From the NCBI GenBank assembly GCA_001602455.1, contig CP012157.1, positions 1,545,733 to 1,609,732 on the forward strand: DNA of 64,000 bases. The letters are read 5' to 3'. Made by a program: the position numbers and the translations under genes. Of the stretch, positions 1-64,000 are shown piece by piece. Within the stretch, counting starts at the first letter, position 1. Each line of letters begins with the position of its first letter. The DNA is from Betaproteobacteria bacterium UKL13-2 (GTDB lineage Bacteria; Pseudomonadota; Gammaproteobacteria; Burkholderiales; Usitatibacteraceae). Under the pieces are notes generated by a model. That model saw only the letters and a program-made list of their open reading frames with translations, did not search any database and was not told the DNA's origin.

Positions 1-1611
1 TTCGGCGATCATCAGCGTCGGCGAGTTGGTATTGCCAGAGGTAATCGTCGGCATCACTGAGGCGTCGATGACACGCAGACTGCCAATGCCTCGGACGCGA
101 AGTTCGCTGTCGACGACGGCTAAGGCATCGTCACGGTGCCCCATTTTGCAAGTGCCTACTGGGTGAAAGATCGTTGTACCGATATTGCCTGCCGCATCAA
201 GCAGCTCTGCGTCCGTGTTGTATGCCGGGCCCGGCAAGAATTCTTTCGGCGCGAATTGCGCAAACGCACGAGCCGCCGCGATGCAGCGAGTAAGCCGAAT
301 TGCTTCGAGAGCAACGCGCCGGTCCTCGTCTGTGGAGAGATAGTTCAAGGTGATGGCAGGTGCGTTGAAGGGTGTCTGGGATTTGATTCGTACGTGGCCA
401 CGGGATGTTGGACGCAAATTGCACACGCTCATCGTCACCGCCGGAAATCGATGCAGCGGCTCCCCAAACTTGTCTAGTGACAGTGGCTGAATGTGATACT
501 GCAAATTGGGTGTTTGGTGGCGTGCGCTGGATGTTGCAAATGCCCCCAACTGCGAAGGCGCCATGGACAAGGGGCCGGTGCGCCGTAGTGCGTACTGCGC
601 GGCCATATCGAGTTTGCCCCACCAAGTGTGATACCACTCATTCAAGGTGCGCACGCCGCGGACTTGGTAGGCTAGGCGCAGTTGTAAATGGTCCTGAAGG
701 TTCTCCCCCACGCCTGGCAACTCATGTATCACCGGAATATGGTGCTGCCTGAGAAGCGCTGGGCTGCCGATGCCTGAGAGTTGCAAAAGCTGAGGCGAGT
801 TTATTGCGCCACCGGCGAGCAGAACTTCACCGCCGGGCGCGATGGGCGCAAACAGGCGTTCCTCGTTATGCAGAAATTCGATGCCCTCGGCACGGGTCAG
901 GCCAGCCTGCACACGCAGGCGGATGCGATTCGCGTATGCCTGCGTGATCACGGTTAAGTTTGGGCGCGACATTGCTGAGCGCAGAAACGCTTTCGCCGTG
1001 TTCCAGCGCACGCCCATACGCTGGTTCACCTCAAAGCGCCCACTACCTACGTTATTGCCGGTATTGAAATCGCGTGTTGGCGGGATGCCGCATTCCGCCG
1101 CCGCGTGTTGCCATGCGTTTAGCACATCCCAGTCGAGCCGCTGCGGCTCGACGCGCCATTCACCGCTTGCACCATGAAACGCAGTGGCACCAGCGTAGTG
1201 GTTTTCGGTATGCTTGAAGATTGGCAGCACATTCTCCCAACGCCACGCCGGGTCGCCCGTCAGTTTGGCCCATTCGTCGTAGTCGCGCGACTGGCCCCGC
1301 ATATAAATCATGGCGTTGATCGAAGAGCACCCGCCAAGCGTTTTGCCACGCGCATACAGAATTGAACGGCCATTGAGGCCGGGTTCGGGTTCTGTGCGGT
1401 AGCACCAATCGGTTCGCGAATTACCGATGCAAAACAAGTACCCCACCGGAATGTTGATCCAGTGCCAGTCAGATTTGCCACCTGCTTCGAGCAGCAAGAC
1501 ACGTCGGGTAGGGTCGGCAGAGAGTCGGTTGGCCAGCAGGCAACCCGCAGTGCCGGCGCCGACGATGATGATGTCGAACGGCGGGATAGGGCGATGTTGG
1601 TCGGTAGGCAT
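1..1611 (-). CDS. GMC-family FAD-dependent oxidoreductase (choline dehydrogenase-like), C-terminus cut by window edge
   Basis: Reading leftward from the ATG at 1611 the frame stays open for 537 codons to the window edge. The N-terminus carries the ADP-binding fold (IIIVGAGTAGCLLANRLS, glycines at about residues 18-23), followed by the GMC signature region ARGKTLGGCSSINAMIYMRG. Further on are PGVGENLQDH and, near the edge, FHPVGTCKMG and the C-terminal ASVMPTITSGNTNSPT block, so only about 15-25 residues are missing. The family oxidises alcohols (choline, aliphatic or polyethylene-glycol alcohols) to aldehydes using FAD. The substrate cannot be told from sequence. It is divergent from the thioesterase gene, with a promoter space of about 108 bp. 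There is no signal peptide, so it is probably cytoplasmic. Confidence 0.93.
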   Translation of the reverse strand, partial: MPTDQHRPIPPFDIIIVGAGTAGCLLANRLSADPTRRVLLLEAGGKSDWHWINIPVGYLFCIGNSRTDWCYRTEPEPGLNGRSILYARGKTLGGCSSINAMIYMRGQSRDYDEWAKLTGDPAWRWENVLPIFKHTENHYAGATAFHGASGEWRVEPQRLDWDVLNAWQHAAAECGIPPTRDFNTGNNVGSGRFEVNQRMGVRWNTAKAFLRSAMSRPNLTVITQAYANRIRLRVQAGLTRAEGIEFLHNEERLFAPIAPGGEVLLAGGAINSPQLLQLSGIGSPALLRQHHIPVIHELPGVGENLQDHLQLRLAYQVRGVRTLNEWYHTWWGKLDMAAQYALRRTGPLSMAPSQLGAFATSSARHQTPNLQYHIQPLSLDKFGEPLHRFPAVTMSVCNLRPTSRGHVRIKSQTPFNAPAITLNYLSTDEDRRVALEAIRLTRCIAAARAFAQFAPKEFLPGPAYNTDAELLDAAGNIGTTIFHPVGTCKMGHRDDALAVVDSELRVRGIGSLRVIDASVMPTITSGNTNSPTLMIAE

Positions 1612-1662
1612 GAGGTTTAAACGAGATGGAGAAGTGGTCTTCGACTGACGCGACGAAGTGCT

Positions 1663-1686
1663 TAGCCCGAATGTTTCACGGCCGCG
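1663..1686. repeat. Partial family C repeat end
   Basis: The sequence TAGCCCGAATGTTTCACG matches the left end of the family C palindromic repeat (GCCTGAATNTTTCATGGGTCGCC) seen complete at 9893-9965, 36617-36835 and 37413-37519. Only one end is recognisable here. It lies in the divergent promoter region between the GMC oxidoreductase and the thioesterase. Confidence 0.4.
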
Positions 1687-1719
1687 TTTAGAATAAAGCA
1701 ACTTGACGCGATTCCCAAG

Positions 1720-2148
1720 ATGACGACAAATTTAGCCATCCCCGTTGGTGTTTCAGGCCAGTCCACACTCATCGTTGGCGATGAGCACACCGCCACGCGG
1801 GTAGGTTCAGGCCGCATCCGCGTTCTCGCGACACCAGTCATGATTAACGTGATTGAGGCTGCGGCGCTGGCCGCTTGCGAAGCCTTGCTACCTGAGGGGC
1901 AGCAGAGCTTGGGGACGCACTTGAATATATCTCATATCGCGGCGACGCCAGTGGGCATGAAAATCGTCGCACGCGCAACCGTCGTGCGGGTCGAAGGCCG
2001 AAAAATTAACTTTGCCATCGAAGTACATGATGAACGCGACCTGATTGGTGAAGGCTCCCATGAGCGCGTTGTGGTCAATGTTGCGAAATTCGATCTACGG
2101 GTGCAGGAGAAGATTCAGTTGCTTACGAATCTAAGAGCCGATAAATAG
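1720..2148 (+). CDS. FlK-like hotdog-fold thioesterase
   Basis: A 142-residue protein of the fluoroacetyl-CoA-thioesterase-like hotdog family. In FlK the catalytic residues are Thr42, Glu50 and His76. Here Thr38 (LATPVM), Glu46 (INVIEAAAL) and His72 (LNISHIA) keep exactly the same spacing (8 and 26 residues). The Ala-Ala-rich helix after the Glu and the THLNISHIAATPVG strand fit the fold. The likely role is hydrolysis of an acyl-CoA in the cytoplasm; the substrate is unknown, and fluoroacetyl-CoA itself is unlikely. The stop codon TAG shares its last base with the first base of the inserted family A element at 2148. Before insertion the frame would have read one further codon (TAT) and then TGA. 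Confidence 0.85.
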   Translation: MTTNLAIPVGVSGQSTLIVGDEHTATRVGSGRIRVLATPVMINVIEAAALAACEALLPEGQQSLGTHLNISHIAATPVGMKIVARATVVRVEGRKINFAIEVHDERDLIGEGSHERVVVNVAKFDLRVQEKIQLLTNLRADK

Positions 2149-2293
2149 GGAACTTCTAAAAACCTACTGCGCGGGCGAATCTGTCAGTTCCCGAGTTGGT
2201 CAAATTCGTCGCCGTACACTGGGCACGTGTTCCGCGTTTGCCCACCCCGTCGCTGCCAACTTCACCCGCTCGCGACGGTTTTTAGAAATACCT
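2148..2293. repeat. Family A non-autonomous element, copy A1 (146 bp, 4-bp duplication AATA)
   Basis: It begins GGGAACTTCTAAAAACC and ends GGTTTTTAGAAATACCT, an inverted pair with a few mismatches. It is flanked by a perfect direct repeat AATA (2144-2147 and 2294-2297), the mark of transposition. Inside are the family's shared blocks: GCGGGCGAATCTGTCAG, the CGTACACTGGGCACGTGTTC centre and CTTCACCCGCTCGCGACGG. The orientation is opposite to copies A2 and A5. It has no coding capacity, so it is a MITE-like element moved in trans. Family B repeat B1 follows directly. Confidence 0.85.
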
Positions 2294-2297
2294 AATA

Positions 2298-2380
2298 TTG
2301 AAACCCGTCTATCGGCGGGCAGTTTGGGGCGTTTTTGTCTGAAAATGCCGGCCGTTATTAGACTTTGCCCGCCCGAACTT
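2298..2380. repeat. Family B palindromic repeat, copy B1
   Basis: Imperfect palindrome containing CGGGCAGTTTGGGGCGTTTTTG and GAAAATGCCGGCCG, with TATTAGACTTT near one end. That end matches copy B4 (AAAGTCTAATA, reverse complement) after rlmB. It lies beside element A1, as B2, B3 and B4 lie beside other A copies. The exact borders are uncertain. Confidence 0.55.
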
Positions 2381-2430
2381 TTACTTGTTGCGGCGTCTAA
2401 TTCCGTCTTTACCAAGGAAAGGAATGCTTG

Positions 2431-3384
2431 ATGACTGATGTCGAACGGGATGCGGTGCTGACGGTCACGATGCTAGCGGCGTTTGCCGATGGAGATAACA
2501 ACGATCTTGAGCGCGCTGAAATTCGCCGCGTCGCCGATGCGGTGGCGGCGCAAACAGCAGTGAATCTGCCGATGCTCTACCAAGCGGTGCTGCTCCAGAA
2601 AGTAAACCTCGATGATGAGGCTCGCAAGATCGTGACCACCGACGGGAAGGCACTTGCCTATGAGTTTGCGGTGGGTGTGTGCCATGCCGATGGCGCATTG
2701 TCCGCGCCAGAAACAGACTTTCTCGCACGGCTACAGGCCGGACTTGGCCTGGCCGCGACCGCAGCCGCAGCGATTACGATACAGTCTGCGGCGCTGGCGA
2801 CGGCACCACTTGCCATCGCCACGGCTGTCGACACGCGATCAACAGTCGAGCCGAAATTCGCAGCCGATATGTCTTCCGCTGCGTTGGACAAAATGATTTT
2901 GAATTACAGCATCTTAAATGGTGCACTGGAGTTGTTACCGCAGAGCATGGCCTCGATGGCGATCATCCCCCTACAAATGAAAATGGTTTACCGCATCGGC
3001 AAGAGCCACGGCTTTGAGTTGGATCGCCGACATATCACCGACTTTTTGGCGACACTCGGCGTCGGCTTGACGTCGCAGTACGTGGAGCAAATCGGGCGAC
3101 GCCTGATCGGTGGGTTGCTCGGCAAGCTCGCGGGTGGTGTCGGCCGGATGGCGGGCGGCGCGGTGACGGGTTCTGCGTTCTCGTTTGCCACCACCTATGC
3201 ACTTGGGCAAGTGGCCAAACGTTACTACGCCGATGGGCGCACGTTATCAACGGCGGCGTTGAAGGAATCGTTTGCCAGTATGCTGAGCGATGCCAGACAG
3301 TTACAGACACAGTACCTGCCAGATATTCGCCAGAAGGCGCAGACGATCAACGTCGCGCAAGTGATGAAAGAGGTGTCAGGCTAG
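2431..3384 (+). CDS. TerB-like / DUF697-type protein
   Basis: A 317-residue protein starting at ATG 2431, chosen over an in-frame TTG one codon earlier because AAAGGAA lies 7 bases upstream. The N-terminal 100 or so residues (MLAAFADGDNNDLERAEIRR, then a later CHADGALSAPE segment) look like a TerB-type helical domain with two acidic, possibly metal-binding loops. The middle is Ala-rich. The C-terminal half (LNYSILNGALELLPQSMAS, a Gly-rich GGLLGKLAGGVGRMAGGAV stretch, then FATTYALGQVAKRYYADG) resembles the YcjF/DUF697 membrane-associated domain. Similar proteins are linked to envelope stress or membrane association, but the function is not established. It stands alone between repeats A1/B1 and the next oxidoreductase gene. 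Confidence 0.72.
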   Translation: MTDVERDAVLTVTMLAAFADGDNNDLERAEIRRVADAVAAQTAVNLPMLYQAVLLQKVNLDDEARKIVTTDGKALAYEFAVGVCHADGALSAPETDFLARLQAGLGLAATAAAAITIQSAALATAPLAIATAVDTRSTVEPKFAADMSSAALDKMILNYSILNGALELLPQSMASMAIIPLQMKMVYRIGKSHGFELDRRHITDFLATLGVGLTSQYVEQIGRRLIGGLLGKLAGGVGRMAGGAVTGSAFSFATTYALGQVAKRYYADGRTLSTAALKESFASMLSDARQLQTQYLPDIRQKAQTINVAQVMKEVSG

Positions 3385-3506
3385 TTTGCCCAATGCCCAA
3401 TGCCTAATGCCTAATGCCGTCACGGTGCCTGCACCGCTGCGCTTCGCTCGAATTTTTGGCAGCGCATCGCGGATAATTGCGCATCAAGACGAGGAGCGAT
3501 TACTTC

Positions 3507-5105
3507 ATGCACACTACGCAGCACAAGTCCTACGACATCGTCGTCATCGGCGGTGGGCACAACGGGCTCGTGTGTGCCGCTTATCTGGCGGGCGCGGGCA
3601 AGTCTGTGCGTGTTCTGGAACAACGCCCCGTACTCGGAGGCGCTGCCGTGACTGAAGAGTTTCATCCGGGATTTCGTAATTCCACGGCGAGCTACACGGT
3701 CAGCCTGCTGAACCCGAAGATCATTCGCGACTTGCGCCTCTACGAACATGGCTTGAAGGTGATCGAACGGCCATTTTCGAACTTTCTGCCACTCTCAGAC
3801 CGACCCAGGGATTACCTTTGCGTCGGGGGTGGGCTTGCCGCAACGCAAGCCGAAGTGGCAAAGTTCTCGAACGACGATGCGGCCCGGCTACCGGGCTACT
3901 ACGCGATGCTCGAACGGGTTGCCAATGTGTTGCGTGCGCTTTTGCTTGAAACGCCGCCCAATGTCGGCGGTGGCATAGCGGACTTGCTGCAGGCGTTGAA
4001 AGTTGGCAAGCGATTCAAGTCCTTGGATATGTCGGCGCGCCGTGACGTGCTCGACCTCCTGACGAAAAGCGCTGGCGATGTGCTCGATCAGTACTTCGCG
4101 TCCGACGCCATTAAAGCCTGTTTCGGTTTCGACAGCGTGGTTGGAAATTTTGCATCACCCTACACGCCGGGATCGGCCTACGTCTTGTTGCACCATGTGT
4201 TCGGCGAGGTGAACGGGAAGCCGGGTATCTGGGGACACGCCGTCGGGGGCATGGGGGCAATTACGCAAGCGATGGCGGCGGAGTGTCGGGCGCGTGGTGT
4301 TGAGTTTTCGGTTGATGCCCCGGTTGAGAAGGTGCTCGTCGAGGGTGCTCGTGCAGCGGGGGTCAAGCTGGCCTCGGGCGAGACGATTTATGCGCGAAAA
4401 ATCGTGTCGAATCTCAACCCAAAGCGACTCTTTTCGGCACTGGTTGACGGTGCGGATGTACCCGATGAGTTTATGCAGCGTGTTTCAGGGTATCGCTGCG
4501 GCTCAGGGACGTTTCGGATGAATGTTGCGCTGTCAGCACTTCCGGTATTTTCCTGTTTGCCACAACCAGGCCCGCACCTTTCGTCAGGCATCATCATGGC
4601 ACCGAGCTTGCGCTACATGGAGCAGGCCTACTTCGATGCTCGAACCCATGGCTGGTCTGCCAATCCGATTGTCGAGGTTCTGATTCCGTCGATTGTTGAC
4701 AGCACGCTCGCGCCAACTGGGCAACACGTCGCCAGTTTGTTCTGCCAGCATGTGTCGCCGGTATTGCCGCGAGGAATGCACTGGGACGACTACCGCGACA
4801 AAGTCGCCGATATCATGATCGGAACGGTCACAAAATTTGCACCGAATTTTGGTGAATCGGTTGTGGCACGCCAGATCCACTCGCCGCTGGATTTAGAGCG
4901 GAAATTTGGGCTGGTTGGCGGCGATATTTTCCACGGCGCCCTCTCGCTGGACCAGCTTTTCTCGGCTCGGCCCGTCATGGGATACGGCAATTACCGCACT
5001 CCCATTGCCGGTCTTTATCAGTGCGGCTCAGGCACTCACCCCGGTGGCGGCGTCACGGGCATCCCGGGGCATAACGCCGCCAGAGAAATCCTGAAAGATA
5101 CCTAG
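3507..5105 (+). CDS. Phytoene-desaturase-like FAD oxidoreductase (PYROXD2-type)
   Basis: A 532-residue protein; ATG 3507 is preceded by GAGGAG with 10-base spacing, better than the TTG thirty bases upstream. The N-terminal dinucleotide fold YDIVVIGGGHNGLVCAAYL (glycines 15-20) is followed by RVLEQRPVLGGAAVTEEFHPG, typical of the phytoene desaturase/amine oxidase superfamily. The C-terminus YQCGSGTHPGGGVTGIPGHN is the family's FAD-binding end motif. No carotenoid genes are nearby, so it is more likely one of the general PYROXD2-like members of unknown substrate than a crtI gene. Its stop codon TAG (5103-5105) is the first part of a family C repeat end. Confidence 0.82.
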   Translation: MHTTQHKSYDIVVIGGGHNGLVCAAYLAGAGKSVRVLEQRPVLGGAAVTEEFHPGFRNSTASYTVSLLNPKIIRDLRLYEHGLKVIERPFSNFLPLSDRPRDYLCVGGGLAATQAEVAKFSNDDAARLPGYYAMLERVANVLRALLLETPPNVGGGIADLLQALKVGKRFKSLDMSARRDVLDLLTKSAGDVLDQYFASDAIKACFGFDSVVGNFASPYTPGSAYVLLHHVFGEVNGKPGIWGHAVGGMGAITQAMAAECRARGVEFSVDAPVEKVLVEGARAAGVKLASGETIYARKIVSNLNPKRLFSALVDGADVPDEFMQRVSGYRCGSGTFRMNVALSALPVFSCLPQPGPHLSSGIIMAPSLRYMEQAYFDARTHGWSANPIVEVLIPSIVDSTLAPTGQHVASLFCQHVSPVLPRGMHWDDYRDKVADIMIGTVTKFAPNFGESVVARQIHSPLDLERKFGLVGGDIFHGALSLDQLFSARPVMGYGNYRTPIAGLYQCGSGTHPGGGVTGIPGHNAAREILKDT

Positions 5106-5128
5106 CCTGACTGCTTCATGGGTCGCCG
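5103..5128. repeat. Family C repeat end overlapping a stop codon
   Basis: TAGCCTGACTGCTTCATGGGTCGCC matches the family C end (GCCTGAATGTTTCATGGGTCGCC at 37413). The stop codon of the preceding oxidoreductase is the TAG of this sequence. The other end of the repeat is not found, so this is a half copy. Confidence 0.5.
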
Positions 5129-5617
5129 CCTGCGTCGAAAAAAACTGCTCGCCTGCTGACCCGCTCTCCCACACACCCACCCACTCACCGACTCGCCCAC
5201 TCGCCCACTTTCAAATGCGCCCCCATCCTAACCTTCCCCGCCGCCGGGGGAAGGAACAGGCCGTGCCTTACCATTCCACTCCCTCCCCTGCGAAGGGGGT
5301 GGGGGGAGATGGGGGAGGGTTGGCGCTCGCTTGAGTTTTTCACGGCGGGCGCGTTTGATCGCGACATATGCGACATATGCGACTGGTGACATGTTCAGAC
5401 TATAGACACTAGACACAATTGGTAGCAAAGTGGTATTGTCTTCAATATGCAACTTTTAATCCCATCAAAAAGGGCTGAAGTTGCGATGAATTGATCAACT
5501 TCCCATCCCAAAAAAAGACTGGCCAAAACCGTACGGCAATACGCAATTGAGCCCGCAGCACTTCGCGGCACTAAATAGCCGAAAACAGCTATCTCATCAA
5601 AAAAGGAGACCACCCAC
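5106..5617. other. Intergenic region, GC-rich repeats and receptor leader
   Basis: 512 bases without a credible gene. The first part holds low-complexity tracts built on CACTCGCCCACT. A G/C-rich hairpin-prone block follows at 5221-5330 (CCGCCGCCGGGGGAAGG and later GAAGGGGGTGGGGGGAGATG), of a kind scattered in many proteobacterial intergenic regions. The last 200 bases are more AT-rich and must carry the promoter and leader of the TonB-dependent receptor gene. AAAGGAGA at 5602-5609 is a strong ribosome binding site for it. Confidence 0.6.
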
Positions 5618-8536
5618 ATGACGTTCAACAGAAAACCCCTCGCCGCTGCAATTTCGCTAGCGCTATTCGGTCTGAGTCCGGCAATCGTCATTGCCCAAAC
5701 CGCACCGGCCGCCCCAGCAAGTCAATCGGCCGCCGACGCCAAGAAAGCGGAAGACGCAAAAAAAGCCGCTGCCGCCAAGAAGCCTGAACCAGAAGCGATT
5801 GTGGTCACGGGTATTCGTGCCTCGCTTGAGCGTTCCATTCAAACCAAACAAGACGCTGATACCAACGTCGAAGTGGTCTCCGCCGAAGACGTGGGCAAGA
5901 TGCCGGATAAAAACATCGCCGACGCACTCTCGCGCCTGACTGGTGTGAACGTCCAGTACGGCGGAGCGCTGGCGATGGACGAAGCGGAACGCGTCGCGAT
6001 TCGCGGCACCAGCCCAAACTTGAATTTAGTAACTCTCAACGGCCATGCACTGTCATCGGGTGACTGGCACGTTGGTGACCAAGCCGGTTCAGGTCGTAGC
6101 GTTGGTTTTGGTTTGTTGCCGTCACAGTTGATCGGCCAGGCAATCGTGTACAAAACCGGCCGCGCTGACATCACCGAAGGTGGTATCGCTGGTACGGTTG
6201 ACATCATCACACGCAAGCCGTTGGACTTCCGCCAGCAAGTCACTGGCGAAGCTTCGGTTGGCATGGTTTACGCCGATTTGCCAAAGAAAAGTGACCCACA
6301 AGTCAGCGGCTTGATCGCTTGGAAGAGCGACGACAAGACCTTTGGTGTGATGGTGCAAGGATTCAGCGAAAAACGTCATCTACGTCGTGACGGCCAGGAG
6401 ATTTTTGGCTACAACTACATCTCCGTGGCCCAAGCCAATGCCTCCGGCAACCCCGCATTGATCGCTGCAGCGCAGGCCGCCGCAACCACCAGCACACCAA
6501 CACAAACGAACGTACGGATGCCGGGCAGCTTGAACTCCGCCATGTTTGAAGGTGTACGTGAGCGCAGTGGTGGCTACTTCGGCGCGCAGTGGAAGCCAAC
6601 CGGCACCTTGGATTTGAACTTCAGCGCGTTCAAATCTGAACTCAAAGCCGACAACTACAACTCCAGCGGCTATGGTTTGCCGTTCACGTTGTTGAGCAAC
6701 GGTTGGCAGATTCAAAACGGCGTGGTGGAAAACGGCGTACTGGTGGGCGCATCACTCGTGCGTCCTGCTACCGCTCCGATAACCCAGCAAGTCGTGGGTT
6801 TCCAGTTTGACCACTTCCTGCGCCAAGGTGCCAAGTCCAAGTCAAACTTTTATGACTTGGACTTTAAGTGGGAAGCAACTGACAAACTCTCCTTCAAAGG
6901 TCGTGTGGGTAGTACCGAAGGTAGTGGTGTCACCAATTCCCAGCCGAGTATCGTGTTAGGCGTGATTAATCCCAATATCACCTACCGGATCAACGCTGGC
7001 AGTGATGCGGTTGATTACTCCATCCTCACCGCCGCAGGCGGCAACGTTAACCTCAATGCCACATCAAGTTTCGTGCAGTTGAGCAATCAAGGCGCGTCGG
7101 TTAACTCCAACGACAAAGAAAAATACGCCCATATTGATGGTGAGTACAAACTCGACGGCGGTATGTTCCGCAACATCAAGTTTGGTGCGCGTACTGGAGA
7201 CCACAAGCGCACTTATGATGTGGTCAACCCGCGTTGGAACGCGCAGTACACCGCCGCTGGCGCACTGGTCTCCCCGTCTCCGTTTATTTCGGTTACGGGT
7301 GGTTTGTTAGTGACCAATATCGTCGGCGCCATTCCTGTTCCGGCTGGCAGCTATCCAGCTAACTGGGCGTCCGGTGTCAGCGGCAACTTCCCGCGTAGCA
7401 TGATGCGTTACGACACCAGCCAGATGCAAAACTTGACCAACCAATACGTCAACTGGGACCCGGTGCTGGGCAAAAACTGGTCGGCAGGCTTCGAGGTTAA
7501 GGAAAACAACGATTCCTTCTACCTTATGACTGAATTTGACGTCAACGACAAACTGTCAGGCAACGTGGGTTTACGCGCCGCTACCACAGAGTTGAAGTCG
7601 ACCTCCTATCAGGCGCTTACCAGTGGTACGGGTGCCGGGCAATGCGTACCGTTGCAGCCTTGCAGCGTGCCGAATGCCATTACCACGTCGTCACTTGCGA
7701 CCTATGTTCCACAAGTGGTGCAGACCAAACACACCGACTATCTGCCGAGCTTGAACCTGCGCTGGGAGATTGAACCAAAACTGATCGGTCGCCTTGGCAT
7801 CACCAAGACACTGGGACGCGCGAACTACAACGAACTCGCGGGTGCGGTTAGTTTGAACAACACGCTGCTGACTGGGACCTCGGGCAATCCACGTTTGGCA
7901 CCAACCACATCGACGAACGTTGACGCATCACTGGCGTATTACTTTGCCCGCCGTGCGTATGTGTCTGGTGCGGTGTTTGCGCAGGACATCAAAGACTACG
8001 TGAAGCCGGGATCGTCGAACGTTGAGTACTTCAACACCTCGACCAACACCTTCTCGACCTATTTGGTGACTTCTCGTGTTGCAGTGGACGCGAAGATCCA
8101 CGGTCTTGAGTTGGCTGGTGAAATGCCGATCGGTGCTGGTTTTGGTGTTTTAGCGAACGCCACCTATGTTGATGGCAAGGACGCAGATGACCAGCCGTTC
8201 CTTGGCACTTCTAAGGTGACCTATAACCTTCAGGGCTACTATGAAGACGAGAAGTTCAGCGGCCGTCTTGCTTGGAACTGGCGTTCGGACTACGCGATCG
8301 GTCTGCTGGCGAACAAGCCGGGTGTAACGACTGTAGTCGGTACGCATCGTTATGTATCCGGCGGCAGCTTGTCAGCGTCGTTGTCGTACAAGATCCTGCC
8401 AAACGTCAGCATTCATCTTGACGGCAACAACCTGCTCAACCCTGTTCGCAGAACTTACTACATCAATGAATCTGCACCGGGCTACGCACATGAATTTGGC
8501 CGTCAGTACTTCCTGAACGTGCGTGCAAAGTTCTAA
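5618..8536 (+). CDS. TonB-dependent outer-membrane receptor, Caulobacter type
   Basis: A 972-residue outer-membrane receptor. Residues 1-26 form a signal peptide (SLALFGLSPAIVIAQ). Then comes an Ala/Lys-rich linker (AKKAEDAKKAAAAKK) before the plug domain, which has EAIVVTGIRASLERS, VVSAEDVGKMPDKNIADALS and LTGVNVQYGG. These are hallmarks of the large Caulobacter-type TonB receptor subfamily, which often takes up plant- or polymer-derived carbohydrates. The plug/barrel transition has GRADITEGGIAGTVDIITRKP. The C-terminus GRQYFLNVRAKF ends in aromatic Phe, as expected for barrel insertion by Bam. No substrate gene is adjacent. A strong terminator follows at 8565, so it is probably monocistronic. 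Confidence 0.93.
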   Translation: MTFNRKPLAAAISLALFGLSPAIVIAQTAPAAPASQSAADAKKAEDAKKAAAAKKPEPEAIVVTGIRASLERSIQTKQDADTNVEVVSAEDVGKMPDKNIADALSRLTGVNVQYGGALAMDEAERVAIRGTSPNLNLVTLNGHALSSGDWHVGDQAGSGRSVGFGLLPSQLIGQAIVYKTGRADITEGGIAGTVDIITRKPLDFRQQVTGEASVGMVYADLPKKSDPQVSGLIAWKSDDKTFGVMVQGFSEKRHLRRDGQEIFGYNYISVAQANASGNPALIAAAQAAATTSTPTQTNVRMPGSLNSAMFEGVRERSGGYFGAQWKPTGTLDLNFSAFKSELKADNYNSSGYGLPFTLLSNGWQIQNGVVENGVLVGASLVRPATAPITQQVVGFQFDHFLRQGAKSKSNFYDLDFKWEATDKLSFKGRVGSTEGSGVTNSQPSIVLGVINPNITYRINAGSDAVDYSILTAAGGNVNLNATSSFVQLSNQGASVNSNDKEKYAHIDGEYKLDGGMFRNIKFGARTGDHKRTYDVVNPRWNAQYTAAGALVSPSPFISVTGGLLVTNIVGAIPVPAGSYPANWASGVSGNFPRSMMRYDTSQMQNLTNQYVNWDPVLGKNWSAGFEVKENNDSFYLMTEFDVNDKLSGNVGLRAATTELKSTSYQALTSGTGAGQCVPLQPCSVPNAITTSSLATYVPQVVQTKHTDYLPSLNLRWEIEPKLIGRLGITKTLGRANYNELAGAVSLNNTLLTGTSGNPRLAPTTSTNVDASLAYYFARRAYVSGAVFAQDIKDYVKPGSSNVEYFNTSTNTFSTYLVTSRVAVDAKIHGLELAGEMPIGAGFGVLANATYVDGKDADDQPFLGTSKVTYNLQGYYEDEKFSGRLAWNWRSDYAIGLLANKPGVTTVVGTHRYVSGGSLSASLSYKILPNVSIHLDGNNLLNPVRRTYYINESAPGYAHEFGRQYFLNVRAKF

Positions 8537-8564
8537 GCCGCATCAACGTATCAACGCAACAAAG

Positions 8565-8597
8565 AACGGCCGCTGGTGCAACCCAGCGGCCGTTTTT
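8565..8597 (+). terminator. Rho-independent terminator after the TonB-dependent receptor gene
   Basis: Stem AACGGCCGCTGG pairs with CCAGCGGCCGTT around a six-base loop and is followed by a T run, 29 bases after the receptor stop codon. Confidence 0.88.
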
Positions 8598-8637
8598 ACG
8601 TTCGGACTCGACTGATTCGGCGCATCGCGAGTATCTG

Positions 8638-8672
8638 GCTTGAACATTTCACGGGGCGTGTTCGAAGCGGTG
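8638..8672. repeat. Partial family C repeat end
   Basis: GCTTGAACATTTCACGGGGC followed by GTGTTCGAAGCGG matches the left part of the family C copies at 9893 and 36617 (GCCTGAACATTTCACGGGGGCGAGTTCGAAAGCGGG). Only this end is recognisable. Confidence 0.45.
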
Positions 8673-8772
8673 AGTGGGGGAGCTATTTTTACCTAACTGA
8701 TCCCAGCATCAGCCCAGTACACGAGATCGCACGTCGTGGTCGATTGTTTTTGCCAATAACATCCTGCGTGGA

Positions 8773-9207
8773 CTACTTGATGATGTTTCCGTCGCGATCA
8801 AAGTTTTGGATTGTTTCTGAACCATCAGCCTTGATCATATATCTGTTTTTTAGTTTTTCGTTATCCCAGTAGACATATTTATCTTGCCACTCTAGTTTTC
8901 CATCAAGGTATTTTTCAAACCGTTCAAGCTGTTTGCTGCTGTTGTAATAGCCCACATAATACGCTTGGCGTTTTTTTGCCTCTTCTTGAGAAATGGGTTC
9001 TGTCGGCACAAAAGGGATTCGGTGGGATGCCCAACTGCCAAAATAACTAACCGAGTTTGAGGTAGTATTGTCAGTACGATTTTTCATGCTGGTATTCACA
9101 TTCTCTGAAGTTTTAGTGCATCCGCTCAGCCCAGGCACAGCAACAGCCATTGCTGCCAATAGCGCAATCGATAATAGAATTGTGTTTGATTTTTTGTAAA
9201 TATTCAT
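8773..9207 (-). CDS. Small lipoprotein of unknown function
   Basis: A 144-residue protein with a lipoprotein signal: positively charged MNIYKKSN, a hydrophobic stretch, then the lipobox LSGC, so it should be a membrane-anchored lipoprotein. The mature part is hydrophilic. Its C-terminal half is rich in Tyr, Lys and Asp (YYVGYYNSSKQLERFEKYLD, then VYWDNEKLKN and FDRDGNIIK), which looks like short beta-hairpin repeats. I do not recognise the family with confidence. It is clearly more AT-rich than its surroundings and lies 74 bases downstream of the barstar-like gene in the same direction, so the two are probably co-transcribed and were probably acquired together. Confidence 0.7.
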   Translation of the reverse strand: MNIYKKSNTILLSIALLAAMAVAVPGLSGCTKTSENVNTSMKNRTDNTTSNSVSYFGSWASHRIPFVPTEPISQEEAKKRQAYYVGYYNSSKQLERFEKYLDGKLEWQDKYVYWDNEKLKNRYMIKADGSETIQNFDRDGNIIK

Positions 9208-9281
9208 AATCTTTTAAGTGCAAATCGAACTGAGTTTTGAAAAATTTTTGATTTGTTGACTGAAGCTTGATTGAACCTTGT

Positions 9282-9764
9282 TTAGCGAATGCTGAGCGCA
9301 TTGATTCCGTTATTCAACATTGCGGTCTTGAGGTGAGAGCTTTCAGTGGCTTTAAACAGGAAGATAACTTTCATGTCAAGATCACAGTCTACTTGTGAAA
9401 CATTCTCAGCAGTCATTTTCAGAATCTCCAAAAAATTGTAAAGCTCATTATCTTTTTCTTTTGATAATAACTGATCTGCGTTTGTAAAAATTAGCAGATA
9501 TTTATCTTCATCCAAGCTCCATAAGAAATCAGTGAGTGAATCGTATAGAGCATCCCAATTTCGTCCAAAATGTTCTGGGAAATCGAGTTTGGTGTAAAAC
9601 TCTTCCATTAAATCTGATTTTGTTGATGCTTTTGCGCCATCCACTAACGAGCTTTTCTGTTTATTGGTTACAGATTTTTCCGCTATGGATTGAAATATTT
9701 CTTTTTCTCCATCTGCTAATATGAAGCTTAAATCCTGATCAAATATTTTTTCTAATAAATCCAT
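9282..9764 (-). CDS. Barstar-like ribonuclease inhibitor
   Basis: A 160-residue protein from ATG 9764, with GGGA eight bases upstream (a TTG three codons earlier is less likely). The motif LDFPEHFGRNWDALYDSLTD (about residues 60-80) is the signature of the barstar family, which blocks secreted RNases of the barnase type by inserting an acidic helix into the active site. Compared with classical barstar (about 90 residues) it has an extra N-terminal segment of about 50 residues and a longer C-terminus, as in many genomic barstar homologues. No barnase-like RNase gene is visible in the window, so it is an orphan immunity gene here. Base composition is strongly AT-rich, pointing to transfer. Confidence 0.83.
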   Translation of the reverse strand: MDLLEKIFDQDLSFILADGEKEIFQSIAEKSVTNKQKSSLVDGAKASTKSDLMEEFYTKLDFPEHFGRNWDALYDSLTDFLWSLDEDKYLLIFTNADQLLSKEKDNELYNFLEILKMTAENVSQVDCDLDMKVIFLFKATESSHLKTAMLNNGINALSIR

Positions 9765-9773
9765 TTTTCCCAA

Positions 9774-10115
9774 TGCTTAATTTAGGTGCTAATTTCAAAT
9801 CTGTGGCTGTATGTTCGCTTTCAGGTGATTGGACCGCACCATATTTGCTACGATATTTGACCGTATGCGCGCCTTCCTCCCGCAGCATTCCAGCCTGAAC
9901 ATTTCAGGAGGGCGCGTTTGAAAGCGGGGCAGTAGGGGAACGGGCGACCCATGAAATACTCAGGCGAGAGCGACTACCGTACTTCGAGCCACGATGTGGG
10001 GCCCTGCGAACAACCACAAGGGTTGCACCGGCCGGCCCCCAATTTTTTGGCGCGAAGCACGACTTTCGCACGCGCTCCCGTATTTGGCAAACGCGGCCCC
10101 GCTGAATTGTTCAGG
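9774..10115. other. Intergenic region between the barstar and phosphomannomutase genes
   Basis: 342 bases with no credible gene; the open frames here are shadows of the mutase gene. The right-hand half contains a complete family C repeat (9893-9965). At about 10000-10045 a long G/C-rich imperfect hairpin (GGGGCCCTGCG ... CCGGCCGGCCCC) lies just past the end of the minus-strand mutase gene and may act in transcript end formation, though no T run follows it in that direction. Confidence 0.5.
9893..9965. repeat. Family C palindromic repeat, short complete copy (73 bp)
   Basis: The left end GCCTGAACATTTCA and the right end TGAAATACTCAGGC are inverted repeats (11 of 14 match). Just inside them are GGGCGCGTTTGAAAGCGGGG on the left and GGGCGACCC on the right, both shared with the longer copy at 36617-36835. 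No coding content. Confidence 0.7.
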
Positions 10116-11522
10116 TTAGTACGGAAGTGCGACATCAGGCTTTGCGCTTTGCAACACGCGACGAAAGTCTTCTTTGATGCGTTGAAGGCCAGCTTCTGTT
10201 TCGGCCTCGAACCGGAGTACGACGACGGGCGTGGTATTAGATGCACGCGCAAGTCCAAAACCATCTGCGTATTCGACGCGCAGGCCATCAATGGTGATGA
10301 CCTCTATCGGGTCGGTGAATTTTGCGGTCTGTTTGAGTCCATTGATCAACGCATGCGGCTCGCCTTCGGCGAGTTGCCAGTTGAGTTCGGGTGTGGATAT
10401 CGCATTCGGCAGCGATTTGAGTGGTGTGCTGATATCGGCGTACCGGCTGACTATTTCCAACAGGCGTGCGCCGCAGTAGAGCGCATCGTCGAACCCATAC
10501 CAGCGCTCCTTGATGAAAATATGTCCGCTCATTTCGCCCGAGATTGGCGAGTCTACTTTCTTCATCTTGAGCTTGATAAGCGAATGGCCTGTCATCCACA
10601 TCAACGGAACCCCGCCGTGTTGGCGAATCCAAGGGGCGAGATGGCGCGAGCACTTCACATCAAAAATGACCGTGCCGCCGGGGCGCCGCGATAGAACGTC
10701 GGCCGCAAACAGCATGATTTGTCGGTCGGGGAAAATGATCTCGCCATCCTTCGTCACCACACCCAGACGATCGCCGTCGCCATCGAAGGCGATGCCGATT
10801 TCAGCGTCCGTGGTTTTGAGCGCTCGTATGACATCCTGAAGATTCTCCGGCTTCGACGGGTCCGGGTGATGATTCGGGAAATTGCCGTCGACTTCGCAGT
10901 ACAGGGGAATCACTTCACAACCAAGGGATTCAAAAAGTCGCACAGCAATGGCGGCCGGTGAGCCGTTGCCACAATCCATCACAATTTTCAGCTTGCGGCT
11001 AAGTTTCACGTCGCCGACGATTCGATTCACGTATGCATCATGGATGTCGTGCGTACGGTAGCCCCCCGGCACCGCCGCGACGATGAATGTATTCGATTGA
11101 ATATGGCGAAGGAGCGATTGGATTGCGTCGAGGGCAAGTGTTTCACCTTCGATCACCATCTTGATGCCATTGTATTGAGGTGGATTGTGCGAGCCAGTCA
11201 CCATCACCCCGGATCGAGCGCCCAGTTCAATGGCAGCGAAATAGACCATTGGCGTTGCCGCGACACCGATATCAATGACGTTAATGCCGGTTGACTGCAT
11301 GCCGCGCGCGAGAGCCTCGGAAAGTGATGGCCCCGAAAATCTGCCGTCTCGGCCGATGACAATTTCAGTGCCGCCTCGCTTGATGGCCTCTGATCCAAGT
11401 GCCTTGCCGATCAGCTCAACGACTTCCGGTGTGAGTGATTGGCCGACGATGCCACGAATGTCGTAGGCCTTAAAGATCTCGGGCGATAGGGCGATGGCAG
11501 CATCTGGTGTGGGTTGGGACAT
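10116..11522 (-). CDS. Phosphomannomutase/phosphoglucomutase
   Basis: A 468-residue alpha-D-phosphohexomutase of the AlgC type, interconverting mannose-6-P/mannose-1-P and glucose-6-P/glucose-1-P for sugar-nucleotide and envelope polysaccharide synthesis. FKAYDIRGIVG opens domain 1. The phosphoserine loop is VTGSHNPPQYNG with Ser111 (Ser108 in Pseudomonas AlgC). The metal loop is IAFDGDGDRLG and the sugar-specificity loop is GEMSGHIFIKERW. The length fits AlgC (about 463). I chose ATG 11522; an in-frame TTG at 11567 would add 15 poorly fitting residues. It lies 56 bases after the YheT-like gene in the same direction, so it may be the last gene of the T2SS transcript. Confidence 0.92.
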   Translation of the reverse strand: MSQPTPDAAIALSPEIFKAYDIRGIVGQSLTPEVVELIGKALGSEAIKRGGTEIVIGRDGRFSGPSLSEALARGMQSTGINVIDIGVAATPMVYFAAIELGARSGVMVTGSHNPPQYNGIKMVIEGETLALDAIQSLLRHIQSNTFIVAAVPGGYRTHDIHDAYVNRIVGDVKLSRKLKIVMDCGNGSPAAIAVRLFESLGCEVIPLYCEVDGNFPNHHPDPSKPENLQDVIRALKTTDAEIGIAFDGDGDRLGVVTKDGEIIFPDRQIMLFAADVLSRRPGGTVIFDVKCSRHLAPWIRQHGGVPLMWMTGHSLIKLKMKKVDSPISGEMSGHIFIKERWYGFDDALYCGARLLEIVSRYADISTPLKSLPNAISTPELNWQLAEGEPHALINGLKQTAKFTDPIEVITIDGLRVEYADGFGLARASNTTPVVVLRFEAETEAGLQRIKEDFRRVLQSAKPDVALPY

Positions 11523-11578
11523 ATCGAGAATTTCCGCTAAAGGTGGCACTGCAAAATGTGGAAGCAAATTTTATCTTG

Positions 11579-12604
11579 CTAATTTTCGGTTTCAAAAAAT
11601 CGAAACACGCGCCTAGGCATCCAACCGCTGCGGCCAGGGAATGGCCCCGTTAGAAACCCAACGTGACCACCGTGTGTGGGGAAATCCAGCAGTACGTCCG
11701 ACGAGACTTGTTGCGCCGTCGGCAGCGCCGTGGCGGGTAGGAATGGATCATTCTTGGCATTGAGCAATAACGATGGTACGCGGATATCGATCAACCCAGG
11801 CTTGGCGGAGCCGCGCATCCAGTAGTCGTCGGTATCACGGTAGCCATGCAAGGGCGCGGTCACTTCGTTATCAAACTCGCGGAGCGTTGTCGCTGCGCGG
11901 ACAACATCCTCACGGAAAATTCCCGGATGTTTAGCGAGCTTGGCCAATGCGTTTTTCTTCATCGTCCGTAGAAAATTCTTGGTGTACAAACGGCAAAAGC
12001 CGTGTTCTAACGCCTCGCCCGCAGCCATCAAGTCCAGTGGCGCGGAGATTGCTGCCGCCGCCGCCACAATACGGCGGGCATCGCGCCCCGTATCGCCAAG
12101 CCATTTCATGGTTGCGTTGCCACCGAGTGAGACGGCGGCAACATACACCGGTTGCGACGGCTGCTCAGCCTTGACGCGCTTCAGAATCCATTCAATTTCG
12201 GGTGCATCGCCAGAGTGGTAGGCACGCGCAAGCCAATTCATTTCGCCGCTGCAGCCGCGAAAATGCGGCACGATACCGCGCCATCCACGGCGCTCCGCCT
12301 CGCGCATCAAATTTAGTGCATAGATGCCCTGAGAGCTGCCCTCGAGCCCATGAAAAACCACCAGAATCGGCTGATCGATGTTTACGGCTGTCGAACAGAG
12401 GCGATCAACATCAACGAAGTCACCATCTGGCTTGCCGTGCGGCGTGGTGTCCCAACGCTCGCGCACGTAATTCACCTTTGGCCGCTCACCAAAGAGTGAT
12501 GGGTAAACCGTCTGGGCGTGCGCACCGAAGCGACTCTCCGCGCCCCGCCCGAGCCACCACGGTGCGCGGTAGTCAGCGGGCCTTTCAACGGTCGTGGTGC
12601 CCAC
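11579..12604 (-). CDS. YheT-like alpha/beta hydrolase
   Basis: A 341-residue protein if started at GTG 12604, the same length as E. coli YheT (about 340). The frame is open further upstream, but that part lies inside gspN and reads as nonsense. The family features are RAPWWLGRGAESRFGAHAQT, HGLEGSSQGIYALNLM, the nucleophile elbow VAAVSLGGNATMKWLG and the late GGHVGF carrying the catalytic His. YheT proteins are predicted serine hydrolases/esterases with unclear physiological substrate. The GTG start is two bases after the gspN stop, so translation is probably coupled. Confidence 0.85.
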   Translation of the reverse strand: MGTTTVERPADYRAPWWLGRGAESRFGAHAQTVYPSLFGERPKVNYVRERWDTTPHGKPDGDFVDVDRLCSTAVNIDQPILVVFHGLEGSSQGIYALNLMREAERRGWRGIVPHFRGCSGEMNWLARAYHSGDAPEIEWILKRVKAEQPSQPVYVAAVSLGGNATMKWLGDTGRDARRIVAAAAAISAPLDLMAAGEALEHGFCRLYTKNFLRTMKKNALAKLAKHPGIFREDVVRAATTLREFDNEVTAPLHGYRDTDDYWMRGSAKPGLIDIRVPSLLLNAKNDPFLPATALPTAQQVSSDVLLDFPTHGGHVGFLTGPFPGRSGWMPRRVFRFFETEN

Positions 12605-12605
12605 C

Positions 12606-13409
12606 CTACCAACTTGTCTTGTAATCGATATTGACGCGGCCATCGGGCGCAAGGCGACCAACGCGACCCAAGAGACTGGCGACCCATGCGGGACTGCCGG
12701 CAGGTGCCGAGGCAAAACCTTGGTAGCGAAATTCGTTTGTCTTGCCCAGAACCACATGTCCGCCGCCGTTGAGCGCGAGCATTCCAGACGACTTTTCGAT
12801 TTGGTAGGAGACGCGCTGTGGCTCAAACATGAGATTGCCGTGATAGCTTCCCAGGGGGGCGCTGATGGGAAGTCCACCGATAGACTGAATACGAATGTGG
12901 TTGGCAGCGAAGTTCAGGCGTCCTGCCATCGCGTGTGGTGCTGCATAGTCAACGGTGAATGCGGGCCCTACAGACGTCAGTTGAAATTCACCCCTTGGCT
13001 GAAAAAGCGATAGTTCGCGTCGGATGCGTGCGAGCAACTCCATGGCGATGGTCACGTCCATGTTTCGTAATTGCAGATCGAAAAGCCCCGCCTCTGCCGT
13101 CCAACTGCCGTTGAATTGCCGCCCGCTCGCGATGACATCAAACCCAAGGCGCAGTCGCAGTAAGCTCGACGGCGCGACCGACCACTTCACTGGAATTTCA
13201 AGTGGCACGTCTTGCAACTGCGGTGTGGCGCCTGCGACGATGACGTTCGCCGTGCCTGCCCATATCGTGCCGCCCGTCACCTGAAGGCGGGTAGTCGGCA
13301 TGATGCGTGGATTGACGGCGCTCTCGATGAGGGTTGCCGGAATGAATGCAACCACTGCCGTCATAAACGTTGCCGCGGCGACGCTCAGCACAAGTGTTTT
13401 TTTCATCAT
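12606..13409 (-). CDS. gspN: Type II secretion system protein GspN
   Basis: A 267-residue inner-membrane-anchored periplasmic protein. One N-terminal hydrophobic segment (LVLSVAAATFMTAVVAFIPA) is followed by a periplasmic domain with the family patterns VTGGTIWAGTANV and GRLNFAANHIRIQ and a C-terminal DGRVNIDYKTSW. GspN is an accessory component found in a subset of type II systems and thought to help the inner-membrane platform. Its start ATG overlaps the gspM stop by 4 bases, so the two are translationally coupled. Confidence 0.85.
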   Translation of the reverse strand: MMKKTLVLSVAAATFMTAVVAFIPATLIESAVNPRIMPTTRLQVTGGTIWAGTANVIVAGATPQLQDVPLEIPVKWSVAPSSLLRLRLGFDVIASGRQFNGSWTAEAGLFDLQLRNMDVTIAMELLARIRRELSLFQPRGEFQLTSVGPAFTVDYAAPHAMAGRLNFAANHIRIQSIGGLPISAPLGSYHGNLMFEPQRVSYQIEKSSGMLALNGGGHVVLGKTNEFRYQGFASAPAGSPAWVASLLGRVGRLAPDGRVNIDYKTSW

Positions 13410-13924
13410 GCGTCCACCAACACAATTTCACCCGACACCGCAGTCGAGCGTGGTGAACTGCGCGACAGTGCGATTGCCGCCACCCGAATCCGATAGCGCG
13501 CGGTTGCTTGTTCTAATCGATCCGCCACATTGGCATACGGCTGTGCTTTGATGGACACGGTAAACGCAATGCCATTGGGTTTGGACTGAAGCGCCACGGT
13601 GGCAATCGGCCCGAATATCGCCTGCAATCCAGCAACATCGGCGACCGAGGTGTTTGCATTCGCCGCAACTGGTGCAGTCGTGCGGATTTGAGTGACTTCT
13701 TGGGCTTGCTGTTGCATGCGCGAAATTTGCGCGCTCAGAAAAGCGATTCGTGTGCGATCGCGTTGTTGGCTGGCTTGGAGAGGTTGATAGACCAGCGCCC
13801 AGCCAAGCCCCAGCACCAGCAATAGGCCTACGCCCATCATGCGTCGCTGACCCGCAGGCGACAACACGTGCCACTGGGTAGATATCTTGTCGATCAGCGG
13901 GGTGAGTGCGCCAGGTGTTTTCAC
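13406..13924 (-). CDS. gspM: Type II secretion system protein GspM
   Basis: A 172-residue bitopic inner-membrane protein with a short cytoplasmic N-terminus, one membrane helix (MMGVGLLLVLGLGWALVY) and a helical then ferredoxin-like periplasmic domain (QISRMQQQAQEV linker). GspM pairs with GspL in the assembly platform. It overlaps gspL and gspN by 4 bases on each side. Length and layout are typical of the family, though the sequence is poorly conserved, so identification leans partly on operon position. Confidence 0.85.
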   Translation of the reverse strand: MKTPGALTPLIDKISTQWHVLSPAGQRRMMGVGLLLVLGLGWALVYQPLQASQQRDRTRIAFLSAQISRMQQQAQEVTQIRTTAPVAANANTSVADVAGLQAIFGPIATVALQSKPNGIAFTVSIKAQPYANVADRLEQATARYRIRVAAIALSRSSPRSTAVSGEIVLVDA

Positions 13925-15210
13925 GGTGCGGCTCCTCCGCTGATGGCGACAGTCACGACACCGGTTGCCTCGCTTATCTTGACGCCAGACTGTTTTGCGG
14001 CAGCCGAACGAAGTGCCACGCTCGCATCGGCGGACAGACCCGCGATAGTGATATTGAGTGTGTCGCCGGATGCGCTGAGGCTGGTGATGTTGCTCGCAAA
14101 CTCGCGGGTGAGGCTCGCCGCGAGCGCCAGCTTGGCCAACGTGGCATCTTGTGCCAGACCGCGCTCACGGCGGAGTTGGTCAAGATTTCGAGACATTTGC
14201 AGCGGCGCATCCACGACGGTTGTCGCCTCAGGGAAGCTACGCAAGAAAACTTGTCGGATGTCGTTTTCAAGTGCGCGACGTTGCACGCTGACGCGCCACG
14301 CGTCGGCACCAATGCCGACCAGATGAATCAAAATCGACACACACGCGAGTCCGGCTGCCCACTTAAATGCTGCCATGGCGCCAGTGTTTTGAGTGTCGGG
14401 TCTAAATCGCCCCACCATGAAATTTGAGGCGATGAGGCGTGACTCCTGCGCGGTCACGGCCTGACCCATGCCAGGTTTGATGTGCAGACTCATGCCGTCT
14501 TTGCTAGTCACACCAAGCTCGGCTTCCCACAAGGCTCGATCGATGCGCGACGCCAATTCAGTCGGCGCAACGATGTTTAATCGTGTGGGTAGGGCGCGCG
14601 AATCGGCAGACGCCGCGGCTTCGTTTAATGCCAGCGACAGCGAAAAGGGCGGCTTAGTGAGGTCGCTCGCGACAAAGTCGATCCCATAGGCGAGTCCGTC
14701 GGGTCTTACTGCGAATCCTCGACTGCCATTTAAGTCAAGCAGCCATTCGCCTTGGCCGACCGCCGCAAGCGCGGTCTCTGGAACCGCCAGATCGGCTGCA
14801 AGATCGTTTGCGGTGAGCCAATCAAGGGCGCGGGTAAGCCACGCACGATCAATCGCCGCCACGACAAACTGGTTGGCACCGGTATCGGCGGGGCCGACTT
14901 CAACCGCATGAACGGTTTCGGGGTCAATCGTGAGTTTGTCTTCAATCGCGAAATTGAGTAGCTGTTGGCGGCGTGCAGCCGAGACGCGCGGCAGCATTGC
15001 ATCAATAAAGGCAATGCGCGAAACGGGAATAACCGCGACAGTACGATCGGCGGCAGGTATCGCGTCGGGCACGCTTTCGCCGCTGCTGGTGGATGTGTCA
15101 CGTTGAATCCAGCGAATGTGACACGCATTCGACCGCACAGCGCCGTCCGAAGAGGACTCGCTTATGGCCGGAAAGTAATCCGTATCGGGCAAATAAATGA
15201 AGCGAGTCAC
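13921..15210 (-). CDS. gspL: Type II secretion system protein GspL
   Basis: A 429-residue protein. The cytoplasmic actin-like N-terminal domain (FIDAMLPRVSAARRQQLLNF, EDKLTIDPETVHAVEVGP) is the part that binds the GspE ATPase. A single membrane segment lies near residue 270 (AAFKWAAGLACVSILIHLVG), followed by a periplasmic domain that contacts GspM. The order between gspK and gspM fits. It is 9 bases after gspK and overlaps gspM by 4 bases. Confidence 0.9.
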   Translation of the reverse strand: MTRFIYLPDTDYFPAISESSSDGAVRSNACHIRWIQRDTSTSSGESVPDAIPAADRTVAVIPVSRIAFIDAMLPRVSAARRQQLLNFAIEDKLTIDPETVHAVEVGPADTGANQFVVAAIDRAWLTRALDWLTANDLAADLAVPETALAAVGQGEWLLDLNGSRGFAVRPDGLAYGIDFVASDLTKPPFSLSLALNEAAASADSRALPTRLNIVAPTELASRIDRALWEAELGVTSKDGMSLHIKPGMGQAVTAQESRLIASNFMVGRFRPDTQNTGAMAAFKWAAGLACVSILIHLVGIGADAWRVSVQRRALENDIRQVFLRSFPEATTVVDAPLQMSRNLDQLRRERGLAQDATLAKLALAASLTREFASNITSLSASGDTLNITIAGLSADASVALRSAAAKQSGVKISEATGVVTVAISGGAAP

Positions 15211-15219
15211 GTCTGAAAT

Positions 15220-16215
15220 TTATCCGTTTTCCTTGACCCAAATTATAGCGGGCCAAGCGATGACACCACTTGTATTGGCAAGCTGAGTTTGCAGCAATGC
15301 CGCCTGGCGAATTTGCGAATGTTGGCCGGTGATGGCGAGGGACGCCTCAAAGTAACGACTTGTCGTGTCCAGAAAAGCGTCAATCATTGGTGCGGGTAGC
15401 GCGGCATGCCGTTGCTTGATGTTGTCTATCCTCGTGTAGGGAAGGGGAGCTTGTCTCTGCCGAATAATATCGGTGATCACATCGCTTGGAACATCATCAA
15501 AAATGGCGGTGAGTAATTCAGTCGATGTGGTGTTGATATTGATTTTTGTCCGTTCAATGTTTGCGCGAGGAAGTGCGGTGATGAATGGCGCGAGGCGGCG
15601 AAAGCTTGCCTCATTCATGCCCTTGACCCGCAATAGTTCGTCGATAAGCAGGATCGGTTTATTGGCCGCGCCATAGCCGCCGCTGACGCGGTTTGCAATC
15701 GACCAGTAGTGGCCATTTTCGGCACCACCCGTACCAGAAATTTCGTCATCATTATCGAGCCAATCGACCACAGCGTTGGCAAGCTCAGGGTCGAGCTTAA
15801 GTATGTTCAGGAGCCGGACGAATATCTGAACGTCGGCATTGCGTCGCTTTCCGTTACTATCAATCAAGTTGTTGATATTGAATTTCGACTGCGCATCACG
15901 CAGCAGTCCGGTGGCCACCGCCGTTTCGATCGGGCGCGCGATCAAGCCTTCTGCCCAAGGCTGATTAAGGGCGACGTAGACACTATTTTTTTGCTGGACG
16001 AGGAGCGCACTGCGTGCCCACTCAAGCGTGGTGGTGGCGTGCAGCCCTAACTGCGCGCGCTCGGTGGTGCGTTCGACACGGGTGAGTGATTCACTTTGCT
16101 GAGAGAGCAGGTAGGTCGCCACTGTGGCCGCGAGCATCACGACGAGCAGCGCCGTAATGAGCGCAACACCACGCTGACGCCGCGAGCTACCCACGCGACA
16201 ACTCACGAAGTGCAA
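15220..16215 (-). CDS. gspK: Type II secretion minor pseudopilin GspK
   Basis: A 331-residue large minor pseudopilin. The type IV prepilin-like N-terminus is RRQRGVALITALLVVMLAAT. The residue after the cleavage-site Gly is Val rather than Phe and there is no Glu at +5, which is normal for GspK. The large C-terminal domain has SKFNINNLIDSNG and VVDWLDNDDEISGTGGAEN, the GspK insert with its calcium-binding residues. GspK caps the pseudopilus tip with GspI and GspJ. It overlaps gspJ by 29 bases. Confidence 0.9.
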   Translation of the reverse strand: MHFVSCRVGSSRRQRGVALITALLVVMLAATVATYLLSQQSESLTRVERTTERAQLGLHATTTLEWARSALLVQQKNSVYVALNQPWAEGLIARPIETAVATGLLRDAQSKFNINNLIDSNGKRRNADVQIFVRLLNILKLDPELANAVVDWLDNDDEISGTGGAENGHYWSIANRVSGGYGAANKPILLIDELLRVKGMNEASFRRLAPFITALPRANIERTKININTTSTELLTAIFDDVPSDVITDIIRQRQAPLPYTRIDNIKQRHAALPAPMIDAFLDTTSRYFEASLAITGQHSQIRQAALLQTQLANTSGVIAWPAIIWVKENG

Positions 16216-16837
16216 ACAATCGGATGATTGGCGCAGCGTTGACGGGCGTAATCGTCACCTCAAGCGCAGCGGGAAGCGTGGTTTGTGATGACGGCGACTC
16301 GCCGCGTATCGGCCACTCTGGACGCCAGGTGCCGGACTTATCCAGAATGCGCCACTTAAACTCACGAATATCATTGAGGGCGGTGTAGGCATTCGGTCGC
16401 GCACGCGGTGCAGCGTCCAAGCCGTCCCACACCAATAGCTCGAGTTTGCCTTCATTGAGTCGATACCCGACGCGCTGCGGTGCGCCGTTTCCGCCTGTCG
16501 CCTCCGTCGCCCCCATCGCGCCGGCGAATCCGGTCCGACTGAACACAATGACGGGATCAACTGCGGACACGGCGGCTGATAGCACTTGCAGTCCGGGCTC
16601 TGTCACGCCATCGGCATTGCGTATGGGGCGAGGCAACATCGCGCCAATATCAGACTCCAGCCGAGTGAAAAATAGCGCCTGATCGCGTAGCCGTGTCGAT
16701 TGGGTCGCGAGATGTTCTCGCGCCTGAAACATGCTCGACAGTGTTCGGTAGCCAATCACCGCGAGCACCGCAAAAATGGCGAGTGCGACGAGCACTTCGA
16801 CGAGCGTAAATGCGCGGGAATACGTCGCAACACTCAC
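16187..16837 (-). CDS. gspJ: Type II secretion minor pseudopilin GspJ
   Basis: A 216-residue minor pseudopilin with a prepilin signal: SRAFTLVEVLVALAIFAVLA, with the cleavage site before FTLVE (Ala rather than Gly at -1) and Glu at +5. The later segments QRVGYRLNEGKLELLVWDGL and FKWRILDKSGTWRPEWP are GspJ-like. It forms the tip complex with GspI and GspK. The start overlaps the gspI stop by 4 bases. Confidence 0.9.
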   Translation of the reverse strand: MSVATYSRAFTLVEVLVALAIFAVLAVIGYRTLSSMFQAREHLATQSTRLRDQALFFTRLESDIGAMLPRPIRNADGVTEPGLQVLSAAVSAVDPVIVFSRTGFAGAMGATEATGGNGAPQRVGYRLNEGKLELLVWDGLDAAPRARPNAYTALNDIREFKWRILDKSGTWRPEWPIRGESPSSQTTLPAALEVTITPVNAAPIIRLFALRELSRG

Positions 16838-17259
16838 GGCTGTAACCCGGTTGTCGTGCCATCGTTGGGACGTGGGACGTACACAGTGAGCGTGGCAAAT
16901 TTTCGTTTCGCATCATTGTCGTCGCGCCGCGCAACCGAGATTTCAACTTTACGAAAATCGACGTTTGGTGTTTCGTTTGTTGTTGTGGTCCAACGAAAAC
17001 TGATACCCGCCATATCAGACGAGCCCGTTTCGACACCCACCGATGGGAACAGCCGGCGCGCAGTCAACTCGGCGGCACGATTCTGTGCCACCCATGTCGC
17101 GTAGGTTCGCATGATCGACTCTTCGGCTGTGGTTGTTGCCATCGCGGTGGCACGCATGGCCGTAGCAAGCGCAATGGAGATGATCGCCAGCGCGATCAAG
17201 ACTTCAATGAGCGTGAAGCCTAGCGATCTCGCCGTCGAATCAAATCTGTTGGTGTCCAT
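16834..17259 (-). CDS. gspI: Type II secretion minor pseudopilin GspI
   Basis: A 141-residue minor pseudopilin started at ATG 17259, 16 bases after the gspH stop; further upstream the frame would run into gspH. The leader MDTNRFDSTARSLG is cleaved before FTLIEVLIALAIISIALATA, with Glu at +5. The C-terminal part has RAAELTARRLFPSVGVETG, typical of GspI (TYAxWVAxNR-type sequence just before it). It is the core of the tip complex with GspJ and GspK. Confidence 0.9.
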   Translation of the reverse strand: MDTNRFDSTARSLGFTLIEVLIALAIISIALATAMRATAMATTTAEESIMRTYATWVAQNRAAELTARRLFPSVGVETGSSDMAGISFRWTTTTNETPNVDFRKVEISVARRDDNDAKRKFATLTVYVPRPNDGTTTGLQP

Positions 17260-17275
17260 GTGGCGGATGCCCACC

Positions 17276-17878
17276 TTAGCGTCGCAGCGACACATTACCA
17301 AGTGCGTCGCCATCGATGGTTCGCGAATACTGCGCCGAATAAACGCGCAGCGAAAATGGCGCCCCCACACCCGTCGGTAAAAAGGTCACGATCTTGTCAC
17401 CTTGTTCGGCGCTGGTATTGGTGCCGGTACCGGTATTGGCCATCGAACGATTGCCCTCTGCGAGACGCTCCGGTGCCGTTATTTCCGCCCGAATGCCGTC
17501 ACGCCATCCGCGGATGGGTAACTTTTCAGCAGATGCGGTGCGCCATATGGGTTCGACACTGTTGGGATCACGTTCTAAGAATTCAATGCCCGCGTCAGTC
17601 AAGCGCATTGCGATGGGATATCCCGAAAAGACCGCTTGATCCCGCGTTCTTTCGACCAGTCGCATCAAGCGCTCAGCATCGAGTTTGACGCGCTGCTCGT
17701 CGCTGATGAAAAGGTTTGAGGTGGTGAGCGAGAGTGCAATGCCGATAATCACAACGACAATCAGAATTTCAACCAACGTAAATCCGCGCGAGGGAGCTTC
17801 TAAAAACCGTCGCGAGCGGGTGAAGTTGGCAGTGAGGAGCGGACACGTACCCAGTGTACGGCGACGAATTTGACACAC
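17276..17878 (-). CDS. gspH: Type II secretion pseudopilin GspH, 5' end rebuilt by an inserted element
   Basis: The mature protein is clear: a prepilin cleavage site PSRG/FTLVEILIVVVIIG, Glu at +5, then FLERDPNSVEPIW and the GspH-like C-terminus. The leader is abnormal. The codons just before the cleavage site (RRFLEAP) are the end of family A element A2, inserted at 17792-17925. No good ribosome binding site is seen. The frame stays open through the element, so the start could be GTG 17878 (leader about 32 residues), ATG 17965 (about 61 residues) or further up. I give 17878 as a working start with low certainty. The distance from gspG is about 280 bases, whereas elsewhere in gspD-N neighbours mostly overlap or lie within about 45 bases. 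Confidence 0.75.
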   Translation of the reverse strand: MCQIRRRTLGTCPLLTANFTRSRRFLEAPSRGFTLVEILIVVVIIGIALSLTTSNLFISDEQRVKLDAERLMRLVERTRDQAVFSGYPIAMRLTDAGIEFLERDPNSVEPIWRTASAEKLPIRGWRDGIRAEITAPERLAEGNRSMANTGTGTNTSAEQGDKIVTFLPTGVGAPFSLRVYSAQYSRTIDGDALGNVSLRR

Positions 17879-17925
17879 GCGGGAGCTGACAGATTCGCCC
17901 GCGCAGTAGGTTTTTAGAGGTTCCC
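17792..17925. repeat. Family A non-autonomous element, copy A2 (134 bp), inside the gspH 5' region
   Basis: It begins GGGAGCTTCTAAAAACCGTC and ends GTTTTTAGAGGTTCCC. Flanks are GCGA (17788-17791) and GCCA (17926-17929), a 4-bp duplication with one mismatch. The internal blocks GCGAGCGGGTGAAGTTGGCAG, GGACACGTACCCAGTGTACG and GATTCGCCCGCGCAGTAGG are shared with A5. On the minus strand its last codons are in frame with gspH. Confidence 0.85.
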
Positions 17926-17929
17926 GCCA

Positions 17930-18002
17930 GTAAAACTCTCCGTTTGGCGGGCATTTTCGAGGCATTTTGCTTGGAAACGCCCGTCGATAAAGGAGTTTCG
18001 CT
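17930..18002. repeat. Family B palindromic repeat, copy B2
   Basis: Imperfect palindrome: AAACTC near the left end pairs with GAGTTT near the right end, and GGCGGGCATTTTC pairs loosely with GGAAACGCCCG. It sits exactly between elements A2 and A3. GATAAAGGAGTTT is shared with copy B3. Confidence 0.6.
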
Positions 18003-18006
18003 GTTT

Positions 18007-18140
18007 GGGAACTTCTCGAAACCGTCGCGAGCGGGCGAAGTTCGTGCCGAGGGGTTTGGCAAACACGGGACACGTACCCAGTGTACGGCGAGCACCGCAG
18101 GCGCGAAATTCGCCCACGCAGCAGGTTTATAGAAGTGCCC
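18007..18140. repeat. Family A non-autonomous element, copy A3 (134 bp, duplication GTTT)
   Basis: It begins GGGAACTTCTCGAAACCGTC and ends TTTATAGAAGTGCCC, flanked by perfect GTTT direct repeats (18003-18006, 18141-18144). The centre (GGGACACGTACCCAGTGTAC then GGCGAGCACCGCAGG) is nearly identical to A4 and differs from A2/A5, so there are at least two subfamilies. It lies in the gspG-gspH gap, 16 bases from the gspG stop codon. Confidence 0.87.
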
Positions 18141-18156
18141 GTTTGTTCTGGGTCGC

Positions 18157-18612
18157 CTAGAGTGACCACGACCCGATGTCCGCATCGTTGCCTTCACCAC
18201 CAGACTGCTTATCCGCGCCGTAGCTGAATACATCGATCTCACCCTTCAAGCCTGGGTTTAGGTATTGGTAGGGTGATTTCCACGGGTCGGTGGGTAGGCG
18301 CTCAATGTAGCCACCTTGCTTCCAATTGGCCGGCTGCGGATTCGATGCAGGCTTTTGCACCAGCGCCTGCAAGCCTTGGTCGGTTGCCGGATAGAAACCG
18401 TTATCCAGTCGGTAGAGCTTCAGTGCTTGCATGATGATTGCAATATCCGCTTTCGCGGCGGTGAGTTTGGCTTGGTCAGGGCGATCGAGGATTTTGGGTA
18501 CGACAACCGCGGCCAAGATGCCGAGGATGACGACGACGATCATGACTTCAATGAGCGTGAAGCCCCGTGCCACGCGGGAAGACAATGAGCGAGACTGAAA
18601 AACTGTATTCAT
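18157..18612 (-). CDS. gspG: Major pseudopilin GspG
   Basis: A 151-residue major subunit of the type II pseudopilus. The leader ends at ARG/FTLIEVMIVVVILGILAA with Glu at +5. Next come VVPKILDRPDQAKLTAAKAD and the conserved ALKLYRLDNGFYPATDQG, then LPTDPWKSPYQYLNPG and the C-terminal calcium-loop region FSYGADKQSGGEGNDADIGSW. Almost every conserved GspG landmark is present. It follows gspF by 4 bases. Confidence 0.96.
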   Translation of the reverse strand: MNTVFQSRSLSSRVARGFTLIEVMIVVVILGILAAVVVPKILDRPDQAKLTAAKADIAIIMQALKLYRLDNGFYPATDQGLQALVQKPASNPQPANWKQGGYIERLPTDPWKSPYQYLNPGLKGEIDVFSYGADKQSGGEGNDADIGSWSL

Positions 18613-18616
18613 GGGA

Positions 18617-19852
18617 TTAACGAGCGACTAATTGGTTAAGTTCAAAGATAGGGAGCAAGACGGCCAGCACAATCGCAAGCACGATGCCTCCCATGACCAC
18701 AATCATCACGGGCTCAATCAGCGCAGCAAGGCGTGCCGTGCGTGTTTCGAGCTCGCGTTGCTGCTGACGTGCCGCGCTGGCCAATGTCTCGGGCAGCCGC
18801 CCGCTGGCCTCACCCGATGCCACCAGATGCAGCATTACGGGTGGGAATAGGGCAGGTTTTGTGTTTTGCGCCTGCAAGGCGCGCGACAGTGACACACCCT
18901 CGCGTACCTGATTGGCGGCACGTTCAAGTGCCAAGCGCATCGGGATATTGTTGACCACACCAACACCGGCGTTCATTGCGGTCAACACGGGTACGCCGCT
19001 GCCCACCAAGATCGAAAGGGTTGCGGCTAATTGCGAGGACTCTCGCACACGGATTAGGCGGCCAAATATGGGAAGACGCAGTAGTAGAGCGTGGAAACGG
19101 TGGCGCTGCGTTGGTCTTTTCATGGCGACTCTAAAACCCGCGACCGCGCCGACCGCCGCGACGATCCAGAGCCACCAAGTCCACTTGAGCATGGCAGACA
19201 GTGCCAGTAGCGCGCGCGTCATGAACGGCAGCGTTTGCTTGGTGGACTCGAATACGCCAACAACCTGTGGCACGACGTAGAGCATCAGCCCCACCACCAC
19301 GAGCAAACAGATCACGGTGACGATGATCGGATAGACCATCGCGGTAATAATCTTTTGCTTGATCGCCTGTTGCTCTTCGACGTAATCGGCCAACTTGATG
19401 AGCACATCGGGGAGTTTTCCAGATGCCTCGCCGGCATTGACGAGCGTACGATAAAGCTCCGAAAAGGACTTGGGAAAGGCGACCATTGCCTGCGCCAGTG
19501 ACTGCCCTTCACGAATACTGGCACGCAGTTGCGCGATGACTTGCCGCTCTCGTTCTGTTTCGGCTTGCTCGACCAACGCGCTGAGGGCACCCTCAATTGT
19601 CAGGCCGGCACCGATGAGTGTGGCGAGTTGTCTGGTGATGCCGGCAAGCTGCTCCATCGATAGGCTATCGGCCTGCCGTGTGCCAAATATGCCGGCGGAT
19701 GCATCGTTGGCCGCTTCAATGAGCGACACATCCATAGGAAACAACCCCTGCTCGCGCAGCGATGCGCGCGCCAAGCGCGGGCTGTCGGATTCAATGACGC
19801 CGCGCTGTTCGCGGCCATCGATATCATAGGCGAGATACTTAAAGCCGGGCAT
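18617..19852 (-). CDS. gspF: Type II secretion inner-membrane platform protein GspF
   Basis: A 411-residue polytopic platform protein. The N-terminal YLAYDIDGREQRGVIESDSP is followed by two repeated GspF domains (QLATLIGAGLTIEGALSALV and LSILVGSGVPVLTAMNAGVG) with three membrane helices, the last near the C-terminus (VMIVVMGGIVLAIVLAVLLP). It anchors the pseudopilus assembly machinery driven by GspE. It is 44 bases after gspE. Confidence 0.95.
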   Translation of the reverse strand: MPGFKYLAYDIDGREQRGVIESDSPRLARASLREQGLFPMDVSLIEAANDASAGIFGTRQADSLSMEQLAGITRQLATLIGAGLTIEGALSALVEQAETERERQVIAQLRASIREGQSLAQAMVAFPKSFSELYRTLVNAGEASGKLPDVLIKLADYVEEQQAIKQKIITAMVYPIIVTVICLLVVVGLMLYVVPQVVGVFESTKQTLPFMTRALLALSAMLKWTWWLWIVAAVGAVAGFRVAMKRPTQRHRFHALLLRLPIFGRLIRVRESSQLAATLSILVGSGVPVLTAMNAGVGVVNNIPMRLALERAANQVREGVSLSRALQAQNTKPALFPPVMLHLVASGEASGRLPETLASAARQQQRELETRTARLAALIEPVMIVVMGGIVLAIVLAVLLPIFELNQLVAR

Positions 19853-19896
19853 ATGCAGTGGTGATCGAGGCCAAGATGGTGGGGGTGAGTCAGCAA

Positions 19897-21348
19897 CTAA
19901 TCACGAGTAACGCGCAGCACTTCCTCGAGCGAAGTGACGCCGGAATCGACCCAGCGTGCGCCGTCCTCACGCAGCGTCTTCATGCCTGCTTTGCCCGCTG
20001 CGGCGGCAATTTCGGCCTCAGATTTGCCATCGTGTATCAAGGTGCGAATAGATTCGTTGATCGTGAGTAGTTCGTAAATACCAGTGCGTCCACGGAATTT
20101 TGAACCGTCGTCTGGGTGCAGTTTGCGAACCAATCGCTGTGCCAGCACGCCACTCAATGTTGAGGCTAACAAATACGGTTCAATGCCCATGTCGACTAAT
20201 CGCGTCACCGCGCCTGCAGCCGAATTGGTATGCAAAGTTGCGAGCACTAGATGGCCGGTGAGGGACGCTTGCACGGCAATCTCTGCGGTTTCCAGATCGC
20301 GAATCTCACCGATCATGATGACGTCCGGGTCTTGGCGAAGAATCGCGCGAAGTGCGCGTGCGAACGTCATACCAATACGTGCGTTGACCTGCGTTTGGCC
20401 AACCCCATCGAGATCATATTCGATCGGGTCTTCAACCGTCATCATGTTGCGGGTCGAGGCATCCAAGCGCGACAGGGCGGCGTATAGCGTGGTGGTTTTG
20501 CCTGATCCAGTCGGGCCTGTGACCAAGATAATGCCGTGTGGTTGCTCGATGAGTTTGTCGAGTTGTCCAAGCGTCTCTGGCGACATGCCAAGACCGTCGA
20601 GCGATAGGCGACCTGCTTGTTTATCCAGCAAGCGCAAGACAACGCGCTCGCCATGTCCCGTCGGCAGCGTGGACACGCGCACGTCAACGGGGCGGCCGGC
20701 AATCTTGAGCGTAATGCGTCCGTCTTGCGGTAATCGCTTTTCAGCAATGTCGAGTTCGGCCATGACCTTCACTCGCGACACCAGTGCAGCGTGGAGCGCA
20801 CGCCGCGGCTCCACAACGTCATGCAATGCGCCGTCGACGCGAAAACGTACTAGCGAACGCTGCTCAAAAATTTCCAAATGGATATCGGAAGCGTTCTCTC
20901 GAACCGCTTGGGTGAGCAGCGCATTGATTAGTTTGACAATCGGCGCGTCGTTCTCTGTCTCGAGGAGATCCGTGATTTCTGGCAGCGATTCGGTGAGCGC
21001 GGCGAGATCGGCTTCGGATTCGATATTTGACGTAATGTTGGCGACGGCGTCAGCGAGATGGTCGTCGGTCAACCCAGTGTCACCAAAGGCGTAGGCGCGT
21101 GATAGCCGCGCTTGGAACTCCTCTGCCGATAGCAAGACGTGCTTCACCGTCTTGCCCGTCAAGCGCCGCACTTCGGCAAGTGTGGACGACTCGGGATTGG
21201 GCGCGAGCCACACTTCGATTTCGTTACTACCGTGGAAGCGCGCTGTGATGACGCCGTGCGCTTTTGCAAAATGATAGGGAAGCAGTCGAACCGCGGCTCG
21301 ATCCGCAACGTCTATTAAGTCACCCTGTTTGGCGTCGTTTGCACCCAT
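19897..21348 (-). CDS. gspE: Type II secretion ATPase GspE lacking the zinc-finger cysteines
   Basis: A 483-residue assembly ATPase. Walker A GPTGSGKTTT (about 278-287), Asp box RQDPDVIMIGEIRD (339-352) and His box TGHLVLATLHTN (364-375) are intact. GspE proteins normally carry a CxxC...CxxC zinc-binding subdomain between VLAQRLVR and GYxGRTGIYEL. Here the sequence runs VRKLHPDDGSKFRGRTGIYE with no cysteine, so the subdomain is deleted. The protein is cytoplasmic, docking on GspL and GspF. Its start is one base after the gspD stop. Confidence 0.95.
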   Translation of the reverse strand: MGANDAKQGDLIDVADRAAVRLLPYHFAKAHGVITARFHGSNEIEVWLAPNPESSTLAEVRRLTGKTVKHVLLSAEEFQARLSRAYAFGDTGLTDDHLADAVANITSNIESEADLAALTESLPEITDLLETENDAPIVKLINALLTQAVRENASDIHLEIFEQRSLVRFRVDGALHDVVEPRRALHAALVSRVKVMAELDIAEKRLPQDGRITLKIAGRPVDVRVSTLPTGHGERVVLRLLDKQAGRLSLDGLGMSPETLGQLDKLIEQPHGIILVTGPTGSGKTTTLYAALSRLDASTRNMMTVEDPIEYDLDGVGQTQVNARIGMTFARALRAILRQDPDVIMIGEIRDLETAEIAVQASLTGHLVLATLHTNSAAGAVTRLVDMGIEPYLLASTLSGVLAQRLVRKLHPDDGSKFRGRTGIYELLTINESIRTLIHDGKSEAEIAAAAGKAGMKTLREDGARWVDSGVTSLEEVLRVTRD

Positions 21349-21349
21349 C

Positions 21350-23428
21350 TTATTTTTTCTCGGCGATCGGCGCGGGTACGGCGGTGAGCGGCGGCAACTG
21401 CGGGCCGCCGGTTGGCGGTAGAAGTGACTCGCCGTCTTTCAAGTGCGCGGCTTGCTCGCCACGAATGTAGTCATAGCGCGACCCGGTCAGTTGCGCGGCA
21501 CCTTTGCCGTCGCGAATCACAATTGGCCGTAGGAAAACCATCAAGTTGGTTTTGTCGCGATTGCGTGTCTGGTACTTAAACAAGTTGCCGATGACCGGAA
21601 TGTCACCCAGAAGCGGTACTTTGCTGTCGCCATTTTTGGTGTCGTCCGAAATCAAGCCGCCGATGACAACTGTTTGGCCGTCATCCACCAAAACCGTATT
21701 TTCGATCGATCGCTTGTTGGTAATGAGGTCAGCAGACTTTACCGTCGACGAGCTCGGCACAACGCTCGATACTTCTTGGAACACTTTCAGTTTGACAGCA
21801 CCGCCCTCGGCAACCTGTGGTGTGACGCGTAAAGTGAGGCCGATGTCTTTGCGCTCGATGGTCTGAAACGGGTTCGTCGATGTGTTCGTCGATTGGGTGT
21901 AACTGCCGGTGACAAACGGCACGTTCTGACCCACCACAATCTTGGCTTCTTCGTTATCCAGCGTAAGAATGTTTGGCGTCGATAGCACGTTGGCGCGCTG
22001 GTCGTTTTCAAGGGCGCGAGCGAGTGCGCCTAAATTCAGTACCGTCCCTATGCCGGGAATGGTAACTTGACCCCGCACTACACCGATGTTGAGCCCCTGA
22101 CTGACACTAGTGATGTTCTGCGCCGAACTGATGATGTTGGTGCCGGCGGACGCGCTGCCAAAATTCGTGCCGCCAATCACCTGCGCGCCACTACGGTTGA
22201 TGCCAGTTAAGTCCTGCCACTGAATACCGAATTCGGCGGCCACGGAGGAGGTCACCTCAACGATCAACGCTTCCACGTACACCTGCGCACGACGCTGGTC
22301 CAACTTGTCGATAACGCTACGTAGCGAGTTGTAGACATGATCCGGTGCGGTGATGATCAGTGAGTTGGTGGCGGCGTAGGCTTGAATGTTGCTCGCAGGG
22401 GCGGGGCTCGACGATGCAAGGTTCGTCTGGGCGCCTGCGGCGTTGTTTGCCGCGGGTAACGAGCTCGTGCTTGCGGATGCGCCGCCCATCAGCCCGCGCA
22501 ATGTTTCGGCAATTCTGGTGGCCTCGGCATTTTTGAGATACACCACGTTGATGTTGCCGTTCGCAGCGGTGGGCGTATCGATCTGTGCCACCAGCGCACG
22601 AAGACGTGCGATGAGTGCGGGCGAATCGGCGCGAATAATCAGCGAATTGGTACGTGGCTCGACGCCGACTGAGAGCTTCGCGGGCGCGCCGGGGTTGGAT
22701 GGGTTAAGCGATGCCTCTGGCAGTAGCCGAACAATGGTGTTGGCGATATCGACCGCGCTGGCGTATTGCAATTTGACCGTTTGCAAGTCAGAGCTGCCGG
22801 GAACATCAATGGCAGTGATGATCTTGCGAATACGCTCGACGTTTGAGGCGTAATCGGTAATCACCAGCGTGTTGTTACCCGGGTAAGCGCCGATGAAATT
22901 GTTCTGCGCGACCAAGGGACGCAATACGGTGGCCAGTTGGGCGGCAGATTCGTTTTGCAGCGCAAATACTTGTGTGACGATGCGGTCGCCCTTGACGACG
23001 GCACCTGGGGCGATTACCTGACCACTTGTCTTGGCGTCGGCCTCCGGTACGATTTTGACGGCACCTCTTTCTTCGATGACCGCGAAACCTTGTACGCGCA
23101 GCGACGACAGCAAAATCTCGTAGGCCAGATCTTTGGTGACTGGCGTCTGCGACACGATGTTCATATTGCCCGTGACGCGTGGATCAATGATGAAGTTTTT
23201 GCCGGTTGCCTTGCCGATCGTCTCCACGACTGAGCGGATATCGGCGTTCACAAAGCTCATCGTAATGGTGTCTTGCGCGGAGGCAATCCGTAAACCGCTG
23301 GTCGCAAAAATACCAATCATCGCGGCGGTGGTGAATGTCGAGGCGACTCTGTGCACCAGCGCCCGAAGTGGCGGCGCGGGCGTTCGCATAGTTTTATTCT
23401 GTGGTGTATTCGGCGAGGAGGATTTCAC
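21350..23428 (-). CDS. gspD: Type II secretion outer-membrane secretin GspD
   Basis: A 692-residue secretin. A signal peptide ends near SGLRIASAQ. Then come the N0 domain (TMSFVNADIRSVVETIGKAT), N1-N3 repeats (NNTLVITDYASNVERIRKII; NSLIIRADSPALIARLRALV; NSLIITAPDHVYNSLRSVID) and the secretin core (VPFVTGSYTQ, RLxVTPQVAEGGAVKLKVFQ, VVIGGLISDDT, VPLLGDIPVIGNLFK). The N-terminus could start at GTG 23428 or ATG 23389; neither has a strong ribosome site. A terminator at 23667 separates it from the upstream lipoprotein gene, so gspD-N probably has its own promoter in 23429-23660. Confidence 0.96.
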   Translation of the reverse strand: MKSSSPNTPQNKTMRTPAPPLRALVHRVASTFTTAAMIGIFATSGLRIASAQDTITMSFVNADIRSVVETIGKATGKNFIIDPRVTGNMNIVSQTPVTKDLAYEILLSSLRVQGFAVIEERGAVKIVPEADAKTSGQVIAPGAVVKGDRIVTQVFALQNESAAQLATVLRPLVAQNNFIGAYPGNNTLVITDYASNVERIRKIITAIDVPGSSDLQTVKLQYASAVDIANTIVRLLPEASLNPSNPGAPAKLSVGVEPRTNSLIIRADSPALIARLRALVAQIDTPTAANGNINVVYLKNAEATRIAETLRGLMGGASASTSSLPAANNAAGAQTNLASSSPAPASNIQAYAATNSLIITAPDHVYNSLRSVIDKLDQRRAQVYVEALIVEVTSSVAAEFGIQWQDLTGINRSGAQVIGGTNFGSASAGTNIISSAQNITSVSQGLNIGVVRGQVTIPGIGTVLNLGALARALENDQRANVLSTPNILTLDNEEAKIVVGQNVPFVTGSYTQSTNTSTNPFQTIERKDIGLTLRVTPQVAEGGAVKLKVFQEVSSVVPSSSTVKSADLITNKRSIENTVLVDDGQTVVIGGLISDDTKNGDSKVPLLGDIPVIGNLFKYQTRNRDKTNLMVFLRPIVIRDGKGAAQLTGSRYDYIRGEQAAHLKDGESLLPPTGGPQLPPLTAVPAPIAEKK

Positions 23429-23599
23429 GAGCGATCTCGGGTTTTATTGGAAAAGGATGCCTCAGAGGGAGCGTCAGAGCGTTCTTCGGAGCAATGCGGT
23501 TCTGCATTGTACGATATGCGTATCGCTGCAACATGGCAGCGAGTATTCGTCAGATTTTTGGCGGCGCAACCGAATGAAACTTACCACCGGGTAACCTTG

Positions 23600-23655
23600 G
23601 CTTGTGGTCGCCCGAGAGCAAATGCGCCCCCATGAAATACTCATGGCGAGAAGGC
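23600..23655. repeat. Degraded family C repeat upstream of gspD
   Basis: GGTCGCCCGAGAGCAAATGCG followed by CCCCATGAAATACTCATGGCG resembles the right end of family C (GGGCGACCCATGAAATACTCAGGC). It lies between the terminator and the gspD start. Confidence 0.4.
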
Positions 23656-23666
23656 TGGCGATAAAC

Positions 23667-23699
23667 AAAAAAGGGAGACGGCAACGTCTCCCTTTTTTT
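23667..23699 (-). terminator. Bidirectional-looking terminator between the lipoprotein gene and gspD
   Basis: AAAAAAGGGAGACG, loop GCAA, CGTCTCCCTTTTTT: a perfect 14-bp stem with A and T tails. It lies 17 bases after the stop of the minus-strand lipoprotein gene and should end its transcript before gspD. Confidence 0.9.
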
Positions 23700-23715
23700 A
23701 CTGCAATGAGTGCTA

Positions 23716-25014
23716 CTAATTGTCTTGACGTACCGTCAGGACGAGCGCACCCGGCACGCCACTCACCACAAAGGTGTAGGTCTGACCATTGGTAAGGTCG
23801 GTTCCGGTTAGGCTAAGCACCGGTGTCGCTGTCGTACCCTGCGTGATGGTAACGGGTGTGCCGACGCCTGATGTGACTTCGACATAGTTTGATGCTGAAC
23901 GGGTAGCGACCGCTGGTGTGGTCGGCGTGAACGATAAGGACAGTGCCAGGTCTGCTGCGCTGGAAGCATTAACTAACCGTATCCGCGCCTTGCCAGAACT
24001 TGGCGGGAAGGTTGTATCCAGTGTGCGGAATGCGGTAACCGGGCCGCCCGCTAAACCTGGGGCCAAGAACACAGAATAGTCGCGGCCACCGGCAAAGGTA
24101 CCGTTAAACGCGGAAAGCGTTGCGCCGAGACTTGTTTCGGTGAAGGCCACGCTGCCGTCACCAGCGGCGGTACGGGTGTAACTGCTAATACCGCCGAATG
24201 GAATATTGGTGAAGGCAAGTGTTGTGCCAACACGTACGTTGACTGTTGCAGTGGTCGCTTGGGCGTTGATGGCACGTACCCGGCTGACACTATTGGTTAG
24301 AAGCTGCGGCGCGGTATCGTCGTCTTGCACCACCCAGAACCCGTTAGGTAATGCGCCGGAGCCTTGGTTATAGAGGCCAAGGTTGTAATACTTGCGATCT
24401 TCAAAGGCTCTCGACGGCATTTCGAACAGCAAGTCTTTGGTGCCCGTCGAGGTCAGGCGAATCGTATATGTACCAACCGGGACTTCGAAGATGCCGCCAG
24501 TGACGTTTCGCAGTTTCGGCTCTACAGAACGGTAGTCTTCCGTCGGTAGCGTCATGTAGACGTCAAATGTACCGATGCCCACCGCATAGGAGGCGACGCG
24601 CAGTTTGGCATTGCCGGTGCTAGAGGTGGGGATGTCGTTTTGCAACAGACCCACGCCCACACTCGATTGGCCACCGTAGACGACCAACAGTTGCTTGCGC
24701 TGGCCAGCGAAACCGACGTTCGTGTCGATGATCGTGCCGCCCGAGTTGCTCACGCGAACGCGTTGTGAGCCGCTTGGAATTGATTTGAAATCCGTGCCGG
24801 ACTGGTAAGCAACGTTCGACTGCCAATTGGACGAATCGGTGTTGAGCAACACATTAAGGCTACCCGATTCAGGGGCGAGATTGAGGAAGCGAACGGTCGC
24901 ATCTTCGCTCTTCGCGGCATTCTTGCCACACCCCACTAGCGCGAGGGCAGCAAAGCCTAAAAATATACCGCCGAGAACCCGGCGAGCATTCAAAAAACTT
25001 GTGGTATTCAGCAT
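23716..25014 (-). CDS. DUF4397-type beta-sandwich lipoprotein within the T2SS locus
   Basis: A 432-residue lipoprotein. ATG 25014 has AGGA nine bases upstream. The signal peptide ends with the lipobox ALVGC. The mature protein shows two related halves: VRFLNLAPESGSLNVLLN and KARIRLVNASSAADLALSLS, each followed by repeated beta strands and short loops (YRSVEPKLRNVTGG, VGTYTIRLTSTGT). This pattern fits DUF4397 (VRVVHASPDAPxVDVY-like) domains. It sits between gspC and gspD, separated from gspD by a terminator. It could be a surface-displayed T2SS substrate or simply a neighbour; nothing in the sequence decides this. Confidence 0.75.
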   Translation of the reverse strand: MLNTTSFLNARRVLGGIFLGFAALALVGCGKNAAKSEDATVRFLNLAPESGSLNVLLNTDSSNWQSNVAYQSGTDFKSIPSGSQRVRVSNSGGTIIDTNVGFAGQRKQLLVVYGGQSSVGVGLLQNDIPTSSTGNAKLRVASYAVGIGTFDVYMTLPTEDYRSVEPKLRNVTGGIFEVPVGTYTIRLTSTGTKDLLFEMPSRAFEDRKYYNLGLYNQGSGALPNGFWVVQDDDTAPQLLTNSVSRVRAINAQATTATVNVRVGTTLAFTNIPFGGISSYTRTAAGDGSVAFTETSLGATLSAFNGTFAGGRDYSVFLAPGLAGGPVTAFRTLDTTFPPSSGKARIRLVNASSAADLALSLSFTPTTPAVATRSASNYVEVTSGVGTPVTITQGTTATPVLSLTGTDLTNGQTYTFVVSGVPGALVLTVRQDN

Positions 25015-25187
25015 ATTGATCAATCCTAAGCGTGACATGTGACATATCTGGTGAAGCACCCAATCAACCCGGGATGCTACCACTGAACAGGGGGCGGGTG
25101 AAGTCCAGGCAGACATTGAGCGCATCAATGTTGCGATGGATGTCAACGAAGAGCACCCAAATAAAGTCGCTTTCGCGGTGACCGAGG

Positions 25188-26012
25188 TTATGGGTTAATC
25201 GTGTAGGTCAACAGCATTGGCGCTCCCCCGCGACGAACTTCGGCGCGGATACTGTTGGTCGAGCCAAACTGGCCGTAGAACCGAGCAAGGTCGCCAGGTC
25301 CGGTCACCGGTTGACCGTTGATCGTCGCAATGATGTCGCCCGTTTGCAAACCAAGCTTTTGCGCGAGCGAGCCTTGTGGGGCATCTTTAACCTGTACGCC
25401 GCCACTGGCACTCGCCGCAATATTGCCCAAGAAGTTGACTTGATTAGGGTCTTGCAAGACATTGTTGAGCTCGCTTCGCGACAGCGCGTAGGCGTTGCGT
25501 GATGGAGAGGCGACATTAAGACGAAAGTTTGAGACACCTTTGTTGTTAGGCGAAGTGGCCACGCTTGTATTGGCAGCAGACATGCGGTCAAGGGTGATGG
25601 TTTCGCGCACGCCAGCGCGTGAGACCACAATCTGTGTCGGCGCGACATCGACTAGCGTCACACCTTCGGCAATGGCTTCACCGACGCGAACGCTGAGGTC
25701 GCGAGCGCCGGTGTTGACGATGGCCGCCGAGAGTGTCCTGCCGTCGACGGCAAAGACGCCTTTGAGGCGGATGCCAGAGACGCTTGCGGCTGGTGCGCTT
25801 GGGCTTGCGACGTCGGGCTCACCTAGCAGCACGCGCGCAAGTGTGCGGTCGATCGCAGGCTCCGCAGAGGCGATGGCGATGGACGGTTGCGGGCCAAGAA
25901 AATGCCAGCCCCACCACGCGAACTGTGTCGCGAGCAGGCCGACCATGAGCAGTGTCGCAGCATTGCCAAGGCGATTGGCGGTCGCAAGAGAGAGCTTTAT
26001 CGTGCGGGACAT
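25188..26012 (-). CDS. gspC: Type II secretion system protein GspC with PDZ domain
   Basis: A 274-residue bitopic protein. The N-terminal membrane helix is NAATLLMVGLLATQFAWWGW. A periplasmic HR domain contains VSGIRLKGVFAVDGRTLSAA and VRVGEAIAEGVTLVDVAPTQ. The C-terminal PDZ domain has QKLGLQTGDIIATINGQPVT and ends RRGGAPMLLTYTINP. GspC links the inner-membrane platform to the GspD secretin. Unlike most operons of the type, a lipoprotein gene intervenes before gspD. Confidence 0.9.
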   Translation of the reverse strand: MSRTIKLSLATANRLGNAATLLMVGLLATQFAWWGWHFLGPQPSIAIASAEPAIDRTLARVLLGEPDVASPSAPAASVSGIRLKGVFAVDGRTLSAAIVNTGARDLSVRVGEAIAEGVTLVDVAPTQIVVSRAGVRETITLDRMSAANTSVATSPNNKGVSNFRLNVASPSRNAYALSRSELNNVLQDPNQVNFLGNIAASASGGVQVKDAPQGSLAQKLGLQTGDIIATINGQPVTGPGDLARFYGQFGSTNSIRAEVRRGGAPMLLTYTINP

Positions 26013-26102
26013 TGAGGAAGGGCTGATGTTAAGTTCGGTTCTAAGTTGATGTGTGCAGCAACGTATCCAGACGAAGTAGGCTGGACTTATTATTTTCTTA
26101 AA

Positions 26103-27896
26103 TTACTTTGGTAAGCGCTCTGTGTCGATATCCATATAGAGCCAAGGATCGTTACCGAAGGGGTGTTTTTTGTACGCCTTCACCCACGGGTGAAGCAGGA
26201 CGGTGCGCTGACGCAAGTAAAGTACCCGCCACGGATTATCGACCCAGAGCATTTGTACCATTTTTCGGTAGAGTTCAGTCCGTTCAGGGGTGTTAGGCAT
26301 GATTTTGGCGCGCTCATAAAGCGCGTCGTAAGCCGGGCGAGAGTACATGCTGTAGTTAGCGCCCCCAATGGACTTAGACCAAAACAGTTGCAGAAAATTT
26401 TCGCCATCCGGGTAGTCAGCAATCCAGCCATATGTCCACATTTGTAGCTTTCCGGCTTGGCCTTGCTTGCGCAGATCGGGCAGCTTTTCGACTTTGTTGA
26501 ACGTCATCCGGATACCAATCTCATCCATCGCCCGTTTCCAAAGTTCGTTGCGCTGCCGCTCACGAAGCACCGGGTAGGATGCTTGGTCGATGACCAGTGG
26601 TTTGCCGTCCGGCGTTTCGCGCCAACCATCGCCATCCCGATCAATATAGCCATATAGATCCAATAGTGCCTTGGCCTTTGCCGGGTTGTACTCGTGCCAA
26701 GCAGCCCGTTCATTCGTGAAACCAGCCATACCCGCAGCGATCGGTGAGTAGGCCTTGATCGATTGGCCTTTTTCGAGAATCGCGATTTCGTCTGCAACGG
26801 GATAAGCCATCGATATCGCGCGTCTGAGCGCGATACGTTCTGGCGTAAAGCCACCGACGACCGGATCTTGCGTATTGAACATGGTGTAGACCAGCCAAGC
26901 CTGCTCGTCTGGCGTTTGGGCGATGCCGAGAGCCGCAAGATTGGGTGCCACCTTGCCGCCGGGCAGCCCGATATCAGCATATACCTCCGGGATGGGGCGA
27001 AGGTAGTCGTGTTCGCTGTTCAAGAATGCCAACCATCTGGGCTGGTCTTCTTCGATGACGTTGATCTCGATTCGGTCGATGAGTGGCAGCTTTTTTCCGT
27101 TGAGGTAACTCATGATTTCGCCGTCTCTGCCAATCGGCGGGGCGATGGTCGAAAAAGTCACGTCTCGAAAATTTGGATTGCGTTCCAGCACAATCCGAGA
27201 CGAGCGACGCCAATCCTTTAGTACAAACGGGCCAGTGCCAATCGGGTTTTCGGCGACGGCACTGCCGTAGCGCTCGACCATCTCGCGTGCAAGCGCAGAC
27301 GAGGCGGGCATCGCCATGATGTAGTTTAGGTTGTAGTCAGGTTCATTTAGGCGAAGGATCAAGGTGTAGCGGTCGATGACTTCGACCCCAGGGATTGGTT
27401 TGTCGTAGTCAAATCGCCCTGATTTCTTTGCCTCAAGGGCGAGCTGGTCAAGCCCGACATACTTGCCTTCCGCGAGAAACTGCCATTGCGCCCGAACCTT
27501 GGGATCAACGAGCCGCTTGATGCTATAGGCAAAGTCATGTGCGGTCAGCTCGCGTTTTTTGCCGCCGAATACAGGATGATCCGCGAAATAAATGCCACGT
27601 TTGATGCGGAATTTGTACACGCGCCCATCGGGTGATATTTCTGGCAGCGCCTCGGCGGCGCGCGGCTGCAAGACGACTGGACGGGCAAGGTAATCATACT
27701 GAAGGAGCGAATCATAAATCGCATCGCAAAGCATGGTCGTGAATTGATCCGATTCGGCGGCACAATCAAACCCGCGCTCAGCAGAAGGGTAGGCCACACG
27801 CACCACCTTTTTCGCGTCCGCGCTAACGCTAAGCGCCGCCATTGCCATGAGACACGTTAGCAAAACAGCTTTGTAAAACCAGCGAACGTGGCGCAT
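26103..27896 (-). CDS. ABC transporter extracytoplasmic substrate-binding protein, family 5 (peptide/nickel type)
   Basis: A 597-residue periplasmic binding protein. The signal peptide is RWFYKAVLLTCLMAMAALSVSADA. The family 5 core includes LPEISPDGRVYKFRIKRGIY, LTAHDFAYSIKRLVDPKVRA, NPIGTGPFVLKDWRRSSRIV and RRAISMAYPVADEIA, ending WVKAYKKHPFGNDPWLYMDI. The reverse-oriented DppA/OppA-like fold binds oligopeptides or similar ligands. No permease or ATPase genes are adjacent, so the partner transporter is elsewhere. I chose ATG 27896; an in-frame GTG at 27926 overlaps the upstream gene. Confidence 0.9.
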   Translation of the reverse strand: MRHVRWFYKAVLLTCLMAMAALSVSADAKKVVRVAYPSAERGFDCAAESDQFTTMLCDAIYDSLLQYDYLARPVVLQPRAAEALPEISPDGRVYKFRIKRGIYFADHPVFGGKKRELTAHDFAYSIKRLVDPKVRAQWQFLAEGKYVGLDQLALEAKKSGRFDYDKPIPGVEVIDRYTLILRLNEPDYNLNYIMAMPASSALAREMVERYGSAVAENPIGTGPFVLKDWRRSSRIVLERNPNFRDVTFSTIAPPIGRDGEIMSYLNGKKLPLIDRIEINVIEEDQPRWLAFLNSEHDYLRPIPEVYADIGLPGGKVAPNLAALGIAQTPDEQAWLVYTMFNTQDPVVGGFTPERIALRRAISMAYPVADEIAILEKGQSIKAYSPIAAGMAGFTNERAAWHEYNPAKAKALLDLYGYIDRDGDGWRETPDGKPLVIDQASYPVLRERQRNELWKRAMDEIGIRMTFNKVEKLPDLRKQGQAGKLQMWTYGWIADYPDGENFLQLFWSKSIGGANYSMYSRPAYDALYERAKIMPNTPERTELYRKMVQMLWVDNPWRVLYLRQRTVLLHPWVKAYKKHPFGNDPWLYMDIDTERLPK

Positions 27897-27903
27897 GGGC
27901 GAC

Positions 27904-28365
27904 TTAGTGCAGGGTCCGTGAGACACCTTGCTCTTCGGCCACTGTGCCCTGTGGCGACAGAGATGCGTGATGCGCGATCATTCGCCATCCGTTGGGTGTC
28001 AGCGCATATATGTTGGTCGCCAAAATAGGGGCTGGCTGCATGCGTTCAGTCACCGCCGCACCCTGTTGTGCCTCGATGAAAAAAGACTCGTACACCGAGT
28101 GAATGGCGAGTGTTTGCCCTTGGTGCTTGCGGAGTTCGCTGACTTTGATGCGCATTCGAGTTGTCCCGGCACCATTCGAGAAAATTTCAGCAAAAGAGTC
28201 GCGAATCGCGCTGAGGCCAGCCAAACGAGACCCTTGGGGATGAATGCAGATGGTGTCAGGTTCGTCTGACCATACGGCCATCATGAGCTTGAGGTCACTA
28301 CGTTCGAACGCATCATAAAACGCGAGTTCGCAGTCAGCCGCTGTTGGAAATATTTTTCGTCCCAT
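27904..28365 (-). CDS. NTF2/SnoaL-like protein
   Basis: A 153-residue protein with the cone-shaped NTF2-like fold. The pattern AFYDAFERSDLKLMMAVWSD followed by ICIHPQGSRLAGLSAIRDSF is typical of DUF4440/SnoaL_3-type proteins, and GWRMIAHHASLSPQG is the usual C-terminal strand. The family includes polyketide cyclases, isomerases and many proteins of unknown role. It lies 7 bases before the binding-protein start (likely coupled) and is divergent from the pabBC gene across 47 bases. Confidence 0.8.
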   Translation of the reverse strand: MGRKIFPTAADCELAFYDAFERSDLKLMMAVWSDEPDTICIHPQGSRLAGLSAIRDSFAEIFSNGAGTTRMRIKVSELRKHQGQTLAIHSVYESFFIEAQQGAAVTERMQPAPILATNIYALTPNGWRMIAHHASLSPQGTVAEEQGVSRTLH

Positions 28366-28412
28366 ATCGTTTTCGATTATATAGGTGCGGCGCGTACGCC
28401 TAGAATATCGGC

Positions 28413-30188
28413 ATGACAATTTGCTGTGAAATTGACTTCCCGCTGTTGCCAACCCTCTCCGACGAAGAACGTGTTCGGTATCGGTTTGCCGAGCCGGTCA
28501 TGGTCCATGTTGCCAATACACCACGCGACGTTCGCGGCGTGCTCGACGCCGTGAGTCGTGCCAGCCAGCGTGGTCACTGGTGCGTGGGATTTGTCGCTCA
28601 CGAGGCCGCACCTGCTTTCGATGTCGCACTCGTCACAAAGCAAGGAGACGGTGCGCCATTGGCATGGTTTGCCGAGTTCAGCGCGCCTGTTTTGATGACA
28701 GACCCAGTCGAGGCCAAGGCCTTCGGCGCAGCGCTGGCGGGTGACCCTGGATTTAGTCTTGCGGAGTGGCGGCCAGATACCTCACGAGAGGAGTTTGCCC
28801 GCTGCGTCGAAATGATCCGTGCGGACATCCGCAACGGCCGCTTCTACCAAGTCAACTACACCACACGCCTGAAGTCGACATTTAGCGGAAATGCGGAATT
28901 TTTCTACCGCGCACTACAGGCGGCGCAGCCGCGCGGATACCATGCGTTCATCGATGCGGGGACGTTTCAGCTTTTGTCGGTATCGCCTGAGCTGTTTTTC
29001 TCGCTGCGCGATGGTGTTGTCACCACCCAGCCGATGAAGGGTACGGCACCACGGGGGGATTCGCCACAGGAAGATGCTGCCCTAGCCGATGTGCTGACCC
29101 GCTCGCCTAAAGAGCGGGCTGAAAACCTGATGATCGTCGATCTGTTGCGTAACGACCTATCGCGCATCGCGATGCCGAATTCGGTTGAAGTCCCGCACCT
29201 GTTTTCATTGCACGCATTACCCTCTGTCTGGTCGATGACTTCTACTGTTCGGGCAAATATCCGACCGAGCCTGACGCTCTACGACATATTCGCCGCTTTG
29301 TTCCCGTGCGGCTCTGTCACAGGTGCGCCAAAGATCGAGGCGATGCGTGCGATTCGCGACTTGGAAGCCGCGCCGCGAGGGGCTTACTGCGGTGCTATCG
29401 GTATTGTGACGCCCACGGGTACTGCGTGTTTCAATGTCGGTATCCGTAGTGTCTGGATTGAGGGCGGTGGGCAGGATCGATTGGCGACCTTCGGTGTCGG
29501 CAGCGGAATTACCTTTGAGTCAACGGTTGAAGGCGAGTCAGCCGAGTTAGTCTATAAGTCAAGATTTGTTCAGCGTGCGTCAACGCCATTTTCCTTGTTT
29601 GAGACCATTCATTTAGCCAGTGGAGCGATGCCCGCATTAGCGCTTCATTTGGCGAGGATGGCAAAATCAGCGCGGCACTTCCGCTTTCAGTTTGATGAGC
29701 GTGCGGCACGCCTCCTTCTGTCGCACGAGGCGGCGACTCGACCTGAAGGCGAGTTTCGCGTCAAGCTGATCAGTCATGCAGATGGTCGCTTGTCGTGCGA
29801 AGTCAATCCGCTGAATCGCTTGCCGGAATCGATGGTGGTGTCGCTCGCCAAGACCTGCGTCTCAAGTGCAGATGAGTTTCTGCGGCACAAAACCACAAGA
29901 CGCGAGACCTACGAGCGACATGCCCCACCTGCGGGGGGGTGGGATACGCTGTTGTGGAATGAACGCGGCGAATTGACTGAATTTACGCGCGCCAATCTCG
30001 TTCTGGATCTTGACGGACGACGGGTGACACCGCCGTTGTTGTGCGGGTTGCTGAACGGAACGATGCGTGAATCGCTGCTTGCTGGGGGTGAGGTGACTGA
30101 GCTTGTCTTGACCCGGCACGATCTGGCTCGCGCCACGAAGGTGTGGTGGGTCAATAGTCTGCGAGGCGAGTTGCAAGTAAGCATATGA
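28413..30188 (+). CDS. pabB: Fused aminodeoxychorismate synthase component I and aminodeoxychorismate lyase (PabB-PabC)
   Basis: A 591-residue fusion. Residues 1-390 or so are a chorismate-binding domain: ADIRNGRFYQVNYTTRLKST, the PabB-type active-site lysine motif PMKGTAPRG (PIAGT in TrpE), and CGSVTGAPKIEAMRAIRDLE, FGVGSGITFEST. Residues from about 395 form a class IV PLP fold-type lyase: SLFETIHLASGAMPALALHL, RHKTTRRETYERHAPP with the likely PLP lysine, and WNERGELTEFTRANLVLD. Together they turn chorismate (with ammonia from PabA elsewhere) into p-aminobenzoate for folate. It is followed by two other folate/C1 genes on the same strand. Confidence 0.93.
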   Translation: MTICCEIDFPLLPTLSDEERVRYRFAEPVMVHVANTPRDVRGVLDAVSRASQRGHWCVGFVAHEAAPAFDVALVTKQGDGAPLAWFAEFSAPVLMTDPVEAKAFGAALAGDPGFSLAEWRPDTSREEFARCVEMIRADIRNGRFYQVNYTTRLKSTFSGNAEFFYRALQAAQPRGYHAFIDAGTFQLLSVSPELFFSLRDGVVTTQPMKGTAPRGDSPQEDAALADVLTRSPKERAENLMIVDLLRNDLSRIAMPNSVEVPHLFSLHALPSVWSMTSTVRANIRPSLTLYDIFAALFPCGSVTGAPKIEAMRAIRDLEAAPRGAYCGAIGIVTPTGTACFNVGIRSVWIEGGGQDRLATFGVGSGITFESTVEGESAELVYKSRFVQRASTPFSLFETIHLASGAMPALALHLARMAKSARHFRFQFDERAARLLLSHEAATRPEGEFRVKLISHADGRLSCEVNPLNRLPESMVVSLAKTCVSSADEFLRHKTTRRETYERHAPPAGGWDTLLWNERGELTEFTRANLVLDLDGRRVTPPLLCGLLNGTMRESLLAGGEVTELVLTRHDLARATKVWWVNSLRGELQVSI

Positions 30189-30239
30189 GATTGGTCGAGC
30201 TTGAGATGCCGATGCCGCTAAGCCGACTAGAATGGTGGC

Positions 30240-30902
30240 ATGATAAATCCTGAGGTCACAGAACTGCCTGATCTGCCTGATCTGCCTCATCTGCCTGATG
30301 AGGTCACGCGGGCAAAGCGTGCGTTACGCCATCGCGTCCTCCAATTGCGCGACCACATGAGCGCCGAACAACGAGCGGCGGATTCTGCGCGATGTGTTGA
30401 GCGCCTGCTTGACCTTGATGACTACCGTCATGCGCAGATTGTGCTGAGTTACATGGGGTTCGGGTCGGAGATTATGACCCTGCCGTTGTTCGATTTGATG
30501 CGAAAAGCCGGTAAATCCATTGCGCTGCCGCGTATGCTGCCGCCTGCCAGCGGTCAACCATCCCGCTTGAGCCTGCATCGGGTTGATGCGGTATCAGCGC
30601 TGGTTGCAGGGCGCTGGGGCATTGGTGAGCCGACGCCTCAAGCCCCGATTGTCGATGTGTCGTCGTTAGATTTGATTGTGATTCCCGGGGTCGCGTTTGA
30701 CCTGCGTGCGGGTCGGCTTGGCTACGGCAAGGGATACTATGATCACTTGCTCGGCACAAGGCATTTGCAACATCGTCCCCACGCGGCAATTGTCGCGCTC
30801 GCATTTGATTGTCAGGTCGTCGATCAAGTCCCGATCACGGCTCGGGACGAGAAAATTGATGTGCTCATCACCCCTACACAATTCTTCGATTTCAGAACAT
30901 GA
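30240..30902 (+). CDS. 5-formyltetrahydrofolate cyclo-ligase
   Basis: A 220-residue enzyme (YgfA/Fau/MTHFS) converting 5-formyl-THF to 5,10-methenyl-THF with ATP. The landmarks are [36 protein letters not shown] and the nucleotide/substrate loop [14 protein letters not shown], followed by the C-terminal [16 protein letters not shown]. The N-terminus has a short unusual [13 protein letters not shown] repeat encoded by tandem CTGATCTGC units (30266-30299). It overlaps folD by 4 bases. Confidence 0.92.
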
Positions 30903-31780
30903 CTGCAAAAATCATTGACGGTAAAGTAATTTCCGATTTTTTTCGGGCGGAGTACAAGCGCCGTGTAGACCGCTTGGCGTCCAGTGGTATTCGGCCTGGC
31001 CTCGCCGTGGTGATCGTTGGCGATGATCCTGCATCGCAGGTGTATGTTCGCAATAAGGCGAAGGCGTGCGAATCGATCGGTATGTATTCCGAAGTACATC
31101 CGTTGCCGTCTACGACGAGTCAGGCTGCGCTCACAGCGTTCGTCGAAACGCTAAACGCTCGCCCTGAAATTCATGGCATTTTGGTGCAACTGCCCTTGCC
31201 CAAAGGATTGGATGATCGCGCCGTCATTGAGGCAATTGCAGCCGAGAAGGACGTTGATGGGTTTCACTATGCCAATATGGGAGCATTGGTCATTGATGAG
31301 AGCCCATATCCGCCATGCACCCCCTATGGTGTGATGAAGATGCTCGAGTACGAGGGTATCACCATTGAAGGTAAGCACGCGGTGATTATTGGGCGCTCTA
31401 ATATTGTGGGCAAACCACAGGCTATGTTGTTGTTGAAGGCTGGTGCAACCGTGACGGTATGCCACTCCAAGACGCAGGATCTTCCTGCCTTTTGCCGATC
31501 CGCGGATATTCTGGTGGCCGCGGTGGGGCGGCCCAATTTTGTAGAAGGTCATTGGATCAAACCGGGTGCCGTCGTGATTGATGTTGGGATTAACCGCCTA
31601 CCCGACGGCAAGCTGTGCGGAGATGTTGACTACCATTCGGCTGCCGAAGTTGCCTCCGCCATTACCCCTGTCCCAGGCGGGGTGGGGCCGATGACCATCA
31701 CGATGTTGCTCGGCAATACACTACACGCGGCCGAGGCCACGTTACCAAATGCAGTGGGAATGGAGACACGGCTTGCGTAA
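30899..31780 (+). CDS. folD: FolD methylenetetrahydrofolate dehydrogenase/cyclohydrolase
   Basis: A 293-residue bifunctional enzyme interconverting methylene-, methenyl- and 10-formyl-THF with NADP. It carries [17 protein letters not shown] (active-site lysine), [33 protein letters not shown] and the nucleotide-binding [15 protein letters not shown], then [20 protein letters not shown]. Length is standard. It directly follows the cyclo-ligase gene with an ATGA overlap: a coherent one-carbon operon. Confidence 0.96.
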
Positions 31781-32615
31781 TGATGATGTCGCCTGCCACG
31801 GCAGCATTGATGATCACCGCATTCACGTCACCGAATGGGGTGCGGTTGAGAATCCGAACGTCTTGATCTGTGTTCATGGCCTCACACGTTGTGGCCGTGA
31901 TTTTGATGTACTCGCACAGCGCTTGTCGGATCGCTATCGCGTGCTGTGTCCAGATATCGCTGGTCGTGGATTGTCTGACTGGTTGAACAACAAAGCAGAC
32001 TACAACTATCCGCAATATGTGTCGGACATGGTTCGCGTGATCGCGAAGACCGGACAAAAGACCGTGCATTGGGTGGGCACCTCAATGGGTGGCATCATTG
32101 GTATGTTGCTCGCTGCGCAGCCCAACTCGCCCATCACGCGGCTGGTCATCAACGATATTGGTTCGTTTATTCCGAAGGCAGCTCTACAGCGAATTGGCAC
32201 CTACGTTGGCGGCTATCCTGAATTTGATTCAATCAACGCCGCCGTTCAAGCCGTCCGAGCGGTGAGTCCGTTCGGACCGTTGTCGGATCAGCAATGGCAT
32301 GACCTCACCGTGCCACTGGTTTGCCAAAACACAGCGGGGAAGTGGCATTTTCGCTACGATCCTGCCATTGGTGGCGCGTTCAAAGAAGGCGAAATTGGGG
32401 ATGTTGATCTGTCCGAGTTCTGGAATGCGATTCGGTGTCCTGTGCTGGTCACGCGAGGTGAAGACTCTGACCTGTTGCTGAAATCGACCTTTGATGCAAT
32501 GTGTCAAAAACCGTTAGTGCGAGGTGTCACCTTTGCGCAGACGGGCCATGCGCCGATGTTTCAGGACGATGCGTCTATTGGGCTTGTGCGCGAATTTTTG
32601 CTCGCCACCACTTAG
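31749..32615 (+). CDS. Alpha/beta-fold hydrolase
   Basis: A 288-residue protein. The oxyanion segment is [15 protein letters not shown]. The nucleophile elbow is [15 protein letters not shown], the acid is in [12 protein letters not shown], and the catalytic His is in [10 protein letters not shown]. The substrate is unknown. The start is ambiguous: ATG 31749 overlaps folD by 32 bases, while TTG 31773 has GGAGA upstream and removes most of the overlap. The stop overlaps the convergent amidase stop by 4 bases. Confidence 0.85.
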
Positions 32616-33949
32616 GCGATCGGCGGGAATCGAATCGTTCTTTCGAGCTTCTGCTCGACCCACATCGCCGTCTCAATGAGCTGTTGGTCTCGTCCCCAGT
32701 CCGCGATTAGCTGAATGCCCAGCGGTAGACCATTTGCTGAGAAAGTCTGCGGCAGCGTGATTGCGGGCGCCCCGAGCACTGAGAATGGGATGCAGAACTT
32801 TGCATCGCCCGTATTAGTCAGGCCGCTGGGCGCTTCGCCTGCCGCTGGCGCAGTCAACACGGCGTCGAAGGTGGCAAGGAGTGCCGAAAATGAGCGCGCT
32901 AGGATTGACTGTTGTTGTTTCGCGCGGATGTAGGCGGCAGATGTAACCTGCTTGCCACGCACGATCATGTCGATGATGTGTTGGCTGACACGAATAGGCG
33001 ACTCGGTGGCAAAGCGTTCGTTGACTTGGCTACCCTCGGCGTCGCAGAGGGTGTTCGCAACCTGCCAAATTGCATCGAAGTCAGCAGTCAGTTTCAAGGT
33101 CTCAACGATTGCGCCAGCGGCGCGTAGTGTGTTCGCCGTGTTTTCGAGCGTCGCATACTGCTCAACTGACATATCTCCCCACGCCGACGTGTCGAGTCGT
33201 GCGATGCGAGGTGGCGTTGTCCGAATGTCGGACGGCCAAGTATGGGTGGGCTTTTCGTGACGGTAAAAATCGCTGTTGTCTTGGGCAAACAGTACATCGG
33301 CAACAAGCGCGGCGTCGGCCACTGATCGAGCGAGCACCCCGACATGATCGAGGCTGTGTGCCACTGGGTAGATGCCGGTTCGCGGGATGCTGCCAAAACT
33401 CGGCTTGAAACCCACAACACCACAGTAGGCAGCCGGACGAATGGCCGAGCCGAAGGTTTGCGTTCCTAACGCCGCCGGCACGCACCCGAGCGCGACCGCA
33501 GCGGCTGAGCCACTCGAAGAACCCCCGGGGGTGTGGGACAACTTCCATGGGTTTCGCGTTTTTGCCGCTTGGCGCCAAGCAAACTCGGTTGTGGCGGTTT
33601 TGCCAAAAATGACGGCACCTTCGCGCTTAAGCTGCTCGACGACCCACGCGGATTGAGAAGGAACATAACCTTTGAATGCGGCAGAGCCCATTTCGGTCGG
33701 CACGCCGGCCGTTGCGATGATGTCCTTGATACCGAGGGGAAGTCCGGCAAGGCGCCCGGGCACTTGCGCACAGAGCGAGGCTTCGAGCTGTTGAAGAACG
33801 TACTGCGGGTCAAAGTAGGCAAAGGCGTGGAGGTGGGGCTCGACGGCGCGTGTACGGGCAATACAACTCTCAATGTATTCACGCGCAGAGTATTCGCCCG
33901 CTTGAATCGCCTCTTGCGCCTCGATGAGGCCGTGCTGAAATGGTTTCAC
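32612..33949 (-). CDS. Amidase signature family enzyme
   Basis: A 445-residue amidase. The Ser-Ser-Lys triad is visible: Lys in LAGLPLGIKDIIATAG, the Gly/Ser-rich HTPGGSSSGSAAAVALG and the nucleophile region TQTFGSAIRPAAYCGVVGFK. It is related to AtzF/GatA-like amidases but has no sign of a tRNA-dependent partner, so it is probably a stand-alone amidohydrolase of unknown substrate. The start is GTG 33949 with a weak ribosome site. It is convergent with, and overlaps by 4 bases, the alpha/beta hydrolase gene. Confidence 0.9.
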   Translation of the reverse strand: MKPFQHGLIEAQEAIQAGEYSAREYIESCIARTRAVEPHLHAFAYFDPQYVLQQLEASLCAQVPGRLAGLPLGIKDIIATAGVPTEMGSAAFKGYVPSQSAWVVEQLKREGAVIFGKTATTEFAWRQAAKTRNPWKLSHTPGGSSSGSAAAVALGCVPAALGTQTFGSAIRPAAYCGVVGFKPSFGSIPRTGIYPVAHSLDHVGVLARSVADAALVADVLFAQDNSDFYRHEKPTHTWPSDIRTTPPRIARLDTSAWGDMSVEQYATLENTANTLRAAGAIVETLKLTADFDAIWQVANTLCDAEGSQVNERFATESPIRVSQHIIDMIVRGKQVTSAAYIRAKQQQSILARSFSALLATFDAVLTAPAAGEAPSGLTNTGDAKFCIPFSVLGAPAITLPQTFSANGLPLGIQLIADWGRDQQLIETAMWVEQKLERTIRFPPIA

Positions 33950-34003
33950 CCGTTTATTTTATCGCCAGCCGGCCGCCAACGCGACGTTCGCTTCGACCGC
34001 GAA

Positions 34004-34453
34004 CTACTTGCCACGCTGCCGCTTTCCTTGAAGTTCCTTCTCGCGTTCGAGGTGCCGTTCAATCCGCTCAGCTTCGCTATCAGCTTCGCGAAACATCATC
34101 GGATAGGCTCCCTTTAGGTAAGCCCACTCGCGGTGCTGAAAGTGGCTTCGCATCTGGATCAGCGTTTGAAGGTCGCGCATTCCACGAAGCTCCAACATGT
34201 GCGAGCCCATCAATTCGCGTAACCGATTCTCACATGCGATTTGAAGCTGTCGCAGACCACGAATTTCATTTTGCCGCGAGACGACATCTCCACGCATATC
34301 GAGTAGCGACAAATGCACAACATCACGCATGCGTGCAGCCTGCCGGACTTTGGTCATTCGGTACTTGCATTCGAGCTCAAGTATGGCAACCTGTTCGGTT
34401 AGCGTCGGGTCAGATGGTGGCGGGGCGCTGGTTTGAGTGGAATCATTTTTCAC
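34004..34453 (-). CDS. Hypothetical charged helical protein
   Basis: A 149-residue protein I do not recognise. It is strongly charged and should be almost wholly helical: EQVAILELECKYRMTKVRQA, then RQNEIRGLRQLQIACENRLR and AERIERHLEREKELQGKRQR, with heptad-like Leu spacing suggestive of coiled coil. There is no signal or membrane segment. It lies 54 bases upstream of the amidase gene on the same strand. The frame on the other strand in this region is less plausible. Family A element A4 lies just upstream and may have altered its promoter. Confidence 0.5.
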   Translation of the reverse strand: MKNDSTQTSAPPPSDPTLTEQVAILELECKYRMTKVRQAARMRDVVHLSLLDMRGDVVSRQNEIRGLRQLQIACENRLRELMGSHMLELRGMRDLQTLIQMRSHFQHREWAYLKGAYPMMFREADSEAERIERHLEREKELQGKRQRGK

Positions 34454-34506
34454 AACGGCATTATCCTAGAATTACCGCCGCGGGTCGCCTAGCCTGACCG
34501 TTTTTT

Positions 34507-34640
34507 GGGCACTTCTCGAAACCGTCGCGAGCGGGCGAAGTTCGTGCCGACGGGTTTGGCAAACACGGGACACGTACCCAGTGTACGGCGAGCACCGCAG
34601 GCGCGAAATTCGCCCACGCAGCAGGTTTGTAGAAATTCCC
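34507..34640. repeat. Family A non-autonomous element, copy A4 (134 bp, duplication TTTT)
   Basis: It begins GGGCACTTCTCGAAACCGTC and ends GTTTGTAGAAATTCCC, flanked by TTTT on both sides (34503-34506 and 34641-34644). The interior is nearly the same as A3 over its whole length (GCGGGCGAAGTTCGTGCCGA, CACGGGACACGTACCCAGTG). It sits in the divergent region between the hypothetical gene and ettA, next to a family C end (TAGCCTGACC at 34490). Confidence 0.87.
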
Positions 34641-34644
34641 TTTT

Positions 34645-34712
34645 AGGAAAGTCGCCATTCGGCGGTCGTTTTCAGCCGTTTTGCGCTGAAAACGCCCGTG
34701 GATAAAGGAGTT
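34645..34712. repeat. Family B palindromic repeat, copy B3
   Basis: GGCGGTCGTTTTCAGC pairs with GCTGAAAACGCCCG to form a hairpin. GTGGATAAAGGAGTTTT is shared with B2. It follows element A4 directly, as in the other A-B pairs. Confidence 0.6.
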
Positions 34713-34843
34713 TTAATTTTTATCCTCGACCGGGTGTAGGAGCTTGGGTGTGGGGGGTAGGGGGTTTGTACTGCTAGATCGGCGCGAGTCACCGCTGACT
34801 GGCAAAATAGCGCCTCACGGAAATAACTGATTGAAAGCGGCAA

Positions 34844-36508
34844 ATGGCACAGTACGTATACACGATGAATCGCGTTGGTAAGATTGTTCCACCAAAGCGT
34901 CAAATTTTGAAAGACATCTCGCTGTCGTTTTTCCCCGGCGCGAAAATAGGTGTGCTGGGCTTAAACGGCGCGGGTAAATCGACCCTGCTCAAAATCATGG
35001 CGGGTGTGGACAAGGAAATTGAGGGCGAAGCCGTCCCCATGCCCGGCATTAAGATCGGTTACCTGATGCAAGAGCCGCTGATGAACCCAGACCAAACCGT
35101 GCGCGAGGCGGTCGAGGCTGGCTTGGGCGGCGTGTTGGCGGCAAAGAAGCGACTCGATGAGGTTTACGTGGCCTACGCGGAAGAAGGTGCTGATTTTGAT
35201 GCTCTCGCTGAAGAGCAAGCGAAGTTGGAGGCAATTATCGCGGCAGGCGATGGCGACTCATCCGAAGCGCAGATGGAAATTGCCGCCGATGCGTTGCGTA
35301 TCCCGCCGTGGGATGCTGTGGTCGGAAAGTTATCCGGTGGTGAAAAACGCCGTGTGGCGCTCTGCCAACTGCTGCTGTCGAAGCCAGATATGCTGCTGCT
35401 CGATGAGCCGACCAACCACCTCGACGCGGAGAGTGTTGATTGGCTTGAACAATTCCTCGCCCGCTTCCCCGGCACCGTGGTCGCGGTTACCCATGATCGG
35501 TACTTTCTGGATAACGCCGCCGAGTGGATTTTGGAACTCGACCGTGGATCAGGCATTCCTTGGAAGGGTAACTATTCAAGCTGGCTGGATCAAAAGACCG
35601 ATCGCCTGCAGAAGGAAGAATCATCGGAATCGGCACGTCAACGCAACCTGAAGAAAGAGCTTGAGTGGGTGCGGCAGAACCCGAAAGGGCGCCAGGCAAA
35701 ATCGAAAGCGCGGATGACACGTTTTGAGGAACTGTCCAGTTACGAGTACCAACGTCGTAACGAAACGAGCGAGATCTTCATTCCCGTCGCCGAGCGCCTG
35801 GGGAATGAGGTGATTGAATTCACCAACGTGACAAAGTCCTTCGGCGATCGCGTGTTGATCGACAACCTGTCGATGAAGATTCCACCTGGCGCGATTGTGG
35901 GTGTGATTGGTCCAAACGGCGCGGGCAAATCGACATTGTTTAAGTTGATCCGCGGCACCGAGAAACCAGATTCCGGCGAGATTAAGATCGGCCCGACGGT
36001 CAATCTGGCGTTTGTTGACCAATCGCGCGATGCGCTTGACGGTGATAAGAACGTGTGGGAAGCGGTATCTGGCGGCTCGGACATCTTGCAAGTCGGCAAA
36101 TTCGAAATGCAGTCCCGTGCCTACATTGGGCGCTTTAACTTCAAGGGTGGCGACCAGCAAAAACTGGTCGGCAAACTGTCCGGTGGTGAGCGTGGACGGC
36201 TGCATCTGGCCATTACGCTGCTCAAAGGGGGCAACGTATTGCTGCTTGACGAGCCTTCAAACGATTTGGATGTTGAGACCTTGCGCGCACTGGAAGATGC
36301 GATCCAAGAATTTGCCGGCACAGTGATGGTCATTTCCCACGATCGTTGGTTCCTCGACCGATTGGCGACGCATATCCTAGCCTGTGAGGGGGATTCGCAG
36401 TGGGTGTTCTACAACGGTAACTACAACGAATACGAAGCTGACAAGAAGCGCCGTCTCGGTGAAGAAGCGGCAAGGCCGAAGCGGGTGCGTTTTAAGGCGC
36501 TCAAGTAG
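34844..36508 (+). CDS. ettA: Energy-dependent translational throttle protein EttA (ABC-F ATPase)
   Basis: A 554-residue soluble ABC-F protein, the same length as E. coli EttA (555). There are two nucleotide-binding domains: Walker A GLNGAGKST and GPNGAGKST, signatures LSGGEKRRVALCQLLL and LSGGERGRLHLAITLL, Walker B LLLDEPTNHLD and LLLDEPSNDLD. The interdomain linker (RQNPKGRQAKSKARMTRFEE) and the arm region after the first Walker A fit EttA. It binds the ribosomal E site and gates entry into elongation by ADP/ATP ratio. There is no membrane partner, as expected. Confidence 0.96.
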   Translation: MAQYVYTMNRVGKIVPPKRQILKDISLSFFPGAKIGVLGLNGAGKSTLLKIMAGVDKEIEGEAVPMPGIKIGYLMQEPLMNPDQTVREAVEAGLGGVLAAKKRLDEVYVAYAEEGADFDALAEEQAKLEAIIAAGDGDSSEAQMEIAADALRIPPWDAVVGKLSGGEKRRVALCQLLLSKPDMLLLDEPTNHLDAESVDWLEQFLARFPGTVVAVTHDRYFLDNAAEWILELDRGSGIPWKGNYSSWLDQKTDRLQKEESSESARQRNLKKELEWVRQNPKGRQAKSKARMTRFEELSSYEYQRRNETSEIFIPVAERLGNEVIEFTNVTKSFGDRVLIDNLSMKIPPGAIVGVIGPNGAGKSTLFKLIRGTEKPDSGEIKIGPTVNLAFVDQSRDALDGDKNVWEAVSGGSDILQVGKFEMQSRAYIGRFNFKGGDQQKLVGKLSGGERGRLHLAITLLKGGNVLLLDEPSNDLDVETLRALEDAIQEFAGTVMVISHDRWFLDRLATHILACEGDSQWVFYNGNYNEYEADKKRRLGEEAARPKRVRFKALK

Positions 36509-36616
36509 CGTTACACAAACTAATCTGAATCCTTCATGGGAGCCGTACCCACGACAGTCCAATGTGAGCTGTCGTCGTGTCGCTCGTACACCAGTCGCGC
36601 CCTGATGTGAGCCCGA

Positions 36617-36835
36617 GCCTGAACATTTCACGGGGGCGAGTTCGAAAGCGGGTGGTGGCGTTTGCCAAATGCGTGCGGGGGAAGGCGCGTGTTTCGCCGA
36701 CACGGTGCCGTCCAACTGATCGAGATCGAACGTGCCGCCCGCAGCCATCGCAAGAGAGAGGCAAGCCAAATTGGTTATCCACTCTTTCAGAGGCAACCTC
36801 CTTCGACACATCGGGCGACCCGTGAAATATTCAGG
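36617..36835. repeat. Family C palindromic repeat, long copy (219 bp)
   Basis: The ends GCCTGAACATTTCACGGG and CCCGTGAAATATTCAGGC are near-perfect inverted repeats. The right-hand 70 bases (read on the minus strand) match the copy at 37413 (TCGCCCG, GAAGGA, GTTGCCTC). The left-hand part matches the short copy at 9893 (GAGTTCGAAAGCGGG). The middle about 100 bases are unique in the window and have no credible gene. Confidence 0.7.
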
Positions 36836-36870
36836 CCAACGTTGCGCTCATTTTTTGAGTTGTACAAAAA

Positions 36871-36900
36871 CAAAAAGAGCGCCCAAGGGCGCTCTTTTTG
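36871..36900. terminator. Perfect bidirectional terminator between ettA and the Ala/Lys-rich gene
   Basis: CAAAAAGAGCGCCC, loop AA, GGGCGCTCTTTTTG: a perfect 14-bp stem flanked by A-rich and T-rich tails. It can end transcription of the minus-strand gene at 36933 and of the ettA transcript from the other side. Confidence 0.9.
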
Positions 36901-36932
36901 TTCGCTGCGGTGTAACGGTTTAGACGCTTAAG

Positions 36933-37193
36933 TTACTTAGCGGGTGCTGCGTCTTTTTTAGCTTTCTTAGCCTTTTTCTTGGCTTTCTTAGGCTTGTCGG
37001 CGGGCGTAGCTTCGGTCTTTGCCGGTGCTTTGTCAGCTTTGGCCGGTGCTGCAGGCGTGGTAGCGGCTGCTGCTGGGGCTGCTGCTTTTGCCGGTGCGGC
37101 TGGCGCTGGGGTCTGCGCGTTTACAGCAAACGAGATAGCCGCGCCAGTTGCCAGTGCGATGACCAGCTTAGAAGTGCTAAACAATTGTTTCAT
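36933..37193 (-). CDS. Small exported Ala/Lys/Pro-rich protein
   Basis: An 86-residue protein with a clear signal peptide (MKQLFSTSKLVIALATGAAI, cleaved near AVNAQ) and AAGGAAC as ribosome site. The mature part is low complexity: Ala/Pro-rich repeats (PAKAAAPAAAATTPAAPAKA) and a very basic tail (KPKKAKKKAKKAKKDAAPAK), like histone-H1 tails. It would be a disordered, cationic periplasmic or secreted protein. Similar small proteins are common in betaproteobacteria, but their role is unknown to me. It has its own terminator. Confidence 0.75.
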   Translation of the reverse strand: MKQLFSTSKLVIALATGAAISFAVNAQTPAPAAPAKAAAPAAAATTPAAPAKADKAPAKTEATPADKPKKAKKKAKKAKKDAAPAK

Positions 37194-37221
37194 TTGAAGT
37201 TCCTTTCAATTAAAAAGATAA

Positions 37222-37380
37222 TCACGCTTTAGCGCATTTGGCGTTGATCTCACCTATGTCGCCCTTCTTGCTTGTACTGCTACCGCTTTTGTAGAACCAG
37301 TGCTGCAGTGACCGAGTAACGCGCCATTTGCGAATTGGTTTACTCGCGATGTCCTTCCCCTTTTGCCTTGCTTTCGACAT
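37222..37380 (-). CDS. Possible very small basic protein
   Basis: A 52-residue frame starting at ATG 37380, with AGGGA upstream. The protein is very basic (SKARQKGKDIASKPIRKWRV) with Cys near the end. A longer frame up to 37473 exists but runs into the family C repeat. No family is recognised. It could be genuine or chance; downstream is the Ala/Lys-rich protein gene. Confidence 0.3.
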   Translation of the reverse strand: MSKARQKGKDIASKPIRKWRVTRSLQHWFYKSGSSTSKKGDIGEINAKCAKA

Positions 37381-37412
37381 TCCTGCGTCCCTACGTTTTG
37401 CCACTAAATCTA

Positions 37413-37519
37413 GCCTGAATGTTTCATGGGTCGCCCGTTGCTTAGAAGGACGTTGCCTCGGAATGATTGGCAAACTAACTTAGATCAGCCCTGTTTCGCG
37501 GCTCGCAAAATTTTCAGGC
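37413..37519. repeat. Family C palindromic repeat, 107-bp copy abutting the prpF stop codon
   Basis: It begins GCCTGAATGTTTCATGGGTC and ends AAAATTTTCAGGC; both sides read CTA/TAG just outside. The first 70 bases align with the minus strand of the 36617-36835 copy. The last base of the repeat is the G (minus strand) of the prpF stop codon. Confidence 0.7.
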
Positions 37520-38700
37520 TAGCCAATATTCCCCGGAATGTAGACCCATCCGGCCATTAAACGACGGGCGCTGCGATTCATCACCGCTTTGGTCACACGC
37601 CAACCACCGCTCACGTCGCTCGCCTCGGCGCTAATTGGCATGACGCCGGATGTATGTCCGATTCTTATTGGCATTCCTGACTGCTTCTTGATGACAACAC
37701 GGCTGACGAGAGTGCCGGGAACCGCTGCCGCCACCGCGAGCGCGATAGCGCCTGATCCGGGTATTGCGTGGTGTACTTTGCCTAAAGAAACCATGCGGGC
37801 AATAACATCGATTTCGTTCTGGCTAATGTGTTTGCCGTCTAAAGCGGTATACGACGTCGGCGCGGCGATCAGAGCCAAGGTTGGTCGATGCAGACGACTC
37901 GTGACGGCATCCTTTGGCGACTTTGCCAATCCCATGGCGACGGCCGCTGCCGCTCGCACGGCCTCAAGACGCGTGAGTGTCTTGGTGTCAGCATCCAATT
38001 TTGCTTTGTCCTCGGTCCCGGTGAGTCCGAGCGCATCCGCCAATACGAAGACAGTCGGATTCCCCGCATCGAGCATCGTGGCCTCGATGTGCTCGTTTTC
38101 TCCGAAGGTTAGGGTGTCGTAAGGATTGCCCGTCGGAAATAGACCACCATGGCACATATTTTCAGGTGTTGTGAGCTCCTCAGCGGCGGGGTCGAGAAAC
38201 TCCATCGTAATGCGCGCTGATGGGAAGGCGACGCCATCCTCGACGAAATCGCCGTATTCAACGACTTCTCCACCGTGCATCGGTACGTGGGCGATGACTT
38301 TCTTGCCAAGACTGGCTTGCCAAATTCGTACTGTTGCCGTTCCTTCAAAGGGGGCATCACACAGGTCTTCGCTGATGGCAAACGGCGCGACTGCGACCGA
38401 CAAATTGCCAAAGTTGCCTGACCAATCGATCACTGGGCGGTCAACTGCCACCATGCCGCACATGTAGTCGACATCGCAATCTTCGCGATAAGATTTTGAT
38501 ACCAACACCACCTTGTTAGTCGTTGAACTGGCATCGCCGAGTCCATCGATCTGCTTACCATAGGGGTCTGGACTTCCCAGTAGGCGGAGCAGGATTTGGT
38601 CACGTTTTTCGCTGTCTGCTGGAAGGTCCTCTGCTTTTATGAAAATACCCTTACTGGTGCCGCCACGCATATAGACGGCGGGGATTCTGCGTTGCTTCAT
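37519..38700 (-). CDS. prpF: PrpF-type 2-methylaconitate cis-trans isomerase
   Basis: A 393-residue protein of the diaminopimelate-epimerase-like fold. It shows AVYMRGGTSKGIFIKAEDLP, LLGSPDPYGKQIDGLGDASS, VDYMCGMVAVDRPVIDWSGN and the C-terminal GWRVTKAVMNRSARRLMAGW, all matching PrpF of the 2-methylcitrate propionate pathway. The related 4-oxalomesaconate tautomerase GalD is less similar in these motifs. PrpF is normally next to acnD/prpC; these are absent here, and upstream lies only a truncated Bug receptor gene. So the protein may serve another tricarboxylate. ATG 38700 with GAGGAT upstream is the start. Confidence 0.87.
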   Translation of the reverse strand: MKQRRIPAVYMRGGTSKGIFIKAEDLPADSEKRDQILLRLLGSPDPYGKQIDGLGDASSTTNKVVLVSKSYREDCDVDYMCGMVAVDRPVIDWSGNFGNLSVAVAPFAISEDLCDAPFEGTATVRIWQASLGKKVIAHVPMHGGEVVEYGDFVEDGVAFPSARITMEFLDPAAEELTTPENMCHGGLFPTGNPYDTLTFGENEHIEATMLDAGNPTVFVLADALGLTGTEDKAKLDADTKTLTRLEAVRAAAAVAMGLAKSPKDAVTSRLHRPTLALIAAPTSYTALDGKHISQNEIDVIARMVSLGKVHHAIPGSGAIALAVAAAVPGTLVSRVVIKKQSGMPIRIGHTSGVMPISAEASDVSGGWRVTKAVMNRSARRLMAGWVYIPGNIG

Positions 38701-38760
38701 CAACCTATCCTCAAACTTTAATGGCGAAGTGCGTATCTGTATCGGTATCGATGAGCGTGC

Positions 38761-38931
38761 CTAAATTAAGCGGTCAGCGATCAGTCTCGCCATCGCGTCG
38801 GTGCCGCCGCCCGCGGGAAAGTCGGCCATCAGTTTGATTGGCTTGGTTGGCCACGTTTGCGCAAACACAGCGGGAGCAACACCGGCTGCGGCGAGCGCTG
38901 CCGAATGCAATAAAAACTTGCGGCGATTCAT
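38761..38931 (-). pseudogene. Truncated Bug/TctC-type tripartite tricarboxylate transporter receptor
   Basis: Only 56 codons remain of a gene that should encode about 320 residues. The signal peptide (MNRRKFLLHSAALAAAGVAP, AVFAQ) and the first conserved strand WPTKPIKLMADFPAGGGTDA are unmistakable for this periplasmic solute-binding family, and then the frame ends at MARLIADRLI. The rest is missing: prpF begins 60 bases later. The likely cause is a deletion between the Bug gene and whatever preceded prpF. Confidence 0.8.
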
Positions 38932-39837
38932 AACCTCTCCTCGAAATTTGCTTGTTTCTGACCGGCCAGATTGGCGATCAGCTTTTTTATGATTGAACAA
39001 ATTCTGATTTTTGGGAAACCCAAGTGCTAATTTAACTTAGTCACGGGCGATTTACATCAGCGAACAGCTTGTTTTGCGCGACCACTTTACGGCCAAAGAA
39101 TCGCCAGATATCGTGCGGCGCAGCAAAGGAGTTCGGGCTGTCTGTATCTCAGAATACTTTAGACGCGACGCGCAAGGCGGAGCCGGGTAACAGCGCGCCC
39201 AGCGTCACCAAAAGGTGCAGTGCAGCAAGAGAGAGCAAAAACAAATTCGGAACAGTTGTTTTCTTCGGATTACCGATGGCGAAAAACGTCGGGAAGGTCG
39301 GCTAAAGGCCGGTTGTGTGTTTCATATGGATGCTGGTCGATCACTGTTTTGACGTGGTGTTCGGAAACGTACCGAGACCAGTACCCGCTGAGTGCGATAT
39401 TCATCCTCATGGATGCGCGATGCATATCTGCTTGCCACTCACGGAGGTGCGGTGACGTCATGCGTCTGGGAAGCAGTAGGATGCTAAAAAATCATTGGTC
39501 GTCTCTCATATTTTTATTTTTTGAAACGAAGACGCTCGCTGTTCCTCATCACATACGAGCGCGGCTTGTTGCTTCTGCCTTGTTAGGCGAATCGAATTTT
39601 CGTCAAGTACCGACTGAAATTCATGCGCCAACTTAACGTCGATTGTCGGCACGTCGCCACATCCTAGCAAAGACAATCCCCCTTGTGTTCCCTACCAGCA
39701 CTTAAGAAATCTTAGAAAACGACGAAAACAGTTTAGTCAACTAAATGTAAGCCGCCGGTCTCGCCGCTGGAACAAATCCGTATCGCGAAAAACGGACGCG
39801 TCTCCGCTGAGATCGGGCTATAGGGGAGCTAGACGCA
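38932..39837. other. Gene-poor decayed region
   Basis: About 900 bases without a confident gene. On the minus strand, 39047-39121 can be read as an in-frame tail HDIWRFFGRKVVAQNKLFAD ending in a stop, preceded by an in-frame stop at about 39153. This could be the decayed 3' end of an esterase-like gene that once preceded the Bug receptor gene, but this is weak. The part from 39300 to 39640 is less GC-rich and has only poor frames. A 14-base palindrome lies at 39732. Confidence 0.4.
39732..39745. promoter_or_regulatory. Palindromic site upstream of the small metzincin-like lipoprotein gene
   Basis: TTTAGTCAACTAAA: 6-bp perfect arms with a 2-base centre, about 93 bases before the lipoprotein start. 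The size suits a dimeric repressor. No regulator gene is adjacent, so this is only a candidate. Confidence 0.3.
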
Positions 39838-40203
39838 ATGAGGTATATCAAAAAATCTTCCGCCGCAATGTTCTTGGCGAGCTTGATCTTCGTTTTGATG
39901 ACGGGATGCACATCGGTCCGGGGGACAGCATACTCAACGCCATTCTTCACCTACACACCTGCTACGCTCGCGGCACCGGTTAACTGCACAAATGGCGAGT
40001 ACACGGTGACCATCCGACTGACTACCGCAGTTGATGCTGTTCGTGAATGCAGTCGCGAAGGCAAAGTCGCGATGGCATGCTTTAACCCATACAACGGCGG
40101 TGGTGTGATTGTGAGCGCGGCACCAAAAGACTGGAATGACCGCATCGCACTTGCTACCATCGGCCATGAAGTAATGCATCTTTGTGGTGCTGTACACGAA
40201 TGA
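39838..40203 (+). CDS. Small lipoprotein ending in a metzincin-like HExxHxxGxxH motif
   Basis: A 121-residue protein with strong ribosome site AGGGGAG eight bases before ATG. The signal peptide ends in lipobox MTGC (Cys24). The mature part has Cys50, Cys71 and Cys81 and the segment ACFNPYNGGGVIVSAAP. The last residues are GHEVMHLCGAVHE: His110, Glu111, His114, Gly117 and His120 match the full metzincin zinc signature HExxHxxGxxH, but the protein stops one residue later. So no Met-turn or C-terminal subdomain exists. It may be a minimal zinc-binding protein or a small peptidase-like fold. No family name is recognised. It is flanked by decayed DNA. Confidence 0.75.
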   Translation: MRYIKKSSAAMFLASLIFVLMTGCTSVRGTAYSTPFFTYTPATLAAPVNCTNGEYTVTIRLTTAVDAVRECSREGKVAMACFNPYNGGGVIVSAAPKDWNDRIALATIGHEVMHLCGAVHE

Positions 40204-40460
40204 TTGAACGATTCGTTTGCGGGGATGAGGCTGGTGCAATTTAGCGGGCGCCTCGTCACGCTCGCGTTGCGCTCAGCAGAGCAGTTTGCTCAGCCAAACC
40301 CGACGCTCGCGTTGCTCGCAATGGTTGATGGAACCGGTCACCTCCGGCGACCCCGCTGCGGCGGCTCGTCGCGTCACGTTGTTCGCTCCGAGCATCGCCG
40401 TCAGCTTTCGAGCTCCTTGCGCGAATGCCGCAGGGCATTCGCTCCCGGTCACAAAAAATG

Positions 40461-40485
40461 AAAAAAGCCGCTTTCGCGGCTTGAT
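40461..40485 (-). terminator. Terminator after tRNA-Leu
   Basis: On the minus strand: AAGCCGC, loop GAAA, GCGGCTT followed by a T run, directly past the 3' end of the tRNA-Leu gene. Confidence 0.85.
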
Positions 40486-40492
40486 TTCATTT

Positions 40493-40579
40493 TGGTGCCC
40501 AGGAAGGGACTCGAACCCCCACAGTGTTGCCACCGCTAGGACCTGAACCTAGTGCGTCTACCAATTCCGCCACCTGGGC
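40493..40579 (-). tRNA. tRNA-Leu (anticodon CAG)
   Basis: An 87-base class II tRNA with encoded CCA. The acceptor GCCCAGG pairs with CCTGGGC. The D arm contains TGGTAGACGCA. The anticodon stem CTAGG/CCTAG holds loop TTCAGGT (anticodon CAG, reading CTG). A long variable arm follows (CGGTGGCAACACTG) and the T arm is GGGGGTTCGAGTCCC. It is divergent from rnr. Confidence 0.96.
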
Positions 40580-40719
40580 CTCTTCTTGCACAATTACTCG
40601 TGAACGTATCAGGTATGGCTCGCTCACCGGAACAACATTCTTTCGACGCTAGAAATACCCAAGTGCTACTGGGACTATCCGCGTAAAATGAGGGCGAATA
40701 ATAGCCAAAAGCCCATCAA

Positions 40720-43476
40720 TTGTCCAATAAAAAGCCAAAAACAACCAAAGCCCAACAAAAGCGCAGCGCCCATGCGGTGATTGCGAAGCAGCCTGTCCGC
40801 ACACGCAAACCGACTGACGCAGAAGTGGCTTTTGCGTCACCCGTGCCGACCATGCCAGCGAATGCTGGCAATGCGCCCAACCGGGGCAGCGATCCGCACG
40901 CCACACGCGAAGCAGAGAAGTACGAACACCCGATTCCGTCGCGTGAACTCATCATGGATGTGCTCACCCAAGCTGGTGTGCCGATGATGGAAGACGAAAT
41001 CGCCGCAGCGCTGGAGATCAGCGAAGCCGAAATTGATGGTTTTACCCGCCGCCTGAACGCGATGGAACGCGACGGGCAGGTGATGAAGAACCGCCGCGGC
41101 GCGATTGGCCTCTCCGAAAAGATGGACCTGATCGCTGGGCGGGTGCAAGGGCATCCGGATGGTTTTGGTTTCTTGGTGCCAGACGACAAGTCGGAAGATT
41201 TATTCCTAGGCCCAAAGCAAATGCAAAAAGTGCTCGACGGTGATCGCGTGCTGGTGCGTGAGATTGGTGTCGATCGTCGCGGGCGTCGTGAAGCATCGAT
41301 TATCGAGATACTAGAACACAAAAACACACTTGTCGTCGGACGCTTGTTTGAAGAACACGGTGTGCTGTTTGTGGTTGCTGAAAATAAACGTATTAGTCAG
41401 GACATCCTCGTCGAGCCTGGTTATGGCATGAAGGCAGCACCTGGCCAAGTGGTCATGGTCGAGCTGGTCGCACAGCCATCGAAGAATTCCGAACCGGTTG
41501 CGCGTGTTATCGAAGTGTTGGGTAACTATGCCGACCCCGGTATGGAAATCGAGATTGCGTTACGCAAACACGATCTCCCGTATGAGTGGTCCGATGAAAT
41601 TCTCGCGCTCGAAAAGAAGCTGCCGAAAAAAGTCACGGCAAAGGAATGTGAAGGACGGCAGGATCTTCGAGCACTGCCGTTTGTGACGATTGATGGTGAG
41701 ACGGCAAAAGATTTCGACGATGCGGTATACGCCGAAAAGCAGGGCAAGGGCTACAAGCTGTATGTCGCGATTGCGGATGTTTCGCACTACGTAAAACAAG
41801 GTAACGCAATCGACCGCGAAGCACGATTGCGTGGCAACTCAGTGTATTTCCCGCGTCGTGTGATCCCGATGTTGCCCGAGGCGTTGTCCAACGAAATGTG
41901 TTCGTTGAATCCGCGCGTCGATCGTCTGGCGCTGGTTTGCGAAATGCAAATTTCGGCACAGGGGGAGGTGAAGCGTTACGATTTTTATGAGGCGGTGTTT
42001 CACTCCCAGCAGCGTCTGACTTACACCAAGGTCGCGAAATACCTCTACGAAAACGAAACCGTTTACGCAAATGAGCACGGCATCGAAGAGAAGTTGCTGC
42101 CGCACATCCGCCATCTCGATGAGGTGTTCCAGATATTGCTGGCGGCGCGTCACAAACGCGGCGCGATTGACTTCGAATCGTCGGAAACAGAAATGCGTTT
42201 CACCGAAGATGGCAAGATTTCAGAAATCGTCCCGTCGAAACGTAACGACGCACATCGGTTGATTGAAGAATGTATGTTGGCCGCAAACGTCTCGACGGCA
42301 AATTTCCTCATCGAACACGAACATCCTGCGTTGTACCGTGTGCATGAAGGGCCGAACGAAGAGAAACTCGCACAAGTGCGCGGCATGCTGAAAGATTTTG
42401 GTTTGTCTCTTGGCGGCGGCAACGATCCGAGCCCATCTGACTACGCGGCCTTGATTGTCAAGATTAAAGGACGCCCGGATGAACCTTTACTCAACACCGT
42501 GTTGCTGCGCTCGTTACGCCAAGCGGTGTATTCGCCGGAGAATGTCGGGCATTTTGGTTTGTCATATGAGGCGTATACGCACTTCACTTCGCCGATCCGT
42601 CGCTATCCTGATCTGCTGACGCACCGTGCGATTAAAGCGATTCTGCGCAACGATGTCTATGATCCAAAAGAGTCGTGGGATGCGTTGGGGCAACAGTGTT
42701 CGATGACCGAACGCCGTGCCGACGACGCCACCCGCGACGTTGTGGCGTGGCTCAAGTGTTACTACATGAAGGATCGCCTCGGCGAGACCTTTGCCGGTAC
42801 GATTTCATCGGTCACGAGTTTTGGTATTTTTGTGGCGCTCGATGATGTGTATGTCGAAGGCTTGGTGCACATCTCGGATCTCGGCCAAGACTATTTCAAG
42901 TACGACAAAGACCGGCATCAGATTGTTGGTGAACGTACCCGCAAGAAATATCAGTTAGCCGACCGCGTGAACATCAAAGTCGTACGTGTTGATATTGAGA
43001 CGTCCAAGATTGACTTCACACTCGCGGCTGAGCGCATTCGTTCGCACGCAGAGATTGCGGCGATGGACGCACCTGAATACAAGCCCGGTCTCGTTTCTAG
43101 CGCGCCCAAAGTCGCGCCGGCGTTACAGACGCGACAGGCAGGGCGTGCATCGATGGCGCCGACAATCTCAAGCAAGCTGATCGAGCCGCCCGGCGCAGCA
43201 CCGGCGGCAACGAAGAAAATCGTCATGACGGTATCGAGTGCGAACCCGCCCACGACGCCGCTGGCAGGGCTCGATCTGGGCAAACCCGAATCGCGTTACG
43301 CCAAGGCTGGTCGGCAGACCAAATCGGCTAACGCACCGAAGCCAATGGCACCGAAAGCGAAGAAGCCCTCGGCTGGAAAATCGCCTGCGGCACTATCGCC
43401 TTCCGGCGTCAAGCCGAAGGGTGGCGCGAAGGCGGGTGCGCGAAAATCTAACGCAAAGTCCCGTCAAAAATCATGA
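40720..43476 (+). CDS. rnr: Ribonuclease R
   Basis: A 918-residue 3'-5' exoribonuclease. An N-terminal helix-turn-helix-like region ([20 protein letters not shown]) precedes cold-shock domains ([15 protein letters not shown]). The RNB catalytic core has [20 protein letters not shown], with the acidic metal ligands, and the later [20 protein letters not shown]. The S1 domain is [21 protein letters not shown] long Lys/Pro/Ala-rich tail (about residues 800-918) makes it about 100 residues longer than E. coli RNase R and probably binds structured RNA or ribosomes. The only fitting start is TTG 40720 (SNKKPK), with no obvious ribosome site. It overlaps rlmB by 4 bases. Confidence 0.94.
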
Positions 43477-44222
43477 AGCCCCAAGTGTTGTTTGGATTCC
43501 ACGCTGTGGCATCGCGCCTGAAGGCGCGTGCCGATACCGTTGAAGAATTATTCATCAGCGCCACGCGCGAAGAGCGCAGTGATGCCAGGCTCGACCGTCT
43601 GCTTGCGATCGCCAAAGACAAAAACGTCCGGGTGTTGGCGGTGGACAACAAGCGCCTCGATGGCATGACCGGCAATGCGCGCCATCAGGGGGTCGTCGCA
43701 ATGGCGCGCCCGTTTCAGTTGCCGCAGTTTGTGGATGACGTGCTGGAGACGGTTGAGGGCCCGCCGCTGCTGCTCGTGCTGGATGGGGTGACCGACCCAC
43801 ACAATCTTGGCGCGTGTTTGCGTGTTGCCGATGCTGCTGGTGCACATGCCGTCATTGCACCAAAGGATCGTTCGGTCGGCTTAAACGCAACCGTCATGAA
43901 GGTCGCCAGCGGTGCCGGTGAGAATATGCCGTATATCGTCGTGACCAACTTGGCGCGCACGCTGCGCGAGTTGAAAGAGCGCAACATCTGGGTCATTGGC
44001 GCGGATGAGGGGGGGGGAAGTAGCCTGTACGAATCAAAACTGGCCGGCCCATTGGCGTGGGTACTCGGTGCCGAAGGCGAGGGCTTGCGACGCCTCACCC
44101 GCGAGACCTGCGATCAGATCGTATCCATCCCCATGTTGGGGTCGGTTGAGAGCCTGAACGTGTCCGTCGCCTCGGGGGTGTGTTTGTTTGAATCGCGTCG
44201 ACAGCGATTCGGGAGCTTCTAA
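43473..44222 (+). CDS. rlmB: 23S rRNA 2'-O-ribose methyltransferase RlmB
   Basis: A 249-residue SPOUT-class enzyme that methylates G2251 of 23S rRNA. The N-terminal substrate domain starts [20 protein letters not shown]. The catalytic knot has [40 protein letters not shown] and [21 protein letters not shown] run of nine G (44009-44017) encodes part of DEGGGSS. The last codons (GSF stop) come from element A5, inserted after ATTC. Before insertion the reading would have been F-T-K-V-stop, so the insertion swaps three residues for two. It overlaps rnr by 4 bases. Confidence 0.95.
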
Positions 44223-44333
44223 AAACCGTCGCGAGCGGGTGAAGTTGGCAGTGAGGAGCGGACACGTACCCAGTGTACGGCGAGCACCGGAGCTGACAGA
44301 TTCGCCCGCGCAGTAGGTTTATAGAAGTTCCCA
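44211..44333. repeat. Family A non-autonomous element, copy A5 (123 bp, duplication ATTC), overlapping the rlmB 3' end
   Basis: It begins GGGAGCTTCTAAAAACCGTC and ends TTTATAGAAGTTCCC, with perfect ATTC direct repeats (44207-44210, 44334-44337). It is very close to A2, apart from an internal deletion between GGCGA and GGAGCTGACAG. It carries the rlmB stop codon in its terminal repeat. Confidence 0.9.
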
Positions 44334-44337
44334 TTCA

Positions 44338-44400
44338 CAAAAGTCTAATATCCACGGGCACTTTCAGGCGAAAGTGCTTGAAAGTGCCCGCCAGTCGGAC
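44338..44400. repeat. Family B palindromic repeat, copy B4
   Basis: CGGGCACTTTCAGGCG and CTTGAAAGTGCCCG form a strong hairpin. AAAGTCTAATA at the left end matches B1 in reverse complement. It directly follows element A5 and includes what would have been the native rlmB stop codon. Confidence 0.6.
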
Positions 44401-44516
44401 AGTTTCGAAAATAACGCTGCCCGTCGCACGATTCCGCAGTTCGTCACATACCGGCACTTTCTTAATCGTATCTGCGACTAAAATTGCACTACGTTTTTAT
44501 TCCAGAGAGGTCGCCA

Positions 44517-47339
<2,823 letters not shown>

Positions 47340-47360
47340 TCTGCATTTGCAATACGACCC

Positions 47361-47388
47361 AAGGCCTGCCAATCGGCGGGCCTTTTTG
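47361..47388 (+). terminator. Terminator after the M16 peptidase gene
   Basis: AAGGCCTGCC, loop AATC, GGCGGGCCTT then T run; nine of ten pairs plus one G-T pair. Confidence 0.85.
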
Positions 47389-47652
47389 TTTGGCGTTCAG
47401 ATTGAGGCAGTGTGGCTGCCGCGTTTGCTACTGCATCTCGTCATCATGCCGCCACAAACCCACGAAGTGTTTGATTTTCTTGGCATTTCCGGTCATAATC
47501 GCGGGCTTGGCTGGATTCCGGCAACGGTTTTGGCACAAGAACAACCTGAACCCCCTTGCTTGACGGCGGTGCGCATCGTCGCAGGCTTAACCGGTACAGA
47601 TCGTGAAAATCATTGATTTTTCGCGTAAGTGCCTGACCCAGAAGGAGATTTT

Positions 47653-48024
47653 ATGCGCCATTATGAAATCGTTTTTATCGTGCACCCAGATCAGAGCGAG
47701 CAAGTCCCCGCCATGATCGAACGCTACAAAGCATTGGTCTCTCAAGGTGGTGGCAAAGTCCATCGCATTGAAGATTGGGGCCGTCGCCAGATGGCTTACC
47801 CAATCGCCAAAGTGTTCAAAGCCCACTATGTGTTGATGAACATCGAAATCAACCAGGCGACCCTGGAAGAACTCGAGCACGCATTCAAGTTCAACGACGC
47901 CGTTCTTCGTCACCTCACGGTGTCGAAAGAAGCTGCTGAAGTTGGTCCATCACCGATGATGAAAGAAGAGAAGTCGAAGTCGGTTGATGTCAAAGATGCG
48001 CCAAAAGAAGCGGCTGCCGCTTAA
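47653..48024 (+). CDS. rpsF: 30S ribosomal protein S6
   Basis: A 123-residue S6 from ATG 47653 with AAGGAG eight bases upstream. [20 protein letters not shown] and [20 protein letters not shown] are diagnostic; an acidic/Lys-rich C-terminal extension ends in Ala. It starts the S6-S18-L9 operon. The gene priB, often found between rpsF and rpsR in betaproteobacteria, is absent: only 56 bases separate the two. Confidence 0.96.
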
Positions 48025-48080
48025 GTCACAAGACTTACGCGCCCCTTCTATTCTCAACACACTAATTAAAGAGGTTAAAC

Positions 48081-48374
48081 ATGCCACGTCCCGGACCCCG
48101 TCGCGGTAAGGATAATAAGAAAGACGACAAACGCAATCCAAATCGTGGATTGTTCCGTCGTAAGAAGTTCTGTCGTTTCACCGCCGAAAAAGTTGTACAA
48201 ATCGACTACAAAGACATCGGTGTCTTGAAAGATTTCGTCAACGAAAACGGCAAGATCATCCCAGCGCGTATTACCGGCACCAAAGCCAAGTATCAGCGCC
48301 AGTTGGACGTTGCGATCAAGCGCGCACGCTTCTTGGCGTTGCTGCACTACACCGATCTGCACCCAAATCGCTAA
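48081..48374 (+). CDS. rpsR: 30S ribosomal protein S18
   Basis: A 97-residue S18: [40 protein letters not shown] and the C-terminal [17 protein letters not shown]. The basic N-terminal extension ([20 protein letters not shown]) is longer than in E. coli. AAGAGG precedes the start. Second gene of the operon. Confidence 0.96.
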
Positions 48375-48397
48375 GCAGAACGGACTAGGAGAAAAAC

Positions 48398-48850
48398 ATG
48401 CAGATCATTTTGATGGAAAAAGTTGTAAACCTTGGTTCGCTCGGCGATGTCGTGAATGTCAAAAACGGCTACGCGCGCAACTTTCTGATCCCACAAGGCA
48501 AAGCCAAGCGCGCCACCGAATCTGCCAAAGCAGAGTTCGAAGCCAAACGCGTTGAGCTGGAAAAGAAAGCCGCCGAGATTCACGCAGCCGCAGTGGGTCG
48601 TGGTGAGAAGCTCGAAGGTTATATGGTGCAAGTGACGCAAAAGGCTGGCGTTGACGGTCGTTTGTTCGGGTCGGTAACGAACTCGGATATCGCCGAAGCG
48701 CTCACCAAACAAGGCTTTGACGTGAAGAAGGGCGAAGTTGTGATGCCTAATGGTCCGTTGAAGACCATTGGCGATTTCCCGGTTACGTTGAACCTGCATA
48801 CCGATGTGAAGGCGCATATCACTGTGTCAGTGTTAGGTGAACACGTCTAA
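48398..48850 (+). CDS. rplI: 50S ribosomal protein L9
   Basis: A 150-residue L9: the N-terminal domain [20 protein letters not shown], then [20 protein letters not shown], a long connecting helix, and the C-terminal domain with [26 protein letters not shown] precedes the start. It is normally followed by dnaB; here about 4 kb of accessory and IS sequence intervenes. Confidence 0.96.
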
Positions 48851-48918
48851 TCGCGCTTCAATAAGTTGTCCAGCTTCGGAGTAGCAGCTGCCCATGACTT
48901 TGGCGTGGGGATGAAATA

Positions 48919-48945
48919 GACTCGATAGCTATGAGTTATCGAGTC
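48919..48945. promoter_or_regulatory. Hairpin enclosing the start codon of the truncated gene at 48931
   Basis: GACTCGATA and TATCGAGTC are perfect 9-bp inverted repeats separated by nine bases (GCTATGAGT) that contain the ATG. In RNA the start codon would sit in the loop. It could be an autoregulatory operator or a translational hairpin. Confidence 0.5.
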
Positions 48946-49218
48946 CCCCCAGCACTTTCATGGCTCGCAAAGAAGCGAGCGCACCTTGCTGGCGAATTGC
49001 AGCGTTTGGAAAACCAGCTTGACGGATTCCTCAACGAGCAAATTAAAGCCCGCCAACATCAAGAGTCGGTAATCGCGACCCTTGCGCATGATTTGCGCGC
49101 GGTCGATGCAGTATTTGCTTTGCACGAGATTCAGGTCGATCCAGAAAGCATCGCCCCAGTCCGTCCGAAGACCGCTCGGAAGGTGATTGCTTGGGGCGAG
49201 ATTACTCGAGGGTGTTGA
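48931..49218 (+). pseudogene. Unknown helical protein truncated by an IS21-family end
   Basis: A 95-codon frame. Its first 92 residues look like a real helical protein: WLAKKRAHLAGELQRLENQL, ATLAHDLRAVDAVFALHEIQ, then VDPESIAPVRPKTARKVIAW. The final residues come from the IS21 left end that begins at 49213, so the original C-terminus is lost. No catalytic motif is seen. I know the look of this group (short coiled-coil proteins ending in a conserved PVRPK region) but cannot give a function. The missing 3' part is not found after the IS block. Confidence 0.6.
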
Positions 49219-50061
49219 TTTCCGTCTCGAACTGAGCCACGATTTTCGTCGTAAATTGAGCCACTCTATTGTGGCACAGCAAGGCTATGCCGTTGTGGAT
49301 AAGTGGGCGGTATCGGTCGCCTTCGCTCCTTTCGATTTGGTGGTTTGGTGTTTGGTGGCGTCGGTCATCGAACTGTGGCTGAAGCGCCAAGATGTATTGC
49401 CGGTTTCCACGATATGGCAGTGATGCGTCAAGCGATCCAGCAGTGCGGTGGTCATCTTCGCATCGGCAAAGACACTGCCCCATTCCCCGAAGCTCAAGTT
49501 CGTGGTGATGATCACACTGGTGCGCTCATAGAGCTTTGAGAGCAGATGAAACAAGAGCGCGCCACCGGCTTGGCTGAACGGCAAGTAACCCAGCTCATCA
49601 AGGATGACCAGATCGACATGGATCAGTCGATTCGCCATCTGCCCCGCGCGACCGTTGGCTTTCTCCAGTTCCAGCGCATTGACCAACTCAATGGTGGAGA
49701 AGAACCGGACACGCTTACCGTGTTTACGCAGTGCCTCCACCCCTAATGACGTCGCCAGATGCGTCTTGCCCGTGCCAGGACCGCCAATCAGCACAATGTT
49801 CTGTGCCGCATTGACGAAGGCACACTGGTGCAAATCGCGCACCAAGGTTTCATCCACGTTCGCCGCCGGGAAATCAAACCCCGCCAAGTCCCGATGCATG
49901 GGGAAGCGCGCCGCCCCCATCTGATAGGCCATCGAGCGCACACTGCGCTCGGCCGTCTCCGCCTCAATCAACTGGCGCATAAACGGTTCGGGCTCGAACG
50001 CGGTGTGCCTTGATTTCGCCAAGAGCTCTGGGTAGCACGTTGCCATGCCATTGAGCTTCAA
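49213..50061 (-). mobile_element. IS21-family element remnant (istB end only)
   Basis: The left end TGTTGATTTCCGTCTCGAAC begins with TG and is followed by repeated AACTGAGCCAC / AATTGAGCCAC units, the multiple terminal repeats of IS21-type elements. The istB gene follows. The element is cut at 50061 by the IS1380 copy, and istA and the other end are absent from the window. Confidence 0.8.
49285..50061 (-). pseudogene. istB: IstB-like ATP-binding protein, N-terminus cut by IS1380
   Basis: 258 codons of the IS21 helper ATPase: [20 protein letters not shown], Walker [17 protein letters not shown], Walker [21 protein letters not shown], and [20 protein letters not shown]. The first few codons are lost at the IS1380 insertion point; the remaining frame begins only with a TTG formed at the junction. 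Not functional for transposition without istA. Confidence 0.85.
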
Positions 50062-51578
50062 CCTAGATTTTCCATTAGACCCAATTTCTAATGGAAGCCA
50101 TTAGCGCAAGTCATTGATTGGAATGGTATTTAGGGTGTTGTTCCGCTAATCTACGCTATCGCGTTTTTAGTGCGGGGGTTTGGATGGAATTTGACCTGTG
50201 TTTTACCGACAAAGAAATCACCGCCTGGGGCGGTATGGGCATCATGAAACGCATGCTTGACCACCTCGGATTTGAGCCCGTCCTTGCCGCTGCCGGTTTG
50301 CCGCAGCCTCGCAGTAATCGCGGTTATCGTCCTGAGCAGCTCATCACCCAGTTCATGCTCTCGGTCTGGTGTGGTGCCAATCGTTTTGAGCACGGAGAAA
50401 TCGTCCGCCATGACCCCGTCTTGAAACGACTATTCAGTTTCAAGCGCATGGCCAACTTCAAAGCGGTCATGCGGCTGTTCAACAAGTTTACGCAAGCCAC
50501 GAATGAGTCGGTGATGGATGAACTCTACCGTTGGCTATTCGGCCAACTGTCGATCAATGGCGTCACGCTTGATCTGGATTCGACTGTGATGACCCGTTAC
50601 GGCGCGCAAGAAGGTGCGGCACGTGGATACAACCCGGCCAAACGCGGCCGTGCCAGCCATCATCCCTTGATGGCCTTTGTGGCTGACACACGCATGATTG
50701 CCAACTGCTGGCTGCGCCCCGGCAATAGCAGTTCAGCCAACAATGTACAGGCGTTCCTGGCTAATACCCGACACCGTTTGGGCGACAAACAGGTGTCGCT
50801 ATTGCGTGCCGACAGTGGCTTTAGCGACAGCGTTTTCATTGACTATCTCGATGAGCAACAGCTTCATCACATCATCGCGCTACGCCAGAATCAGCCTTTG
50901 CAGCGCGCACTGGTCAATGCCGAAGGATGGTGGGTGCTGCAAGACGGGCATGGCAAACCAGTCGAGGGCATCGAACTGACTCGCTTTACCTATCAGGCCA
51001 GCACATGGCGTCAGCCACGTTGGGTGGTAGGCATACGCCAGCACATCGATCAACGAGCAGCGCCGAAGGGCAAGACCTTGAACTTGTTTGCTAATGATCC
51101 GGTGATCGGCAAGTGGCGCTTTTCTGCACTGGTGACCGATTTAGATTTGCCAGCGGAGGCGATCTGGCGGCTCTATCGGGGACGCGCCGATTGCGAGAAC
51201 CGGATCAAGGATCTCAAGTATGATTTTGCGGCGGATAGTTTCAACATGAACAATTTCTGGGCGACGGAAGCCGCACTCAATACGGTCATGTTGTCCTACA
51301 ACCTGATGAGCCTATTGCGTCAGGTTCTGCTTAAGACGAGTGCGGTGAAACATTCTTCGAATTCGGTGCAGCACACGCTGCAAACGCTACGTTACAAACT
51401 GTTCGCAAAAGCCGCATACATCACCACCGAAAGTCGACGGCCTATTCTGAACATGGCGTTGGCGATGCAACAGCGAACCTGGATGCAGGGGCTGTGGAAT
51501 GCGTCAAAAACCATTGATTTGCCCGCTACATTTACGCCAATTTATCCGCCTCCGTAAAATCCTAATGGAAAATCTCGG
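50062..51578 (+). mobile_element. IS1380-family insertion sequence, copy 1 (1,517 bp)
   Basis: Ends CCTAGATTTTCCATTAG and CTAATGGAAAATCTCGG are inverted repeats with one mismatch. It carries one transposase gene. It appears identical to the copy at 58553-60069. The left flank is the interrupted istB (TTCAA before the end); the right flank is ATGAA. The two flanks do not match as a direct duplication, so DNA on at least one side has been rearranged or deleted since insertion. Confidence 0.93.
50184..51557 (+). CDS. IS1380-family transposase, copy 1
   Basis: A 457-residue DDE transposase started at ATG 50184 (EFDLCFTDKEITAWGGMGI). The catalytic region shows TLDLDSTVMTRYGAQEGAAR (first Asp), LLRADSGFSDSVFIDYLDEQ (second Asp) and YRGRADCENRIKDLKYDFAA (Glu with the YREK-like block). 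The length fits the family. The frame is intact, so the element may be active. Confidence 0.93.
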   Translation: MEFDLCFTDKEITAWGGMGIMKRMLDHLGFEPVLAAAGLPQPRSNRGYRPEQLITQFMLSVWCGANRFEHGEIVRHDPVLKRLFSFKRMANFKAVMRLFNKFTQATNESVMDELYRWLFGQLSINGVTLDLDSTVMTRYGAQEGAARGYNPAKRGRASHHPLMAFVADTRMIANCWLRPGNSSSANNVQAFLANTRHRLGDKQVSLLRADSGFSDSVFIDYLDEQQLHHIIALRQNQPLQRALVNAEGWWVLQDGHGKPVEGIELTRFTYQASTWRQPRWVVGIRQHIDQRAAPKGKTLNLFANDPVIGKWRFSALVTDLDLPAEAIWRLYRGRADCENRIKDLKYDFAADSFNMNNFWATEAALNTVMLSYNLMSLLRQVLLKTSAVKHSSNSVQHTLQTLRYKLFAKAAYITTESRRPILNMALAMQQRTWMQGLWNASKTIDLPATFTPIYPPP

Positions 51579-51710
51579 ATGAATGTCATAACAATTGCAT
51601 TTGCTCGATCGCTTTCTCGTTGCTCAATGCGCGCGCCGAAAGAATGCCAAATTGACGCTGACTAAGTGAACCCATCAGGTTAGAAGAAGACTTAAAAATC
51701 GGAGTCAAAC

Positions 51711-52442
51711 GTGCTCGAAAAACTAAACTGCTTCGTTCGATCCGTGCGCATGAAAACCGCAACAACAATGGACAGTTCGACCTATCCGTTCAACATCCCG
51801 GCGCTCAAGGATCTCGGCCAACTTGATTTCCATCCTCGAATAACATTTTTCGTGGGAGAAAACGGCTCGGGAAAATCGACACTCCTTGAAGCGTTAGCGA
51901 TGTCGATGGGCTTTGGTCCGGAGGGCGGAACAAAAAATGTGCAGTTGTCCACGACAAATTCCGTTTCTATACTGCATGAGCATTTAGTCCTAGCTCGGGG
52001 AATCGGTAAACCAAAAGATGGATTTTTTCTGCGCGCCGAAAGCTTTTTCAACATCGCTACGTACATGGATGAAGTGGGTTATCTTCAATCATACGGCGGC
52101 AAATCGTTGCACCACCGCTCGCACGGCGAGGCTTTCTTGACACTTCTGTCGCAGAAGTTTCGGGGAAACGGAATATATCTGCTGGACGAACCAGAGGCCG
52201 CACTTTCTCCCGCAAGGCAACTAACGGCTCTTCGCTGCATTCGGCAGCTTGTGACGGAAAACTCACAGTTCATTATTGCCACGCACTCGCCGATTTTGCT
52301 CGCATATCCAGACGCGAAAATGCTCCATTTCAGCAGCAGCGGAATTGAAGAGACTAGTTACGAACAAACTGATCACTACGCGATCACTAAAGATTTTCTA
52401 AACAATTATCGTTCCCGCATTGAGCGTCTATTTGAAGATTGA
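51711..52442 (+). CDS. Stand-alone AAA/ABC-type ATPase of unknown role
   Basis: A 243-residue protein from GTG 51711 (GGAG seven bases upstream). It has a SMC/ABC-like head in one chain: Walker A FFVGENGSGKSTLLEALA, a signature-like GEAFLTLLSQKF, Walker B NGIYLLDEPEAALSPARQLT and the switch His in FIIATHSPILLAYPDAKM. There is no coiled-coil arm or membrane segment. Such small ATPases occur alone and in mobile defence pairs (with a TOPRIM or nuclease partner); no partner is seen here. It lies between IS1380 and dnaB, in an interval absent from the usual rplI-dnaB arrangement. Confidence 0.8.
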   Translation: MLEKLNCFVRSVRMKTATTMDSSTYPFNIPALKDLGQLDFHPRITFFVGENGSGKSTLLEALAMSMGFGPEGGTKNVQLSTTNSVSILHEHLVLARGIGKPKDGFFLRAESFFNIATYMDEVGYLQSYGGKSLHHRSHGEAFLTLLSQKFRGNGIYLLDEPEAALSPARQLTALRCIRQLVTENSQFIIATHSPILLAYPDAKMLHFSSSGIEETSYEQTDHYAITKDFLNNYRSRIERLFED

Positions 52443-52699
52443 TAGGCTTGCGATCGAATCGCCCGCCGTTTGCTAGGCGCGAGCCTCAAAGAATGCTGCC
52501 GTTCGATTCAGAGACCGTTCTACGTGTTTTGACCGACATCGACAGTATCGAATTAGGACGCGGCCAGTAGGACACATTCCTCGCCGAGAATCGGCTGTAG
52601 CACGGATGACCTACGTTGCAGGCCATCCGACCCGGGAAATTGTTAGATTGCCGTTTCTTCACTTTTTGGGCAACTGCTACTCCGAAGCTAGTTGTCCCC

Positions 52700-52727
52700 A
52701 AAAACGCCGGTCTTTGACCGGCGTTTT
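52700..52727 (+). terminator. Terminator upstream of dnaB
   Basis: AAAAACGCCGGTC, loop of about two to three bases, GACCGGCGTTTTT; a long perfect stem ending in T run. It insulates dnaB from the accessory ATPase gene. Confidence 0.88.
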
Positions 52728-52756
52728 TGTTTCTAAAGCAACCGTTGGCGCGGAAC

Positions 52757-52870
52757 TTATCCACAGGTTATCAGCCGAAAAAACACCGACTTGTGCATTG
52801 AATGTGGATAACTCTAGGCGCACAATAGCGTTGGGCTTGTAGACATCACACACCGTTTGCTTTATCCACC
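52757..52870. promoter_or_regulatory. DnaA-box cluster in front of dnaB
   Basis: TTATCCACA at 52757-52765 and TGTGGATAA at 52803-52811 are perfect consensus DnaA boxes in opposite orientation; TTATCCACC at 52862-52870 differs at one base. They lie in the 170 bases between the terminator and the dnaB start. This suggests DnaA control of dnaB or a DnaA-titration site; origin function is unlikely without AT-rich repeats. Confidence 0.65.
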
Positions 52871-52897
52871 CCTCGCCAAAAAAATCGTATAAAAACA

Positions 52898-54307
52898 ATG
52901 GCTTCTGTGTTCTCTCCAACTTCCATGTACCCCCCGCAATACGGCACCGACAGCGTTGTTTCATCGCTGAAGCTGCCGCCGCACTCCATTGAAGCCGAGC
53001 AATCCGTTCTGGGGGGCTTGTTGCTCAATAACGAAGCGTGGGACCGCATCGGCGATATGGTCGCCGACGTCGATTTTTATCGCGATGATCACCGCAAGAT
53101 TTATCGTGCGATATCGAGACTGATCGAGCAGAACAAACCTGCCGACGTGTTGACTGTCGCTGAATCGCTCCAGCTTGCTGGCGAGTTGCAGAACATCGGT
53201 GGTATCAATTACCTGCAGAATCTCTCCGAAGGCACGCCATCGGCGGCGAACATTCGCCTTTATGCAGAGATCGTGCGTGAACGTTCGATCATGCGCTCAC
53301 TCGCGCGTGCCGGTGAGGAGATCGCAGACTCGTCGTACTCACCGAGTGGCCGCGAGGCGCGTCAGTTGCTCGATGACGCGGAGAAGAAGATTTTTGACAT
53401 CGCCGAGATGGGCCGCAAGAATTCGCAAGGCTTCCAATCGATGGAGGACCTGCTTAGCGAAGTGATGACACGTTTGGATGAGTTATCCAAGAACCCAACG
53501 GCGGTTGTTGGTAAAGAGACCGGCTTTGTTGATCTCGACAATATGACGTCAGGCATGCAAGATGGTGACTTGATCATCGTCGCCGGAAGGCCCTCAATGG
53601 GCAAAACGGCATTCAGTTTGAACCTCGCTGAACACGTCGCCGTTAACCTCGGCTTGCCGGTACTCATCTATTCGATGGAGATGGGCGGCACGCAGATCGC
53701 CAATCGTTTTCTGTCGTCGATTTCAAAAGTTGATCAGCAAAAACTTCGTACCGGGCAGCTTGACGCGCGCGACTGGGACCGCCTGAATCAGGCGATGGTG
53801 AAACTCAATACCGCGCCGATTCACATCGATGAAACACCGGCCTTGAATGCGCTGGAACTTCGCGCCCGCGCGCGACGTATGTGGCGCATGTACGACGGCC
53901 TCGGTTTGATTGTGGTTGACTACTTGCAGTTGATGTCATCGACCGGTTCGGGCGAAAATCGTGCCACGGAGATTTCCGAAATCTCACGTTCGCTAAAAGC
54001 CCTGGCAAAGGAGCTAAAGGTGCCAGTGGTCGCTCTCTCGCAGTTGAATCGCTCGCTTGAGCAGCGCCCCAACAAACGTCCCGTCATGTCAGACCTGCGC
54101 GAATCGGGCGCTATCGAGCAGGACGCTGACGTCATCATCTTTATCTATCGTGATGAGGTTTACAACCCCGAGACGCCGGACAAAGGCACCGCCGAGATCA
54201 TCATCGGCAAACAACGTAACGGCCCCATCGGTACGGTACGCTTGACCTTCGTTGGCCAAAATACGCGGTTCGAGAATCACGCCAGCGGCGGTGGAGGCGG
54301 GTATTAA
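52898..54307 (+). CDS. dnaB: Replicative DNA helicase DnaB
   Basis: A 469-residue helicase. The N-terminal domain has PPHSIEAEQSVLGGLLLNNE and IYRAISRLIEQNKPADVLTV. The RecA-like domain has Walker A GRPSMGKTAFSLNLAEH, LIYSMEMGGTQIANRFLSSI, Walker B GLIVVDYLQLMS, ALAKELKVPVVALSQLNRSL and RPVMSDLRESGAIEQDADVI. It unwinds DNA at the fork and loads with DnaC-type helpers. Upstream are DnaA boxes; downstream is alr. Confidence 0.96.
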   Translation: MASVFSPTSMYPPQYGTDSVVSSLKLPPHSIEAEQSVLGGLLLNNEAWDRIGDMVADVDFYRDDHRKIYRAISRLIEQNKPADVLTVAESLQLAGELQNIGGINYLQNLSEGTPSAANIRLYAEIVRERSIMRSLARAGEEIADSSYSPSGREARQLLDDAEKKIFDIAEMGRKNSQGFQSMEDLLSEVMTRLDELSKNPTAVVGKETGFVDLDNMTSGMQDGDLIIVAGRPSMGKTAFSLNLAEHVAVNLGLPVLIYSMEMGGTQIANRFLSSISKVDQQKLRTGQLDARDWDRLNQAMVKLNTAPIHIDETPALNALELRARARRMWRMYDGLGLIVVDYLQLMSSTGSGENRATEISEISRSLKALAKELKVPVVALSQLNRSLEQRPNKRPVMSDLRESGAIEQDADVIIFIYRDEVYNPETPDKGTAEIIIGKQRNGPIGTVRLTFVGQNTRFENHASGGGGGY

Positions 54308-54429
54308 TCTGCGCCAGGAAAGGCAAATTTCTGTCGCCCCGGACAGCGTGGCCCGCGATATCGGCCATTTCGCCCGGAATCTAACTTCGTTCTGACTTAT
54401 TGCCGATGACAGACTTCGATCTCAAAAAA

Positions 54430-54537
54430 TGTCATTCCGAGCCACGCGAGGAATCTCATCCCGTCGAGTTAGGGAATGGGTTTGCAGTGCCTTTTCGCTG
54501 CCGGATGAGATGCCTCACAAAATCGTTCGGCATGGCA
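54430..54537. repeat. Imperfect inverted repeat between dnaB and alr
   Basis: TGTCATTCCGAGCCACGCGA ... GGAATCTCATCC on the left and GGATGAGATGCCTCAC ... GTTCGGCATGGCA on the right form a long imperfect hairpin. The sequence resembles the TCATTCCGAG...GAGGAATCT intergenic repeats found dispersed in many proteobacterial genomes. Single copy in this window. Confidence 0.5.
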
Positions 54538-54556
54538 GTGCCCATTTGAAGCGCCG

Positions 54557-55660
54557 ATGACCCGTCCCCTCCGCGCCGACATCTCACTCTCCGCCATCGC
54601 GCACAACTATGCGCTGGCCAAGCGCACCGCGCCGAAATCAAAAGTCTTTGCCGTCGTCAAAGCCAACGCCTATGGACATGGCCTTACGCGGGTGGCGCGG
54701 GTGCTGAAAGATGCGGATGGCTTCGCCACACTTGAACTCGATTCCGCCATTCAGCTTCGCAAGCTCGGTATCGAGTCACCCATCCTGATGCTCGAAGGTT
54801 TTTTTGGTGAAAAAGAAATCAATGTCTTCGCCAACTACAATCTGACAACTTCCATCCGTGATCTTGAGGCGGCGAAACAACTGGCCGATGCTGATATTCA
54901 GGCACCGCTCGATGTCTTTCTGAAATTCAACACTGGCATGAACCGCTTGGGCCTCTCAGGTCCGATGTCTGGGTTCGCCGTTGAACTCGCAGCGAACCAC
55001 AAAAATTTTGGCAAGGTCACATTGATGACGCACTTTGCTACTGCCGATGGTGTGGAAGGTGTAGCTTGGCAGATGAAGCGCTTTGACGAGATCGTGAAAT
55101 CCGCAAAGCCCTCACTCGCCAAAAAAGGCTTCACGCAAAGCGTCGCAAACTCCGCCGCGCTGCTGCGGTTTCAGAAAACACACCTCGATTGGGTGCGGCC
55201 CGGCATCCTCCTCTACGGCTCCTCACCATTGGCTGATCGCACGGCAGAAGAGATTGGCTTGAAGCCCGTGATGACACTTCGCTCGGAAGTGATCGGTGTG
55301 CAAACGCTGGAGAAGGGCGACGTGGTCGGCTACGGCGCTACCTTTATGGCGCAAAAGAAGATGCGAGTCGGCATCGTCGCGTGCGGCTATGCCGACGGCT
55401 ACCCACGCCATGCGCCCGGCACAAACGAGCACGGTACCCCGGTGATTGTGAGTGGCAAGCGCACTCGTACCATTGGCCGTGTGTCGATGGATATGTTGGC
55501 CGTGGACTTGACCGACATTCCGCACGCCAAAGTCGGCGCGCCGGTATGTCTGTGGGGTGAAGGCCTGCCCGCAGATGAAGTCGCCACTGCCGCAGGCACA
55601 GTCGCATATGAACTCTTTTGCGGTATCGCGCCGAGGGTGCCGGTGGTGGAGGTCGAGTAA
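54557..55660 (+). CDS. alr: Alanine racemase
   Basis: A 367-residue PLP enzyme making D-alanine for peptidoglycan. The PLP lysine is Lys35 in FAVVKANAYGHGLTRVA. The substrate region is FLKFNTGMNRLGLSG, the second catalytic Tyr region is GIVACGYADGYPRHAPG, and VSMDMLAVDLTD and the C-terminal AYELFCGIAPRVPV complete the pattern. The order dnaB-alr-radA is a conserved neighbourhood, here with vapBC inserted before radA. Confidence 0.95.
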   Translation: MTRPLRADISLSAIAHNYALAKRTAPKSKVFAVVKANAYGHGLTRVARVLKDADGFATLELDSAIQLRKLGIESPILMLEGFFGEKEINVFANYNLTTSIRDLEAAKQLADADIQAPLDVFLKFNTGMNRLGLSGPMSGFAVELAANHKNFGKVTLMTHFATADGVEGVAWQMKRFDEIVKSAKPSLAKKGFTQSVANSAALLRFQKTHLDWVRPGILLYGSSPLADRTAEEIGLKPVMTLRSEVIGVQTLEKGDVVGYGATFMAQKKMRVGIVACGYADGYPRHAPGTNEHGTPVIVSGKRTRTIGRVSMDMLAVDLTDIPHAKVGAPVCLWGEGLPADEVATAAGTVAYELFCGIAPRVPVVEVE

Positions 55661-55685
55661 AAACAGCGCCGGTGAATAACGCAGT

Positions 55686-55736
55686 TTGCTTTTCACACAT
55701 TGCCATGTGTAGAATTTGACTGTATTCATAAACAGT
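55686..55736 (+). promoter_or_regulatory. vapBC promoter with two palindromic operators
   Basis: A -35-like TTGCTT (55686-55691) and -10-like TAGAAT (55710-55715) are 18 bases apart. ACACATTGCCATGTGT (55695-55710) is a perfect 6-bp inverted repeat within the spacer. A second, ACTGTATTCATAAACAGT (55719-55736), lies just past the -10 box. The layout fits autorepression by the VapBC complex. Confidence 0.6.
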
Positions 55737-55747
55737 ATGAGGTCCTC

Positions 55748-55945
55748 GTGGCAACCAATCTTGAGCTAGACCCAAAACTCGTCGATGAAGTGAAAGCTGC
55801 TGGCAACCACCGAACCAAGCGCGAAGCAGTGACCGCAGCTCTTGAGGAGTACCTGATCAAGCGCAAACAACGCGAGGTCATTAAGTTATTTGGCACGGTG
55901 GATTACGCGCCCGACTACGACTATAAAAAGTTGCGGCGCAAATGA
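55748..55945 (+). CDS. VapB-type antitoxin
   Basis: A 65-residue protein from GTG 55748 with GAGG upstream. ATNLELDPKLVDEVKAAGNH is followed by TKREAVTAALEEYLIKRKQR, the ribbon-helix-helix DNA-binding pattern of VapB/DUF2191-type antitoxins. The C-terminal tail VDYAPDYDYKKLRRK would wrap the toxin. It overlaps the toxin gene by 4 bases and probably represses its own promoter through the palindromes just upstream. Confidence 0.85.
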   Translation: MATNLELDPKLVDEVKAAGNHRTKREAVTAALEEYLIKRKQREVIKLFGTVDYAPDYDYKKLRRK

Positions 55946-56352
55946 AGGTACTGGTAGATACCTCGGTCTGGTCCGAAGCTTTACGTCGAAATCGCCCTTT
56001 ACGCGGCAACCATGCGCACGAATTGGCGCAACTGATTGAAGACGGCGACGCGGCAATGATTGGACCAATTCGCCAAGAGCTCTTGTCTGGGATTCCTGAT
56101 ATCAGTGAATTTTTGCGCGTTAAGCGATCAATTGCAGCCTTTCCAGACGAGCCACTAGACACGGAAGACTTCGAAAACGGAGCGAAGTGTTTTAACACCT
56201 GCCGTGCGCGTGGCATTCAAGGCGCGCATACCGATTTCCTGATTTGTGCGTTTGCGATGCGACACGGGATGCCGATTCTTAGCGTAGATAAAGATTTCAA
56301 AAGTTATGCAAGGGTGCTGCCGATCACCTTGCACGTGATTCGGCCACATTGA
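55942..56352 (+). CDS. VapC-type PIN-domain toxin
   Basis: A 136-residue PIN-domain ribonuclease. The acidic active-site residues are all there: Asp6 (VLVDTSVWSEAL), Glu46 (IRQELLSGI), Asp98 (GAHTDFLICAFA) and Asp116/Asp118 (ILSVDKDFKSYA). Toxins of this family cleave tRNA or rRNA. It is paired with and overlaps the antitoxin gene. The intact active site indicates a functional module. Confidence 0.9.
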   Translation: MKVLVDTSVWSEALRRNRPLRGNHAHELAQLIEDGDAAMIGPIRQELLSGIPDISEFLRVKRSIAAFPDEPLDTEDFENGAKCFNTCRARGIQGAHTDFLICAFAMRHGMPILSVDKDFKSYARVLPITLHVIRPH

Positions 56353-56362
56353 GGCAGAGCTA

Positions 56363-57727
56363 ATGGCCAAACCCAAAACCATCTACTCCTGCACCGAATG
56401 CGGCGGCCAGTCGCCAAAGTGGCAGGGGCAGTGCCCGCACTGCAATGCGTGGAACACACTCGTTGAATCGGTCGCCGAGACCGCGAGCAACAATCGCTTC
56501 GCCACACTCGCCGGCGTGAATGCCGAACGCGGCCAAGTGCTGCAACTGAGCAAAGTAAAAACCCAAGATATTCCACGTCAGCCCACCGGTATTGGTGAGT
56601 TTGACCGCGTGTTGGGTGGTGGTTTGGTGAGCGGTGGTGTGGTGCTCATCGGTGGTGACCCCGGCATCGGCAAATCCACCATGCTCTTGCAAGCGCTCTG
56701 CGCCATCTCAGCGTCATCGAGTGTCTTGTATGTGAGCGGTGAAGAAAGCCCGCAGCAAATCGCCATGCGCGCGAATCGTTTAACCCTCGATACGCACGAC
56801 GTCAAACTGCTCGCCGAAATTGAGCTCGAAAAAATCCTCGCCACCCTTGGCCATGAAAAACCGCAAGTCGCGGTGATCGATTCCATCCAGACGGTTTACT
56901 CCGCCGCACTCACCTCGGCACCCGGTTCGGTCGCACAGGTGCGTGAATGTGCGGCGCATCTCACACGGTTTGCAAAATCCACCGGCACCACCATTGTGTT
57001 GGTCGGCCACGTCACCAAAGAGGGCGCACTCGCTGGCCCACGCGTGTTGGAGCACATGGTCGATACCGTGTTGTATTTCGAGGGCGACACACACTCCAGT
57101 TTCCGTTTGATTCGTGCAGTCAAAAATCGCTTCGGTGCGGTGAACGAAATCGGCGTATTCGCCATGACGGAGAAGGGCCTGCGCGAAGTCACCAACCCAT
57201 CGGCGATGTTTCTCTCGACACACAGTTCAAATGTGCCGGGTAGCTGCGTGATGGTCACGCAAGAAGGCACACGACCATTGTTGGTTGAGATTCAAGCGTT
57301 GGTCGATGAAGCGCACATGAACCCCAAGCGGCTCTCGGTGGGCTTGGAGCAAAACCGACTCGCAATGTTATTGGCGGTGTTGCACCGCCATGCAGGCATC
57401 GCGTGTTTTGACCAAGACGTATTCATCAACGCCGTCGGCGGCGTGAAGATCGATGAACCCGGTGCCGACTTGGCGGTGTTGCTCGCCATCGTTTCAAGTC
57501 TCAGAAACAAACCGCTGCCGACCAAACACGTCGTGTTCGGTGAGGTCGGCCTCGCGGGTGAAGTGCGCCCCGTACAGCGCGGGCAGGAGCGATTAAAGGA
57601 AGCCGCCAAGCTCGGCTTCACCCACGCCATCATCCCGAAGGGCAATAAGCCGAAGCAGAAGATTGACGGGATGGAAATTATTGCGGTGGATCGGGTGGAG
57701 CAGGCGGTCGAGGCGATGCGTGGATAG
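56363..57727 (+). CDS. radA: DNA repair protein RadA (Sms)
   Basis: A 454-residue RecA-like helicase that speeds branch migration. The N-terminal zinc finger CTECGGQSPKWQGQCPHCNA has Cys10/13/24/27. Walker A is GGDPGIGKSTM. The RadA-specific KNRFG motif occurs in AVKNRFGAVNEIGVF. The C-terminal Lon-like domain has QDVFINAVGGVKIDEPGADL and FGEVGLAGEVRPV. It starts 10 bases after the toxin gene. Confidence 0.96.
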   Translation: MAKPKTIYSCTECGGQSPKWQGQCPHCNAWNTLVESVAETASNNRFATLAGVNAERGQVLQLSKVKTQDIPRQPTGIGEFDRVLGGGLVSGGVVLIGGDPGIGKSTMLLQALCAISASSSVLYVSGEESPQQIAMRANRLTLDTHDVKLLAEIELEKILATLGHEKPQVAVIDSIQTVYSAALTSAPGSVAQVRECAAHLTRFAKSTGTTIVLVGHVTKEGALAGPRVLEHMVDTVLYFEGDTHSSFRLIRAVKNRFGAVNEIGVFAMTEKGLREVTNPSAMFLSTHSSNVPGSCVMVTQEGTRPLLVEIQALVDEAHMNPKRLSVGLEQNRLAMLLAVLHRHAGIACFDQDVFINAVGGVKIDEPGADLAVLLAIVSSLRNKPLPTKHVVFGEVGLAGEVRPVQRGQERLKEAAKLGFTHAIIPKGNKPKQKIDGMEIIAVDRVEQAVEAMRG

Positions 57728-57841
57728 CGGCTCTTCTGCGCTAACTATTCGACGGGAATGGGTTCGTCACATTCTTCAGGTGAGCACTCATCGAGCATCA
57801 GCCAAAGATCTTTCGCAGAGCGTCTGCTCGTTTAGCCTTCG

Positions 57842-58582
57842 ATGAATCAGGAGGGGCGCCCAGAATTGCAAGAGGAAAAGGTTGGTTCCGAAGAGGTAGG
57901 GGACGCAGTCTCCGCTCTACGCTTCGCTTGGAGAAAGTACGGCTATAGTCAGGTGGTGCAGTTCTGCATTGGGCAAGCGCAGTTTGAGAATGCTCAGAAA
58001 GGGCACGAGTACCTTCAGACGCTCCCGTTTGTTAATCAGCGGTTGGCACAATGGGCACTTGCCGATCCTGATTGCCCTAGACGTGGGACTCACCAGCTGA
58101 CCGTCTCAACCTTCAGAACGTTGCACAAGCAGGCGTACGATTTCGTGCACGGACTCGCTCCACAATTCTTACTCGGTGAAATCGGGATACCCGCGCTGAG
58201 AGCAATTGCTTTTCAGCAATTCGAATTTCAAAACTCAAGCAAGTTTTCTGTTTTGAGACAGTACTACATATTTGGGCAATTGCCGGCTAACCATAAGCTG
58301 GTTCGAGATATGCTGTTTGCCGACGGGCTCACCTTTTCAGAGTTGATAGTCGCAAGTTACTTAATTGCGTCGTTTGTAACGTTGAATCTAGGGAAGCCGC
58401 TCAGCGCGCTTCAAATTCAGGAGATGTATCGTTGGTTTCCCGCCCAAAAGCTGCGCGCTGCTATCCGGTTATTCTCCGCTTCGACCGACGAATTGAGGTC
58501 TCATTTCCAAGCTGACCCACGAAAGAAAATTTCCGTGCTTTCCGCACTTCAACCTAGATTTTCCATTAGACCCAATTTCTAA
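57842..58582 (+). pseudogene. Unknown protein truncated by IS1380 copy 2
   Basis: 246 codons, of which the last nine come from the IS. I do not recognise the family. It is soluble and helical; the most conserved-looking parts are VGDAVSALRFAWRKYGYSQV, TVSTFRTLHKQAYDFVHGLA and ALQIQEMYRWFPAQKLRAAI. The composition is more AT-rich than radA, suggesting acquisition. The start may be ATG 57842 (in-frame stop just upstream) or TTG 57866, which has the much better ribosome site AGGAGGGG. The original C-terminal part is not recovered beyond the IS, so the length of the intact protein is unknown. Confidence 0.55.
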
Positions 58583-60069
58583 TGGAAGCCATTAGCGCAA
58601 GTCATTGATTGGAATGGTATTTAGGGTGTTGTTCCGCTAATCTACGCTATCGCGTTTTTAGTGCGGGGGTTTGGATGGAATTTGACCTGTGTTTTACCGA
58701 CAAAGAAATCACCGCCTGGGGCGGTATGGGCATCATGAAACGCATGCTTGACCACCTCGGATTTGAGCCCGTCCTTGCCGCTGCCGGTTTGCCGCAGCCT
58801 CGCAGTAATCGCGGTTATCGTCCTGAGCAGCTCATCACCCAGTTCATGCTCTCGGTCTGGTGTGGTGCCAATCGTTTTGAGCACGGAGAAATCGTCCGCC
58901 ATGACCCCGTCTTGAAACGACTATTCAGTTTCAAGCGCATGGCCAACTTCAAAGCGGTCATGCGGCTGTTCAACAAGTTTACGCAAGCCACGAATGAGTC
59001 GGTGATGGATGAACTCTACCGTTGGCTATTCGGCCAACTGTCGATCAATGGCGTCACGCTTGATCTGGATTCGACTGTGATGACCCGTTACGGCGCGCAA
59101 GAAGGTGCGGCACGTGGATACAACCCGGCCAAACGCGGCCGTGCCAGCCATCATCCCTTGATGGCCTTTGTGGCTGACACACGCATGATTGCCAACTGCT
59201 GGCTGCGCCCCGGCAATAGCAGTTCAGCCAACAATGTACAGGCGTTCCTGGCTAATACCCGACACCGTTTGGGCGACAAACAGGTGTCGCTATTGCGTGC
59301 CGACAGTGGCTTTAGCGACAGCGTTTTCATTGACTATCTCGATGAGCAACAGCTTCATCACATCATCGCGCTACGCCAGAATCAGCCTTTGCAGCGCGCA
59401 CTGGTCAATGCCGAAGGATGGTGGGTGCTGCAAGACGGGCATGGCAAACCAGTCGAGGGCATCGAACTGACTCGCTTTACCTATCAGGCCAGCACATGGC
59501 GTCAGCCACGTTGGGTGGTAGGCATACGCCAGCACATCGATCAACGAGCAGCGCCGAAGGGCAAGACCTTGAACTTGTTTGCTAATGATCCGGTGATCGG
59601 CAAGTGGCGCTTTTCTGCACTGGTGACCGATTTAGATTTGCCAGCGGAGGCGATCTGGCGGCTCTATCGGGGACGCGCCGATTGCGAGAACCGGATCAAG
59701 GATCTCAAGTATGATTTTGCGGCGGATAGTTTCAACATGAACAATTTCTGGGCGACGGAAGCCGCACTCAATACGGTCATGTTGTCCTACAACCTGATGA
59801 GCCTATTGCGTCAGGTTCTGCTTAAGACGAGTGCGGTGAAACATTCTTCGAATTCGGTGCAGCACACGCTGCAAACGCTACGTTACAAACTGTTCGCAAA
59901 AGCCGCATACATCACCACCGAAAGTCGACGGCCTATTCTGAACATGGCGTTGGCGATGCAACAGCGAACCTGGATGCAGGGGCTGTGGAATGCGTCAAAA
60001 ACCATTGATTTGCCCGCTACATTTACGCCAATTTATCCGCCTCCGTAAAATCCTAATGGAAAATCTCGG
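58553..60069 (+). mobile_element. IS1380-family insertion sequence, copy 2 (1,517 bp)
   Basis: Same ends and same sequence as the copy at 50062-51578, with no difference seen by eye, in the same orientation. It is flanked by a perfect 5-bp direct repeat TTCAA (58548-58552 and 60070-60074). That implies the orphan gene on the left and the IS5-type transposase tail on the right were adjacent before insertion. Confidence 0.93.
58675..60048 (+). CDS. IS1380-family transposase, copy 2
   Basis: 457 residues, identical to the copy at 50184-51557, with the same three acidic catalytic regions and intact reading frame. The identity of the two copies indicates very recent movement or gene conversion. 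Confidence 0.93.
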   Translation: MEFDLCFTDKEITAWGGMGIMKRMLDHLGFEPVLAAAGLPQPRSNRGYRPEQLITQFMLSVWCGANRFEHGEIVRHDPVLKRLFSFKRMANFKAVMRLFNKFTQATNESVMDELYRWLFGQLSINGVTLDLDSTVMTRYGAQEGAARGYNPAKRGRASHHPLMAFVADTRMIANCWLRPGNSSSANNVQAFLANTRHRLGDKQVSLLRADSGFSDSVFIDYLDEQQLHHIIALRQNQPLQRALVNAEGWWVLQDGHGKPVEGIELTRFTYQASTWRQPRWVVGIRQHIDQRAAPKGKTLNLFANDPVIGKWRFSALVTDLDLPAEAIWRLYRGRADCENRIKDLKYDFAADSFNMNNFWATEAALNTVMLSYNLMSLLRQVLLKTSAVKHSSNSVQHTLQTLRYKLFAKAAYITTESRRPILNMALAMQQRTWMQGLWNASKTIDLPATFTPIYPPP

Positions 60070-60178
60070 TTCAAACGGCGACAGTGTGCACGCGGTGCTG
60101 TGCGCTGCGGGCTTTAACATCCGCTGGCTGCTGCGCATGATCGTGAAAAAGGGCATCGGCCTTTTTTGCGCCTGCTGA
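60068..60178 (+). pseudogene. C-terminal fragment of an IS5-like transposase
   Basis: 37 codons: NGDSVHAVLCAAGFNIRWLL then RMIVKKGIGLF, resembling the C-terminal end of IS5-group DDE transposases (GDxxxAVLCxAGFNxRWLL). The rest of the gene is not present; the IS1380 copy abuts it. Confidence 0.65.
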
Positions 60179-60399
60179 AGGCCGCCGGTTTGGGGCGAAT
60201 TGGCCATCAATTGCGACAAATCTTTGTCTCAATTCCAACCAAATCCGATTCGATAAACTTGACCGCGGCTTGAAAATGAATCTTTCAGGGGCAGCCGATT
60301 GAGCGCCTCGCTCTACACATTGCTATAGATTTTGTCGGTCTCGCTGTTCGAGAAAGCTGATGTTTCAAGCGCCTTTCAGCTTGATCCTAAATCCGGCAG

Positions 60400-60771
60400 T
60401 TACCCTGCCGCTGTAAGTTGGGCTGACGGTAGCCAAGGTGGCAGTGGGCGCGTGATTTTGGCCACCACGTAGTCCAGAAATGTCTTCCATCGATCCGTAA
60501 AAGGCAACTGCTCCGCAACATCCCTGACATGACTTAAAGCCGCACGAATGTTGGCGATGAGCGCGAGCAACTTGTCCTTGGCAGCATGCATCGGCGTCAG
60601 ATACAGCGTTGTCTGTCCCGCATGTTTGACAGCGCGCCCCACACTGGCAAGCAATAACGCTCGGCTGGTGATGGCTTCCATGCGTGCACCCGGCTTGGCC
60701 GCCCGGCGTATCCACGACCATGGCCTCCAGTGCCTACGTTTGGACAGCAAGTTGACGCCTTTTTGCTTCAC
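60400..60771 (-). pseudogene. Probable C-terminal fragment of another transposase
   Basis: 124 codons with RAVKHAGQTTLYLTPMHAAK, LLALIANIRAALSHVRDVAE and DRWKTFLDYVVAKIT. This layout (basic segment, a strand with TLYL, then two helices) resembles the C-terminus of group 1 DDE transposases. No N-terminal catalytic part is found upstream. Its reality as a coding remnant is moderately supported only. Confidence 0.35.
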
Positions 60772-60915
60772 CCATTTGGTGACCCCAATAAATCCATTGA
60801 AATTGGCGTCTAGTCTAGCTTGCAGCCGGTTTACGCAACGTCAACTGCCGGAAATAGGTTGATAGAAACACTCTCGACAGCCCAGCGACGGCAACCAGTT
60901 GAATTAATTCACTTT

Positions 60916-61878
60916 TTAACTGGGCGCCAGTGTAAAGAAACCAAGATCAAAGAGTAGCTCACCTAAAACAAAATGCGCAATAGTTACACCGACAAGTGTC
61001 CTGTGCCTCAGGTAAAGAAAGCCGAAAAAGATTCCGGCGAAAATGGTAACGAGTATCGTTGTTCCCGATAAATGCATGTGCACGACTCCAAAAAGCATCG
61101 AAGTGGTTATCACAGCAATGGGCGCCTTGTACTTCCCTGTCAGCATTTTCTCCGTATTGGTCTGAACAAAACCCCTGCAAATGAATTCTTGCATGAAGGA
61201 ATTTATGAGGTAGAAAAAAAGCTGTAGCATAGTGGCAGAATAGACAAAAACCGCTTGACCCGAAAAACTATTTCCGGGAGTATTCACCAAATAGTATTTA
61301 AGACCAATCATCAATGCAGCCAATACTATTGTTATGAGCATACTCTCAATTAATGCACGTTTGCCGCCCCTAAATGTCAGACCCCAATAGCTTGGCGGAA
61401 ATCTGTATTTCCGTAAGTACATAAAAATGACGAATCCCGTGGCTCCCACAAACGTGTATGTTATGATCGTCTGAACGGTTTCGTTTATCCAGTCTGCCTT
61501 CAGAATTTGTGAAACCAGTATCGCATAGAAGCTGACCCCAATTACGGTAGTCGACAGCATGAAGCCACTCATCGACTGCAGTTTTGCGGCCTCTTCCAAT
61601 TGCATGTTTTTAGATTTTATCTCTTCGAATTTCTGTTCAAGCGAATGCTCACGCGCCTCAATTTTTACGCTCATCATGCCGATCGTTTCGGCAAGTTCTC
61701 GCATTTCCTCGGTTTCGGTTTTGCATGCGGCAATTTCGTAAATTTCTTTGGATGAATTGAAATCGCCATTAATTATCCTAACGGCAGCTTCTTTTATTTT
61801 ATTGATGGACGATGTACTCGTAGAGGGCCGAGTTTGCGGAGTTTCCGAACCATCCAATAAATCAAAATTGTTTTTCAT
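60916..61878 (-). CDS. CPBP-family membrane protein with N-terminal HAMP-like coiled coil
   Basis: A 320-residue protein, AT-rich. Residues 25-100 are hydrophilic and helical (INKIKEAAVRIINGDF, EEMRELAETIGMMSVKIEAR, FEEIKSKNMQLEEAAKL), resembling a HAMP/coiled-coil signalling segment. Several membrane helices follow, with the CPBP (Abi) protease region: MQEFICRGF (residues 229-237), FGVVHMH (263-269) and AHFVLGELL (301-309). The first motif is normally EExxxR; here Gln230 replaces the first Glu. In the third motif the usual Asn is Gly306. So it may be catalytically altered. CPBP proteins process prenylated proteins or give bacteriocin immunity. Confidence 0.82.
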   Translation of the reverse strand: MKNNFDLLDGSETPQTRPSTSTSSINKIKEAAVRIINGDFNSSKEIYEIAACKTETEEMRELAETIGMMSVKIEAREHSLEQKFEEIKSKNMQLEEAAKLQSMSGFMLSTTVIGVSFYAILVSQILKADWINETVQTIITYTFVGATGFVIFMYLRKYRFPPSYWGLTFRGGKRALIESMLITIVLAALMIGLKYYLVNTPGNSFSGQAVFVYSATMLQLFFYLINSFMQEFICRGFVQTNTEKMLTGKYKAPIAVITTSMLFGVVHMHLSGTTILVTIFAGIFFGFLYLRHRTLVGVTIAHFVLGELLFDLGFFTLAPS

Positions 61879-61942
61879 ACGATAGTTTGTCGTTTTGAAT
61901 GTTATTAAAAAAATAAAAAGTTCTTATCCCGAATCAGACTTG

Positions 61943-63126
61943 AGGGTGCTCTGAATAACTCCCCGCCGATTGGCGTAGCGAGTCGGTGGTTTTAAGATGA
62001 CGTGATTTCGCATGAATTCTTTCAAAGTCACGCAGTTTCTTGCGCCCATTGGGCTGCTTTTTCAGCCCCTTCAGGGCTTTTCCCCGGTTTGTGGGCACAC
62101 TCATCCCTGCGCCTCCATCAGTTTGCCGCGCACCATCCACAAGTTCGACAGCGCAAACAGCGTAACGAGTTGTGCGGTATTTTTCTTGAAGCCGCGAAAG
62201 CGTACTTTCACAATTCCGAACTGGCGCTTAATCACCCGAAACGGGTGCTCGACCTTGGCCCGGATACCAGCTTTGATCTTCTCGGCTTTGTCGATCAACG
62301 CATCTGCTGCGTTGTCGTTGTTCAAGGCCTTGCGTTTTCCCGGTCGCATGGCCACATGGCAAGTGACATCGGCTTTCGCATCTGGACGCTTTTGAATGCC
62401 GTGGTAGCCCGTATCGCCGAATGTAACGGTCTCTTGATCATGCAGCAAGCTGTTGCCCTCGGTCACGTCACTCACGATACCCGACGTGCCGCGAACCGTG
62501 AGCACTACGCCCGACTCGGCGGCAGCGCCGATATGCGCTTTCATGCCGAAGTACATCTGCTGGCCTTTCTTGTTCGAATGCATGTCGGGGTCGTGCTGGT
62601 GTTGCGTGTTCTTGGTCGATGAGGGCGCTGCAATCAAGGTGGCATCCACCACGGTGCCTAGCTTGAGCAGCAGTCCGTGTTCAATGAGGATGTCATTCGC
62701 TACACCCAAAACATGCTCTGCCAGTTTGTGCTTCTCCAGCCGGTGGCGAAAGCGCAGGATGGTGCTCTCATCAGGGAGGCGGCCGAACTCTTCAAGCTGA
62801 GCAAACTCCCGGTACACAGGCCTGTCAAAAAATGCCTCTTCCATGCCCGGATCGGACAGCGTGAACCACTGCTGCATGAAGTGGACGCGCAGCATGGTTT
62901 GCAAAGAAAACGGTGGCCGTCCTGTCTTTCCTCCTGGGTAATACGGTGCAATGAGTTCGACCAACACCGTCCACGGCACCACTTGCGCCATCTGCTCTAG
63001 GAATACTTGCTCGCGCGTCCTTTTGACGGTCAGATTGAGCTTCAGGCTGGCTTGTTTCATGAAGAGAATTTTCTCAGGGCTGGCTTACTGCAAGCCCACA
63101 AGAGCGAGGGTTATGCAGAGTGTCCT
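61943..63126 (-). mobile_element. IS5-family insertion sequence
   Basis: About 1.18 kb. The left end AGGGTGCTCTGAATAAC and the right end (minus strand) AGGACACTCTGCATAAC are inverted repeats with five mismatches in 17, enclosing one transposase gene. Exact termini and target duplication are uncertain (TG on each side at most). It separates the CPBP gene from a phage gene fragment. Confidence 0.75.
62101..63060 (-). CDS. IS5-family transposase
   Basis: A 319-residue intact DDE transposase. The N-terminus has PWTVLVELIAPYYPGGKTGR and RPPFSLQTMLRVHFMQQWFT. The catalytic acids are in GTVVDATLIAAPSS, VTFGDTGYHGIQKR and KVEHPFRVIKRQFGIVKVRF. The organisation is like IS1478/IS1031-type members of the family. 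Confidence 0.93.
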   Translation of the reverse strand: MKQASLKLNLTVKRTREQVFLEQMAQVVPWTVLVELIAPYYPGGKTGRPPFSLQTMLRVHFMQQWFTLSDPGMEEAFFDRPVYREFAQLEEFGRLPDESTILRFRHRLEKHKLAEHVLGVANDILIEHGLLLKLGTVVDATLIAAPSSTKNTQHQHDPDMHSNKKGQQMYFGMKAHIGAAAESGVVLTVRGTSGIVSDVTEGNSLLHDQETVTFGDTGYHGIQKRPDAKADVTCHVAMRPGKRKALNNDNAADALIDKAEKIKAGIRAKVEHPFRVIKRQFGIVKVRFRGFKKNTAQLVTLFALSNLWMVRGKLMEAQG

Positions 63127-63154
63127 TGGCGCGTGATTGCGCATCATGCGGTTC

Positions 63155-63367
63155 ATGAAGCGCATCCACATTTTTAAGCAAGGCAAACACACCGACCGCA
63201 GGGGTATCGCGGTCGACTTCACGGATTCCGTTCTCTCCGAGAGTGCCGCCAGCTACGATCCCGCCAAACACGAAGCGCCTATGGTGGTTGGCCACCCCAA
63301 AATGGATGCGCCCGCTTACGGCTGGATCAAGTTCGTCAATTTTAGTGACGGCAACCTGTTCGCTTGA
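63155..63367 (+). pseudogene. N-terminal fragment of a Mu-like phage I protein (head protease/scaffold)
   Basis: About 70 codons: IHIFKQGKHTDRRGIAVDFT, then SAASYDPAKHEAPMVVGHPK and DAPAYGWIKFVNFSDG. This pattern (ASYDPxxHEAPxVVGHPKxDxPAYGW) is typical of the N-terminus of Mu-like prophage I proteins, which are normally several hundred residues long. The frame stops at LFA and no further phage genes follow, so it is a prophage relic beside the IS5 copy. Confidence 0.7.
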
Positions 63368-63456
63368 CTGTCTTGGCCGTCCCAAGAGTGCTGTCGCGGC
63401 ACTGGTCCCAACCAAGTTGCAAAGTCTCGGCCACATTTGAACTGAGTACCCGAGGG

Positions 63457-64000
63457 TCAGTCGCGGCGCAGGCGCAGCAACGTCATCATGCCGAAAGGCG
63501 GAAGATGGGCTTCTTCAATTAGGCGTAGGCCCGGGGTTGACAGAACCCGGCCACGTTCGAAATCGGAATGCCAGCCGATCAACCCGGCGAGCGGTGCAAA
63601 CACCCGTTCGGCGAGCAACAAGGCACCCTTGTCGCTGGAAAAGTGATTGACGATGATGATGGTCCCTCCGGGACGCACGACACGGGTCATCTCTGCCATC
63701 ACACGTTCCGGCTCCGGAACGACAGACATGATGTGGATGGCGGCGATATGGTCAAAACTTGCATCGGGAAACATCATCGACCGGGCATCCATCACCGACA
63801 GGTCGCGTACATTGGTCAGGCCCAGTTCGGCTACCTTTTCGCGCGCTTTGGCCAGCATCTCGGCAGAGGCGTCAATCCCCGTGACCTCGACCCTCGGCAG
63901 ATATTGCGGCAGGGAAAGACCGGTGCCCACGCCAACCTCTAGCACGCGCCCGCCCAGACGGTTCAACGTACCAACCACCCGACGCCGCCCCCTTCCCGTC
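63457..64000 (-). CDS. SAM-dependent methyltransferase (PmtA/UbiE-like), N-terminus cut by window edge
   Basis: The frame is open from the right window edge for 181 codons. Motif I is GRVLEVGVGTGLSLPQY. It is followed by VEVTGIDASAEMLAKAREKV (acidic loop), DARSMMFPDASFDHIAAIHI and MSVVPEPERVMAEMTRVVRP. The upstream basic stretch and the spacing resemble bacterial phosphatidylethanolamine N-methyltransferase PmtA, which makes phosphatidylcholine precursors; UbiE-type quinone methyltransferases are an alternative. The start lies outside the window. A GTG at 63978 exists but would cut the fold. Confidence 0.8.
   Translation of the reverse strand, partial: TGRGRRRVVGTLNRLGGRVLEVGVGTGLSLPQYLPRVEVTGIDASAEMLAKAREKVAELGLTNVRDLSVMDARSMMFPDASFDHIAAIHIMSVVPEPERVMAEMTRVVRPGGTIIIVNHFSSDKGALLLAERVFAPLAGLIGWHSDFERGRVLSTPGLRLIEEAHLPPFGMMTLLRLRRD

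Follow-up and report, generated by a model that had tools for sequence, protein, structure and literature searches.

Copies of a MITE family in this genome lie at a nearly fixed distance from a separate 66-bp palindromic repeat (the core), and insertion of the MITEs is strongly targeted to the neighbourhood of that repeat. A core was found 5–9 bp from 86 of 99 MITEs, and the gap between MITE and core was 7 or 8 bp in 81 of 87 flanks; beside 13 of the 99 MITEs, no core reached the score cut-off of 17 that was used to call neighbours. This arrangement very probably reflects a burst of MITEs of IS5 type that was aimed at a genus-specific REP-like repeat, with an IS transposase acting in trans.

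Within the window, the whole 64,000-nucleotide stretch of DNA that was analysed, all five MITE copies listed by the first-pass annotation were confirmed from the sequence, although the end of the fifth had been placed one base too far, at 44333 instead of 44332. Copy 1 (2148–2293, 146 bp) lies on the minus strand relative to the 134-bp type and is flanked by the target duplication AATA (2144–2147 and 2294–2297). The other four lie on the plus strand, with copies 2 (17792–17925), 3 (18007–18140) and 4 (34507–34640) measuring 134 bp and copy 5 (44211–44332) measuring 122 bp. Copy 2 has the flanks GCGA (17788–17791) and GCCA (17926–17929), which differ by one mismatch, and the duplications are GTTT for copy 3 (18003–18006 and 18141–18144), TTTT for copy 4 (34503–34506 and 34641–34644) and ATTC for copy 5 (44207–44210 and 44333–44336), so that all five pairs of flanks stand as first reported. 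The common terminal sequence GGGAACTTCTNNAAACC was likewise found at all ten ends, where the outermost 17 bases agree with it at 12–15 of 15 scored positions. The annotation had overlooked the 66-bp repeat located 7–8 bp from each of the five window MITEs, and with it the target specificity, the feature that is most informative here. The cores, to which no strand is assigned, lie at 2301–2366 (7 bp from copy 1), 17933–17998 (between copies 2 and 3, at 7 bp and 8 bp, respectively), 34648–34713 (7 bp from copy 4) and 44340–44405 (7 bp from copy 5).

The terminal 17-mer, with at most two mismatches, occurs 108 + 119 times in the 3.387-Mb genome compared to 1 + 0 times for a reversed control, an abundance far above chance. 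Searches with three window MITEs as queries (best 40 candidates each, merged) identified at least 112 distinct places in at least 88 clusters. Local blastn of retrieved regions of the genome yielded at least 113 MITE copies, of which 102 were near full length; the figure of 113 is a lower bound because a later 400-kb sample held a few extra copies. Both 17-bp ends matched at 11 or more of 15 positions in 99 of the 102 near-full copies, and the duplication and spacing statistics refer to the 99 with both ends readable. The MITE is a short element with terminal inverted repeats, non-coding as judged from its length alone, that measures 122–147 bp in 97 of the 99 copies and 120 and 161 bp in the remaining two. 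The two subfamilies proposed from the window are roughly right, but three length classes prevail genome-wide, namely 134 bp (54 copies), 122 bp (21 copies) and 145–146 bp (19 copies). The 4-bp target duplication is perfect in 57 of the 99 MITEs and has at most one mismatch in 73, compared to a mean of 2.66 and a maximum of 8 perfect duplications after the right flanks were shuffled (300 shuffles); 42 copies are without a perfect duplication, and the genome-wide count favours the earlier note over a general lack of duplications. Matches to a pattern from the MITE centre (31 stretches) were observed only in MAG records labelled Rhodocyclaceae, Nitrosomonadaceae or Betaproteobacteria.

A paralogous empty site with the duplication AACA is present inside the same genome, and for two of the four loci in the window that carry insertions, orthologous places without the MITE were identified in sister species. 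In G007, G008 and G009, the orthologue of the 17933–17998 interval has a core but no MITEs, and in G007 and G009 that of the 44340–44405 interval likewise has a core and no MITE. Because target duplications are accompanied by empty sites in the genome and in sister species, the MITEs are transposed elements, in keeping with the earlier description of non-autonomous elements that transpose and duplicate 4 bp of the target; an ancestral presence of the repeat at all loci is contradicted at the loci examined. The cores are older than the MITE insertions beside them.

In the mechanism that we propose, the IS transposase would bind the common 17-bp ends in trans and mobilise the MITEs with a 4-bp staggered cut, and its preferred target would be the older, genus-specific core. 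The insertion point is located 3–4 bp outside the core palindrome, and the gap amounts to 7–8 bp because the duplicated 4 bp add to this 3–4-bp spacer. The core can be struck on either side, which gives rise to MITE–core–MITE triplets. It may be read by the transposase or by a host protein bound there.

The MITEs were probably moved by an IS5-type transposase. The first-pass annotation, which rightly held that the driver is not in the window, had suggested a search for an IS with the same terminal 17 bases, and IS5-family elements with such ends were found in G007, G010 and G009, together with five right-truncated IS relics in the own genome that are separated from cores by gaps of 8–9 bp. In the G009 copy, an ORF of 261 aa scored 146.3 bits against NF033581 (cut-off 140) and 89.5 bits against the Pfam family DDE_Tnp_1 (PF01609; cut-off 23), which places it among the DDE transposases of the IS5 family. 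The ends of the G007 IS are GGGAACTTCTCGAAACC and GGGAACTTCTAAAAACC, and one MITE copy at 16873 carries both. The G010 IS is flanked by TTTT/TTTT, and the duplication of the G009 IS agrees at three of four bases. One side of the G007 IS lies at a contig edge and the readable side is without a core (score 11), while the G010 IS has a degenerate core beside it, whose score of 16 falls under the cut-off of 17. The MITE ends are common to the G007 and G010 IS, neither of which is intact: both have split frames, the G009 copy is short as well as split, none of the five own relics retains the right end, and no intact driver was seen. Two other candidates were rejected, the IS5-like gene in the window (62101–63060), whose ends differ from those of the MITE, and another type of IS5 that occurs at 5 places in the own genome (33% identical), for which no matching ends were found in the two of five loci scanned.

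It is rather improbable that the MITEs were moved by another transposase with similar ends and not by the IS5-family element named here. Such a reading would fit the observations that this IS was seen in no intact copy, that the MITE interior is not obviously IS-derived (by eye, nothing common to IS and MITE was seen beyond the 17-bp ends) and that an IS3-like relic in G011 (L204) ends in the same 17-mer, again by eye. However, both 17-bp ends agree with those of the G007 IS, a 4-bp duplication flanks the G010 IS, and the IS relics in the own genome keep the same spacing from cores as the MITEs do.

The core is an abundant, mostly extragenic repeat (with an extrapolated number above 100 per genome) with a two-fold symmetric architecture of two inverted 33-bp arms. 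Its model matches all 13 genus genomes examined and none of the 28 other genomes, and in 295 of 316 arms, positions 8–9 read CC, AG, TT or AA. Individual cores fold better than shuffled sequences (mean z −3.6), but RNAalifold predicts no pair, the arms show no covariation except at the centre, and real cores have the same mean folding energy as chimeric halves. Because of these folding and covariation results, the consensus of the core is regarded as palindromic with no sign that pairing is under selection, and a selected RNA structure was rejected. A transposon with a duplication of its own was also rejected, as the flanking direct repeats of 100 cores were no longer than in shuffles. Rfam at gathering scores gave one tRNA in the window.

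That MITE and core constitute a single composite mobile unit, either a tailed MITE or a MITE–core–MITE transposon, is very unlikely. The fixed spacing and the near-constant association, with four of four window cores adjoining MITEs, would be expected of such a unit, but each MITE of the triplet formed by window copies 2 and 3 has a separate duplication, whereas the cores have none of their own. Moreover, cores are free of MITE at 43 of 90 listed sites, which rules out that they occur only together with MITEs, at 20 of the 31 core sites in the 400-kb sample and in 7 of the 13 core-bearing genus genomes, which gave no MITE match at E ≤ 0.001; at least two 'free' sites (2518554 and 2223499) are adjoined by a terminal fragment. 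The composite unit is largely refuted by the orthologous cores without MITE. That the MITEs simply favour AT-rich or structured sites by gene ends, which the core would only mark, would suit the A/T-rich duplicated 4-mers (180 of 228 bases) and the mostly intergenic location of the MITE–core units (12 of 99 inside an ORF by a crude ORF caller) but is hardly credible, because the 7–8-bp spacing is too precise for a general preference.

Insertion targeted to the core can be carried one step further, albeit tentatively. The core may be a functional genus-wide site composed of two independent 33-bp half-sites, each with a four-state dinucleotide word (CC, AG, TT or AA) under selection, that is bound by a putative DNA-binding or recombination protein, and the IS5-family transposase might land via the site or the protein at a fixed distance. 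This would constitute a natural form of safe-site insertion beside gene ends, although we consider it doubtful at present.

MITEs and REP-targeting IS are already known, and the fixed-distance landing of ~100 copies is a strong variant of them. Prokaryotic MITEs are similarly short and geneless, with inverted ends, a target duplication and many copies, and are moved in trans; they are mostly intergenic, and in the part of the source considered here the preference is stated as intergenic only (PMC10969869), whereas the MITEs described here target a single class of separate repeat and lie at a fixed distance from it. The Correia elements of Neisseria, as described in the sections drawn on here, are MITEs of 100–155 bp with hundreds of copies in a betaproteobacterium and a suspected IS5-family driver, IS1106, but they have 26-bp ends and a TA duplication (PMC3898611), in contrast to the 17-bp GGG...CCC ends, 4-bp duplication and core target found here. 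Repetitive palindromes are also chosen by REP-targeting IS, among which Table 2 of Tobes and Pareja 2006 (PMC1525189) gives a loose 'near or adjacent' REP association for ISNm1106 of the IS5 family (4/7 and 7/14). Type 1 elements of that study break the REP at one point, whereas the core stays whole with the insertion 3–4 bp outside, and its users here are MITEs in ~100 copies. Like the REP dimers of the GTAG and CGTC families in the portion of PMC3733652 considered, the core is palindromic, mostly extragenic, restricted to a single genus and extrapolated to more than 100 per genome. It differs from them in its two 33-bp arms without covariation, each with an independent two-base word, and in that no core with a score of at least 19 was present at the 12 Y1_Tnp loci examined (of 38 matches), and a RAYT-borne REP was rejected. 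No title or abstract in the literature searched describes a MITE at a fixed distance from a separate palindrome.

The genome offers about 100 natural insertions that are attributed to a single type of small DDE transposase and keep a common distance from an identifiable repeat, so that the rule of target choice can be deduced from them and examined with a short cassette. These insertions also expose a genus-specific repeat whose half-sites obey a strict two-base rule. Finally, these findings suggest how MITEs that insert next to gene ends can accumulate without doing much harm.

The five copies of the short non-autonomous element (MITE) lie at 2148–2293, 17792–17925, 18007–18140, 34507–34640 and 44211–44332, as the first-pass annotation had placed them except for one boundary that was off by a single base. 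The position of copy 5 and its ATTC/ATTC flanks were borne out, and its end is at 44332 (122 bp), not 44333. All ten ends of these copies match GGGAACTTCTNNAAACC at 12–15 of 15 scored positions. ORF 1720–2148 terminates at the first base of copy 1, the insertion supplying the stop codon, and a SpoU-type methylase ORF (43473–44222) likewise stops at a MITE-supplied codon within copy 5 (44211–44222) and has another tail in the relative G007.

A genome-wide copy search revealed that the family is widespread in UKL13-2, whose genome is a single contig of 3,387,087 bp. With three window copies as queries, the best 40 candidates for each merged into at least 112 distinct places in 88 clusters, and local blastn of the 88 cluster regions, taken with 1.5 kb on either side, recovered at least 113 copies, 102 of them near full length. 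The terminal 17-mer, allowing two mismatches, occurred 227 times as against once for a reversed control; among the ~100 places listed, 16 lay outside the 88 clusters, and ten of these 16 regions had paired ends (eight of 134–150 bp, one of 344 bp and one of 64 bp). The 4-bp flanking duplications that had been taken as a sign of transposition hold across the genome: among the 99 of 102 near-full copies with both ends readable, 57 have a perfect duplication, far above what shuffling the right flanks 300 times gave (on average 2.66 perfect duplications, at most 8), and 73 have at most one mismatch. Other duplication lengths were weaker (17 perfect versus 4.6 for length 3; 3 versus 0.3 for length 5).

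On one or both sides, most MITEs are accompanied by a palindromic core of 66 bp that consists of two inverted 33-bp arms, roughly AAA(C/G)TCnnnnATnG(A/G)CGGGC(A/G)TTTTCAGGC. A core scoring at least 17 lies 5–9 bp from the MITE in 86 of 99 cases, and the distance is exactly 7 or 8 bp in 81 of 87 flanks, meaning the 4-bp duplication plus 3–4 bp. The core is faced by the left MITE end in 49 flanks and by the right end in 38, and MITE pairs ~80 bp apart are two MITEs flanking one core. The 13 MITEs without a core at the cut-off include some with a displaced or degenerate core and some with none. Random insertion within 5–9 bp of ~260 cores per genome, a number extrapolated from 31 per 400 kb, would be expected for ~0.1 per cent of copies. 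A sequence-only model built from 63 cores found four cores in the window at E ≤ 1 (2301–2366, 17933–17998, 34648–34713 and 44340–44405) and nothing else there. Across the whole genome it gave at least 150 matches, which reduce to at least 90 sites; among those listed, 47 adjoin a MITE and 43 are free, although a terminal MITE fragment adjoins at least two of these 43 'free' cores. In a sample of 20 spaced 20-kb stretches (400 kb), the 62 listed model matches correspond to 31 core sites, and 15 MITE matches were present, 11 of them near complete. Ten of these 11 and one partial copy adjoin a core, so that 11 of the 31 cores are occupied, a proportion in which free cores may be undercounted by a model trained mainly on MITE-side cores.

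Comparison of empty sites uncovered MITE-free states at one paralogue within the genome and at two orthologous window intervals in sister species. At 1323625, AGTAAACA directly precedes a core; its paralogue at 2342212 carries a MITE there, with AACA on either side. In the SpoU-methylase/M16-peptidase interval that holds copy 5, a core is present in the relatives G007 (score 21 of 26) and G009 (24 of 26), weakly in G003 (18) and not in G011 (15), and no MITE was seen by eye in any of the four. The gspG–gspH interval (copies 2 and 3) has a core in G007 (23), G009 (24) and G008 (25), weak cores in G012 (18) and G011 (17), and none at score 17 in G003; scanning of these stretches turned up no matching 17-bp end in any of the six relatives, and G009 carries other extra DNA in this interval.

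A search for an insertion sequence (IS) with the same terminal 17 bases, proposed in the first-pass annotation, yielded candidates in G007, G009 and G010 and relics in UKL13-2. In G009 (loci L212 and L218) a transposase lies between the same kind of ends as those of the MITE, its 261-aa ORF matching Pfam DDE_Tnp_1 and, at 146.3 bits against a cut-off of 140, the NCBIfam IS5 model NF033581; a core (21) lies 8 bp off, and three of four duplication bases agree. The G007 copy (1307 bp) has the ends GGGAACTTCTCGAAACC and GGGAACTTCTAAAAACC, both variants of which occur in a single MITE copy at 16873; one of its sides runs into the contig edge, and the other has no core. The G010 copy (1238 bp) is flanked by TTTT on both sides, and 6 bp from it lies a degenerate core (score 16). 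Among 13 genus genomes the transposase search matched six, including five copies at 92% in UKL13-2, located in duplicated segments at 134, 139, 146, 151 and 2507 kb. These five retain the left end, 8–9 bp from a core, with no right end in the DNA examined. No copy examined, here or in the relatives, is intact. Four of the five relics occupy repeated segments within ~20 kb, in the 131–165 kb region, and the fifth lies at 2.50–2.52 Mb (L243, L244 and L245 for the two regions); the coding DNA that follows is the same, which indicates segmental duplication.

Same-end elements of other types in relatives adjoin a core at L208, L215, L216, L217 (twice), L211 and L213, and have none adjoining at the cut-off at L204, L205, L206, L207, L210 and L214. 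One such type in G009 (L210, L211, L213 and L215) has an interior beginning TCAAAATTGCCGTCATT, with cores adjoining at L211, L213 and L215. At L204 of G011, a stop-ridden stretch (5577–5877) that by eye resembles an IS3-type OrfA directly precedes the same terminal 17-mer. The window itself holds an IstB-type IS21 gene (49285–50061) and an unrelated IS5-like transposase gene (62101–63060) with other ends, in keeping with the earlier claim that in-window transposases do not match the MITE ends.

Single cores fold better than shuffles (mean z −3.6, 89 cores), and the cores exhibit no arm-to-arm covariation apart from the centre, no RNA consensus structure and no flanking duplication of their own; no core was found at the examined Y1-transposase loci. 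With a crude ORF caller, 49 of 99 MITE–core units lie between co-directional genes, 26 between convergent and 9 between divergent genes, 12 inside a called ORF and 3 at an edge. Seventeen 'free' core loci were also taken, one being off target. In 158 distinct cores from UKL13-2 and relatives, including the four in the window, 295 of 316 arms carry CC, AG, TT or AA at positions 8–9, and the score used to gather the cores excludes these positions. These two positions share 1.13 bits of mutual information in one arm and 1.20 bits in the other, and the next pairs within an arm reach ~0.5 bits or less. The rule holds in 89 of 94 arms in relatives alone (39.6 expected if independent) and in 162 of 176 arms in UKL13-2, where the words of the left and right arms look independent.

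Among the matches listed under strict filters (E ≤ 0.001), the core model matches all 13 genus genomes and none of 28 other family and order genomes. At the same threshold, matches to the MITE query occur in 8 of 41 genomes: 6 of the 13 in the genus, counting UKL13-2 and one weak match, and two outside it, where the matches are short and weak. Since the core occurs in all 13 genus genomes and the MITE in 6, the cores are older than this MITE family; at two loci, sister species carry a core in the same interval. The candidate IS shares the MITE ends and, in part, the preference for cores. Its IS5-family transposase would work on the MITE ends in trans and may recognise the target either through the core itself or through a protein sitting on the core. 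REP-targeting IS have been described, including one IS5-family member with a loose association (PMC1525189), and Correia elements are MITEs tied to an IS5-family transposase, although their ends differ and their duplications are TA (PMC3898611); REP dimers (PMC3733652) and a MITE review (PMC10969869) provide the general frame. The consulted sections of these four sources describe no MITE at a fixed distance from a separate palindrome, and the present family therefore belongs to a known kind, its target being unusually strict.
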